A DNA stretch of 64,000 nt from Nereocystis luetkeana (lineage: Eukaryota > Sar > Phaeophyceae > Laminariales > Laminariaceae): contig JARUPZ010000010.1 of assembly GCA_031213475.1 (NCBI GenBank), positions 5,868,776 to 5,932,775 of the forward strand, given 5' to 3'. The translations under genes and the position numbers were made by a program. This document shows positions 1 to 64,000 of the stretch, one piece after another. The notes below the pieces were generated by a model, which did no database searches, had not been told where the DNA came from, and saw nothing but the letters and a program-made list of their open reading frames with translations. Every line of letters starts with the position of its first letter. Position 1 is the stretch's first letter.

Positions 1-938
1 TGAACAACAAACGGTCGTTACATTTCCGTCCAGACTGGTGTCACATGCCGATACGAACGAGTGCACCCGGCGGATTACATATGGGTACCAGGTACGACAG
101 GAGTACGGTTTCATGTGACACCACTATTATACTATGGTGTTGTTCATGCTTGTGGCTTGAGGTTTCACGGGATTACTCTCTGGCTGAACGTATTATTAAT
201 GGTAGTCAGTAATGCCATGCTACACTACTGCCTGGGCAGGGACATACTGGTATTGTAGTTTCCGAGGCATTTATTAATAGTTATTATTGTACGAAAGACA
301 ACACACGGCCTGCTACGAACGTCCGAGCAGAATTTCTCTGAAACATGCCTCAAGGGCCTGGGGCATACACAACGAACTTTGGTGGCTATGGATATTATTT
401 CGTCGAGATATTTCCATAGGCGCTTCTCTCGGCATTGCCACTTTTCGCCCCGTTGTCGACAAAATCAGTTTTGAAGTCCGACCGAGGGGGTTAAGGCCGT
501 TGTTGTCGCAGAGTGTTTTCCCAGAATTCCCAAATTTCGCAGTTTTCGTGAATGTTGTACCAAGATATGGAGGCGTTGTCATAGTTTGTGAAATTCAGCA
601 GAGGGCAACATATTGGGAAAGCTTATACAGCATTCGTACATACCAGTATACCCTGGTAAATTGTTGGCGAAAAAAACTGGAAAATCTGGCACGAGTTTTG
701 TCCTCCGACAAAAAAAAGGCTTACCTTTGGAACTAAAGCAGTACGTACACCCATGGTTGTCGGACAAAGTGCTTGGAATTTGACCTGGAAACATCGTGCT
801 CTTGTGGTAGCTTCTACGGTGGCAGAATTGCAACCATCGTTTCCGGACGAAATTCTCGGAATTACGCTCGAAAAATTCCTGCAGTGGGATGTTTTTAGAA
901 CCGCAACTTAACTACATTTTTGCAGAACAAAAACACTA

Positions 939-1031
939 TTATGGGGGGCCACCAAATATTGTTGGTAAAAATAGCGAAACATGTTGGTTTTTGTCTGTGC
1001 CGTAGGTCCTATGTAATATGGTCCCCCGTAA
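939..1031. mobile_element. MITE family 1 (TTACGGGGGACC ends), short copy
   Basis: The copy begins TTATGGGGGGCC and ends GGTCCCCCGTAA, flanked by TA on both sides. The internal text (caaatattgttggtaaaaa) is the reverse complement of that in most other copies, so this one is inverted. It is about 15 bp shorter than the family norm. Confidence 0.7.
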
Positions 1032-1297
1032 TAGGGAGTTTTTGGAGAAAAATTGTTGCAGTGCGAGCAGCGTGAATGAACCCTTTGGCACCACTGCTGC
1101 GATTATTCCACTCTAACTTCAAGTAGTTTGTCCCTGAGACGGGGGTGCGGCCGTGGTAAAAAGACCATTTCGCCACCTCTGCAGGAACTATCCCCCGGCG
1201 GACGGGGAAACAGCAAAGCTTGGCTTTAGGTCTACAGCACAGCAGCAGTACGGACGTGCACCCCATGTTTTTAGGGGCCAAAACTACTTGGGAATGG

Positions 1298-1387
1298 CCT
1301 TTAGAACCGCAGTCCCGTTTAGGGGACAAACCAGTCAAAATTCAAGTAGTTTGTCCCCAAAACGGGACTGCGGTTCTAAAGGGGTTA
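1298..1387. mobile_element. MITE family 2 (palindromic CAGTCCCGTTTTGGGGAC element)
   Basis: The element is almost wholly palindromic: CCTTTAGAACCGCAGTCCCG at the left and its complement at the right, around a short centre containing TTCAAGTAGTTTG. A degenerate half copy lies just upstream, near 1081-1145. Confidence 0.75.
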
Positions 1388-1765
1388 AGGATGATATTTT
1401 CTTTTTCGTTATACGTACGAGTATTGAAAAAAATGAATGAAAAAAAATAAAGTGCTGAGGAGCGCGCGCGTAGGTAGCGTGGGTATGATAGGCGCAATCA
1501 AGTAAACGCGAGTCGACGAGGGGGAAAAAAAGGGCTTGAAAGCCTTGTAGCGATAAAAAAAAACGCAAGGCAGGTACCGTAGGGGGGAGGGGGAAGGTGA
1601 GTCTGCTGTGTGACCCCGGATCTGAGCTACGACTACGAGGAGAGAAAACAAAAAAGGCGGGCGACTTTTAAGAATTGGCATCCGAAGAAAAAAATGTTCA
1701 TGTATAGGTATGTACCAGGTATATACCTGGTACGTAGTAATCACAACTAACATATGGTGCTTAAG

Positions 1766-1850
1766 CCTTTTAGAACCGCAGTCCCATTTTGGGGACAAAC
1801 CACTCAAACTTCAAGTAGTTTGTCCCCAAAACGGGACTGCGGTCCTAAAA
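1766..1850. mobile_element. MITE family 2 copy
   Basis: Same palindromic arms (TTTTAGAACCGCAGTCCC / GGGACTGCGGTCCTAAAA) and the same TTCAAGTAGTTTG centre as the copy at 1298. The two sit only about 380 bp apart. Confidence 0.75.
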
Positions 1851-2166
1851 ACATGCTTTTCTTGGGCCCCACGGAAGTTCTGACTACCATCAATAGAGCC
1901 CTCCGTAATAGAGGGTGGGATGGTTTTCCAGTGCAGAGTGGTGATTTTGTTTTTCGTAAGTGCTTGAGATTCGCAGTGTGGGATACTTTTTGCAGTGTTG
2001 GGTAGACAGTTACCGTGGTTCCTTGCGTCTGCTCTTGGGGTTCTGTGTGGAATGCCGTATACAATTGAGCGTTGAGGGGTGGTGTGATCGTCTTCAGCGC
2101 TATGTACTTAATTTTATTGATTGTTTTCAAGACAGCGACGGCAAGGGTGCCAATACCGAATCCCGA

Positions 2167-2240
2167 ATACCGAATAATAAGGTGTTTTCGAGAGGTTCTC
2201 GACCAGATTTTTCCGAAAACACCTTAATGTTGTTCGGTAT
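2167..2240. repeat. Small inverted-repeat element (ATACCGAAT ends)
   Basis: A 74-bp hairpin. The arms pair ATACCGAATAATAAGGTG with its imperfect complement at 2214-2240, including a perfect 12-bp core AAGGTGTTTTCG / CGAAAACACCTT. It is preceded by a second GAATCCCGAATACCG copy. It may be a solo small DNA transposon or a cruciform; only this copy was seen. Confidence 0.5.
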
Positions 2241-2386
2241 ATTGACAACCTTGACTTTCCCTCAGTCCTGGAAAAACGACAATCGAGCGCTGAAAAACGA
2301 TCCCACCCGCTCCTGCTGTGCGAACTCAACTCTCTTTACAGCAGTCCTCTTCTGCAGCGGTAAAAAGGGTTGCGTATTAGGTTGAC

Positions 2387-2480
2387 CCTATTAGGGCAAA
2401 CTGCAGTCCCGTTTTGGGGGGCAAATCACTCAAATCCTGAGCAGTTTGTCCCCAAACGGGACCGCCGTACTAAAGGGGTT
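2387..2480. mobile_element. MITE family 2 copy
   Basis: Arms CTGCAGTCCCGTTTTGGGG / CCCCAAACGGGACCGCC around a diverged centre; outer ends are eroded (CCTATTAGGG / CTAAAGGGG). Confidence 0.7.
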
Positions 2481-2740
2481 GACCCGCACAAGTTTCAAGC
2501 TTCGGGTATCCCTGTTTTCAAGTACCTCGCCCCGAAAAACGTTGGTGCGGTTCTGGTGGGGTTGAAGCTCACCGCACCTCCATGGCACATTGCCTGCTTT
2601 GTCGGGGCAATTGCTTTGCGTCGGTTGGGGGAGAGAACGGTGCTGCCGTCGCATGCATTCGACGCAAAACATACGTGTACACACATACCCTGAGTTCCGC
2701 TTCAAATTTTTTTCACCTCAACAAGGGGTGCATATTCGTA

Positions 2741-2775
2741 TGTATATATATATATATATATGTGCATATATATAT
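2741..2775. repeat. (TA)n microsatellite
   Basis: Alternating T and A from about 2742, broken once by GTGC. Confidence 0.9.
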
Positions 2776-3323
2776 CCCTTTCGAGGTCATGTACGTATAA
2801 AATCGTAGTATGCGCGATTGGAGTATCACACACAGCGTGCATAGATGGATTTCGACGAAATCCTCGATCTCACTGCTGGCGTGTGTGTGTGTTTTTTTTT
2901 TCATACTATTGTAGAGAAATATTTGGTTACGTGACCGCGTTTTTTTTGTTTTTTGTTTTACGGTCGCTAAAACATCCACGCTCGAGCAAGCCATGGCTAC
3001 GCGCTCGCGGCTGTGGCTTCACACGTGTCACCCTCCGCTTCCCATCCAAGCCTCGTGGCTCCGCTCGGTAAGGTCGGCGAGAAATCGCACTCCGCGTTTC
3101 TTCCCCTTTGATCAAAGACTGTAGAGTCGCTTTCCCAGGACAGCCGCTGCGAACATGTGTCCGGCAGCGTGGGTTTGTCGACCCCGCCCTGATCCCCCCG
3201 GCAGATATGAGGGGCGGTGGGGTGACGTGGGTATGGCCACCCTCGGAGAAAGAGTCTCCGGGTAGAGTGTGGGGGGCAGTGTGTGGGAGTTGCGCGAAGT
3301 ATTTCCGTTGTATCGCCTTCAAA

Positions 3324-3416
3324 CCCTTTTAGGACTGCAGTCCCGTTTTGGGGACTAACCACTTTGTAATTTTTTGGGTGGTTTGTCCCCGAAACGGGAC
3401 TGCCGGCTTAAAAGGG
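3324..3416. mobile_element. MITE family 2 copy
   Basis: Well-preserved ends: CCCTTTTAGGACTGCAGTCC at the left and its near complement ending AAAAGGG at the right. Confidence 0.75.
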
Positions 3417-3659
3417 TGAATCTAGTCCGTGGTTACTGAGGCTGTGAGTTGGCTGACGATAAGCCGCCGACTAGTAGTGATCGGTTTGGCTTAGGTTTTG
3501 CGGTTACTATAATAGTCGTAGCTGCGTGCGATAATGTGTGGGGTTCTCCGGTAGCTTTTGCGTCTTGACTTTATAACGCTGCTATAGCGCGTTTGTTACT
3601 CGCCCTATGTTTCGGCTGATCAAGAGTAACTCAGGTAGTTGCCTTGCTCCGCCACCCAA

Positions 3660-4735
3660 CAACTAAATATCTAGCCGTCAAATCCAGCCGAGGCATGCCC
3701 GATTACTCACGGCCGTAGTTGTTTCAAGACTCTCAACTAGCCGTGAAGTCCAGCCGAGGCATATGCCTTATTTCGGGGGACCATAGTATAAAGGGCCTAC
3801 GGTACACACAAAAACATATACATTTCCCTATTTTTACTAGCAATATTTGGTCCTATTTACTATGGTCCCCCGTAATAGTAGTCGCAGCAGTAGTGATTAC
3901 AGTAGACTCAAAACTAGCCGTGAAGTCCGGCCAAGGCATGCCTTATTATCCACAGCCCTATTAAGACTCATAACTAGCCGTGAAGTCAAGCCGGGGTATG
4001 CCTAATTACTCACAACCGTAGTGGTTACAAGACTTTTATCTTGCCGCGGAATCCAGCCAAGGCATGCCTCATTGCTCTCAGTCCTAATACTGTAGTTACG
4101 AGACTGTTAGAGTAACTAGTCGTGAAGTCCAGCCGAGGCATGCGTAATTACTTACAGCCCTACGTTGTGGTTCCAGGACTTAAAACTAGCCGTGAAGTCC
4201 AGCCAAGGCATACCTTATTTGCTCACAGCCGTGGTGGTTACAAGACTCGTGACTACTCGTGAAGTGCAGCCAAGGCATGCCTCATTGCTCTCAGTCCTAA
4301 TACTGTCGATACGATACTATTATACAGTAGTAACTAGTCGTGAAGTCTAGCCAAGGCATGCGTAATCACTTACAGCCCTACGTTGTGGTTCCAGGGCTTA
4401 CTACTAGCCGTGAAGTCCAGCCAAGGCATGCCTCATTGCTCTCAGTACTAATACTGTCGATACGATACTATTATACAGTAGTAACTAGTCGTGAAGTCTA
4501 GCCAAGGCATGCGTAATTACTTACAGCCCTACGTTGTGGTTCCAGGGCTTATTACTGGCCGTCAAGTCCAGCCAAGGGCATACCTTATTTGCTCGCAGCC
4601 GTAGTGGTTACACGACTCATATCTAGCCGTGAAATCCAGCCAAGGCATGCGTAAATGCTCATAGCCCTACCAGTATTGGTCACACCATTTCTCAACTAGC
4701 CGTTCAGTCCAGCCAAGGCATGCCTAGTTACTCGC
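3660..4735. repeat. Degenerate tandem repeat array, 65-80 bp monomers, with higher-order units
   Basis: About 14 monomers share a core ACTAGCCGTGAAGTCCAGCC followed by AAGGCATGCC and a variable tail. From about 4260 to 4560, pairs of monomers alternate in a higher-order unit near 145 bp that recurs almost unchanged; the CATTGCTCTCAGT and CTACGTTGTGGTTCCAGG tails take turns. A family 1 MITE interrupts the array at 3771-3875. No open frame runs through the array, so I read it as satellite-like DNA rather than a coding repeat. Confidence 0.8.
3771..3875. mobile_element. MITE family 1 copy inside the tandem array
   Basis: Ends TTTCGGGGGACCATAG / CTATGGTCCCCCGTAA with TA on both flanks. It sits inside a repeat monomer whose neighbours continue uninterrupted, so insertion followed array formation. 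Confidence 0.75.
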
Positions 4736-6446
4736 AGCACCAGTGGTTGTTAGGCAGGCTCCAGCGAAACCAGGAAGCAACGAAAGGATTATCCTGAGGG
4801 AAATCACAAAATGCAGTACTGCTGTGCTGCATATTTTGTTTACTGCTGCGTTGCATATTTTGCTGAGCTGCATATTTTGTTACATCAACACTGCTGAATG
4901 TTGTGGTCCAACAATCAGTATTGTCGTGCCGGCTCCGGGGTGTTTGTGCCTCCGGGACGCTTCTAATTACACCTTACCTGGTAGATAATACCAGATTTAT
5001 ATATCCATATGGTATATATTAGGTACGTGGTACCCGCATTTGTACGTTGTAGAAACAGGCAAACTGGTCCGGACTGGATTTCTTATTTCGATAGTGGGTG
5101 CGTTCTTCACACACTAAATTCAGTCTATGTGGTAGTGACCCCCCGAGTTTCTTGCTTTTCTGCCAAGCTCAGCCCTCGCTTTCTTCGGTATGATGATACA
5201 TTAGATTTCGTATCGGGGCGTCTCCTGCAGTTGGCGGATACTTGCTGCATGCATCACATCACAAGACACCTCGTATTAATCCTAAGAAGCGGCAGTTCGG
5301 GCTCAGGCTGGATTGATTTACCGTCGCATGGTTTTTCGTTTTTATGCTGGGCCACGCTAAGCCCCTCTAGCCCGTGAGTGCAGAATACGCCGACAAAGCT
5401 GAAAAGTGTCACTGCTACGTACCAGGTATGTACCGATGCTCTCTATAGCCCGGAACGGCCAGGGGCAAGCGGCAGGGCGACCCCAAGGGGTCGGAGTGTC
5501 TTCGCCCCAGAAGGGTGTAACAGCCCCCTCCCCTCTTGTTCTGCGGCGGAGGTGCCCAGTCGAGAGTCTATGAATAGAATCTTCTAATTTTGTTTTCCAA
5601 AATCTCAGGCTTCCTTTCGTATCAAGGGGGGGGCATATTAATATATAGTATATACTATATACTACCAGGTATTAATAATCGGAACCCACCGCGGTGGACC
5701 CAACAATCATGCACCCCCCTCTGTTTACCCGCCATGATTGGTCGTGATTATTACAACGTTCCTCCGCATTGTCCTGTGTACCGCTGTCTGCTGTCTGTAC
5801 CCACGTATGCATCTATGCTTGTTATGTGTATACGTATGCTTGTATCAGGGTATGGTTTGCAGTGTGTTTGTGGTTTGTAGGAGCCCGCCTCTGATGTGGA
5901 CCCGCGACGCCGGCGCGGCGTAAAAAAATCAAAATTTCCCTTGCGTGCAGATGCGCAGTTAGTGCAGAAGCGTTCGGCGCCCACTACGTACGTATATACA
6001 TACTCACACGCGTACAGATAACAGCTCTATGTATACATTAAGTAGCAGTGGAATAGGACCCCCTAAAGACTACCAGGTAAAGGGTAATAATGAACAACAA
6101 TACGGGGGCGGGGGGGGGGTAAGGCCGTTTCCTGTGCGGTTCAATTTTTGAGCTTCAGATTTTGACCCGATCGCGTTTTCAGATGTGAACTTGGCAAATC
6201 GAAACAGTTATTAGTAGTAGTCTTCCTATGCGGAAAAATCAGGCTTATTGTGCGTGTAGAGATTCGAGCAAACGCCGAGACCAACTGCTGTTGGTGTGTG
6301 GTTGGGCGCCGTGAAGAGACGCGCTGGGTCCGCTGCCCTGCGCGTAGGACCCACGCGTCCGAGCCAAGGCTGACTGTCGCTGGTCTTGCGGCGAAGAGAC
6401 GTGGCGAGTGCGCTAGAGTCAACTTGTCTTGGTATTTTGTATTTCG

Positions 6447-6520
6447 TCCCGGGTGGCTCGGTAGGTGGTCCGCGTGCCTATCGAGACCAATTTGGTGGGT
6501 TCAAGTCTCACCGAGTGCAT
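6447..6520 (+). tRNA. tRNA-like remnant (A and B box), probably a pseudogene or SINE head
   Basis: An A-box-like TGGCTCGGTAG at 6454-6464 and a good B box GGTTCAAGTCT at 6498-6508 lie 33 bp apart. The B box is the loop of a convincing T arm (GTGGG / CTCAC). I could not pair a proper D arm or acceptor stem, so a working tRNA is unlikely. A tRNA-derived short repeat or a decayed tRNA gene fits better. Confidence 0.25.
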
Positions 6521-7038
6521 GCTAGTAGGGACTTTTTCTGGCATAAAAAAAATGGTCAGCGGAAAGCGCGAGAGCAGTGGGAATGCTGAACACTATGCGC
6601 GACAAAAAATAAAGGCACGTACCGGGGGGGAGAAGGGCAGACACCTACCTGTGACCACGGCTTGTCCAGAAGATCGCTGAGGGTAAAACCTCTTGCGAGT
6701 TGGTAGGCTGGAAAGTAAAAGTGATGATTAAAAAATAAATAAAAATGACTGAGTGCTGCTGCTACTGCTGTACAGCAGTGAAGTCTACTACTGTAGTACG
6801 TATCCCGGAGAGGTGCGTGCTGAGTGTGCTTCTCTTGGTCTCTAGGCCCGAGCCCGCGCCAGCCGACTGTAGTCTGGCCACGGAGGGACGCGCCGCCCGC
6901 GCGTCGGGCGCAAAGCAACGTCGCTATGCAGCTGTGTCACCATCCAACTTATCGATCGTTCTGCTCCTGTTTGCTGTCGTAGATAACATCTTGAATTTAG
7001 AGAGCATGCTATGTTTCGAGTTAAAAAATCTGATGACG

Positions 7039-7077
7039 CAAGTCGTCGGATTTTGGGCCAGAATCCGACGACTTGGG
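7039..7077. repeat. Perfect short hairpin
   Basis: AAGTCGTCGGATT and AATCCGACGACTT form a 13-bp stem (longer with one mismatch) around a short GG/CC loop, in AT-rich DNA. Confidence 0.7.
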
Positions 7078-8099
7078 TTATGGGATTCTCAAATCGAAAA
7101 AAATCCGGTCGGATTTTGCATATTTGGACTGCATTATAATCGGGGCCATTCATTTTTGAGATCGAAAAATGCAAATTTGAAGCTCGAAATCGAACCGCAT
7201 AGGAAACAGCCTGAGCGGTATGTACCCTATATTTCTCGGTGTGAGCCCGAATCTTTAGGTTGGTAGGCTGTTCAGGTAGTTTGCTTCCTGTTGGGATCAA
7301 GGTACCGGCGAAGAACCAACCCAACCCCTGACTCTGACCCTTAACCCTAACCCCAAACCGCAACCGAGACGGGGGCCAAAACTAGCCATAAATGCTGCGC
7401 CACGCTTGCGCCAAGCTAGGAACTTCCTCGATTGCGGACGACGATTCTGACGTGCAGACCGCGCTACGCATCGCTACGCAATTTCAAGTCAAAGACACGC
7501 CTACACATCGGGGCTCACAGACTGCATGTAAACCCTGCTCGAGGGCTCAATACCAGAGGGCATACATAATGAGGAGTGCACAGCACTCCTCGTAACAACA
7601 ACTTTCAATCCAGTATACTGGCAGAGAGCACCCTACTGCCAGTACCTCGGGGCGTGCCATACCTCAACTACCTTCCAACTACTCTACGTATATACCCGAC
7701 ACAAAACGATCCAGCACTATTTCCAAGTAGTTTGTAAAGGAAACCCGATTGCGGGCGTGAGGAGTGCGCTTTGCCCAAAATTCTGAATACGCCCGACGAT
7801 CCTTTGTGCCCAGGATATTGAATGCGCCTCAGTGCTTCACAGCATAATGCCATGCCCGACATACTGCCTTGGCACCGTATTTGCATTACTGGCTGTATGT
7901 ACTGGTACTGCTGTCCTCGCTACAGTCGTATATGGACTGCACCAGTACTGTTGTCGTATCTGTACCATTAATGGTACTACTGTACTGACGATGTACTGAT
8001 GCTGTCCTAATACTGTATACCTGGTACCTGGTATGTTGGTACTGCTGTCCTGGTATTATTCGGGTGTTGTAGTGATACTGCTGCTGTCCTATTACATGA

Positions 8100-8204
8100 T
8101 TACGGGGGACCATATTAGATAGGACCTACGGTACAAACTATAACCTGTATATTTACCTATTTTTAATAACAATATTTGGTCCTATTTACTATTACCCCCC
8201 GCAA
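8100..8204. mobile_element. MITE family 1 copy
   Basis: Ends TTACGGGGGACCATATTAG and ATTACCCCCCGCAA; the centre matches the family text (AACAATATTTGGTCCTATTTACT). About 105 bp. Confidence 0.75.
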
Positions 8205-8737
8205 TAGTATATAGGTAAATGCTGCATCCTGGTACTGTGCTGATCCTGTACTGATACTGTTCTAGAACGAGTACTATACTGGTACGAGTATTGTTCTTGT
8301 ATTTATACAGCACTGATTAGAGTTCGATATCGGATATCGACTTCGGAATCGAGCTCGATACGATACCTTTGAACGAAAAAACGATTATCGTACTCGATAC
8401 GATTTCGATATTTCAGAACATGGAAGCTTTCGTTCACCGCCAGCACAAAGAATACAGGGATATTGTATGGCAGAGAACGGAGGGCAAAACACGGACTGTG
8501 AGGTATCTATGATATATATCGATATTTCGAAAGATCGAAACATTAACATTCAATACGATATCCGATATTACAACAGTATTGAGACCACTACTGCTGTGCT
8601 ACTGTTTACAGTTGTAGTACCTGGTACAAACTACTGGAAGTGTACTGAAACGACCTTTGTAACCTTCCACCTGTTACTTCGATTATACGTCTTATACCAC
8701 GATCTGTTTGTGGTGCGTCTCTTGTTGCTGCATGAAG

Positions 8738-11700
8738 GTGGTCACGGCCCAGATCTACGGCATCACGGAACAGCTGCAGTGCCTGGGCGTCAGGGGCCTC
8801 GAGCTTGATCTCCACTACAGTGAGTCTTGCGTGGTGTATATGGTGTGGTGTGGTGTGGTGTGGTGTGGTGTGGTGTGCAGTAGTGTGGGGTAGTGGAGAG
8901 GATCTTTTTTTGTCTCGTGTTGCTTCATGCCTTAAAATTGATGTGATGCGTCTTGTCTCGTATTGTCTCGTATTGCCTTACCTTGCCTCGACGCGCCTTG
9001 GCTTGATGCGTCTTGTGCCTATCTTGTCTTAGGACCTGTCTTATCTCGCCTCGACCTTCTTTGCCTTGACTTTACCTTGTCTTCTTTTCATGTCTCGCCT
9101 AGGGTTGGCACGTGTTGCCTTGCCTTACCCTGCTTCGCCTCGCCTTGCTTCGCCTTGCTTCGCCTCACATTGTCTCAAACGTGGTACTTTCTCTTTTTCT
9201 TGCGGTCTTGACCTTTGCGATCGCGCAGTCGGAGATCTAGTCGAGGAAGGAGACGAGGACTCGGCCATCCGGCTGTGCCACACTTCGACCGACCCAGCGA
9301 TGCAGCTCGTCGCCATCTGCGAGGAGCTCGGATGGGAGTACTGCGAGGAGGCGGGCGTGCAAAACTTTGGCAACGATACCGGGTGCCGCGCCGGAGCACC
9401 CACCTTCCGAGAAGGGCTGGAGGTACGTGGGCGTAGCCGCGAGTGAGGGATTAGGAGACGTGACGGTCGTGATAGTGGTGGTTGGGGCGGGGGGGGGGGG
9501 GCGGCGGGGGGGAGGGTGATGGTGATGGTGGTGGTGGAGGTGGTGGCGTTGTTCTTGTAGCGGATGTCGTTATCGTTGTTGTTGATGTTGTTGTTGATGT
9601 CGATGATGGTATTGCGCGTTTGGTGAAACACGGAAGTGGCGGGTCGGCGGGCGGCGGGAGGTCGGGGGGCGGCGGGAGGCGGGGTGTGTGTACTCGATAG
9701 GAGAGATGTACTCGATCTCATGCATGGCCGTCGTATGACCATAGACCCTCGGGGGTGCACCACGGGGAAGAGATCTGCTCGTGCGCCCCCCCCCCCCCCC
9801 CCCCCCCTCCCTTCCCCGGCCCCTCCCGAAAGTGCACCTCGGTCCGTCGTGGATGAAGAGAGAAAAAAAAAAACACTTGAGCCGCATCGATGACTGACCA
9901 TTTTCTTCTTCTTATGTGGTTCGTTTTCTTTGCTCTTGTGTGCTCGCTTGCTCGTGTGCTGCACACCGGGGTTTCTGGGATCGGTCGTTCTCCCCTTCGC
10001 CTCGAAAACGCCGAAAAAAAATGAAACCTCATCGGCCGTGCGATCGTGGGGAGCAGGAGATCGCGGCGTGGCTGTTGGAGGAGGAAAACGAGAATGAGGT
10101 TGTGTACCTTAAGCTCGACAGGTCCCTCGACGGCGAGGTACGAGCAAACAGTCATGCAGCTATTATTCCATGCTATTAGATTAGTACGTACGATCGAACC
10201 GAGTTGCGAACCCCACCACCACGCCCACCCCCGCCCTGATACACACGCCTGCTGGAGACACGCCGTGCTGGGTGGAAACGTTTGGACTGCTTGAGCATGA
10301 TTTTGAAGGCCAAAATACCCTTCTGTTTATGTCCAAGTGGGCTTAATTGATACCGGTGTACCCGATAGGGGGCGGGGAGGGTTTTATAGAGCTCGGGGGA
10401 GCCGGAGATCCCTCCCGTCCCACCGAAAATCTCCGTCCTTTTTTTGTGTTTTTTGCTAGACAGACAGCAGTAGGGGTCCCCCCCTAAGACGGTCTGAATA
10501 GGGCGGTATCCCGATATAAGGCGGTCAAAATCGCCTGGCGCGAGTTGGGAATTGCACTCATAACCTGGAATGAACAAGGCGGCTTCCCCCCCTTGAAGAA
10601 GGCGGTACTATTGCTCCCGCACACCACCGCCTTACCGGGGGAGGGACTCTGCCCCATCTGCGCCCCGATACCGCGATAGATGTATCACTTTTTCTGTCTC
10701 ATGAGGAAATATTTGTGACCGCCGGGGCTCTTGTGCAGGAACCACCCAATAAATAAGGCACGCTTTGGCTTACGTGTTGTGCTCGTTGTATACCTATATT
10801 GTGGCATCGGGTTTGTTGAACTTTTTAGTTTTTTTTCTCTAGAAAAAAAATGGGGGTGATACACACACGTATAGGGCTTTGCAAGTGGGGATCCCCAGAA
10901 AAAAAGGTATAGGTGCACCCCAAGGGTACACTGAAAACAAAAACGATACAGTAGTATGTGCTCGAAGAATAGTACCTAGCACCTTCTTTTTTTTCAAGTC
11001 GCATGCATGACAGGGGGGTATGCTAAAATCAAGTTGCAACAGAGCCGAAGAAAGAAAAAACATCCTTCACGTCCTTTTCTGACAAAAAGCAAATCCCGCT
11101 ACGTACGTACATATTTCGTAATTTGTGTTGCGAGTGTGGCACGATTTTCTCTTCCTTTTTTTTTTCGTGAGCCCGTGTGCATCCCTGTCTTAACTAGTAC
11201 TGACTTTTGTGTTTTGCTCATCCCATCTATTAGTACCAGGTATTAACTATACACCAGCAAAAAAGCGAGTGCCCTCATAACAGCTAGAGAACTATAGATA
11301 TAATATCTCCCCCGTGTCTTCTCGGCATACATCTCTCTCCCGCTTGTATCCCGGACGTTTTTTTTGTGTTTTTTGTTGTGTTCTGTGTTTTTTTCTACGG
11401 GCAGGACGATCGGGCTTCCAACATCACCGATCGGGTTTCCAACATCACCGCCGAAGTTTTCGGGGAGGATATGATATTCTCCCCGGCCATGTTGGATGCG
11501 TATCGGCAAGGCAACGAGTGAGTGAGGGGGGGGTGAGAGAGAGGGAGGCAAAGGAGGGAGGGCAAGAGGGGAGAAAGGAGAGGGTGGAGGGAAGGAGGGA
11601 GACGGGGGGTGGAGGGGGGGGGGGAGGGGGGAGAAAGGGATGGAGAGAGGGGGTGAGGAGGAGTGATCAGACCCTCTATGTAGCGCTTGTGCCCATAAAC

Positions 11701-12057
11701 CTTTCGGGAGGTGTACGTTAATGTTTCGTGCCGTCATGTGCTTAGCGGTAAGCTTCGGTATGGCACGGCGTGCGAATGTGGTATTGTATGGTACTGTATG
11801 GTACTGTGTGGTATGGTACCGTATGGTATGATATGGCGTGGTATGGTAGGGTATGGTGTGCTATGCTATACCTGGTAAGGACTTTGCTGTTGCTGGGCTA
11901 TGCGAGCTACGCTATGCTATTACGTGCTGCGCTTGGCTATGAAATACTATGCAGCTGGGCTATGCGCTGCCGCCGGTCACTGACTCGTCTCTCTGTCTGT
12001 CTGCCTGTATTGCTGGCTGGCTGCCTGCTTGTCTGTCTGTCTCCCTGTGTGGCCGCC

Positions 12058-12094
<37 letters not shown>

Positions 12095-14421
12095 GACCCG
12101 ATAAATATGGCCTGTTTCACCAGCGAGGACGACTGGCCGTCTCTCGCGAAGCTCGCTGAGGACGGCACGCGCGTGGTACTGGCGGGACTAGAGCAGTCAA
12201 CGCTGGTGTTCGAGTTGCAGGAGGTACGTGTTCAGTACCGTTGGATGCTTGGGGTGTGTGTACCGTCGAGGAGGTACGTGTTCAGTTCCGTTGGATGCTT
12301 GGGGTTTGTGTGCACCGTCGAGGAGGTACGTTTTCAGTACCGTTGGATGGTTGGGGTTTGCGCACCGTCGAGGAGGTACGTGTTCAGTACCGTTGGATGC
12401 TTGGGGTTTGTGCACCGTCGAGGAGGTACGTGTTCAGTACCGTTGGATGCTTGGGGTTTGTGCACCGTCGAGGAGGTGCGTGTTCAGTGCCACGGACGCT
12501 TGAGAGAGGTGCTGTTGAGTACTGTTGACTGAAACGCTTCCAGGACGTGCGCATTTTGTACGATTGAACGGTGAAGGTGCTGTTGAGTATAGTACCGTTG
12601 ACGTCTTGCAGGGCATGCTTGTATAGTACCGTTGAAGACGTGGAGGAGGTGCGTGTTCAACGCCGTTTGAAAGCTTTGAAAATGTTCGCGTCTGGTGTAA
12701 AACCGGTGAAGACCCGGAAGATGTGCGTGGTTACTTGTCGGTTGAAAAAATGAAGGAAGTGGCGTGTGCGTGTTGAGTCCCGTTGAATTGGTACTGTTGC
12801 GGGCTTGGAGGAGCGTGACGTGCGTCGTTGTTAGCGGTGCCAACTTGAAGAAGTGACGTGCGTGGTTGGCACCGCGGTAGACTGAACCCTTTTAGGGATC
12901 GAGTCCCGTTTTGGGGACACACCACTCAAATTCCAAGTCAATTGTCCCCAATTGCCCCCAAAACGAGACCGCAGTCCTAAAAGGATTAACACTTGGAGGA
13001 AGCGCGCTACTGCTAACGTCTTGGCCGACTCTTGGGCATCCAGTTGTTATCGTTGGTGTTGCGCGTAGTCGACGTTGTTGCTACCACGGGGGCTGCTTGT
13101 TACGGTAGTATTGCAGTTGGCGGTAGGTGTTGGTGTCGCAGTTGGCCTTTCAGTTGCAGTTGCAGCTGGAATTTTGCCGCTGTGACGGGGTGTCCACAGC
13201 TTTTTGTGCACCCTGGTTGCAACCATTGTGCGTAGGCTGGCTCCGCGCTGTTGGCACGCGCGCACGCTTCATTGCTCTGAATCGCCGGACGATCCAACCG
13301 CTGAAATTACGCAGGATTGGCCTGATCAGCTGAATTTTAATCTTCTGGCGCTCATCTGTGAGCCCAATCGCCCACCAGTTGGCTCCCCCTCCCACTCAGC
13401 GCCACTTACTCACCCCCGCTCCACTATCCGCCACTTACCCCCCCCCCCCCCATCCTTACCTCCCCCAACCCCCGCCCCCCCCCCCCCACCCCTCCCCCTT
13501 TCTCCCTCCCCAATGCTCACTCACCCCCTCCCCGTTTTTACGTCGGCTTGGTTTATGTCGGACTTGCCGTCTCCGCCTACTGCCATCGCCATCGCCGTCT
13601 TTCCGACACTCTCTCAGGAAAGAATCACGCCTGCCAATTTTGACTGCGACGAGATTGATGGCGCGCCTGAGCCGTCTTGGACGCGTATACAGGTGCAGTC
13701 AGGTTGGGTTGGGTTGGGTTGGGTTGGGTTGGGTTGGGTTGGGTTGGGTTGGGTTGGGTTGGGTTGGGTTGGGTTGGGTTGGGGTTGGGTTGGGCTGGAT
13801 TGGATTGGATAAGGTTGGGGCTGGGTTGGGTTGCGCTGGATTGAATTAGGTTGGGTTGGGTTGGGTTGGTTTGGGTGGGGTTGGATAAGGTTGGGACTGG
13901 GTTGGGTGCAATCGGTTGTGGGGTTGGGGTTGCGGTTGGTTTGGGATGGGGCTAGGTTCGTCGGTGGATTTGTTATTCGTTTCCTTGCTGTGGTTTGGTT
14001 CGGTTGGGTTGGGTGGGGTTGAGGTTGAGGTTGGGGTCGGGCATGGGCTGGGTTGGTTCGTTGGTCGGTTGGGTTGGCTTTGTCGGCTGCGTTGGTTGTG
14101 TGTGGTTGATTGGTTTGGCTGGTTGGCTTTTGATTGGCCGGTAGGTTGCTGTTTTTTTGTGCGGGTGGCTTGTTCATCTTGCGTGTTCTTGGCGCGCATT
14201 GGCATACTGCTTGTATATGCTCCTGCTCATGCCTCTGCTGCTGTTTTCATTCCACCGTCTTCTTCCTTTCCATTCTGATTTTTGAAGGGCGACATGGTTG
14301 AGTTCCGATTGTCCCGCGGGAACACGACGGTCTTCGAATACCTTCCGAAGGACAACGCAGCTTTGGTGGGGGGCACTGCCGCTAAGGCGATAGCGTGCGG
14401 CCTCACGCCCACGTTCGACAG
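8738..14421 (+). CDS. PI-PLC X-type (PLC-like) phosphodiesterase domain, 7 exons, 5' incomplete
   Basis: Exons: 8738-8819, 9229-9422, 10057-10137, 11405-11517, 12124-12223, 13618-13692, 14288-14421; every junction keeps phase. The protein shows the PLC-like barrel order: ITEQL, GVRGLELDLHY (strand with the metal or acid residue), RLCHTS (second catalytic His), EIAAWL...NEVVYLKLD, FGEDMIFSP, WPSLAKLAEDGTRVVL, and CGLTP after the last strand. These are hallmarks of the secreted PI-PLC/GDPD-like superfamily seen in bacteria, fungi and algae rather than of the Ca-dependent eukaryotic PLC with PH/C2 domains. The likely reaction is hydrolysis of a phosphodiester in a phosphoinositide or related lipid head group. 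The substrate cannot be told from sequence. The first catalytic His must lie in an upstream exon that I could not find. Confidence 0.82.
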
Positions 14422-15437
14422 GTTCGTTCGTCCACTATGACTTCAAGCTTGAAGGTTGAGAGTTGGCATCTTTGGGTTGATGTTGCGATATTTTGAATAC
14501 TGAAATTTGTGTGTTGAGAATGCCCGATGTTGAACTTTGAACTGGAAAGGTTGAAGCTTGAATTTTTGAAACTTGAAGGTTGAAGTTTTAGGCTTCAAAT
14601 TGAAGGATTGGCGTAGGAGTTCGACGCCAGGAGTTGTCGCTTCACCTCGTGACGCTCGCGCTTCCCCCCCCCCCCCCCCCCCTCCCGCCACCGTCACTCC
14701 CCTATGGTCATACGACTACGCCGATGCATGACGTGAGCCCCCACTCCCAACCCCCCTAACCCCCTTCGGTCCCCAAAGGGATGCGTGGTCGATGGTCAAA
14801 TGACTCCTAAGGCGAGCAGCAAATGAGAACGCCCTCCCCCCCCTTTCCTATCCCCCCTCCTAACTCCCGCGCCCCTGAACCACCTAACCCCCTCCCCCAC
14901 CTCTTGCTCCGTCTCGAACGGGATGCATGGTCAATGACCCAATGACTAAAGCAAGCAACAAGCGGCTCCCCCCCCCCCCCCCCCCCCCCCGCTACCCGTA
15001 GCTTCGGCCAAGGATGACATGAGTACACCCTTAGCCTCCTGAACACGCCCCTTCCCCATGCACCCCCCCCCTCTCCCTCCCCGCTCAGGCTCGACGCTGA
15101 CCTGATGAATTCAACGATATGGTCCTGGTCGTATGATAAGCCAGAGACGGGCTTCGCCGTGGCAAGGGCCGCGGTGATGGTGTCTGATAGCGATGGGCGA
15201 TGGGAAGACGTGGACAGCGATTACGAGACGGGGAGGCAGGCGCACTCTTACGCCTGCCGCGAGACGGGTGGGTCGTTGTCGGGGGGATTGGCGTGTTGGT
15301 GATGGTGTGGTTTGCGGACTGGTCTTTGCGTTTTGCTGTGGTGGGATGGGGTGGGGTGTGGTGTGGTTTGGTTTGGTGGTGTGTGTGTGTTCCGTTCTTC
15401 CCCTCTTGTCTGTCGCGTCAGTATCTATCTTGGTTCC

Positions 15438-15473
<36 letters not shown>

Positions 15474-15900
15474 TCCCTCCTGTTTCTGCTTGGCGTATGT
15501 CGGTGTCTATGTGTCTGCCCGTCGGACTGTCTCCGAATGCACCCGTACTATACAAACCCCGCTAATTTTTCTCCACCGCAACATTTTCTTTTTCTCAGAT
15601 AACCGTCGAAAGTGGAAGGTGGTTCCTGTCCGCCCAAGCAGCAGCAGCAGGAGCAGGAGAACCAGGAGGGGAAGGAGGGGGAGGAGAAGGCTTAGCACGA
15701 GCGCTAATTCTGACGAAGATGAGGCATTTGTGGAGTACAGCAACTACATCGGGAAGTTCGCGGAAGCGGAAGGGGCGTGCAAGTCGCTGGGGAGCCAGTA
15801 CACGTTCGGTGCCCCCCGTACTGCTTACGAGAACGAGCAGCTGCTGATTGCCATGGATGTGCGTGTTGGTGCTGGTGTTGTTGTTGGCATTGCTGTTTTT

Positions 15901-15954
<54 letters not shown>

Positions 15955-18900
15955 ACCAGTGCTGTTGTTGATGGTGTTGTTGTTGATGCCGCGGACGTAA
16001 AACTCAAGCCAGCTGAGGGTTTCGTTCGCCGCTCGCCCGCATCAAATGCAACACGTACAGAGAGACAACGTTCGCTTTGACAGTTGGACCTCGTCTTGCT
16101 TTGCTTTTGTCTATCACGTTTTTCATGAAGAAAACATAGCCGGCATTGGCGTGATTAAGTTTTGATTTTTCATTTTTCGGGATGCGTTTTGTGCTTGGTG
16201 TGCTGTTTTACTTTAGGACGCCGGCATTACGATGGCGTGGCTAGACTACACCTCGCAAGGGGACAACGCGGGGGACTCCACGTGCTGGACGCGAGAAGAC
16301 GAACGAACCTACTGCGTCGCCGCCTTCTCCAATGACGTGAGTTGACTCTTGATAGTCCATGGGGTTGTTGTTGTTGTTGTTGTTGCCTCTCACCCTCAAC
16401 TGACCCCCTCCCCCCCTACCTCCTTACCGCCTGCTTATCCCCCCCCCCCCAAGTCGTACGACCACGGCCATGCACGATACGGAACACCTCCCCTCCCTCC
16501 TATCCTATCTCCTCTCCTTGCCTTCCGCCCCTATCCCACCTCCAACCCTCCCCCCCCCCCCCGCCTATCTCCCCTCATTAAGCCCCTAGTTTCTCCCCTT
16601 CCTCCCCTCCTCCCCCCCCCCCCCCCCCCCCCATCCCATCCTACATGTCCCCTCTACCCCCGTGGATATGCCCTCCCTTGCACACCCCCTTCCCTATCCG
16701 ACCTCTCACCCCCCCGCCCCCCCCCGAGATAGATGGAGGCCACAAACGGCGAAACAGGAAGGGGGTAAAATGTGCAAAAAAAACAATCTAGGTAATGCGT
16801 CTCGAAAGGGATGCGTGGTCAATGGTCAAATGAATGAGGCAGGCAACGAATTGGTACACCTCCCCCCCCCCCCCCCCCCCTACGAGGCGGTTACATAGTA
16901 TACCCATCGCTGTCTCTGGAAGCGGCCACACCAGAAAATAAACCGCTTCGTTCGACGCTGAGCTGACATCCACTGCAAGAAAGGCGGCCGCCTCACAAAC
17001 GATTCTTAGTGGGACAAAGGTCCGCTGTTTGATGGCTCACCAAACACCTCTCACGGCGCTTCGCGCTTGGTGCAACAATCAATATCTGCGTGGTCGGTGG
17101 CAAACTCGACGTGCTCCATCTCAGCAGTGTCTGGATGCGAGGGCCTATGGTCATACGACTAACGGCTTGTGCATGCCATGAGTACCCCCCCCCCCCCCCC
17201 CCCCCCCTCCTACTTATCTCCTGTACCCCCCTGAATACAACGCCCGTTACCCCCTCTTTCCCCTTATCCTACCTCTCCTCCCCGCCCCGCTACCCGCTAC
17301 CCCCCTCGCCCGTACCGATGACGTGATGTTGATGTGGCAGTCCTGCTCTGCGGCATCCTCGCCGCCGGAAGCGAAGGCCGACGGGCAGCTTCCGTCCATC
17401 TTTCTCGCGGAGTGGGAAGTGGACAACTACATCAGACCTAACTACTCGGTGACGGCCACTGTGGACAATTTGCACGGCTGGGTGAGGGTGGCGGGGGAGA
17501 ATGAGTTTGACCTTCAAGACAGAGGCTACGGTGAGAAACACGCAGGCTTGTGTATTGTGCACCACTCTGGTGGTCGGAATCTAGAGACCGTCTGAACGTT
17601 TATAGGAAGGTCGAGCGGTCCTTATAGCTACGACCAGGGTGATGTAGGGGGACCGCGGTATGACACCTTGACTGACCGCCCCTTGCATTGAAGCTATTAC
17701 GGGGGACCATATTAAATAGGACCCACGGTACACACAAAAAACTGCATGTTTATTTATTTTTACTAACAATATATTTGGTCCCTATTTACTATGGTGCCCG
17801 GTAGTAGTATAGAAAGGTAAAATTACCGCTGTGTGACCTCTTAGCTGACCGCTCGCTACACTAAAGCTAGTATCGTGAGGTCATAAGAGAACCGCGGCTT
17901 GACCCTTTGGCTGACCGCCCATCTGCACGGAAAATATTAATAGTATAGCACGGTCAAGAGGAGACCGCGTTTGACCCTTCGACTGACCGCCCCCTACAAT
18001 AAAAGTAGTATTGACTCGTCCCTAAAGACCGGTCTCCTACTCGGCGCTTCCGACGCTATGTATTGACGTAGGAGGAGGGGATTGAAGGTCGGCGAGGGGG
18101 GGGGGAGGGAAGGGAAGGGAGGGAGGACGGGAGGGGGGGTTGGGATGAGTGATTGGGGGGGAGGGAGGGAGGGAGGGAGGCATAGTGACGTCGAGGGGTG
18201 AGGGGACGGAGGGACAGAGGGAGGGAAGGAGAGGAGGGAGATGGGGGGGGGGGGGGAGAGAGGACGGAAGATGGGAAGGACGGAGGAATGAAGGCTTGAG
18301 ATAGGGTAGGGATGGGGTACTCGACTGGAGAGATGTACTCGATCTCATGCATGGCCGTAGTCGTATGACGGGGGGGGGGGGAGAAGGGACACGGTATACA
18401 CGTGGATATGGACATGGCACGAGAAGGAGGGTGTGTTTCATTGGGGGAGTGGGGGCCAGGGTGGTCCAGCGTAATCATATTATGTACCAGGTAGCTAAAT
18501 TGTTTCTGTCACAGAGCGAGGGGCGCGCGCAAGCCTGCCCTTCCCCCCTCCCCCCCCCCCCCCCCCCCCCCCCCCCTCCCCGCCCCCGCCCCCCCCTCCA
18601 TCCCCTCACACGCTGTTTTGCCTCTCGCTCTCTGCTGGTTGTTTGTTCAGTTATCGGCATCGTTCTAGCTGCGGTACCGGTATTCGTGTTCGGGATCATC
18701 GTTGCTTGCTGCTGTCCTCCCGGTGAGAGCCCGCTTTCATTTTCGTGTTTTCTATTTTTTCTTTTTTGTTCATGTCAGATTCGTTATGTCAGATTCGTTC
18801 ACGCCGACCACGATTGAAGCACACACACGTATATGATACAGCATTGGTAGTATCAGCCATATACGAGGACGTGTGTGTAGAGAACATTCGATCAAAAATG

Positions 18901-21900
18901 ATGGGGACGGTTTCGTTTGAGATACAGATGGTTGACGCGTACAGAAGGGCGTTTGAAAACGAGCTAGTGATAGAGGTGTCGGGTAATGCGCAAATACGTG
19001 TTTGCCGCAAGCGTATCATATTTCTCTCTCTCTCTCTCGTCACACTCGCTGACCTGCTTCCTATTTTGCTGGTGCTGTCGCGGGATCGTGCATGCAGGTG
19101 GGACATATCGCTGCGGGAGCAAAGAGCACCACATTGACGGGAGAGGCTTCTTCGGCTCTCTCTGTCCAAGAGGTAAAGTGTGACATACAGCTGGTGTGTC
19201 GCACAGATCAGATTACGACCTACCTAGGTCATCCAGATTGTAACAACCGGATATACCTCAGAACGGTAGCATCAGTGTCCACGGTAACATCAGCGCCAAC
19301 GGTAGCACCTATCTGAACGGTAGCTTCAACGCTAATGCCAGCGGCACAACATCAATGTCAATGGAAACACACAGTGTCAACGACAGCATCAACGTCAACG
19401 GTAACAACAACGCCAACGGTCACATCAACGCCAACGGTAACATCAACTTCAACCTCGATGCTATCGTTGCGTTTGTTTGCGTTGTTTGGGCAGGTGCAAG
19501 CGGGAGACTTTTTGGGGTCGGGCACGCTAGCTGTCGTGGGAATGGGCACGCTCCTGACCGTCATAGGGTGAGTTAGAGAAAATTGCTATTACGGGGGACC
19601 ATAGTCAATAGTACCTATGGTACAGATAAAAACCCATACCTGGTATATTTAACCATTTTTACGAACAATAGTTGATCCTATTAACTATGGCCCCCCGCAA
19701 TATCATGAAATAATAGGAGACCCTCATCAATAATCCCGGGTGCTCTACTATAGGGGTAGACAGTTATTCAGGACCCAAATATGCTTGGTAAAAACACTGG
19801 AATATATAGGTTTTTGTGTGTATGATGGGTCCGGCTTTGTCGTATTAGGACCAAAGAGCTTTATATATACCTAGGATTGGAGAAATCGCCACGGACACTG
19901 GATGATGCTGGATGTCGACGGGTAAAAATAATGGTTTAATAAATTTGAAGAGGTCACACGCACAACGTAGGGGCAGCACCCAACGTATTTGTTCTGGGTC
20001 TACTCACTTGGAAATAGTGTACGAGATCCATGCCTCATCCAGGACTGACTTTTGATTAGATGTGTAGGCTTTGAACCCGACGAAAGGATCCTATGACCTG
20101 TCACACACCTGGCAGGTGGCAACGTAAAATGCCGTGCAAGAAAAATGGGATAAAACCTGCCCGGCGAATAAACGGGTACTTTAATCATCTGAGGAGATCA
20201 GCCATGTCACAAATATTTCGGGCCGAAAAAGCGCTGCGTACCCCCTGACTGACCCATTCCACCCACTAATATCAGCATAATAAGGCCAAAAGAAGCCTCG
20301 ACGAGCCCCACAATGCATACTGGTCTCCTACTGGGGGGGGGGGGGGGGGGTACTACAGCAGCAGTATTCATAGCAGTAGATACATACTGGTCTCCTACTG
20401 GGGGGGGGGGGGGGGGGGGGCGTACTACAGCAGCAGTATTCATAGGCAGTAGAGGGACTGGTCTTTGGATCCGTCGTGGGTTTCGATTGCTGCCACTCTG
20501 TCCACAAATGTAACGATCGTTTTTATCAAATGTGGTGTATAAGCACTCCTTGTATAAGGGGACAGAGTGGTATCTGGTATACTGCTGTAGCCCCTTGTAA
20601 TTAGCCTATGTGAGGAGGAGGCGGGGAGGGGGAGGAGGGGAGTGAGGAGGGGGGGAGGGGGGGGGAGGGGGGAGGAGGGGGAGGAGGAAGAGAAAGAGGA
20701 GGGGGGGGGGGGAGGTGGGGAGTGTACTCAGTATCATGCATGACCGTCGTCGTATGACCATTACGGTGAGTCGTTGTCATGCATGGCCGTAGCCGTATGA
20801 CCATAGACCCTCGCATCCCTACAATGCTGGGACGGAGCATATCGGGTTTTCACCGACCAGGCAGACATCGCTAGCACCAAGCGCGAAGCGAAACGGGAGG
20901 TAATCGGCGAGTCTCATAAAGGGTGGGGTGCATCCATCCTACTCAGAACCGCTTGTGCGGCGAGGAGGGGGGCGGGGGCGGGGGGGGAGTGGGCGGGTAC
21001 TCATTTGTTGCTTGCCTTAGTCGTTCGACCTTTGACCGCGCATCCTTCTCGAGACGGAACGGGAGGGGGGATGAGGAGATAGGGAGGAGGGAGGGAGGGA
21101 GGTGCAGCAAGAGGAAGAGGAGGGAGACGAGGGAGGGCGGAGGAAAAGAGGAATGACAGGGTGCGGAGGAAGGGAGAGGGGTGGAAGCAGTAGGAAAAGG
21201 AAGAACTCTCAACCGACACGCGTCCGTCCCTCCGCGAGGGGTTTCCTAATTGTGTTGGCTTTTTTGCGTGTCCCGTGTGGGGGGTTGCTGCTGGTTGGTG
21301 ATTGTGTCTGTTTGTGGTGTTGGGTGTTAAGTGTAGCTTCTTTTCTTTTCGTGTTTCGGTATTCGTCTTGTTTGTGTTACCTGCTTCCGTTTATTTTTCG
21401 CCTCTTTTATCCGTATTTATTTTTAATCGACGTTGCAGGGGCGGGGCGGCTATCTTTGGCGTGCGATCCCTAGACGCCGATATTGTCAGCCTATGGGGCA
21501 GCCTCGAAGACATGGGACAAGACATGGTGGTGGCTCAGGTCTGTTTATTGTTGTCGTTGTCGTTGCAGTGTTTACTACAGTAATTAGTTACTGTCCTCCG
21601 TTGTGCTCGAGGTTCGTGCAATGCATGTCTCCTCCCCCCCCAGTGCAAGCAAGCAGTGTCTGCCTGCCCCCCCCAGTGCAAGCAAGCAATGTCTGCCTGG
21701 TCGGTGAAAACCCGACATGCTCCATCCCGGCACTGTCGGGATGCGAGGGTCTATGGCGGTACGACTACGGCCATGCATGAGATCGAGTACATCTCTCCTA
21801 TCGAGTACACCCCTCCCCCCCCCCCTCCCAAATTACTCATTTTTTGCCCAATTTTGCTCAATCTTGCTCAATTTTGCTCCGTTTTGTTTGTTTTTTCAAG

Positions 21901-24900
21901 ACTACGGTGATGATACGTTCAAGCTCATGGGACAGGTGGTGTCGAATTCCCAGACGTGGCGTCGTGCTCTCAAGTGGACTCCTGGAGGATGCCGTCGATG
22001 GAAATCAAAAGTGCCAGAGATGCCATCGAAGGTGCGATGTAGACGAGAGGGGGGAGGGGCAGGGGGGGGGTGTACTTGATAGGAGAGATGTACTCGATCT
22101 CATGCATGGCCGTAGTCGTGTGACCGTAGACCCACGCATCCATTCCTACAATGCCGGGACGGAGCATGTCGGGTTTTCACCGACCAGGCAGACATTGCCT
22201 GCACCAAGCGCGAAGCGCCGTGAGGTGTCTGGCGAGTCGCACGAAGGGTGAGCTGCATCCTACTAAGAACCGCTTGTGGGGCGGACGCGCATATGAATGA
22301 CAGCTGCAATGAGTTAATTTAATTTCCGGTGTAGCGACTTCCAGAGACAGTAATGGGAGCACTATGTCACTGCCACTTGGGTGCCTTACCATAAATATTA
22401 CGTGATACGATAATCCACCGTTGTGGGGAGTACAGGTTGCTTACCTCGCACGCACGATTTAACTTGACTAACCAGCTGTGACCGACGGCCCAAAACAAGA
22501 AAATAAAAAAGCGGTATCCTGGTTTTCTAGCTCAAGTAGTGAGCGACATGTTTTACAGTGTCGTTGCCAACCGACGCCACCCAACCTATATATGAGCGGG
22601 GGGGTGTGTGGCGTATGGAGGAGGGAGGGGAAGGAGGGGGGAGGGGTGTGCTCTTTATCATCCATGGCCGTAGTCGTACGACCATACAGGGGGGGGGGTG
22701 TACTCAATAGGAGAGATGTACTCGATCTCATGCATGGCCGTAGTCGTATGACCATAGACCCTCGCATCCCTACAATGCCGGGACGGAGCATGTCGGGTTG
22801 GGGGGCGTAATCATGTGTTGCTTACCTTAGATTTTTGACCATTGGCCACGCATCCGTTTCGAGACGAGGGAGGGATGGGCGGTGACCGGGTGGCGTTATT
22901 AGGCGTGTTCGTTTTTTTTTTGTTGTGTCGTATGGGCGTGGTGTGGTGTGTGCTTTGTCAGCATCCCTGTTAGCATGCTTGCAGCCCAAAGAGTGCTTGT
23001 GGTTCCTGTGGTGTGTTGCCCGTGGTGTGTTTGGGTCGCAGGCGTTTTCGGGCGGCCACATCATTACCACTATCACACGCATCAATCTCCTCTCATTGTA
23101 CGGCAGCCGACGCCCCCCCCCCCCCCCCTCCTACCCACGAAAACAAACACAAAACGAAATAGGTATGGTCGACGATGGCAACATCGGTAGCGTGGGAAGA
23201 GGCATCGAGAGCGTGAACGAGGAGATCAGCAGCAGTACGGGGACGAGGCGAGGGGTCGTCTACTGCACAGCGGCTTTGTCCTGCTGATGTCCATCATCTA
23301 TGTCCTGGTCGGGTACTACGCTCCTCCAGAAGGGCAGGGGGAAGGCCGCGAGCGCTCGAGTCAGGGGGTGAGAGGAGGAAGAGGTTTTGTTAGGTGGTGG
23401 AGAGGGGACGGGGGGGGGGGGGCGGAATGTACTCACTGTCGTGCAATGGCCGTAGTCGTGTGACCACACGACCATAGACGCTGGCACCCTTACAATGCTG
23501 TGCTGGACCGGAGTACGTCGGGTTTTCAGCGACCAGGAAGGCGGGGGGGTTGGGGGGGGGGGTGCGAGTCAGACGGGCGGATTGGGAGGCAGGGAGGTTG
23601 AAGGATGAGAGGAGGAGGAGTGTGGCGCTTGCGAGTTGTTCTGGAGGCGGCGGCGAGGGAGCGGGGTTGAGGGGGGGGGGTGGGGGGGGGTCGGGTTTTA
23701 TTGGCGCCAGTACACGGCTCTACCAATTTTGTTCTTTGGGGATTTTCAGCCTTCCTTACAGTTTTCGCACCCCCTCATACGACTACGGCCATTTTTTTTT
23801 TTTTCTCATCCCATTCATTATCTTCGCACATCTTCTTGTCTCTCTCCTTCCAACTCGTAACTCAGATCCGGGGTCATACGACTACGGCCATGCATGATAA
23901 TGAACACCCCCCCCCCCCGCCCCCCCGTCGTTTTCGTTTTTGTGTTGCTGTGGGTCAGGCCGGTGATCATTGGCTGCCTGTTCCTTCCTCTGACCCTGAT
24001 GGTGATCCTGCTGTGCTGGTTCCTCTTCGGCCTCCTCACCTCGGTGGCCCTTCTGACGTCAGACTTTTGCACCTCTCCGGCGGACCACACCGTGGTGAGC
24101 AATGCATTTTTTTACGGGTATGTAGCAATCACACAACAAAAGAACTTAGGAGGCTCGTCACTCTTAGGGGGTCATTTTGTTTGTCCCACCCCCCAACGTG
24201 TAAAGGCTAAGTTCCATAACCTGGTGGTGTACGGTATGTGTCAACCATGGTTGTATATGGCGTTTTTTTTGTTGTTGTAAAAGTACAGGTGGTATGTATG
24301 GGTTTTGTAACGAGGTTGGGTTCGTTTTTCGTTTTGCGGGAGGGACTGCGATCCCCAATGGAGCACACTACACTATCACGGGAGTCCATAGTAAATAGGA
24401 CCTACCGTACACACAACAACCTGTATATTTCCCTCTTTCTCCTGACAACATTTGGGCCTATCTACTGTGGTCCCCCGTAATAGAGTGGGTTGCAACTCTT
24501 CGTGCAAGGGTTTTGATTTTTTCCCGTCGGGAGGCGTGCGCTTGTGTTTTTTTCAGCTATGGTGATGTGCATCTATCTGACTGTTTATGTATACCGTAGT
24601 TTGATTTGACTGTATTATACCTGGTATATTTTTTTGCTCCTGAGGTATGTATTCTCGCCGGTCCGGGGTGTTTTGGAACCTCTGTCCTGTGTGATCACGG
24701 ACTCAATATTTTGGACATGGATTTGACCCTTTCAGGACCGCAGTCTTGCTTTGGGGACAAACTACTTGAAGTTCGCGTGGTTTGTCCCCAAAACGAGACT
24801 GCGGTTCTAAAAGGGTTATAACGCGAACGTAAAAACAGTCAACGTGTTTCCTCCAACCGAACGAACGTTTTTGATTTTTTTTGGCCGAAAAACGTTCTCA

Positions 24901-27900
24901 TCCCTTCTCTAGGACTGCAGTCTCGTTTTGGGGGGACAAATTACCCAAATTCTTACTATTAATAACAAGACTGCCGTAGCTTGTGCCCTAAGCGGGACTG
25001 CAGTCCAAAAAAAAAAGTGTTTTTTTTTTCTGTTGGCGCCGGGTGGGTCTCTTCTTGGTGTGTGCGTGGTGTTTGTTTTTGCATGGTGTTGTTGTGATGG
25101 GATGCAGATTATCTTGTAGCGGAAGCTCTACAGTAGCTGTAGCACTGCTACACGGGGCAGATTGCACCCGTAGTACGGCAGGGTGTTTATATTAATAGTA
25201 CAGAAACGCGATATTGATGTTGTGCTGTGGCTGCCTTGACAGGAGTTGTAGCATGCAAAGTCGTGTATCAGTACTAAAACCGGTAAGTATATACTGCTGT
25301 AGCACCATCAATAACTGTAAACTCGTTTGGGCTGGTCGGTTTTCCTCGAACGCTGGCTACGTACGTACGTACGTACTTTTTTTTTTTTAGCTCTCCAAGA
25401 CTTTTTTTTTTCAAACTTTTTTTCTTGTGTTCTCCGTTTTTGCCCGGTGGCTACGCGTATGAGTAGCTGGTACGAGGAACGAACGCCTGCTATGTACTCC
25501 CTTTTCACCTCGGGACACCCCCGGGATTTCAAGCCAACCACAATCCCGAAGGAAGGGAAACCTTGTGCGTATATATAAAGTATATACTAGTACACAGTAT
25601 ATACAAAATATTAATATTACGGGGGACCGAAGAGCGGGAAGTGGTACCCGGGGGTCGTCGAAGCGGCGGACTGCTTCATGGCGAGGTGGCACAGGAACGA
25701 AGCACAGAAGAGCCGGCTACGCCACGCAGCAGAGGATGCCAAGAACGGCGACAAGGGGAGGGGGGGAGGGGGGAGGGGCGGCTGTTCTGAATCAGCTGTC
25801 GACGAACGTAGAAACGAAATTATAGATCGGGTGGCTAGGTATCGGTTCGACTATGAATAGCTCTTACAGACTTATGCCTGTATATCCCTCTCTTTCGTGT
25901 TGCTTCGTCCCTGCAGCAGATACCTGCCCTTCCTGAGTACGTATGCTTTCCATCTATTGTAGCACCCTTGCTGAAGTCCTTGCGTCGTATGTATTCTGTT
26001 TTTTTTTTTTTTTCTCATTCACAAATTTGTTTTTTTTTTGGTCTTATGGTATTTTTGCTCTTATTTTTCCGGTCTTGCTTGTGTTGTTGTGTTTTCGTAC
26101 CCGGTACGCTGACCCTTCACTTGCTTGACACTTGAATTTTCGATTTAGTTTTAGTTTTAGTCTTCCTCTGTCTCACAGTCTGTGACCACATAATCAGTAT
26201 CTCTCTAGGATAAGGGATCAGGACGGACACTGGGTGTACTGATGAAGCTGGGCAGAAAGGGCGATTTAATGTGAAGACAACAACAACAACAACAACATAG
26301 TTAATAGGACCAAATATTGTTCGTAAAAATGGTTAGATATATAGGATTTTATGCATATCATGGGTCCTATTAACTACGGCCCCCCGTAATAGTAATAGTG
26401 GTTGTGGTAGTGGTAGTAGGGGTAGTGTTTTAAAGAGTGATCATATTAATGGTAGCACTCGTATCGTAGAGGTATAATAGTAATAGTACTCGTATTAAAT
26501 AGTACCTGGTATAGTGCTATGAGCAGAAGGAGAGGTAGAATCGGTAGTCTTGGTTATAGTATCATACCTGGTACCTCCTGGTATTGATTGTTCGTACAAG
26601 TAGCGTGTGTTCTTATTATCACTGTGATCGTCTGGTAGTCACAAAGTAAAGATTGATGTAAAAGTAATACCTATTATTACGTGCGTGGCATGTATTATTA
26701 ATAGTAATATCAATATTAATACCTATGGATGCCTGATGGTTATTTATATATTTTGCGTATATTATAGCAACACACCTGGTGTCTTTGGTAGTAGTTTCTA
26801 GTGCGGCAGGAGTGATTTTCGTAGTATTCTTACCAGCGATCATAGTTGTTCATAGTATAGTGGTATCGCTTATAACGAAACGTACACCATCTGTTGAACA
26901 CTCTGTTTACCATTGCGGTTATTTATAGTTATCATATTACGGGGGACCATAGTTAATAGGACCTATGGTATACATAAAAACCTATATATTTGACCATTTT
27001 TACTAACAATATTTGGTCCTATTAACTGTGGTCCCCCGTGATAGTGTAAAAATAACAACAACGGCAACAACAACGGCAACAACAGCGTGGCGTGCCTACA
27101 GGGTGAAAACAAAATGCCGATCACGTCCAATTCTCCAAACACCTCGGTGTCCCTATAACACCACTTGCCCCCCTCCCCCCCACTACACACATGCCTCCAT
27201 ACACCCACCCACCGACGCACGGCAGAGTGTGTTCACCAACATGGACGACAAGCAAGTCATCTCCTACTACACCACCTGCGAGGGTTCAAACGTTTTCGTC
27301 GAGTCCCTCTCCTCGGCTTTTCTACAGGGCAAGGCCGCCAGAGGCATCCTTTCTGCAGTCGACGATGAGAGCTTCGAAGCTCAATGCCCGAATATGGTGT
27401 GTGGGGTGATGAGATGGGATGGGATGGGATGGGATGGGATGGGATGGGATGGGATGGGATGGGATGGGATGGGATGGGATGGGATGGGATGGGATGGGAT
27501 GGGATGCAATGGGATGGGATGGGATGGGATGGGATGGGTTGGGATGGGATGGGATGGGATGGGATGGGTTGGTATGGGATGGGATGGGATGGGATGGGAT
27601 GAGATGGATGGGTTGGGTTGGGATGGGGTGGGTTGCGTCAGGGTTTTAGCGGGTCAGGGTTATGGTTAGCACTCGGGTTTAAGGCTGGAGGTGGGGTTAC
27701 CGTTGGAGTTAGTGGGGGGTTGCTTGCTCAACCATGATGGGTGGGTGGTTGGGTGGGTGGACTAGAGGTCAGGGTTGAGGTCAGGATCGGGGTTGGGGTA
27801 GATGTTTAGGTCGAATTTCGGGGGTGGGGTGGGGTCGGGTGGGTACGGTGGGGGGTTGGTGTTGGGGTTTGAAACCTATGCCTAACCGTAACTTCACCGT

Positions 27901-28214
27901 ATCTCCCCCACCCTTTGCTTTAGTGCGTAAATTACGGGTGTGATTGCGCTTTACAACGCAGCGCTCTGTTGTTGTTTTCATTGTTGTTGTTGTTGCTCTT
28001 GCTGTTGCTCCTGTTGTTGATTTCGTCGTTGTTATCGTTGCGCTGTTGTGTATGGCAGATCTCGACCAAGGAAGACCTGGGGTCGGACATCGATGAAATC
28101 TTGAACAACATCGGCATCATGGGAAGCCTCGTGCGTTGCGGCAACGTTAACCCGTGAGTCAGCCTCCGCTCTGCCCTGGACGGCGATATGACTCGAGTAT
28201 TATTATTATTATTA

Positions 28215-28293
<79 letters not shown>

Positions 28294-31200
28294 AGTACAG
28301 GCCCGCTGATAAAAAAGTACCGAATAAGAACATAAGATCACTAATTCGGTTGAGTAAAACCGCTCAGAAGTGGTGGAAGTGTACAGTAAATTCTACACTA
28401 AATTCTATATAGTAGGCTATGCTCAAGTTTGTTTGAAGATGGCGCCCCAATAAGAATCTCATGCTTGCCCAGATTAGGTGTTTCTTGTTGGCCGGCCCAA
28501 TACTGTGCTATTGCTACGTATTAATGATACCTGCTGTCTTTTTTCATCCCGTTTTTTTAGCTTCGACCTTCTTTTCTCTTCCTATTTATAGTCGTACTTC
28601 GAAGTATACTATCAATAGTACCGGTATCATATATCAGGTCCCAACAAGGTAGCAGAATGCAATACGGAGCACCGTGCGGTATGCGTACGTGGTCTTGAAA
28701 TCGTGGTTACACGCTGATTTTGGTTTCCTCCCCAGGGCAGTAGTAACAGCAGCGTACTGGAAGTAGTCGTGCAGAGTAATACTGGTACAGAATGCTGCCA
28801 GTAGGAGTACGCGTGGGCTTGAAAAAATCGTAGTATAATACTTGCACGCTGTTTTTCCTTTGTTGTTTTGTGTATGTTTGGCAGTCGCTCCTTCGTGAAA
28901 ATTCGTAGTTCACGTAGCTTTTCGTTTGTTTGATGTGCAGATGTGTGCTTCGTGAAAACCGTCGTGCGTGTTTCTCAAGCTGCCTTATCTAAGTGTTTCG
29001 TGCGTTTGCTCTACCGAACAGCTACTTGGTAAAAATCGCAGCCGAACGTTCCTGTTTCTCACTGTTTTGTGTTTGTTTTGCGAGTACGTATTTCCGTGAA
29101 AATCGCGTTTGTCGTTACACGTTGCCTCTTCTCGTTTGTGTTTGTTTGTGTGTGTGTGTTTTTTTTTTTTTTTTTTTTGTCAGGTACTTCGTGGCCGGCG
29201 TGGAGGGTTCTCTGTGCTCGGACGCGCCCACAAACGTCTGGTTCGTGATCTGCGGCTTCGCGGTTGTGTCGGTCAGCCTGTTCGTCGTGGCCGTGTCCTT
29301 CCGGCTGCTGCTCCAGCAGAAGGAGGTCAGAGCTACTTCTTCTGTTGGTTGGTTGATTTTGTGGGCTGTCTGATTGGTTGGTTGGTCTTGGGTGGTATGG
29401 TTCGTGTGGGTGGTTGTTTTTGACTGGGTGATTTGGTTCGGGTAGTTTTCAGTAGTTGGTTGGTTCGTTCGTTGATTGGATGGTTGGTTAGGTGGTACCA
29501 ATCTGGTTGGATGTGTAGATTTGCTTGGTCGTCATATTAACGAAACGCCTCCTTTATGTTTGCCCACAGGGGTTGTTTGGGGTTTGGCTTTGTGTTTGGG
29601 TGGGTGGGGTAGTTCGCTATCTTGTAATATGGTTCGTATGGTTTGTACGTTGGTTGAACGTTGATAGTTGGGTGGGGGAGTTGGATGGCTTAGTTGGTTA
29701 GTTTTCCTGGGTGTGTGAGGATGGGTGTTTTTTGGTCGGTTTGGTCTGAATGGTTGGTTTTATTGGGTGGTTGCATGTATGTTGGTTGATGAGTTGGTTG
29801 TTCGATGGGTTGATTGGTTTCCTGCTATGGTTGACTGCTTGGGTGAGTTTTTTGCGCTTGCTTGATTGCTCAGTTGGCTTTGTTTTAATGTGGGTTGTTC
29901 GCTTCGGTTGCCTGGCTGCCGGGCTGGTTAGGTGGAAGCGGTTTTGTGTGCTTGATGTTGTGGCGGCTTGTTGATGGGACAGACAAGGAGAGAAAACAGA
30001 GAAAGAGAAGCTGCAGGGCGCCGACAGTAGCAGCAGCAGTGTACGTACCTTGTTTTTGAGGACCTCCGTGGAAAAAAAAACGTGTTTCACTATCTGCATT
30101 ATTTTATTTCTCTCACTAAAGCCCCCCCCCCCCCCCCCCCCTTTTCCCTCCCTCCCCCCCTCTACCGCCCTCCCGCCTTCTGCCTCTCCACCGCTTCTCG
30201 ACGAGATAGGAAGGTCTCTACAGGGTGGTGTTCGAGGAAGACCTGTCGAGGTCGTGCGACACACTATCCGACGACAGTTTCCCCCTTTCTGCGGGCGCCA
30301 AGCGCTCCTCGTCGAACTCCTTTGCGAAGAGCAAGGACAGGGGGGGAGGCATTGAGGCTGACTGGAACGGACGTAGAAGAGAGCACGCGCGGACGGGTAC
30401 CGCCACCACTACCACCCATGCCGCTACTGCTACCGCTGCTGCTGCTACTGGTGGTGGTGGTGGTGGTGGTGGTGGTGGTGGTGGTGGTGGTGGTGGTGGT
30501 GGTGGTGGTGGTGGTGGTGTTGGTGGTGGTGTTAGTGCTACTGACGAGTCGTTTTTGCATCGTCATCCTTCGGTTGCCTTGGTTAGGACATCCTCTGCCC
30601 GCGCTCAAACAGAACCGGCTTCGGCTGCTGCTGCTGCTGCTCCTGCAGTCGCTGGAGGAGAAGAAGAGGATTCCCAAACGTCTGGCACGGTTTCGAGGAC
30701 AGACTCGTCGCCCCTAGCTTCCGTGAACTCCCCGACACTTACGGGGGCCGGGTCGGGGAGGGGAGGAGAAGAGGGGGGAGGAGGAGGAGGAGGACGAGGA
30801 CGAGGAGGGGGAGGAGCTGGAGGAAGAGATGAAGAAAGAGGAGGGGGGAGGGGGGGAAGAGGAGGAGGAGGAGGAGGAAGAGGGGGGGGGCGAGAAGCGG
30901 TGGCGGTGGCGACTGCGGCAGGGCGGGAGTCAACGACGGCTAGGCCGGGTCGAGCTAGACCGGTGGAGTCTGCGCTGCCGATGCCTCGCGCTCCGTCTGC
31001 CGGCTCTATCTATGGCCTCGATGCACAGCAGCACCAGGTGGGTGGGTGGGTGGGTGGGTGGGTGGGGGGTTGAGTGGGTGGGTCGTTGTCTTGTACAATA
31101 ATGAGCTCCTTTCGTTAACTGTGAAGATTATCGGGAAGGGGGGGAGGTGTGTACTCATGCCATTCATGGCCAGAGTCGTATTCGTATGACCAATAGACCC

Positions 31201-34200
31201 CCGCATCCCCCCCAACATAAGCAATGTCGGGACGGAACGCGTCGGGTTTTGACCGACCAGGCTCGGGAAGGGAGGGGGGCGAGAGAGAGGAAGAATGACT
31301 GGGTTTTTTTTGTTGTCTTGCAAGATACCCCAGGGGGGGGGGCGGGGGGGAGAGATGATGAGTGTTTGGGAGGCAAGAGGAGCAAGCGGGGCAGGGTGTA
31401 GAAAGGCGGGAGTAGGGAAGGGAAGGAGCAAGGTGGTGGGAGAGGGGAGGGGGAGGGGGGGTGTACTCGATATCATGGGGAATAGGAGTCCGGGGGTAGG
31501 GCGAGGTACGGGGGTGGTGGTGTTGGAGAGGCAGTGCGCACGCTGTGTGCCGCGCATCTTACGCTTCCACAAGTCCCAGAGGAAGCCAGTTGGGATTAAA
31601 AAGTCTATCTTTCAGAATTGCAGCCACCGCGGTTTTGGGGACAACCCTACTTGGAGTAAATTTCTTTCCACAGGATTTCAAGGGTCAAGACTATTTTCTG
31701 TAACCCGCTCACCTCCCCCCCCCCCCCCCCCCCCCCTGGACTGAACCTTTGTCGAACGCGCACACACTCCTTGCCGGACGAAGCAGGGAGAAGGACCACT
31801 CGCCGGACAAGGTTCCGAGGCTGGGCGTCGAATCGTCCGCTCGAAATCCAGCAGCGGTCGCTGGGGCGGGGGGTCGGGCCGCGTCGGCGCGAAACGCGTC
31901 GGCGCGAGTCCCGCGAGGGGATCTGCGGCGGCGGGGGCGGGGTTGGGGAAGGCGGAGGGGGGAGGGGGGGCGGGGGGCGGGAGGGGGAAGGAGATGGAAA
32001 ACATGTACGGGTCTTCGTCTTCTGAGGGCGACGAGGAGGAGGGCCGTGGTGGTGGTGGTGGTGGTGGTGGTGGTGGGAGGGGGTCTCCGGAGAGAGGCGT
32101 TCCTGCGTCAAGAGGGGACAGGAGTGGGCCTGACGAGAGTGGGAGCGGTCGGTACGGGCGTCGCGAGCACCGTTCGTGGCGTGATGGGAGCCGGCGGGCG
32201 AGGGGGGCTCCTACTGGTGGAGGTGTTGGGCTTGCGGACACCGGGAGGAGGGGGAGCACGAGACAGAGATCGACAAAGTGAGATATGACCATCATCATGA
32301 CGACGATGATGGCGGGGGTTGGTCGATGCGTGTTGCGGTGGTGGTGTTATGGTGGTGGTGTGTTTGTAGTCGTATGGAGTACCTGGTATAGAGGAGGGCG
32401 GGTGGGGCGGGGGGGGGGCGGGGGGGTGTACTCATGTCATGCATAGCCGTGGGCGCGCGCGGGAGGGGGGGAGGGTGGGGGGTAGTGGAGTTTGAAGGAG
32501 TGGGTCAGGAGAGAGCGTCGAGGGAGTGTGGGAGATGTAGTTGGATAGAGTGGGAGAGAGCGAGGTTGGGGGACGTGAGGAAGAGAGAGGTAGGAACTGA
32601 TGCAGAGATGGCAACAGATAAAATAAACAGACAGGTGCATAGAGACAGGTTTAGAAGCAGAGGTTGATGGCGTGGCGTCAAAGATGAACATTTGCCCTAA
32701 ATTATTGCAGTAGCTTCAGGTGTAAATCCCAACCCTAGCCCTGCTTTACTTGTATTTCATCCTAACCCAGCGCTAGCCCTGATGCTAGATAAAATGCACT
32801 CAACCTTCGGAGACAATGGTTGAAATTAATCCAGAGTCAAGGCAGTTTTTGCGGTATACGTAGTCAGACTACGAACTAAAAACAAAAGAACGAAAAAAAA
32901 TGAAAATGAAAAAACAGCGAAGAAGAAATCAACGGGAAGCAATTAAAACGCCACTGGTGTCGACGAGGGGGGCAGAGCAAATCGGTGGCTATGTTCGCGA
33001 CCGTGGGTCTTGAACGAGGCAGACTGACGTGGCCGTGCCCAAACCGACCCCCCCCCCATCTCTCCTACTGCCGTATGTTTTTTAATGAGTTTCAACAGGT
33101 TTATCCTGTCCCCCGCACACGCTCGCGGCGAACGCACCTTTGCAACTCTGGCCTCCCGCACCAGCTGCTGCAGCAGCAGGAGCGGCAGCGTCAGCGCTAC
33201 ACCGTTTCGTCCAACCCTGACCAATTCGACCCTCCCACCCCCCAACAGCTCCCTTCCCCCCTCGCCTCCCGTTCCTCCTCTCGCTGCGACGTTCCGACCG
33301 GCTCTAACTTACGCGACCCACCGCCCCCTACCCCATCCTCCTCCACCACCACCTCCTCCTCCCCGCCCCCCGCCCCCCCTCACTCCCCTGTCCCCGCCCC
33401 ACTCCCCGCCTCCGCCTTTGGCAACGCCTTCGACGACCCACCAATCAAGACTCTTCCGCACCCTGGCGGGGCTAGACGACCCGACCGAAGAAACGCCTTC
33501 CGTGATCATCTCGCGCACGGGAAGTGTCGGTGGTGGCGGTGGTGGTGAAAGCGGTGGTGACGGCGAGGAGAGCGAAACGCTAACGTTTACGGTCGCCCGC
33601 CCCGGGAGTTTCGTCGGTAGCCGCGCTTCCCTCGACGGCAGCAACGGCGGCGGTGGGGGTGGGGGTGGGGGTGGGGGGATCGGTCGGCGGCGCCACTCCC
33701 GCAGTTATCTCCGGAACGCGTCGGTCCGCGAGGGAGGACGATCTCTCTCCCGCGTGGGGATCGACGACGGGGATAGCGACGACGGGAGGCGAAACACCCA
33801 CCACCAAGGTTGGGGCGGGGGCGGCGGCGACGGCGGCGGTGGTGCGGGGGGAACGAGGAGTGTTAGCGAAAGGCGCATTGACGGCGGCGGCGGCGGCGGC
33901 GGCCGCCAGGCTTTGGGTAGGAGTGGCTCCGCGGTCGGTGGTGGCACCAGTAGTGGTGGTAGCGGTGGCGAGGGGGGTAGGCCGCGTCGCCTGAGGAGCT
34001 TCCGCGTAAACTCCGGCGCTGCCGCCGCCGGCGCCGGTGGTGGTGGTGGTGGTGGTGGTGGTTTGCTGATGCGTGGGCTTTCCGGAAGCGGGCGCTCGGG
34101 GATCGGCCTCCCGTGGACACCAGGACAGCACATGTTGACGCCGAAGGAGGGCACGTGGGCGGCGTTTAGCAGGGACTACCCGCGGGACCCTGGGGTCAGC

Positions 34201-35850
34201 GTCAGCGGCCCGAGCGATCCTTGGAGCAGCAGCAGCCGTCGTCGCAGCATCGGTAGCGCTGGCGGCGGCGGTGGGAGGTCGTCTGATGAGGATAGGAGTG
34301 GCCGAAGCGGCCGCCACCGGTGGTCGATCGCTGGAGAAACCGGTAGGAGCGCGACGGTACCATCGGGTGGCGGAGGGGCTGGGTTAGCTGGCACCGGAGG
34401 AGGAGAAGGGAGAGGACGAGGACGAGGAGGAGGAGAAGGAGGGGGAGGAGACAGAGGAGGAGTTGGGGCTTCTCTGGGAGTGCCTCACGGGGGCCTTCCT
34501 TTGCATGGCGTGTCCTTGGTGTCGGGGCTCAGGAATTGGAAGCGGCAGGAGCCGCGCGACACGCGCGGGCGGTCTAGCCAGGGGACCGCGGAGGTAGCTG
34601 CGGGGCGGGGGAGGGGGATCGTCGAGGTAGCGGCGACTGACAGGCGTGGCGAGAGGGGCGCTAGGGAGGGAGGAGCAGGAGTAGCAGAAGGAGTAAGAGG
34701 AGGGGGTGGAGGAGGTTTCACGAAGGTGGGTCAGCCGAGTCGCCTTCCCGCCGTCAACTCGCAGGGAGAGCAGCTCGGGCCGGGGGGGCGAAGCAGCTCC
34801 ATGACGGCGGCTCAGCAGAAGGGTAGACGAGCCCAGGAGGTGGGCCAGGGCTTGGGAGGACGCGGCCGGGGGGCGTCGGCCGTATCCCCTCGGAGCGCGG
34901 CGCACACGCGACTTTGGAACCGGCAGCTCGGCGACGGCAGTGGTGGTGGTGGTGGTGGTGGTGGTGTTGGTGGCGGTGCCTCGTCTTCTCGATCGGGAAA
35001 TGTGACCGGTATCCGCGAGTTGTCCGTGCTGTCGCGTCCATCGTCGGCGGCAGTGGGTGCTGGTGCCAGCGGGCTGAGCTTCTCCGCCGCCGCCTCCTCT
35101 GGTGTCGGTGAGGGTGGTGGCGGCGGTGGCGGTGGCGGCGGCGGCGCGTCCGGGAGGCGCAGGGATTCGTCCGCCAGGCGGCTTGTGTCGCCGCGGAGCA
35201 GCCATCGCAGCGCGCCCACCAGTCCCAAGGTTGCCTCTGCGGTAGGCACGACGCGGTCGGCCTCTGGAAAGGTCGGCTCATTGTCTGCCGGTTCGAAGCC
35301 GTGGGCGTTGCCTGGAAACCCTGGAGATGGCATTGGTGGCAGCGATGGTGGTGGTGGTGGTGTCGGTGGTGGTGGTGGTGGTCGGGGTAGCAGCGGCGTC
35401 CGCACGAGCGAGGGGGCGTTAGTTGCTTCCCTCGGACGTTCTCGCGCCGGGAGCGGTGGCGCGTTGGGCGCTGGTGGCGACGTTAGGAGCAGTGCGGATC
35501 CCGCTGGGGGCAGAGGAGGGGTGGCGGGTCGGGGTGCGGTGGTGGGGGGGAGGGGGGGAGCTTCCCTGGCACGGGTGGCGGCGGTGAGAGGAAGGAGCGG
35601 GTGGACAGATAATGCATCATCGTCGTCGTCGCACGCTAGCGCTAGCGTTAACGCTGGAAGCGCTAGCACTGGGGTGGTTGTGCACTCGAGACCGGTCGCG
35701 AGAGTAAGGGACTTTGTGAGAGGCGGCGATGGTGGTGATGGCAGTGGCGACGTCGGCGGTGGCAGCGCTGGTGGTGACGCCGGTGGTCGCGTGTCGGCGG
35801 CGGTGCCCCCGTCGCAGAGACGAGCCGGCCGGTCGTCGGACGCCCGTTAA
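8738..35850 (+). CDS. Multi-exon gene: PI-PLC-like ectodomain, Tweety-like membrane domain and long low-complexity tail (possibly two genes)
   Basis: All exons from 8738 to 35850 run on one strand and chain by phase, with few unresolved junctions. Domain order: X-type phosphodiesterase barrel (8738-14421), lectin-like ectodomain (15089-17530), five-helix Tweety-like region (18651-29325), disordered tail (about 29978-35850). The junction that decides between one and two genes is 16336 to 17341: both ends are phase 0 with good sites (GAC|GTGAGT and GTGGCAG|TCC). The alternative is an end at the in-frame TGA at 16343-16345 and a new start near 17326; the peptide that start would give does not look like a signal sequence. 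Tweety N termini face outward, so the enzyme domain would be extracellular. The 5' end is missing: no start codon or first catalytic His was found. Confidence 0.6.
8825..8892 (+). repeat. (GGTGT)n repeat starting at a 5' splice site
   Basis: Five-base TGGTG units begin a few bases after the donor at 8819 and are followed by a longer stretch of CTTGCCTCG-like degenerate repeats to about 9170. Confidence 0.85.
9690..9808 (-). repeat. Poly-C-ended short element, partial, with adjacent 26-bp poly-C
   Basis: The conserved block (ACTCGATCTCATGCATGGCC then TCGTATGACCATAGACCCTC) lies on the minus strand of the element. It is followed by a C run at about 9787-9807. Confidence 0.6.
12216..12495 (+). 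repeat. Minisatellite that reiterates a 5' splice site
   Basis: About 5.5 units of 50-53 bp, each of the form GAGGTACGTGTTCAGTACCG plus TTGGATGCTTGGGG. The first unit overlaps the exon end at 12223. The later units repeat the same GAG|GTACGT donor at about 12273, 12326, 12376, 12426 and (as GTGCGT) 12476. All frames stay fairly open, which makes false coding calls easy here. Confidence 0.85.
12887..12987. mobile_element. MITE family 2 copy in an intron
   Basis: CCCTTTTAGGGATCGAGTCC at the left and a diverged complement ending CAGTCCTAAAAGGATT at the right. The centre has a small duplication of TTGTCCCCAATTG. Confidence 0.7.
13694..14140 (+). repeat. (GGGTT)n array directly after a 5' splice site, decaying rightward
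   Basis: Near-perfect GGGTT repeats from about 13703 to 13790, then GGATT and GGTTGGGG variants to about 14140. It starts about 10 bp after the exon that ends at 13692. G-rich on the sense strand, so the transcript could form quadruplexes. It is not a telomere array: it is internal to an intron and of irregular unit. Confidence 0.85.
15089..17530 (+). CDS. Ectodomain following the PLC barrel: conserved W..W/Cys segment and lectin-like segment, 4 exons
   Basis: Exons 15089-15267, 15599-15858, 16217-16336 and 17341-17530 continue the chain with phases 2/1, 1/0, 0/0 and 0/1. The first encodes the STIWSWSYDKPETG and GRWEDVD...YACRET motifs typical of the stretch after the barrel in PLC-like enzymes. 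The second has a basic Ser/Arg run, then EGACKSLG and YTFGAPRTAYENEQL. The third has AWLDYTS and CWTRE...YC. Together these resemble a C-type-lectin-like fold (paired Cys, FGAPR...ENE, W.DYT), which is inference. The fourth (QLPSIFLAEWEVDNYI...) leads straight into the first membrane helix. Expected on the outer face of the membrane. Confidence 0.7.
15898..15953 (+). repeat. (GTT)n microsatellite after a 5' splice site
   Basis: Eighteen or so GTT triplets starting about 40 bp after the exon that ends at 15858. Confidence 0.9.
16796..17206 (+). repeat. Poly-C-ended short elements: subfamily 2 copy (16796-16880) and full-length subfamily 1 copy (16881-17206)
   Basis: The first reads GGGATGCGTGGTCAATGGTC...ACACCTC then a C run. 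The second carries the whole body (TGTCTCTGGAAGCGGCCAC, CTCACGGCGCTTCGCGCTTG, ATGCGAGGGCCTATGGTCAT) and ends GAGTAC plus about 20 C. They lie head to tail in the intron between 16336 and 17341. Confidence 0.7.
17697..17804. mobile_element. MITE family 1 copy in an intron
   Basis: TTACGGGGGACCATATTAAA at the left and a decayed right end (CTATGGTGCCCGGTAG); flanking TA at the left. Confidence 0.7.
18316..18375 (-). repeat. Poly-C-ended short element, 3' fragment
   Basis: Minus-strand block GAGATGTACTCGATCTCATG and GCCGTAGTCGTATGAC, with G-rich repeats on both sides. Confidence 0.6.
18651..29325 (+). CDS. Tweety (TTYH)-like five-helix membrane domain
   Basis: Exons: 18651-18722 (helix 1, VIGIVLAAVPVFVFGIIVA then CCC), 19098-19172, 19501-19567 (helix 2; a second acceptor 7 bp upstream is also possible), 21439-21538, about 21954-22031, 23163-23312 (extracellular loop 1 and helix 3), 23959-24094 (helix 4), 27226-27396, 28059-28153, 29184-29325 (helix 5). 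The diagnostic run is LLTSDFCTSP, then about 16 residues to ISYYTTC, matching the SDFC..P...SYY..C signature of Tweety homologues. Later come VRCG and a C before helix 5, and QQKE facing the cytoplasm. Tweety proteins are anion-channel or lipid-handling membrane proteins. Unresolved: phase between 21538 and 21954, and a frame conflict in 23170-23270. Confidence 0.78.
19589..19700. mobile_element. MITE family 1 copy in an intron
   Basis: TTACGGGGGACCATAGTCAA to CTATGGCCCCCCGCAA, flanked by TA. It contains a TACCTGGTA motif at 19637. A much more decayed relative seems to follow at about 19735-19860. Confidence 0.75.
20715..21065 (-). repeat. Poly-C-ended short elements: subfamily 1 copy and subfamily 2 copy
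   Basis: 20715-20965 carries the body from the G run through GACCATAGACCCTCGCATCC to CGCTTGTGCGGCGAGG, with a small internal duplication of the CATGCATG block. 20980-21065 is the other subfamily (TACTCATTTGTTGCTTGCC ... GCGCATCC), again abutting a G run on its left. Confidence 0.65.
21610..21830 (+). repeat. Poly-C-ended short element, subfamily 1
   Basis: Sense orientation: GTCTGCCTGGTCGGTGAAAA through TACGACTACGGCCATGCATG to GAGTACACC and a C run. The AGTGCAAGCAAGCA segment is duplicated at its left edge. Confidence 0.7.
22055..22450 (-). repeat. Poly-C-ended short element, full-length copy
   Basis: One of the two longest copies. From a G run at the left it includes TGTACTTGATAGGAGAGATG, the CATGCATGGCCGTAGTCG core, CGAAGCGCCGTGAGGTG, GAACCGCTTGTGGGGCGG, and TTACCATAAATATTACGTG near the far end. 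The same parts in the same order occur at 37858-38240, so at least 370 bp is the real unit. Confidence 0.75.
22665..22865 (-). repeat. Two poly-C-ended short elements in tandem
   Basis: 22665-22800 has a doubled CATGGCCGTAGTCG block, each preceded by a G-rich run. 22800-22865 is a subfamily 2 end (GTGTTGCTTACCTTAG ... CCACGCATCCG) also starting at a G run. Confidence 0.65.
23403..23540 (-). repeat. Poly-C-ended short element, partial
   Basis: G run, then AATGTACTCACTGTCG, GGCCGTAGTCGTGTGACC and TCGGGTTTTCAGCGACCAGG. Confidence 0.6.
24375..24480. mobile_element. MITE family 1 copy in an intron
   Basis: TCACGGGAGTCCATAGTAAA at the left, CTACTGTGGTCCCCCGTAA at the right, TA on both flanks. Confidence 0.75.
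24727..24816. mobile_element. MITE family 2 copy in an intron
   Basis: CCCTTTCAGGACCGCAGTCT / CAAAACGAGACTGCGGTTCT with the usual ends. Confidence 0.75.
24910..25006. mobile_element. MITE family 2 copy, rearranged centre
   Basis: Left arm AGGACTGCAGTCTCGTTTTG and right arm GCGGGACTGCAGTCC flank an unrelated TTACTATTAATAACAAGAC centre. It lies about 90 bp from the copy at 24727. Confidence 0.6.
25459..25857 (+). CDS. Coding-like segment of unknown function inside a 3.1-kb intron
   Basis: Two pieces read like protein. At 25461-25562 a frame gives SSWYEERTPAMYSLFTSG... and ends near a GTGCGT donor. At about 25630-25857 another gives GKWYPGVVEAADCFMARWHR and then a Lys/Arg/Glu-rich helix-like stretch, ending at a TAG. 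They are separated by about 65 bp of AT-rich DNA and a lone end of a family 1 MITE (TTACGGGGGACC at 25617). I do not recognise the product. It could be a small nested gene, a gene relic, or chance; the Tweety exons on both sides join without it. Confidence 0.25.
26296..26389. mobile_element. MITE family 1 copy, one end missing
   Basis: Begins inside the element (CATAGTTAATAGGACC) right after a CAA run and ends CGGCCCCCCGTAA followed by TAG. The centre is in the reverse order relative to the 26937 copy. Confidence 0.65.
26937..27041. mobile_element. MITE family 1 copy, well preserved
   Basis: TTACGGGGGACCATAGTTAA to AACTGTGGTCCCCCGTGA, flanked by TA; the centre matches the family consensus closely. 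Confidence 0.8.
27412..27625 (+). repeat. (GGGAT)n array directly after a 5' splice site
   Basis: About 40 GGGAT units begin about 15 bp after the exon ending at 27396. The GGGT-rich tail continues to about 27860. Confidence 0.9.
28196..28292 (+). repeat. (TTA)n microsatellite
   Basis: About 32 triplets with one TTG interruption, starting about 43 bp after the exon ending at 28153. Confidence 0.92.
29978..35850 (+). CDS. Long low-complexity cytoplasmic tail (Gly/Ser/Arg/Pro-rich), last exons of the gene
   Basis: After helix 5 a small exon near 29978-30037 (its exact borders are uncertain) leads to exons 30214-31037 (phase 1/0), 31787-32277 (0/2) and 33099-35850 (2, stop TAA). The three large exons join in phase and give about 1,350 residues. 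Features: VFEEDLSRSCDTLSDDSF near the start, a poly-Gly run coded by (GGT)n at about 30450-30530, many Gly9-12 runs, RRRHSRSY and RRRSIGS basic-Ser motifs, a Pro-rich segment near 33280-33440, and SRSSGN/RPSSA clusters. There is no recognisable fold. The 2.75-kb last exon is far longer than the others and strongly GC-rich. The placement predicts a cytoplasmic, probably phosphorylated, disordered tail. Antisense frames are also open here because of GGN/NCC codons. Confidence 0.7.
31140..31262 (-). repeat. Poly-C-ended short element, partial
   Basis: G run, GTGTGTACTCATGCCATTC, GACCAATAGACCCCCGCATC and GTCGGGTTTTGACCGACCAG. Confidence 0.6.
32405..32455 (-). repeat. Poly-C-ended short element, end fragment
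   Basis: G run followed by TGTACTCATGTCATGCATAG; no further body. Confidence 0.5.
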
Positions 35851-37857
35851 AGCGCTCGCCCTCGTTCCCTACGCACATAGAGATTACTTATTAGTCCTGT
35901 TTTTTACACTAGACTTTTGCCCTCTTTTTTTGTTTCCCCTATGTTTTTGGCCCCGCGGCCGCGACCCCCCCCCCCCCCCCCCCGCCCCCTCCCACCCCTT
36001 CTTTCCTTTCCCACTCCCTCCCACTCCCGGTCTGTTTCGTTCGTCACCTGAGATATAGAGCTGGTCAATGTTGAAGAATTGTGGACGATTTTTGAGGGTT
36101 TACTCATCGTTCGTGCTCTGCTGTTGTTCAATGTTTCGAGAGAAGTTTGTGTGTGTGTTTTTTTTTCGAGAGGTAAGTCGCGGCGATTTTTTCTTGTCGT
36201 TCGTTGTTGTGGGCTATGTTAGGCGTCGACTGAAAGGGGTAGAAAGAACAGTTTTGTCGCCGCTGGGCGAGAGGGGTGTGTTCGTACGTTCCTTGGGGGG
36301 AAACTACCTGGAATTGGTGTGGGTGGGAGGTATCCACGTCTGTTTTGGGGGAAACTGCTTGGAATTAGTGTGATACACGTTTTTTTAGGTCTGAAAAGGT
36401 CAAGGTTTTGAGAGGGGCGATTTTGGCTGTCGGGGGGTAGTTTTTAGATGGTGGGAGTGATCAAGCGCGGCTTAAATTCCTCTTCCCCCCTCCTCCCATC
36501 GCCTCCTCCTTTTCCTCCTGACCTGTGATAACATTATATGCTCAATAGACTAGCTATTATTTCTGTACCTGGTAGTTATTAAATGTACTGCAGTTTTTGA
36601 CGTTGAGCAGGTGAGGGGTTAGGGAGGATCGGGAACCGAACCAAGAACGATCCGTGGAACGATTCATGGAAATATATGTTGGTTTGTCGTGTTAGAGAAT
36701 TAGTAGTCGTGTTTGGTGGGTTGTTGTTACTGAAAGGTTTTTGATTGAATTGATCTCGATGGCAGCACGGTGACCATTGTTTCTTTTTGCGTTATCGCGT
36801 GAGTGCGATGCTGAGTGGGCGCAGCACGAGACAACTTGTCCTGGCAAACTGGTCGACCACGGGAACAGGCAGTAGCCTGCTGGTAAAATAGCTGGCCGGT
36901 TGCGATTGGGCCAGACAATATTATAGTATTCTTATTATTATTCACCGGTACGTAGACTAGTGCCGTATGGGTACATTGTGCTCTGCGGGAGGATCTTGTG
37001 TAGTTTGTCACGTTTGAGAAGCTATCGTATTTTTGCAGCCTGGTATGATACAACAGCGAGTGTTCAAGCTACACAGCAGTTGCAGTTCAAAAGTGCTTGT
37101 TTTCAATATGAGGGATTTTGTTGGTTTCGGGAGGGGAGGCAGGAGGGGGGGGGGGGGGGGAGGAAGGGAGTATTATAGCAACCGGTATGATACAACAGCA
37201 AGTGTTCCAAGCCACCAAGTGTTCCAAGCTACCCAGTGGTATAGTAGGTAACTTAGTAACATTTTCAAAGGTGACGGCGTTTTTATTGCTTCTTAGGAGT
37301 GAAAGGTAGGGTGGGGTGGGGGGTTGGGAGGGTGGGTGGGTGGGTGGGGGGGGGGAGAGGGGGCTGTGTGAAAATCGGTCGGTCGGTCGAACGTTTTCCC
37401 CTAGTTCGACCACTTTTTTTCCCGGCGTCTCTTTATTTCTTATTTTTGTTCGTCTTGTTCTGATACATAGGCGGCCAACCGGGAAGCCAGCCGCTCCCTA
37501 CCCCCCGTAGCCCCCCCTCTCGATATGCCCCGTTCTACCACGCGAGTGGTTTGTATAACCGCAGCACATCGCGTCGCTCTCTGGCGCTAACGGTTACGCG
37601 AGCGTGCACGTAGTGTGGCATACCCATGCTTGGCGCAGCAGAAGCAGCAGCAGCAGCAGCAGAAGCTTAGCGGCCGCACGGCTTTCGTTTCTGTGGTTCA
37701 CTTGGTGGTCCTTGAGTCGCTGTCCTTGCAAGCCGCCACGAGAGGGTTTCCACGCCCCTCTGTTTTCGCCGTGGAGTTTACTTGGGGGGGAGAACGGGCG
37801 ACGGGGAGGGAGTTTCGGGATTGCGCATTTTATTTGGGAAGGTTGTCGGGTTTGTAA

Positions 37858-38240
37858 GGGGGGGGGGGGGGGGGGTACTCATTTTCATGCATGGCCGTAG
37901 TCGTATGACCATAGACCCTCGCATCCTTGCAATGCCGGGTCGGAGCACGTCGAGTTTTCACCGACCAGGCAGACAATGCCTGCAGTAAGCGCGAAGCGCC
38001 GTAAGGTGTTGGGGGGCGACTCGCATGAAGGGTGAGCTGCATCCTGCTAAGAACTCCTTGTGAGGCGGATTTTCTGTGCATGTGGATGACAGCGTCAATG
38101 CACTGATTTGTTTTCTAGTGTGACCGCTTCCAGACAGCAATGATGGGTGGGCTATGTAGCTGGCTCGTGGGTGCCTTACCTTATACAAGTACACACTACG
38201 CGATACGACCATCCCCCTTGTGCGGAGTTGAGGTTTTCCG
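37858..38240 (-). repeat. Poly-C-ended short element, full-length copy
   Basis: An 18-bp G run, TACTCATTTTCATGCATGGC, then the complete body as far as GTGGGTGCCTTACC and ACACACTACGCGATACGACC, colinear with 22055-22450 and clearly diverged from it. Confidence 0.75.
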
Positions 38241-41084
38241 GAGAGGGGGCTATTGAGTGTGTCTGCTCTTGAGGTAGGGATTCAGACTAATGTACACATA
38301 CCACCATGTCCGAATATATAAGGACCGTTTGTGTGTTCCACGTTTTTTACCCCAAGCGGCGCCTATATTTCCGGACGGTAGTGGTGTCTTGCTTTGTTGT
38401 ACATACAGGTGTATAATGTCTACGTGCGTCTATCTGCCGTGCGTCTGGGTTCGCCTGCAGCAGCAGCTATTAGTGGCAGCAGTAATTGGGGGTTGGTTTT
38501 GGGGGTTGGAGCTGTACTGTAGTGAGTGGTAACTGATTCCTTCGTGGTAACATAGGCTTGCCGCTTTTGCTTCGGGATATAGTCCTTGTTTGATATTCGC
38601 ATGAGAGAGAGTCTTGAACGGGGGTCAACAACACTGGCCTTAAGTGTGGTGCTTACGATAAGGGACTTTTTGGGCGTGTCGAGGCCTCTTCTTGGCCTTA
38701 AGATCCTAGTTTTTGTGCAGGGGAGGGGAGGGGAGGGGAGGGGGGGACGGTCAGATGAGGGGCCAGAGACCGCAGTCTCCTGTGATAATCGCGTACTTGG
38801 CTGTGGGTAATTGTACTGCTGTCGTGGTGAGATTTTTTTTTGTCTCGGTGGTGTTTTTGTACTGAGTACTGAGTACTTAATATATATCATAGGGCCGTTG
38901 CTTGGATTGCTGCTGCTGTTGGTGGTGGTGAATGTCAAGGGCACCGTATGTGTCACCGGTGGGGTCGTTTTTCGTGTGCAGCCGGTACTGTTGCGTGATG
39001 TGCTCTGCATGCGTACCGGATGTGTATGTATGTAGGAATACTACTGCTGCTGTGTACGTGTGTGTACGTGTATGTATGCACACGTTACCTGGTATCTGTA
39101 TGCACCTGCTAAGTAATAATGCGTGCATGCATGCATGTGTGTGTATATGTTCTTCAAGTTTTCGTGTGTGCGTATATTCTATGGATTTATTTATGATTGT
39201 AGGAGTTGTATGGTTGTGATTGCATCCTTGTATGAGCCGTATGATTGTGTGCTTCCGAGAGTTACATGATTGTATGCTTGTATGATATGAGCTGTATGGT
39301 TGTGTCGTACCTGGTATGTGATGGTACGAGCTGTACGGTGGCATAGTCCGATGAAAATATGAGTGCACCCGATCGTATGATTGTGCGATGCGCGCGTTCA
39401 AGGGGATAGGGGTATTCTTATTTGATCGTTTCGCAAGACGAAAGGTCTCTCCCGTGCGCTGTGTCCCCTCTACAGTTGGAAAACCACTTTGCATTCGTAT
39501 GTTTCTCGAATTAAGGGGGTTGGGGAGGGAGGAGCGGGAGGGGGGGGAGGGGCGGTGGGGGGGGGGGGGGGGGGGCAGTTGCGGGCTGGAGAAGTGGTTG
39601 CCATTTTTTTCCGCGATGTTCGGGGGGGGGAGGAGGGAGGTATTTTATTGATTGAGCTCCGACATGGGTATGGAGGGAAGGACGGAGGAAGGAAGGGGTG
39701 GTGGTGGTGGTGGGGGGGTGCGAACACAAGTCGCGCTTTTTCTTTCTTTCCACGTACCAATCTCGTACGCTGTTAATTAGGCGTGGCGACACGAAGAAAA
39801 AAACTCGAACAAACAAAAGAGCACTGCTGCTGCCCTTGACGTTGGCGGTAATCTCAAGGTGTGAGCTATGCACAGCACACACGGTATGTAACAGCAGCAG
39901 CCTGAAATTTAGCTACCGCTACACTCTCTACACCAACTACTACTAGTAAATAGAGTATAGCTGCAACTTTTGCAGTGAATGATGATGATGATGATGCTCT
40001 CACATTAGCCCGCTTCCTTCCCTGAAATCGTGGCTGTGGTCACGAAACAGGCTGTAAAAAACAAAAATGCTTCATCTCGATGGGAGGAAACAAACAAGTA
40101 CTACGAAATAGTGCGCACGGTAGTACCATACCGGCCCGCAAGGGAAACGGTACTAAGGAGCTGTGGTATACCGTCCCGTATCACTTTCAGCCAAAGAACA
40201 CCAGGAACATGTCCATGGTATGACTATATGTACACTCGAAAAAAAAAACGGAAAAATAATGAGAGGGAAAATTAAAATAAAAGGCGGAGCAAGCACACGC
40301 TTAGGGCGCAGGCCGAGTCCCGAGGACAAGGTTGCTGCTTTCTGGTGCAGTACGATCAGTCCTATGATATGTCCAGCTGATGGGCCAACATAACAATAAG
40401 GAGGGGGGTGGTTGTTTTTTTTTGGTGGATGGGATGGAGGGATGTTGGTTGTGGTAGTCTTCATGTGCGTAATCACATTTTGATTTGTCGTATGGTACTG
40501 CCGCGCTTTTTTTCTTCTGGAGAAGAGTTATTTACTCTATGTCCCTTTGTTTTTTTAGAACAACACTGTACGTACACATTGTCGGATGGCAAGCATAGTG
40601 ACAATAACAAGGGCGTCACACTAGAAGACCAGATGGAAGGCAAGAAGGGAAGAAGAGGGAAAAGAGACAAGGAGCCAACAAGAAACAAGACTACGAGCAG
40701 TCCCACAATAGTAGTGTGCCCAGATGGTGGGTCAAGGACGACATAATAACCGACACAAACAAAGAGGAAACAGGTAGGTGCAAAAAGACCTACATACAGC
40801 ACAGCAGCAGTTGTTTTTATAAAAACAAAGCCGCAGTCTGAGATTCAGGTTCTCCCACAAATAAAAAAGCTGCACAAGATAGATGTACGAGTATGGCAGT
40901 CGTAGCGATACATAATGTCTGCAGCACAGCTTTGTGCGGTCCCTGGTATAGCATATATATGGGACATATATATATTTTTTCGTCGTTGTTTTTCACCGTT
41001 GATGGGTTTGTTGTCGTTCTTGGCATTTTTCGCTCAGCTCCCTGCGTATCTTTTTCTTTGTAGGGGAGCCGGCGGCTTTGCCTT

Positions 41085-41535
41085 TCAATGATTTATGAAA
41101 TATCACGCACACCTTTTGGCTCATTCTCATCGGAGAGGTTTTTGTCCAGACTTTCCAAAGTTTGAAAATAATTGGAGATATGTGTGTACGTGTCAAGATA
41201 CGGTGTAGCGTTCTGTCACTATGTGAAATTCTCCATAAGAAAAAAAAATAGGGAAGTTAAATTTCACATATTTATTAGGGTGGAAACACAGTAAAGGCTG
41301 GGAGACCAAAAAATAGCGGGGAAAAAATATGGAAATTATGGGGAAAAAAGGTCTCCGACAAGAATGACCCTTGGCTCATTCTTATCGGAGAGTTTTTTCT
41401 CCAGAGACTTTCACAAGTAAGTCTGGAAGTAATTGGAGATATGTACGTACATATCAAGATACGGAGGCGTTCTGTCACTACGTGTGAACTTCTCCAGAAG
41501 ATAAAAATGAGGAAAGTTAAATTTCACATATCTGG
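41085..41535. repeat. Tandem duplication of an AT-rich segment (period about 260-270 bp)
   Basis: Both halves contain TTGGCTCATTCT, ATCGGAGAG, AATTGGAGATATGT, ATCAAGATACGG-like text, GTTCTGTCACTA and GGAAAGTTAAATTTCACATA-like ends in the same order. A third partial piece (AAAATATGGAAATTATGGGG) recurs at about 41985. No coding frame is shared. Confidence 0.7.
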
Positions 41536-42145
41536 AAACAAACATAATCAGGAAAATAACAGACAAAACGGAAAAATGGGAACGAAACAAAAAATGGGAA
41601 CGGACGGGTTTTTTTAGAAAGCAAACCAATTGTGTACAACTCCAAGAAAAAAAGTTGACAGTCCTGTGGGGCTGTACAGCAGCCTTCGAATGAGCTGTCG
41701 CTCAGGCTGGAAGTCCTCGGCATCGCCGCGGTAGCCAGCATCTAGAGAAATCACGATAGAACCAGCGTATATCGCTTTTTGCGCCCACCCGAAGGCACGA
41801 GATGGAGCATGACCGTTCTGACGAGCTCCTCTCACAGGGCTGGCCAAGGGGTTTCGCAGGATCATTTTGGTTCTCTGATACACCACATGGTTCTGGAGAT
41901 ACGGCTTGGTTCTCATTTTAGGCTTCGTTCCCATTTTTCCGATTTGTCTGTTAAATCTGGAACATTGACAAGTTGCGCGAAAAAAATATGGAAATTATGG
42001 GGAAGTGCTCTCCGTTAAGAATGACCGGGGTGTTTTTTTGCTGGCCAATTACGTACATATCATACAAGGTTCCTCTTTCGGGATGTTGTAGGTGGCGTGA
42101 AATCCGAGGGGTGTCACAAGTTGAAACGGGAGACGCAGGTAAAAC

Positions 42146-42830
42146 CAGTGATGTCAGTTCCGGCGGCCCCGAAATTCGCCGGAATTATATCTAGCCGGAC
42201 GGAACTTTTTTGTTCCCCACGGAATTCCGGAACTCAAGAGGGCTCCGTAGAATTTTCCACTTGAGGGGGGGCCGGCACAGCACCACAGTACACACCCAGC
42301 ACACCACAGCTTGTTTTATTCTTGCTTTTGGCTTAATTTATTTAGTTCTGCTCTCGGCTGAAAGCCGTCACACAGAGTAGACTTGTCTCAATACAATACA
42401 CGAAACCAGCACCATGATCATGCATGTTTTGAATTTTTAAATACAAACATGAACATTAAACACGGCTCGATCGTCAACATCTATCTACTGTATTGTAACT
42501 TACAAGAAACACGAACCTTTTTTGCCGCCACAGCAATGGTGCCTTACGCACGAAATCTTCAAACGGTTGTGCTGCACACACAGGCGTCGATACTGCCTTC
42601 AATTTTACGGGTTGGGAGGCTTTTGGGGGGCTTCTTTTGCGTTTTCAAGGCGGACATAGTGCCAAAATCGGGAATACTGTTCCTACGGGGCCCCCGGTGT
42701 TTTTACGCCCCCCCCTGTGTTTCGGGGCCCTCGGTGTTCCGCGGAACTGCCGGCCGGAACTGAAATTGCCTACAAACGGGAATTCCACGGCCGGCATTCC
42801 TCCTACTCGCCGGAATTGACATCATCACTG
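42146..42830. mobile_element. hAT-type MITE with 8-bp target-site duplication
   Basis: The left end is CAGTGATGTCAGTTCCGGCG. The right end is the complement of CAGTGATGATGTCAATTCCG plus GCG, so the ends match apart from a 3-bp indel and one base. Flanks are GGTAAAAC (42138-42145) and GGTAAAGC (42831-42838), an 8-bp duplication with one mismatch, as expected of hAT transposition; CAGTG ends are also typical. The 685-bp body shows no transposase, so it is non-autonomous. Subterminal CGGAATT/CCGG repeats are abundant. Confidence 0.8.
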
Positions 42831-45654
42831 GGTAAAGCCCTTGCACCTCTTTTTGGGGTAAAAATGATCTCGGAATAGAATGAGTCACTGTGGGCCATAC
42901 TATTATTATTGCTGCATTGTGTGTGCTTCCGCTTTGCGACAGCTTTCATCCTTCCGCGGAGGAACCTCGTCACCAAGTTCTTGCCGGTCCTCTCTGGGCC
43001 GATTCCAAAAGAAGAAGGTGATACGTACGCATTCTTTCGTTATTCCCGCGTGTTCCCCTCTTTTTCTGTGAGCTCATGCAAGTAGTCAGAGATCGCATTT
43101 CGGATGTTCCCTTTTAAGACGGCGTTGATTGCGTACTCGGTCGCCGTAGACTGTATAGTCGGCCTTCACGGTTTCCTATACCCAAGGGTTGTAGTACTTG
43201 TATCAATAGTATTAATAGCAGACGACATAGTTGCAGCAGGCGGCAAGCACAATACCTGGTATATCGCACCATCTGGCGGCTCAATTGCGGGTCTGGGCAG
43301 TTCCCAAACAATGTTCACCTACATACCAGCTATAAACACAACACAAAAATCCTTCTTCTATTCGAAGATCGTCACGAAACGATCCATCGAGACTCCAACG
43401 ATGTTGAATGCCAGCACTGCAGCTCTCTTGATAGAGCATCGGCTACTACAGCCCAATCCACGTGTGCGATACCTGTATAGCGTTGACACGGTCGCTAGTC
43501 GGTGTGTGCTCTCATCGGATAATAATTTTGCGGACAACAACAGAGGCAAGAACGACAAATAGTGGTGGAAACCCACTACCTTCCCGAGTCAGATAAGGTG
43601 ATCAAAGCTGGCACGCCGCCATATTCAAGTTGCTTGTTGTTGGTCGCACCGTCTGTACGCACAATACTAGTGTATGAATCGAAACTTACCACAATACGAC
43701 GTTTGATGTTGCGTAACAATGACCAGTAGCAACGATCTCCACGAAACAAAAAGCAAGCACGCGGATTCCCCCCGGTGCAGTTCCGGTAGATAAATCAGTG
43801 TGGACAAGGCGTCCGTGTAGTCCACAGACTTATACGGGAGTCGGCAGCTGCGATCCACAGCTCCGACGCCGCGATTTCACACCCCATGTCGACCCTGCCG
43901 TTTGCACTACTACTGTGTAGTACCCGGTACCATGTAGGCATAAGCATGCGCCCTCCTGAAAATATAATGTCACGCTGAGGGTTTTTAGTGGGAGGCGTGT
44001 TACTGCAGCTGCTGTCGCACGTCGACTTACCCCCCCCCCCTTCCCCCTCGCCGCCGCCGCCATGTTTCCGACATGACCATTGTTGGGAGAATTGAACGAC
44101 GAAGAAGAAAACGACGGAGAGGGGGGGCATCGCTCCCACCGCCCCTTGCCTCGTGTCTTTCGCGGCATCTAGACACACTCTGTTTCGAGCACCTCGGCCA
44201 CCCTCGGTCAAAGCTCTGCCATGAAAAGACGCCCTTTTCGCGGAAGGGTTGTCGAGACGATTTTCAGATCGGAAACGTCAGCGGTGGGCTGCACGATGGA
44301 CAAGCCATCTGCACGATATAACTACGAACTGAAATCGCCTATGCTTTGGGCAAGGCCCTTCCGCCGACCGCCCTAGGGCGAGAGGTCTCTCCGGAATTTC
44401 GCGGCGGCTTTCGCGAGGCGCTCTTCCTCCGAAGACCGGCGCTACCGGTGGCAGCCTGAAAGGTGGCACGCAGAATGTCGGCGACAACCCGGAAGTGGGC
44501 CGCACAACTGCAAGCTCTATTCACGATGAGGTCTGTAACGCGGTTATCACCAAGTAAATATGGTCGGATAAGTAACGCTGTGGTCGGGTATTGGAACACT
44601 TTGCCGATCTCGCGCGGACAAACAACTAACTGGCACACACGGCGACATAGTGGAAGTTCAAAACGTTGCGTACGTACGGTACAGGAAATATTCCCAGGTA
44701 GGTACAGTTAGCCATGCGCTTTCGTGCGTATCGACCACAAAAAAAGGCGACATCGACAAGCAAAAAAAAATCATCCCCGTCAAGCACCGATGCCTCCAGC
44801 CACCGTAGAATGACTTGATTTCGGTGTATACAATTCTGCCATGTGCAAGCGCATAATGCTGGAGATTGCGCATGAATCTTCAACTGAAACTTCAGGTACG
44901 TCTCCAGACCCAAACTCTCCATGTGGTGCTCACCTCCAACCCTCGTCGTCGTCCGGTGCTGTCCAAAACAATCCACCCCGCGTAGGGTGCGGATTATGAG
45001 CGAGCAGTGACATCTGCTGACATTCAAAAACAGGGAACCGCCGCTCGCGGTGAGTTAGTAGCAGCTGTAATAACTGGTGTGCTATTTCTCAATCCGATAT
45101 GAAGCCAGCTCCGTGTTTCCTCGCTTTTTCCGAGCTGAAAAAACTCAGTTGGAAGTGGAAAACATGCGATGTCTAATAGTCCCTTTTTACGACTGCAAAA
45201 ACCTACCGGCATCAAACTGTGTACTCTAGTTCCTAGTATTATTCGATAGTAAGGGGCACCTTAATGATAATCGTGTCCCACGACGGAACCAAGAACCAAG
45301 CATGCCTCTGTCTATTGAACACCATCATTGTTTTTTAGTACGATGTTTCCGCCCTAATATTACTAGAAGTACTGCAGCAATACCACGGTGTGGTTCTGAT
45401 GACTACATATGTATGTTCCCCCCTATTGTTGTCTTACTACTAGCTTTAGTATCCGACAAAGTCGGCTCCAGTTCTTTCGAAGATAGGGACACTGACAATG
45501 AAAGTCTCGCACACAAAAAGTAGTGTGCTGATAGGTACAGATAGACACAGGCACAGTGTATAAGAGTACTCATTATTCGTTTTCTCCGCCAGCTTCGCCG
45601 TCCCCACGCCAGAAAAAGCTCGTCTCGTTTTGAGCACCTTACGCTGAGATGTTT

Positions 45655-45745
45655 CCAGTCTCGAAAGGGATGCGTGGTGGACGGTCGAATGACCAACGCA
45701 AGAAACAGATGAGTACAAGTCCCCCCAACACCCCCCCCCCCTCCT
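45655..45745 (+). repeat. Poly-C-ended short element, subfamily 2
   Basis: CTCGAAAGGGATGCGTGGTG ... ATGAGTACAAGTCCCCCC and a C run. A decayed match sits at the corresponding place of copy C (about 59140-59180), and B lacks the segment through a deletion of about 250 bp. Confidence 0.6.
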
Positions 45746-46451
45746 CCCACCTCCAACTACTCAGTGTTAACAGTCCATTCTTACAAGCAGGCGAGGACTC
45801 TCCCCGATAACAAGGCCGGCACCTGATTTCGTGTGCATGTATTCACTTTTGTTCGTTTCTCCTTTCGGTGCACTCAGGCGGCGACGGTTTTCTCAAGGAG
45901 AGAGGATGGCTGGACGACCATGTTGAGGGGTCGGGTGATTGGCCTATTTTTCTTATTTGCTTATGCACGCAGTCAGCACACTCTAGCACGAGGTTTTGCT
46001 GCACCCCCTTAGAGATCTATCTGTTGAGAACATATCACCAAACTGGTTTCGAGAACAAACCAAACTTTTTCTCGAAGTTAGATCAAGCTAATTATTCTTA
46101 CAAGCCGACGAAACTTGTCTCGAAAACAGACTGCACTTGTCTTGAAAACGGACGAAACCTGTCTCGAGAACAAACCAAAAACAACGTCTTGACAACAGAC
46201 CGAAGTTGGTTCGCAATGCCTCCCTTTGGTTGGGCTGTGGAACCACCTCTTCTTTCTCCTATATAGGAGCAGAGCGTGTGTGTCTGTCGCTTGCCAGGAA
46301 AGGGAGTACATATATCGTGTCTCCTATCACGTACGAGTATCAACATTAGTTTCTGACCCCGACCCCCCCCTGTCCTCCCCCATCGTGCTCCAACGAAAGG
46401 ATGTTTTGCTTCGCTCCTTTCCTCCCGTGCATTAATTGTGCGTGCGTGCAG

Positions 46452-46821
46452 AGACGGCGGTGCTCTCGCGATTTCTCCTCCTCGTCCTCCTCCTCCTGCC
46501 GTGGACTCCCAGGCTCCCTCTCGTGGCGTGCCGATACACGTCACAATCTTCGACATCGACGGCGACACGCTAGAAAAGCTGTTCTTCTTCGACAATGACG
46601 GCAACACGGTGGAGGTCGCCTTTTGTGAAGGCGACGGCGACGTTGTCGAAGTGGTCACCCTGAACGTCGTCGGAGGCAACACTGTCGACGCGACCGTCTT
46701 TGACGAGAACGGCAACGCGATCGAGTTCACCATCATCCATGGTCTTGACGGGAGCGCGGTCGAAGTCACGATCGACGATGTGGGCGGCAAAACACTCGAG
46801 GTGGCCGTGTTCGACATGTAT
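46452..46821 (+). CDS. Exon of copy A encoding about seven 13-residue DG repeats
   Basis: The exon enters in phase 2 after a CAG and leaves in phase 0 at GTATGT; it is part of copy A. After a Pro-rich lead (DGGALAISPPRPPPP) the protein settles into a period of about 13: HVTIFDIDGDTLE, KLFFFDNDGNTVE, VAFCEGDGDVVE, VVTLNVVGGNTVD, ATVFDENGNAIE, FTIIHGLDGSAVE, VTIDDVGGKTLE. The pattern (alternating hydrophobics, D-G-N/D turn, V/L-E) suggests a beta-solenoid or beta-roll. That is inference, and I do not recognise a named family. The exon of copy C at this position is only 85 bp and lacks the repeats. Confidence 0.65.
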
Positions 46822-47416
46822 GTATGTACGACAACGTGCCCTTATTAATAGCCGCTTCTTGGGAGTTCCAGGTGGACGCGAAGCTGGAGGAGATGAGCGA
46901 AGAAGTTCACGTGTCAGAGGTGAGCGTCGGAAAGAGGGTGTGTATGTTTCACGATTTGGCCTGGGCAGCTTCATTCGACAAAATGGTTGGTATATTCTTG
47001 GTTATAAAAACCTTACTACTATACGTAGTCCTATTGATAATAACCCAAACCGACCCCCCCCTCCCCCACCGACCCCGCCTGGGAAAATGATCGGAGTGAA
47101 TGAAGCTGTTTTAGAGAGTGAGGCAAGCGTTTGCGCGCACTATCCATCAGCCCTTTTGGCGAAGCTGGTACATTCTTGCGAAAACGCCGCGTACTACTAT
47201 TAATACTAATACTACTACAGTAGTACTATCACTACTATTATCACGGGGGGTAGCAACCAGAACCTAGTTTGGCGTGTAAACATAGGGGGATAAAGGGTTA
47301 TATGGTCCATCGTGGGTTCTGTTTATTACGATCATAATGTGGCCTTTCGTCATACATGCCGACCGTTTCACCCGAAAGCACCGGTCTCGCCTATTGGAAA
47401 TCATTACATTTTGTCT

Positions 47417-47440
47417 TTCTTTCTTTCTTTCTTTCTTTCT
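47417..47440 (+). repeat. (CTTT)n microsatellite
   Basis: Six CTTT units in an intron of copy A. Confidence 0.85.
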
Positions 47441-48472
47441 CCATACTTTTTTCACGCTGTTCATATGTTTTCTCCGAAAATCTATGCTGGCCTTCATCCA
47501 GCGCCAGGTGGCGATGATTCGTTGTTCGTACTATTGCCGAGCCTTTTGTGGGGGTTTGTACACACGACTGTATCGCCCTATCGCTTTCAAACCGATCTAC
47601 CGTGTGATGTCACCCCAAACATCGAATATCAGGTGAGTGAACGATCGTCAACGAAACGACTAATCGAATCGGGAAACAAAAACGCCTCCCTCAGCTCTAC
47701 CTTACTCACCACCATGCTGTTTTCTCGCCTCCGGTGTAATATGTATACTCTACACAGGTCCCTCCTCGTCGAGAAGAAGCTGCAGCTTTGGAGGAAATGT
47801 TCCCCCCTACTCGAAGTGTGTACCGCTACAATGCCCCTCCCCCAGGTCGAGACCGGAGGTTTGGTGCCTTTGCTCCCGAGGCAAGAGATTGGTCTTCATG
47901 AGAACGGCAAGGATGTAACCGCCAACAACTGGTACTCTTACAGGCCCACCTACATGCCGGTGCCAAGCGACGCCCGTGCTGGGCAGAGGTGTGCGGTGTT
48001 TGCCAAGCGCGTGCGAGACCATCACCAAAACCTCTAGTGCTACCTACAGTTACTAGTAGTGCTTTGTCAATGTTGCGGTCCGGTGCGTTTGGTCCGAGGG
48101 TTGCTCGCGCGAGTGCCCGAACTGTTAGGTAGTGAGGAGGATTATAATCAAAATTGAAAACACAAATACGTGGCAGATGGCACGTTAGTTTTGTGGTATT
48201 AAAAGGCCGAGACGAACGCGTTGATTTCATCGATATCTAACATAGCTTTCGTCGATATATGTAGTACTCGATACTGCAAGGCGGCCACAGCTACTCATAC
48301 TTTACCCGGTAGCCTTCTCCGGATGGTGCCAATATTTTTTTTTCTGGGTTATTGATGAACCCGCATTGTGTTCACGGACACCATAATATAGCTACACCCA
48401 CCCATCCCGACAGAGCCATTTGTTCAGAAGACATAGCGCCATAACTACCTGGGCACTAACTGAGAAAATTGC

Positions 48473-48476
<4 letters not shown>

Positions 48477-48503
<27 letters not shown>

Positions 48504-48528
48504 GGATATATATATATATATATATACA
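48477..48528. repeat. (TA)n microsatellite
   Basis: Two (TA)n blocks separated by GGA. Confidence 0.9.
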
Positions 48529-48834
48529 CTCTTACATACGGAGTATGTATGAGCGGGTTGGTGACCTGACTATTCATCATACTTGTTTGGAGTGTTTCAC
48601 CACAATTCTTTCAGTAAGGACCTGTCGGCAGGGGTACGCCTATCCTGCTGTTGATATGAAAACATAAATAAGGTATTATAGCACATTTGGTTGCTATCTG
48701 ATACGTACCAGGTACTGTATTTAGACGTCACGCAAAAATATGCCATAAGCATTCCCCTGTCAACTCGTCGCGCCCGCACATGCTTGACGTGGTTTGGACT
48801 GTCAGCGCGGCCAATCTCCTTCACAGTAGCCACG

Positions 48835-48926
48835 TATTTTTTCTGCTGTAGAACGAGCAGGAGGAACCCAGTCTGAAGTCGTATCGAGTACGTTCCTTTT
48901 TCTCGTTCTACAGCAAAAAAAAAAAC
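48835..48926. repeat. Inverted repeat (CTGCTGTAGAACGAG arms)
   Basis: Arms TTTTTTCTGCTGTAGAACGA and its complement TCGTTCTACAGCAAAAAA, extending through AGGAAC on the inside; loop about 25 bp. It may be a small transposon of its own. Confidence 0.65.
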
Positions 48927-49320
48927 TTGGCGACAGTGCAAGAAACCGAAAATTCAAGCGCCTGGAACCACATTTTCAAACTTCAGCGACAAGATCCGCC
49001 CCGAAAGGTGGACACGAAAAGTTCTGTCGCTGTGGCACACTCACGGGAGTGCACCAAGGAGCTCATACCCGGTCTGCCAAATTTTGGCTCGATGGAAACA
49101 TTCGGAGCTAGAGCAGAAAAACGAAATGTCCTCGTAAAAACACGGCGGCAGACGTGCTTGCATTGGCTATGTTGTCGGGACTTTTGACGATATCAGCTTT
49201 TTTTCGTGGGGAGTGCAACGCAGGTGAGTAGTACTATAGTCAAGAATATCTCTATCATTTTGTAGAATGAAGCTGCCCAGGCCAAATAGTGAAACATACA
49301 CACCCTTTCCGCGATACCCA

Positions 49321-51112
49321 CCTCTGACACGTGCACTTCTTCGCTCATCTCCTCCGACTTCGCTTCGGGCCGGAACTCCCAGAAGCGGCTAGGAGCACGG
49401 TGTCGTACATACATGTCGAACACGGCCACCTCGAGTGTTTTGCCGCCCACATCGTCGATCGTGACTTCGACCGCGCTCCCGTCAAGATGAACGATGATGA
49501 TGAACTCGATCGCGTTGCCGTTCTCGTCAAAGACGGTCGCGTCGACAGTGTTGTCTCCAACGACGTTCAGGGTGACCACTTCGACAACGTCGCCGTCGCC
49601 TTCACAAAAGGCGACCTCCACCGTGTTGCCGTCATTGTCGAAGAAGAACAGCTTTTCTAGCGTGTCGCCGTCGATGTCGAAGATTGTAACATGTATCGGC
49701 ACGCCGCGAGAGGGAGCCTCGGAGTCCACGGGACGAGGAGGAGCCGCGGGAGCAACCCCGTCCCTACACCCACGCAGGATTAATGCATGGGAGGAAAGGA
49801 GCGAAGCAAAACATAGTTTCGTGGGGGCGTGATGAGGGGGGAAGGGGGGGGGGGGGTCGGGTCAGAATTCAGTGTTGGTACGTGGTATACCTGGTACACG
49901 ATATGCATATACCCTTTCCTGACGAATGACAGACACACACCCTCTGTTCCTTTTTAGGAAAAATCTAGGGCGGTTCCTAAGCCCAACATAGGGGAGGCAT
50001 TGCGGACCAATTTTGGCCTGTTTTCAAGTCGGAGGTTTTTGTTCGTTTTGCAGACAGGTTTCGTCCGTTTTCAAGACAAGGGCAGTCTGTTTTCGAAACA
50101 AGTTTGGTCGGTTTACAAAAAGACTACAGTAAGCTTGGTCTAGCCAATGTTTGGTCTGTAATCAAAACACGCTTGATGGTCTGATTTCAACAAGCCTCAA
50201 AGGAGCGCAGCAAAGCCTCAAGCAAGAGTGCGCTGACTAAGGATATCAGCAATAATATGAAAAAAGGCCACTCACGCCTCAACATGATCGTCCAGCCGTC
50301 CTCTCTCCTTGAGCAAAAAGTCGCCACCTGAGTGCACCGGAGGGAAACACAACAAGGCGAGATTCTACTGGTGTGGGGACCACAAACAATGAGTACTCTT
50401 ATACACTGTACCTGTGTCTCTATCTGTACCTATCAGTACACTACTTTTTTGTGTGCGAGACTCTCATTGTCAGTGCCCCTATCCTCAAAAGAACTGGAGC
50501 CGGCTTTGTCGGGTACGAAAGCTTACTACAATAGCAATGACAGCATTAGGGGCAAACATACTGTAGTAATCAGAATCAAATCTTAGTATTACTACAGTAC
50601 CTGGTATGTTGTTATTAATCTCAGGGCGGAAACACCGTAATCACAACCTATTGGGGTGTTTAATATATAGAGGCATACTTTTTGTTTCTTGGTTCCGTCG
50701 TGGGACACGATTATTATTATGTGGTCCCCCTTACTATTGAATAGTAATACTATTACGGGGGGCCATAGTTAACAGGACCCATGGTATAGATAAAAACCTA
50801 TATGTTTAACCATTTTTACTAACAATATTTCGGTCCTGTTTACTATGCCCCCCCGTAATAGGAACTAGAGTACAGTTTGATAGGTTTTGCAGCAGTGAAA
50901 AGGGGTAAGTAGACAACGCATGTTTTGCGCTTCCCAATGAGTTTTTTCGGCTCGAAAAAGGCGAGGAAATATGGAGCCGGTTTTTAGTCGGAATGAGTCG
51001 TAACACACTAGTTAATACATACACCCAGCAATACTATTCACAACTCACCGCGAGCGGCGATTCCCCCTTTCTCAGTCTCCGCAGACCCCCCTAGTTGTTC
51101 ATCTTCCACGCC
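49321..51112 (-). pseudogene. Paralogue copy B: inverted partial copy of A
   Basis: Recognisable exons on the minus strand are 51112-51049 (GVEDEQLGGSAETEKGG), 50328-50277 (GGDFLLKERGRLDDHVEA) and 49763-49409 (the 13-residue-repeat exon). They have the same lengths modulo 3 and the same phases (0/1, 1/2, 2/0) as in A and C. The next small exon (about 49371-49323, SEEMSEEVHVSE) has lost the AG of its acceptor: A reads TTCCAG|GTGG, B reads TTCCGGCCCG. No exons upstream of 51112 or downstream of 49320 were found, so B is a fragment in which only the middle of the gene was copied. Confidence 0.6.
50753..50858. mobile_element. MITE family 1 copy with an empty site in the paired arm
   Basis: TTACGGGGGGCCATAG to TACTATGCCCCCCCGTAA. 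The matching place in the left arm (45222-45245) reads AGTTCCTAGTATTATTCGAT with a single TA and no element. Here the element is bordered by TA on both sides, so the target duplication is TA and the element is exactly TTACGGGGG...CCCCCGTAA. Confidence 0.9.
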
Positions 51113-51569
51113 CTGCGGGGTAAATTGTTTAGAACAGCACCGGACGACGGCGACGAGGGTTAGAGGTTGTTGCCTTGTGGTAGGCCTTTCTTCAGCAATC
51201 TTGCCACGGGTTGGATCATCAGCAACAAATCCCAAGAACATTCTACGTGCCCAAACTGACAACGGATATATGTATGTATACATACATACATACCAAGTAA
51301 GTACGACGTAATACGTAGAAACGGCATCGTATAGATGTATAGATGTAGAGGTTGAATTGAGCGAGGTTGATCCAAGCGCTGGCCCCATGTTCACTCCTCC
51401 CCTTATAATGTGAACCTCGACTCCGAGCGAGCTGATTCTTACCCAGGGTTTTTTCCGAGACTTCCTACGGCACACGTTCAATATATTACTGCTGTACGTA
51501 GCTGTATTGTGCCTGGTAAATTGTTTACTGTACCGTACGTACGTAACGGTTTTACCTTCGATTATGTCG

Positions 51570-51715
51570 CGAGTAGGGGTGGGGTGAGGGTGGGGGTGGG
51601 GGTAGGGGTGGGGGTAGGGTAGGGGTGGGGTGAAGGTGGGAGTAGGGGTGGGGTGAAGGTGGGAGTAGGGGTGGGGTGAAGGTGGGGTGGGATGGGGTGG
51701 GGTGGGGGGTGGGGT
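51570..51715 (+). repeat. GGGTGGGGGTA-type minisatellite
   Basis: Units of GGGGTGAAGGTGGGAGTAG and GTGGGGGTAG in irregular order at the outer end of the right arm. Confidence 0.85.
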
Positions 51716-52109
51716 GCGCAACAGTACGGGACAGCTAAATGATTTGGGACTCAATCTGACGAAAATAAGAATGTGACGATGTTTGCACTGAAAGTAGGAT
51801 GGGACACACCCTGACTTGCGGAAGAACTCAAACCTGGCCCAACATGAGATGTGTCGTACATTATACTTCAGTACCACTGCTGTATTGTTACTATTAACGC
51901 CACTATTAATACTGCTAGGGTTCACCTCCCGGAAATAGGGGTAACTTTTGGCCAATTGAAACATTTCAGGCGCTTTGATCCATTTCTTGGCGTCACAAAT
52001 GCCGGCAGCGCACCAAATTTGCTGGTGGTGCGGTGCTGCGCGTTGGTCGTTGACGGTCGTCCGATGAAAAAACGCCTCAGGCTCTTATTCTACCACAAAC
52101 CCGAACTAC

Positions 52110-55000
52110 GGCACTACATGATAGAGTTGCACCCCCTCTGACTGAGAACCGGGTACCCGGTGGCGGGTACCCGGAACCGTCGGAACCGGAACCGTCCAGG
52201 TCCACCTCGCGGAATCGCGGGTATTTTTACCCCGGGTACCCGTTATTTGTTCTATACGGAGCCCCCAAGATTAGCGTATACGTTGATTTATGCATACACT
52301 GCAGCGGCTGTGCCTCTAATAATAGACTCTTCTTGCATCTCGCCCCTGCAAACTACAGACCGAGGATAGAGAATACCCCTATTCATACCGGCCTTCGCAC
52401 AACACGCTTCACACACACGATACACACACCAGCGTAAGCGGCCCTACTTTACCATGAACCAGGAGATAGACCAACACAAGAAGTCCAAACCAATCTATGT
52501 TTGTTGCTGCTCGCAGAGAGACTGATGATTGATGACTGATGACTGATGTGTTTGCGGCAGTGAGAGATCGCACAACATGGTTTCTGCACGGGGTTGATAT
52601 ATTGGATGTTTGATGAGATGATTGGACGGATATCGGTCTGTCTGTGGTCTGTGGGTTCTTACATTTTGGCATTTTTTATATAATACTTTTTTTTTGTTGC
52701 AGCAGTATATATATGGGCGAAGGTTTCCCCAGCATTTCTTACTTCCTTGATTGTTCGCGCGTAGGTGTGTGTGAGTTTTGTAGCATGATTTGTTTGACGC
52801 AGCCAATTCTATTCGAAGGATATTCCTAATGGCTTGACGATCGCGATAAAATTACATTCCATGCTTTTATTGTCAACTCTCCACTCCCCGTCCCTCCCCG
52901 CCTCTCCGCCCGATCCCACACAGAATACACCCTACCTACTTGCCTTCAGCCTTCTTTCTTGGGTATGATTAATCGAGAGCGGCGAAATGAAAAGTAATGT
53001 TTTCCCACCTTTCGCCTTTTACCGCCCCGCCGCTCAAAGACTACAAGGATCGCAAATAGTGTATGGTCACCCGGGTACTCGTGGCCGCCTTACCCCGCCG
53101 CCGCTCAAACTCCAAAAAAAGGGGGGCAAACAGTGCACACCTAGGACAGATCAGATCCCATTTTCGGGATCTAGATCTTTTGGGGCAGATAGATCCCTGA
53201 TCTACAGGGATCTGCGGGATCTAGATCATGTTTGCTGCATAGGATCTGTGCGATCTAGATCCTATGTACACGTTTGCCTGGGTGGGATCTGTATGATCTA
53301 GATCTTACGTACATGTTTCTGTGTGTGGGATCTATATGATCTAGATCTTACATGCACGTTTGCCCGGGCATGATCTGTGTGATCTGCCTGATCTGCACAT
53401 GCTTGACTGGTGAGATATATATGATCTCCGAGATCTAGATCATATATGCCTGGAGGGATCTGCATGATCCAGATCTTACATACATGTTTCGGTGGGTGGG
53501 ATCTGCATGATCTAGATCATACATACATGTTTCGCCAGGTGGGATCTGCAGATCTGCGTGATCTGCACATGTTTCATAAAGTGGGATCTGTATGATCTAG
53601 ATATTACATACATGTTTCGCCAGGTGGGATCTGTATGATCTGGGTGATCTGCACATGTGTTTGCCTGGTGGGTTCTGTATCATCTGCATGATCTGCCACA
53701 GTGTACTCGCAGATGAAGATGCACATATTTATGTTTGCTCGCGGGTGATTATTTGCGTTGGCTCGCGTGTTTCGGAACCGTTGTATACGAGATCTGGCAT
53801 ACATCGACGACATCGCAGCCCACGGTGGTGGTGACGGCTAGCAGCTCAAGCCCCCCCCCATCAACCACACAGCCACAGCTGCACAAGCACACCGTCGCTT
53901 ACAAACCACGTACGGCATGACAACTGTCGGGGGCGGGCTCTGATAGTGGCACTGCTTCAGCAGATGATGTCGGTAGCGGGCCGGAAGTGGGTTCCCTGGC
54001 GGATCCCGGAGGCGAACCGATCGAGTTGGATCTTGCACACACACATTTGGCCGTGTGCGATCTGTACGCATGATCTAGATCGTACACACGCGTTTGCCCG
54101 GGTGAGATCTGTATCATCTAGGTCTTATTGCGCCTGGTGGGATCTGCATGATCTGCGTGATCTGCACATGTTCGCCAGGTGGGATCTGTACGATCTGCGT
54201 GATCTGCACATGTTTCACCAGATGGGGTCTGTACGATCTAGATCTTGCATGTATGTTTGCCTGGGTATGATCTGTATGATCTGCCTGATCTGCACATGTT
54301 TGCCTGGTGGGATATATATGATCTGCGAGATCTAGATAATATATGCCCGGAGGTATCTGTATGATCTAGATCTTACCTACATGTTTGGGTGGGTGGGATC
54401 TGTATGATCTACAGAATATCATACATACATGTTTCGCCAGGTGGGATCTGCAGATCTGCGTGATCTGCACATGTTTCAGAAGGTGGGATCTGTATGATCT
54501 GCCTGAACAGCACATGTTTGCCGGGTGGGATTTGTGTGATCTGCATGATCTGCACATGTTTCGCCGGGTGGGATCGGTATGATCTAGATCTTGTGCACAC
54601 TTTTACGTATCTATCTGTGAAAAAGGATATAGATGATCTACAGAACTGGTCAGTAGATCGTGATATGTCCTACTGTAGGTGTGAAACAGTGTATGGTAAC
54701 CCACCCGGGTACCCGGGTACCCGTGTCCGCCTTACCCGCCGCCGCTCAAACTCTAACAGGGGAGCAAACAGTGTATGGTAACCCACCCGGGTACCCGGGT
54801 ACCCGGTTCCGGTTCCGCTTCAACCGCCTCCCACCCGGTCGGGTACCCGGTTCCAAATTTCGAGGCCGGGGTGCAACTCTACTACATGACCCGGTTCCGG
54901 TTCCGCTTCAACCGCCTCCCACCCGGTCGGGTACCCGGTTCCAAATTTCGAGGCCGGGGTGCAACTCTACTACATGCGTACCCAATGCGAATGACCCTTG
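52110..55000. repeat. GATC-rich satellite bordered by GGGTACCC-rich repeats
   Basis: Two blocks (about 53145-53720 and 54065-54625) consist of degenerate units of 40-45 bp: GGGATCTGTATGATCTAGAT followed by CTTACATACATGTTTCGCC or GCACATGTTTGCCTGGTG. About 340 bp without units lies between them. The blocks are bordered by direct copies of a segment containing GTGTATGGT..ACCCGGGTA and CCGCCGCCGCTCAAACTC (53010-53125; 54668-54785). Next to the right copy is a perfect 91-bp tandem duplication (54797-54978) with GGGTACCCGGTTCC. An inverted relative of that segment lies at 52110-52250 (GTTGCACCCC...GGGTACCCGG). Open frames here (WDLYDLRDLH) are repeat artefacts. Confidence 0.8.
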
Positions 55001-55733
55001 TACGTACCCAATCGGATTGCGCTCTCTTGTGGTCTCTCTGTGTGTGCAGCTCCGAACGAGCCGGCTATATACCTGTAAAACGACACACACCAATGGTCGC
55101 AGTCCAGAGTCAGGATCGTCATGGGCCATGCCGTTTCCTCCTCGCTCCTCGGTGCACAAACCAGCTGCTGCTGTCGAATGCGCTTTTCATTGATTGGCGA
55201 TGGCGAAGCTCAACGGTGCGCCATCCACACGCACTGCAACGGCGCAGGAAACATCATTCCCAGTAAAAGGTGCGTCTGTCTAATGCATTGCGGAAGCACT
55301 CTTGCTTGCCTTGAGGTTACAATGCCTCTCTAGAACACGGTGCTCGGGCCCGGTATGAAGCATGACCACAAGAAGAGGTCAAAAATTCCAATTGAAAAAT
55401 TCAAAACAATGGGAATCCCGGAATCCCATTGGTTCAAAACCATATTAGTTCGAAAGTTCTTGTTCCACAGGACGGGTTTCATATTCATTGGCAAGGCGTT
55501 TGGATAGGTCAGTCAACCCGGGGATGCAAAGCTCATGTTTCATGCGTTTTTTTTGTTTCTTGTTTTTTTTTTAACCTGCTAGACAACCCACACAAGAAGA
55601 TCATAAGATACCGAGCCTGCTTGGAGTGACCGAGAGAGCGAGGACGCCCAACAGGCCACCTCAGAACCACGGACTGCCCTGTGCCTAGGGCGGTCCGTCT
55701 TTGAGGCGGCTACTTTCCAGGTCAATTCCGCAG

Positions 55734-58700
55734 ACAACATTCTTGGACGTTGACGCATCTATCTTCCTTGAGCGGGTGGCAAGCAGGCATCATCATGCTA
55801 TTATTCACGATCTTCTTTCTTGCGGCAACGGAGAACATGGTATCCCACCTGGGCGGCCTCGTTCTCCACAGCACGATCGCGCATGAGGTCAACCGCGCCG
55901 TCGACCACGGCGTCCTGGGGTTCCTGGGTCTGGTCTTGGCGCCAACCATGGTGAGCACTGTTCGTTGCTGCTGTCGCTCCTTTCAACCCGTCGTCATGTT
56001 GGGCCAGAAAGTGCCATCACATCAAGGATGACGTAACGGTACTGCTGTATTGTATTATTAACACTCATACAGCATACCAGGTAAGCGCGTACGGGGTATT
56101 TTACTACCAGGTATGCATGAGCGGTATGAGTACATACGGCACCTTCTTTGAAAGCAACGACGCCGGCGACTGTTTCTGCGGGTATCATCGCAGCTTTCGT
56201 CGGTGTCCATCCCCGGTATAAACGTAGGCGCCGACCGTAGGCCCGAAAAGCGCCCGCGTACCGATAGACGACCTCGAAACTCAACTTACCGCGCACTCCT
56301 ACTCGTGCATGCCAGTGTTGTCTTCGACCTTTCTTTGCATCCCGCCATCGAAACAAAGAAAGAAAAGAAAAGAAAACGTTTCATTTTCACCTCTCGGCTT
56401 GTGCGCTGAACCCCCAACAGCTCATGCAGCACCCGCACAAACCGTGCCCCCTCTGCATGCGTGTGGTTTATTTCGCTTTGTGACAGTTCTCCTCCATCCG
56501 AGGGGGAATGTTGGATGACAACAATATCCCTTGCCTCCCTGGTCCACTGGAGGAAGACCTATTCATAGAAGGTACTACTCGTACGCTTTTGTTTTCTTCC
56601 CATGGAGGTGTTTTCCCTTTTTTCTGTGAGCCGGTGCAAGTCCGATTGCATCGCGGATCGTTCCTTTAGAGACGGCGTTGATTGCGTGCGCGGTCACCGT
56701 AGAGACACTATGCTCGGCCTTCACGGATTTCTACACCAAGGAAGGCTTGCGTCGCTCTAGTATCGTATGATACGAGCGGAACACCTTTGTTTGCAGCAAG
56801 CACAACATGTGTTCGGCAGATCGCACTATTTGGCGGCGCAAGTGCACACACAGGTGGACAGTGGACAGTTCCAAAACATCGGCCACCTGGTTATACTGTA
56901 TACCTGGTAGAAAAAAACACAGGTTTTGCTTGTCATGGTGGCAGCCAGATACTCTCGTGTGTAATATGTTGCCTGGTTTATTGTACAAAACATATTTATT
57001 TAGAAGGATGCACCCAAGCCTCAACGATGTGTATAATCACAGCACTGCAGCTCGCGATAGAACAACGGCGGCAGCCCAGTTCTCGTGTAGCTTCTTCTGA
57101 TGAAACGTTCGCGCCTTGATGTTGACCGAGGGCTGTACACCGATGAGCTTGCTGAATGCGGAATGCCCCGGTACCAATTATGGTGCTGTTGTGTGTTGTC
57201 TCTTCTCCTTGCGAGTCCGTCCATCGTGCATTTTAATCCGACGGCGTGAAGTCCGTGTGCATCTGCCCTTTGTACGTATCGAAAAGTCTGGTGTGCCCAA
57301 ACAATACACACTACCCACAGTAAACTTGCATCCGACCCCCGTTGCTGGGGCGCATGGCGATCATTGTCGTTGTCAATACGTAGTCGGTCCGTATTTGCAT
57401 CGGATATAAGTCGCGGATAGACAGTGGCAATACTGATAAACAGACAGTGGTGGCCGTACCGGCTGTATTCATACATACTAGTAGAGTGTGTCGGTCGAAA
57501 TCAGCTGTAGTATTCGTACTACTGTATTAATAGTGAGTGGATGTATGTGCGTGGCAACGATGATCAACAATAACGATCTCGACCAAAACAAACAAGAAGC
57601 AGTCTCCTCCCATGCGGTGCCACTATCATATTGACGGTGTGGGAAAACCATTTACCGGTGGATTCCGCTTCTTAGCTGATTTCGCACGCAGTGCCACTTG
57701 CACCAACGTATGCCAGGCAGACATACGTATGAATCATGCTGTGTAGTATGTTGAGAGTTTCTTTCAGGCGACAAGTCATTGCTACTGTCTTCCTGTCGCA
57801 AGTCAGCTCACCCCCGCCGTCGCTATCGCCACGTTCCCGACATGGAATTTCTTGGACTACCATGTAGGAACTGCCGAAGAGGTGGACGGTTCAACCACGG
57901 ACCCATGCCACGTTGCCTTCACGGCATGGGGTGAACAATTCTCCGACGACACCCCCGCTACCCGCAAGGGGTGTCTTGGAGCCCTGGAGCGGAAGGGCGA
58001 GCGGTCTGGTTTCCCGATCGGGAAGGTCAGTGGTATGGCTGCACGATGGAATCGACATCTGGAAAACTACCGACTGTAGTCGCCTGTGATATATCATATG
58101 TGTGTCTCACAACGCTGACTGGACATGGTGCTCTGTACTCCATTTATCGCGAGCTAACCATACGCAGCACCACATTACCTCTTGAAAAAAAGAACAGTTG
58201 AGTAATTCACACTACGAGGTATTAGCTCAAGTCACTCATGAAATATTGTAATCCACCGAGAACCCCATACTGTAGTCCATATATCTTGCGTTTTTTTTTG
58301 GAAATCAGAAATCATGATCAGGCGCTGCGCTTCGAACAGTAAATCCCACCGCTCTGGCCGCCATATTATGTGCACGCTATGATCCGCTCCCGCTTCCTCG
58401 AGCAGGCCCTTCCGCCGAGTGCCAAGGGACAGGGCCTCCCAAGCGCTGCGCGGCGGTCTGCGCGAGCTGCTTCTTCCACGAAGCCCGTTTCTACCGGCGG
58501 CCGCTCATGGGACGACACGGGCAGCGTCCATGACGCCCAGCAGGTGGGCCGCACACCGCAAGCACTGTCAATAGTAACGTATGCTGCGCAAGCACTATAT
58601 ATTTTTGTTGTTTATATTAATTGTAATATTGTTAGCACTTGTATCAAATGTCTGTTTGGGCGGGTAGAATATTCTCGGTATTTGTGGTTGATTCATCCCG

Positions 58701-61700
58701 TGGCCAACGAACTACGGCCTCCTATAAAACGCTCAAAACCCCACATCGCCGTCGTCGTTGGGTGCTGTCGGAAATGTCATCCCGCAGAGCGAAGCTAACG
58801 ACCTTCGCACTTTCGATAAGATCGGCGACTGGGAACCCATCGTTTGCGGTGAGTCTAACCATTATATTCGACTCATGCCGATGTACGGGGTATACGTTAA
58901 CATTTATGTCAATATTATTAACAACAACTGTGTTTCCGAAATATGGGGGCAGTTCTAAAGCGAACTATGGGGGCAATTCTGGCGGGGTTCTCACAGTGAA
59001 ATTGTGTAGTACTAAACGGTCTAAGTGCAGTACGAATCTTCTACAAGTACTCATTTTTCGTTATCTCCTTCTGTTTCATCGTCCTCACGCCATCCACCTG
59101 CTTCTAGAACAGTCTTTATATGTAGGTTTGCTTGAGGCTATCGCGCTGATAACTAAAACACCCCCCCCACACTTTCAACTACTTAGTACAGCAATAGTAC
59201 CTTAATACAGCCGAACGACAACCTTCCGCGATATCGATGCCGGCACCTGTCATTCACATGCTTGTTTCTTGTTGTTCCCTGTCGTGCACTCAGATGCCGA
59301 CTGCTTGCAGAAGGAGGTTGACAAGCTAGACGAACAGGTTTCTGCCCGGTTGGACTTCACCGGTGCCGAGTCAGCGTACAGGACACACGCTTTGATCGAG
59401 GCGCCTTCGCCAGAAGGGCCACCGGTAGTGCTCGAGAGGTGAGTCACCCTTTTCTGACATAGTGCTTTTCCGGTGCTTTGTGTCAAGGTTCGCTGCGATG
59501 CCGGAATCGTGTTGAAAACATACCAGACTTACTTCTTGTGGTCTTGAAAACAGAAGAAAACGTACGCTTGGCTTGAAAACTCACCGAATGTGTCTAAAAC
59601 CGGACCAAACTTGTCTTAAGAACCAGACCAAGCTTGTCGAGAAAACGTGTTCAGGAGCACCGATCAACGTTGTTTTGAAAATAGACCAAACCTGTTTCGA
59701 AAAAAGACTATACTTACTTGTCTTAATATACGAACCAAACTTGGTGTACAAAAATACCAAACTTGATCGTTGGGCATGGGAATCACCTCTGATTTCATTG
59801 GGCGCGCCGATTGTACCTCAAAGCCGCTGCCGCTAGCGTAAACACTCGCCTCAACATAACGCAACCCTGCTATAGCAAGCTCGAGGGATGGAGGAAGACG
59901 AAGAGTGCAACGGAAGCTCCTATCAGCGCTATTTTTAATAGTTTATATGAAGATCACGAACGTTGCGTACCAACCTGAAAATAAAGTTCTTCTACTGTAT
60001 GTAGCGGTTGTACAAGTGCAGTAGTAGCGGAGAAAAGAGGTACCACCGCCCACGCACGCCTCCCGAACTTGCCGAACTGGGAATGCCTGCCTTCCTGGCC
60101 CAGGGATGGCGCCTTCAACGCCACGGCTCTGTTCGAGGACAACACCGACCTCATCGCGCCGACTACTCGTAGCAGCAACCACTACCAGGTGAACGTCGGG
60201 CAGGGTAGAGATTTCCAGCCCGTCATCTATGTAAAGCTGGGTCTCTGTTATCATCGTCGGGTACGATACGAGGCATTAGCGTTGTCTCATGACAGTTGCC
60301 ATTTACGGTAGAGCTGCTGCCTATTAATATATTAGATTGCCAATTATTTTCAATAACGATCATAACACCGGCTTCACCAAGAAGTACAAGGTCAGGGCGT
60401 ACTAAACGAGACACAAAAAACGCGGATTGTGAAGGCAGTTGGAGCTGCGAGTGCGATCGATTTTTTCCCATATGCGTACCTGCTAGTGATAAGAGTATGC
60501 TTTTCCGTCCCCTTGGACAAGGGTTGCCTTTATCGTAAGCTGCCATGTTACGGCCCCGAGATCCCGAAGTATTTTCCCCAACACATCCAGGCGTTGACCG
60601 CGTTAAAGGCGTTTTTGACAAGAATGCAATACACTTTGGTGACGCCGTGTGAGGCGCTGCCAGGGTTTGCGGGGTCACGGTGTTAGTTCGTTATCACAGA
60701 GCAACTACAGAGGAAGAAAATGTGACGAACTCGATGGCGCTGACGGCTGCTGCTTCTGCTTCCGGAATACCCCCGCGCGTAGGACTCTATTAATAGAGCG
60801 GTTTTCAAACGTTTTGGCTTGCGGTTTCATAACCTATTTCTCTGGAGCCATTCGCAAGTACTATGGCTCGCACAATGGGTCTTGCGACAGTTACAGTTTG
60901 ATGTACATTCGTGTTGCTGTGCGAAACGTGTATGCCCCTAAAAGCAACAGTCTCGCCTGTTGCTATCCCCGGTTTACCATTGGTCGTTCGTTTTCCCGAT
61001 TTTCAACATTTTTTCAACGTGTATTTCGATGCCATTGTTGACTGCTACTATCAATATCTGTTTTATTATGTGGTTCGTAATTTGTGACGACGGCGGTTGT
61101 AGCAGAAAAAACATCAGTGCAGACCCTGGGTTTTTATGGGTAGAAATGAAGGTAATCATTATTCTGTGATAAGACAACGCGCACCACACACATTCGCCTA
61201 GGAAGTTACTCGTATCACCAGTTTGATTCGTAGAGAGCTGTGAGACCTAAACGCACCTCGACCTTCCAAGCTCAAATTCCGTCGGCAGAGCTTTTCTCTT
61301 TTCCCGAACGATAAACGATTGTGTCCCGCCGGAGACTAGCGTAATACTTTGTTTGGCGGCCTCCGGATGATGCAACGCTCGACGGTACGGTATGATAGCT
61401 CGATTCCCCCCGGCCTAGTATATTCTGATTTTTTTCTGGTGCTTTCCTTCGTGGGCGCTTCAAAGCCTGGTGTACGTATCGCTTAGCACGGAAATGAACC
61501 GTACTAAGCCCGCAGCTGCAATAATAATAGTAGCCGTTGGTAGCTTTTAATGGAGAGCTAAGCGGGCCTTCAGTGCCAGGTGATGGTTCGTATTGCCGAG
61601 CTTTTTATCGCTTCGCACACGAGGCTTTATCGGTCCGTCGCTTTCAAACCGATATATGGTACCAGGTACCAGGTATCATTTCTGGTAAACTTATACCAGC

Positions 61701-63727
61701 ATCGGATGGGGAAAATGGTTGTGCTTGAATTCCTTCTCCTCCTCCCCCTCCTTTTCCATCCCGAAAAAGCGTCCCACCTTTGCATATTTGAGAATTCTCT
61801 GTTGCCTGGGCGACAGATATACCAGGCATCCCGCATGTTCCCATGATAACGAAGGCCGTGCAATGCACGAGGTTTCGAGGCGACTTGAAAATATTGTATG
61901 CCAAGTGGGTGCCTTTCGCGCGTCAGCAGCGGCCACGGAACATCAGGTAGGCTGTCGTTTCAAAACAATCATCGCATTGATCGAAAAGTGCCTCCCACCG
62001 TCCTTACGATCGTCCTGGTTCTGATTGACTCTCCCATACATATACTCCACAGGCTCGTTCTCATGCTGGAGCCCTTGTGCTATGGGTACCTCCTGCCCGT
62101 GTCTCTGCTTTTGACGAGGCTCTTCCTTCCGCTGAGCCTGGAGCCATGGTAGTGTGGACCTCTTCGAAGAAGACTTACGGGACGATTATGGCACCTTCCT
62201 GGTGCTGCTACAGGCTGCCCCGCTTGCTTGACCGCAACCATGCAGGGGAAAGGTGAGACGTGTTGCGAAAGGCCTGTTCGCGTCCTGCAGACGGGCGACC
62301 CGCTCTTCTTAGATGAATCCTCCTGAACGTAACCTTGTTGGAAGTAAGCGGAGTTGTAAAATGCGTGCGAGACCTCGCGCGTCCCTTGTTAGCGGTCGAG
62401 GTCGAAAGCTTGTTGCGAAACGTATGCGAGAGAGCCCCCACAAAGCCTCGTTGGTAGTGTCAGGGTTTACACTTGGTACCTTTTGTCCGACGGCTGATCG
62501 ATCGCCCGCCTGTATACCCTAAGATGTAGCGAGGGAGATGATTTTGGCAGGGACGACCGCGTTGATTTCGCCTATATGACAGCCTTATCGATGGCATTTC
62601 CGATACGGTGCAAGGCGACCACGACCACTTGTAATTTTTGTATTGGACTGCCGATGAAGCCGCCGTGTTCGCAGACACCAAATGACGCTACACCCAAGCA
62701 GGAAGAGGCGTTTTTTTCTGAGGAAAATGGGGCTAGCTGAATCCCTGTAGTTCAGTCATTTACCCGGACAACTAGTCCAGCACGTAGAAGGTTCGTTGGC
62801 GTCTTGTCCGCATACGTGCTTCCCACTACAGTACTGTTGGAGCAACAGTGTTGGACAGGGTCTCGCGTGCTATGATATGGATGTACTGCCATACGCACAT
62901 GACACTATCTGATAACGTCACCGGTTGTTTGCGTAAGCGTCGGGTACCGGCCACTTTACGCTTGCCTCTTGTGTTTCAACATCGTGTTGTATTGTAGCAA
63001 TAGTGAGGGGGCCTGTCGGCAGCGGTAATCCTCCTCTATTATAAACAAAAAACCTATGGGAACGTTACATTATCTAATATATGATACGTAAGCCGTCACG
63101 CGTTATGTTTACACCTGTCCACCTACCGCAGGTACCTGTTTGATGCAATTCTCGCGGCGCGCCACGCACGTCGGACTGCCAGCCCGCTCTATCTTCCCTC
63201 CATGCCAGAGGCCACCGGGGCTTTCGCTGAGGAATCGGTTCAAACCATCGTTGACATATCGGTGAGAAAGTTTTGTTGGCCATGTTATTCGTGCGACATT
63301 ATACATGGCCCTCGAAACCCAGGCGATAAAACAACCGTGATACAACACCGCCACCTCTTCCACGCACATGATGCTGACAGCAGAGAGTGCACACCGCGTG
63401 ACTCTCTTTGCTCGTATCGAAACAGGGGGAAAACCTTGATTAGGTTCAAGGACATCCCGGTCTTGACGTTCCCTCCTCTGGGCTCATCCGAACCCTTCTC
63501 AGCTTATCTAAGCTCCTCCCAGCTTATCTCAGCTCTGACTCGAAAAGCTTCTTGCGTTACACTCTTCGTGGCTGGCGGAAACCTACTGTAGCGTAGCCGT
63601 GAGGGCTGCTCAGTAAAGTTAGTGTAGTCCCACAATCCTGCCCGTAACTGGTATGGCTTGCCGCAAGCGACCTCGTGCAGCAACCGTGGCTGGACGGAAC
63701 GCAAGACCGAGCCAGGGTGCCCAGGAG
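55734..63727 (+). CDS. Paralogue copy C: multi-exon gene with a membrane segment (possibly MLO-like), incomplete at both ends
   Basis: Exons (phase in/out): 55734-55950 (2/0), 56487-56571 (0/1), 57807-58025 (0/0), 58406-58543 (0/0), 58788-58848 (0/1), 59294-59438 (1/2), 60104-60188 (2/0), 61580-61658 (0/1), 61855-61946 (1/0), 62053-62252 (0/2), 63132-63261 (2/0), perhaps 63668-63727 (0/0). All are open and all junctions agree except 56571 to 57807, where a small exon may be missing. The first exon gives GWQAGIIMLLFTIFFLAATE, then HLGGLVLHS and DHGVLGFLGLVL. The W, E-H-L and LGF.GLVL pattern recalls the N-terminal helices of MLO-type proteins; this is a weak resemblance. Later exons are mostly hydrophilic, e.g. 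DADCLQKEVDKLDEQ and YLFDAILAARHARRTASPLY. The start codon lies left of 55734; the end is beyond the window or not recognised. Confidence 0.6.
59500..59780 (+). repeat. Intronic minisatellite (GACCAAACTTGTCTCGAAAA type), shared by copies A, B and C
   Basis: Degenerate units of about 20-25 bp, built on ACCAAACTTGTCT and GAAAACAGACC. The same array lies in the homologous intron of A (46025-46205) and, inverted, of B (49990-50190), each between the homologues of exons 59294 and 60104. Confidence 0.8.
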
Positions 63728-64000
63728 GTACCCATCATGGGCCTCTGGCCTCTGCCAGTGTGTTGCATACAGTACGTCGGTGCAAGTCATCATCATTATT
63801 GTGTCCGATTTGGCGTCAATAGCTTGCCCCCATGTCCTGTGTGGCCTTCCCCGCTCCCGCTGTCAGTAAGTGCATCGTTGCTTGATATTGCTATGAGGCT
63901 TCAAAGCTCGCTATAGGTCGCTGTTGTCTCCTCCCGACATTATTTTCTCTATATATCTCTCTATGTATTTATACACATATCTCCCCTTCCCTCTCTCTCT

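Follow-up and report, generated by a model that had tools for sequence, protein, structure and literature searches.

A PLC-like ectodomain anchored to the membrane is known from fungi, in MTC6. The Tweety proteins, of which TTYH1-3 are the closest known relatives of the second half of the locus described here, were long named anion channels. They have recently been recast as helpers of lipid transfer: in one study, transfer of lipid from APOE particles is faster with human TTYH2 (PMC12328215). In a structural study the N-terminus of Tweety is on the outside, where a short helix lies at the level of the lipid head groups; a hydrophobic cavity, filled with lipid, extends from the outer leaflet, and no ion conduction was found (PMC8361169). 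The link of the family to anion flux, which the initial annotation of the locus had mentioned, is contested, lipid transfer being what the two sources indicate (PMC8361169; PMC12328215). Potential Tweety orthologues have been reported in two diatoms, according to a review (PMC8273234).

Here we describe an algal locus, from Nereocystis luetkeana, at which the exons of a PLC-like phosphodiesterase are followed on the same strand by those of a Tweety protein and by a very long low-complexity tail. From the sequence, both halves probably belong to one gene encoding a PLC-like ectodomain, Tweety and the tail. This would be a new architecture built from two known families. The initial annotation knew of none described with this order of domains, and our literature search likewise found none similar. 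Among the 5.39 million open papers searched no PLC-Tweety fusion came to light, nor is one described in the available parts of PMC8327215 and PMC11405016; an annotated but undiscussed algal homologue may exist.

The exon chain and its two halves

The window, by which we mean the whole stretch of 64,000 nucleotides analysed (G000, contig C10, 5868776-5932775), comes from a genome of 465 Mb in 1,987 contigs. The exons of the initial annotation were rebuilt by hand, and their borders and phases were then checked (Table 1). They are present as sequence with GT-AG borders. In E1-E15 (15 exons, 8753-21538) the borders are GT-AG throughout and the phases agree, the join between the halves at 16336/17341 included (0/0). 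The phases agree as well in E18-E25 (23959-35850), which terminate in a TAA at 35850. Unbroken phase through the Tweety exons, as had been claimed, was not found: E16 is out of frame with 21538, and E17 shifts frame internally. Ten in-window exons (8753-16336) hold most of the PLC-like phosphodiesterase domain and a Cys-containing region downstream of it. The tail, annotated at about 1,350 residues, measures 1,356, of which 27% are Gly, and is open to the TAA; its last exon, E25, is open over 2,752 nt. A micro-exon at 29983-30040 was rejected, since there is a stop in its frame 0 and the chain does without it, 29325 joining 30210 directly in phase 0.

Table 1. Exons of the modelled chain and the interval between its halves (positions are those of the window unless a contig is named)
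Feature	Position	Strand	Remarks
E0, PLC-like domain, putative catalytic-His exon (YDVPLDKQTLLATHNSYSSDGDLTTHANFE, ATHNSY)	C10:5858044-5858134 (window -10731 to -10641)		phase 0 out
E1, PLC-like domain (IYGITEQLQCLGVRGLELDLHY)	8753..8819	+	aligns in register with the PI-PLC relatives from bacteria
E2, PLC-like domain with second His (LCHTS)	9229..9422	+	
E3, PLC-like domain	10057..10137	+	
E4, PLC-like domain	11405..11517	+	
E5, PLC-like domain	12124..12223	+	last exon within the profile match
E6, ectodomain	13618..13692	+	omitted by gene-finder at two of its three intron penalties
E7, ectodomain	14288..14421	+	
E8, ectodomain (WSW...GRWED...YAC)	15089..15267	+	
E9, ectodomain, polybasic stretch with four R-X-R-R motifs	15599..15858	+	Cys-containing region begins
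E10, final exon of enzyme half	16217..16336	+	donor GAC/GTGAGT, phase 0; TGA 16343-16345 if donor is read through
Presumed intron between halves (intergenic gap if two genes)	16337..17340	+	
E11, pre-TM1 segment, sequon NYS	17341..17530	+	enters in phase 0, leaves in phase 1; preceded by in-frame ATGs at 17326 and 17332
E12, TM1, then CCCPP	18651..18722	+	
E13, TM1-TM2 loop	19098..19172	+	not recovered by gene-finder
E14, TM2	19501..19567	+	
E15, remainder of TM2, then first extracellular Tweety loop	21439..21538	+	
E16, extracellular loop	21924..22031	+	apparent one-base frame break; not recovered by gene-finder
E17, extracellular loop and TM3	23163..23312	+	apparent one-base frame break; poor acceptor; not recovered by gene-finder
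E18, TM4 and TSDFC motif	23959..24094	+	
E19, large extracellular Tweety domain	27226..27396	+	
E20, large extracellular Tweety domain	28059..28153	+	
E21, TM5	29184..29325	+	
E23, low-complexity tail begins	30210..31037	+	
E24, low-complexity tail	31787..32277	+	
E25, low-complexity tail up to TAA	33099..35850	+	

As it lies in the window, the PLC-type domain of the initial annotation is incomplete, the exon with the ATHNSY motif (E0) being found 10.7 kb outside; it meets E1 in phase (0/0) across a 19.4 kb intron. With E0 included, the domain scored 47.1 bits (E 9.7e-14) on a profile built from nine bacterial relatives encoded on plasmids (L027 and L032-L039, of which three carry a PI-PLC annotation), the best of 1,000 shuffles on the same profile being 5.8 bits. 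Comparison of the algal stretch with the bacterial relatives by hhalign gave a probability of 98.1. Since a single profile match runs across residues 2-202 (numbered, as below, from the start of E0), which is E0 to E5, the joins between these exons are also supported. In an alignment of six rows, His14, Asn15, Arg44 and Asp49 do not vary, and His70 aligns with a His invariant among the nine relatives; Glu47 is common to the algal domain and L028, and differs in the other rows. By their place in the family, His14 and His70 would be the catalytic residues. Judged by these alignments, PI-PLC-like proteins of bacteria are homologues of the PLC half, so that this part of the annotation stands, and enzyme activity is predicted.

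Single-sequence searches of Pfam are less decisive. PI-PLC-X (PF00388) reached 11.5 bits against a cut-off of 23.1, and PI-PLC-C1 (PF16670) 10.9 against 29.9. The E-values (0.045 for the MTC6 TIM barrel, 0.24 for PI-PLC-X and 0.23 for PI-PLC-C1) vary with the stretch queried, and all the matches are under their cut-offs. The top Pfam match of long PLC queries is the partial TIM barrel of MTC6 (PF25506; E 0.045 to 0.092, 12.7-13.7 bits where the cut-off is 27). All three are PLC-like families. The bacterial L027 and L028 proteins also fall narrowly below the cut-offs, at 22.0 and 21.5 against 23.1 bits for PI-PLC-X and at 29.4 against 29.9 for PI-PLC-C1; their Pfam matches are PI-PLC, and the proteins are in register with the algal motifs. 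A tblastn search of plasmids with the PLC part gave 14 matches, the first four in Streptomyces and Nonomuraea (E 0.8 to 2, not significant), from among which the L027 and L028 loci were taken, and the remaining ten in Sinorhizobium (E 8), and one of phages gave three weak matches (E 1 to 5). The PDB sequence search with the PLC part returned no related enzyme, and the NCBIfam search no match. A lectin-like module, which had been proposed for this half, gained no support: the stretches E8-E10 and E9-E12 matched no Pfam family. Among six candidate ORFs upstream of E0 none was convincing as a signal-peptide exon, and a scan of coding scores there gave no trustworthy exon. One ORF start (MKAWLPQRR...VLLLFLIFFGRVPGALGQ; C10:5851405-5851562, or 2630-2787 of L002) resembles a signal peptide; its donor is fair and of the right phase for E0, but its coding score is poor.

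The Tweety half is recognized most clearly in its second part. A query of E17-E21 matched PF04906 (Tweety) at 45.7 bits against a gathering cut-off of 31.8, the match lying in E18-E21 (23959-29325) and covering profile positions 235-397 of 431. In the PDB, Tweety chains were all six of the matches at E up to 1, with TTYH1 at 3e-06. Of the two profile models that the initial annotation had named as a check, Tweety is thus above its cut-off and PI-PLC X below. E11-E15 alone gave no Pfam match, and the N-terminal half of the Tweety profile is unmatched. The first two helices were assigned by hydropathy and by a TM1-CCC-PP resemblance to TTYH1 whose alignment score is negative and has no statistical weight. 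A hydropathy script found four peaks, the third of them within about 49 hydrophobic residues (E17-E18) that have room for both TM3 and TM4, E17 being frame-broken. The Tweety-like identity given in the annotation is borne out by the profile match in E18-E21, its first half being unmatched, with TM1 and TM2 placed on hydropathy. Modelled exons E0-E15 encode seven sequons, every one upstream of TM1.

The window has several other features. Arms of a short dispersed element (GGTCCTATTAACTATGGTCCCCCGTAATA) are found at 1005-1033, 3849-3877, 17695-17723, 19587-19615, 19674-19702, 26363-26391, 26935-26963, 27015-27043 and 50751-50779, nine at up to 3 mismatches where none is expected by chance; some form pairs that face each other at a distance of about 100 bp, which suggests a MITE. 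Another dispersed repeat, of 28 nt (ATGGTCATACGACTACGGCCATGCATGA with its relatives), occurs at 14704, 16450, 18345, 20734, 20777, 21753, 22100, 22658, 22728, 23870 and 37885, mostly in introns of the gene and often adjoining long runs of C or G. The intron 24095-27225 has a coding-like stretch at 25633-25830 (KSGKWYPGVVEAADCFMARWHRNEAQKSR), which the gene-finder selected at two of the three penalties. From other parts of the window, ten larger stop-to-stop ORFs gave two Pfam matches (E 0.056 and 0.073), neither above cut-off, and Rfam had no match in the window.

One gene, two genes or a decaying copy

At the join, E10 leaves in phase 0 (GAC/GTGAGT) and E11 enters in phase 0 (CAG/TCC). The E10 donor ranks 8th of the 21 model donors and scores within the best 0.1% of positions in the window; the E11 acceptor, with a score of 3.55, ranks 9th of 21 and is in the top 1.1%. 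An equally good donor lies within the nine preceding bases for 14 of 982 stop triplets (36000-63900), as against five of the 21 gene donors that score as well as that of E10, and by our estimate this raises the odds for the join roughly 17-fold. The coding score drops past the E10 donor and climbs at the E11 acceptor. A gene-finder retained the join at all three intron penalties, with and without frameshifts, and also with both sites excluded from training, a result that is partly circular because its codon scores were trained on the same exons. E13, E16 and E17 were missed as drawn, and at two of the three penalties E6 was omitted and E12 altered or omitted.

The fusion of the initial annotation has thus in its favor the matching phases and the strong donor, whereas the in-frame ATGs at 17326 and 17332 and some rival acceptors leave room for two adjacent genes on the same strand, each functioning alone: a secreted PLC-like enzyme, then a separate Tweety gene. 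The enzyme would end at the TGA at 16343-16345, which is present, as had been stated, where the presumed intron begins, or else in a short terminal exon inside the gap, and Tweety would start at one of the two ATGs. Both are contained in the frame into E11, which is open from 17182, although the coding score is weak upstream of E11. Within the gap, three AG sites that would start exons at 16843, 17125 and 17128 score 3.63-4.17 against 3.55 for E11. Since they open short phase-0 frames, with stops after 32, 18 and 17 codons, respectively, a separate enzyme gene could conceivably use one of them for its last exon. The gap, at 1,004 bp, would be roomy enough for a 3′ end and a promoter, and has a single AATAAA (16937). 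It also carries a copy of the 28-nt repeat resembling those in the introns, which speaks for an intron, as do the donor immediately ahead of the TGA and the match of phases at 16336/17341. With the gap counted as intron, 10 of the 11 window copies are in introns of the chain. The gap copy is divergent (6 of 28 positions mismatched), and the repeat is not restricted to introns, because five further copies were found in the 50 kb of flanking sequence examined. On balance we consider two genes unlikely and prefer a single gene. Even a single gene could yield two proteins, if one precursor were cut at the polybasic stretch of E9 and the PLC-like part were shed, no longer acting on the chain of Tweety. 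Four overlapping R-X-R-R motifs (residues 362-374 from E0) lie there, past the PLC region and ahead of the next Cys-containing region. The stretch is, however, purine-rich low-complexity DNA that could encode Arg and Gly without function, and shedding appears to us quite improbable.

A different concern is whether the locus, fused or not, is decaying. Codon scores switch frame inside E16 and inside E17, and each switch fits the loss of one base. The breaks may be two local assembly errors or the mark of a decaying copy. If they were real mutations, no full Tweety protein would be made. Two apparent one-base breaks in neighboring exons speak for decay, and the first has no acceptable splice repair: the nearest phase-1 donor that avoids the E15-E16 break (GTTTAT) was rejected, as it scores -6.75, whereas the 21 model donors range from 5.17 to 9.65. 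For E17, a start near 23201 would avoid the break and lose the highest-scoring coding stretch, and was rejected by reasoning. The light-harvesting family PF00504 has 68 matches in the genome, from which the organism looks photosynthetic. The best 11 of the 68 each cover at least 156 of 162 positions without an internal stop; indel errors are thus not rampant in this genome, a further point for decay. Against it, the remaining modelled exons are open, including the 2,752-nt last exon, and the breaks are flanked by introns rich in repeats and homopolymers, where assembly errors would be likely. We think decay rather unlikely, but a possibility to be reckoned with. The frame breaks are the main result against a working protein; they are not a result against the order of the domains.

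The locus appears to be alone in its genome. When the genome was searched with the protein of each half (E up to 10), both searches had 12 matches, 11 of them within the locus and one at a weak place elsewhere (C27, E 0.345; C14, E 8.42); we read these two places as noise. A search with the Tweety family at E up to 10 found E18 at E 0.05 (19.7 bits) and five other places, the runner-up at E 0.0549 having slightly more bits (19.8) than E18; by eye, the translations of the five are nothing Tweety-like. It should be noted that the same search at E 0.001 missed even the gene that is present, so that remote paralogues split into exons could escape. No relatives of the locus were found in collections of prokaryote and virus contigs, which say little on eukaryotes.

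A possible lipid processor and its closest relatives

What the protein might do can be sketched for the single chain. That a single transcript exists, that the enzyme faces outward, that it is catalytic and what it does are all matters that we infer. The chain would consist of an extracellular N-terminal phosphodiesterase, the membrane and extracellular parts of Tweety, and a low-complexity cytoplasmic tail. Given an N-terminus-out topology, the phosphodiesterase would be positioned outside, adjoining the lipid cavity of Tweety. The outside placement fits, since the seven sequons precede TM1. A review cites a study with both ends of TTYH1 intracellular (PMC8273234), and in that case the enzyme would sit on the opposite side. 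With the enzyme outside, the Tweety cavity would extract a lipid from the outer leaflet. The phosphodiesterase, held above the cavity on the same chain, would act on inositol-type lipids or GPI anchors, cutting at the head group. We offer as a tentative idea, and a doubtful one as yet, that the protein may be a natural single-chain processor of outer-leaflet lipids, in which an extraction cavity of the Tweety type presents the lipid or GPI anchor that the phosphodiesterase cleaves, with a very long cytoplasmic tail.

If true, the fusion would be independent evolutionary evidence for lipid handling by Tweety, in a genome where no other Tweety gene was found. It would give a 'Rosetta-stone' link from the Tweety family to head-group chemistry outside animals. 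It would also open the Tweety family to a concrete enzyme assay; the non-vertebrate members are mostly uncharacterized, according to the review (PMC8273234).

In sum, the algal chain can be set beside three described systems. With TTYH1-3 (PF04906) it shares the Pfam match over E18-E21, with its DFC and C-x-G motifs, and a putatively extracellular sequon ahead of TM1; its helices might follow a 2+2+1 arrangement, four hydropathy peaks being listed with E17 frame-broken. It differs at both ends: the N-terminus is short in the TTYHs, whereas the algal chain has a PLC-like ectodomain before TM1, and a tail of 1,356 residues follows TM5; the first half of the profile is unmatched. MTC6 (PF25506) is the best Pfam match of long PLC queries, yet at 13.7 bits at most against 27, and membership is not claimed. 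With bacterial PI-PLC-like proteins (genes of Streptomyces, Embleya and Tolypothrix plasmids), the likeness is a match over E0-E5 with His14, Asn15, Arg44, Asp49 and His70 in register. The algal domain differs from these in having long insertions, in that its second His is followed by TS and not by G, and in being joined to a membrane protein.
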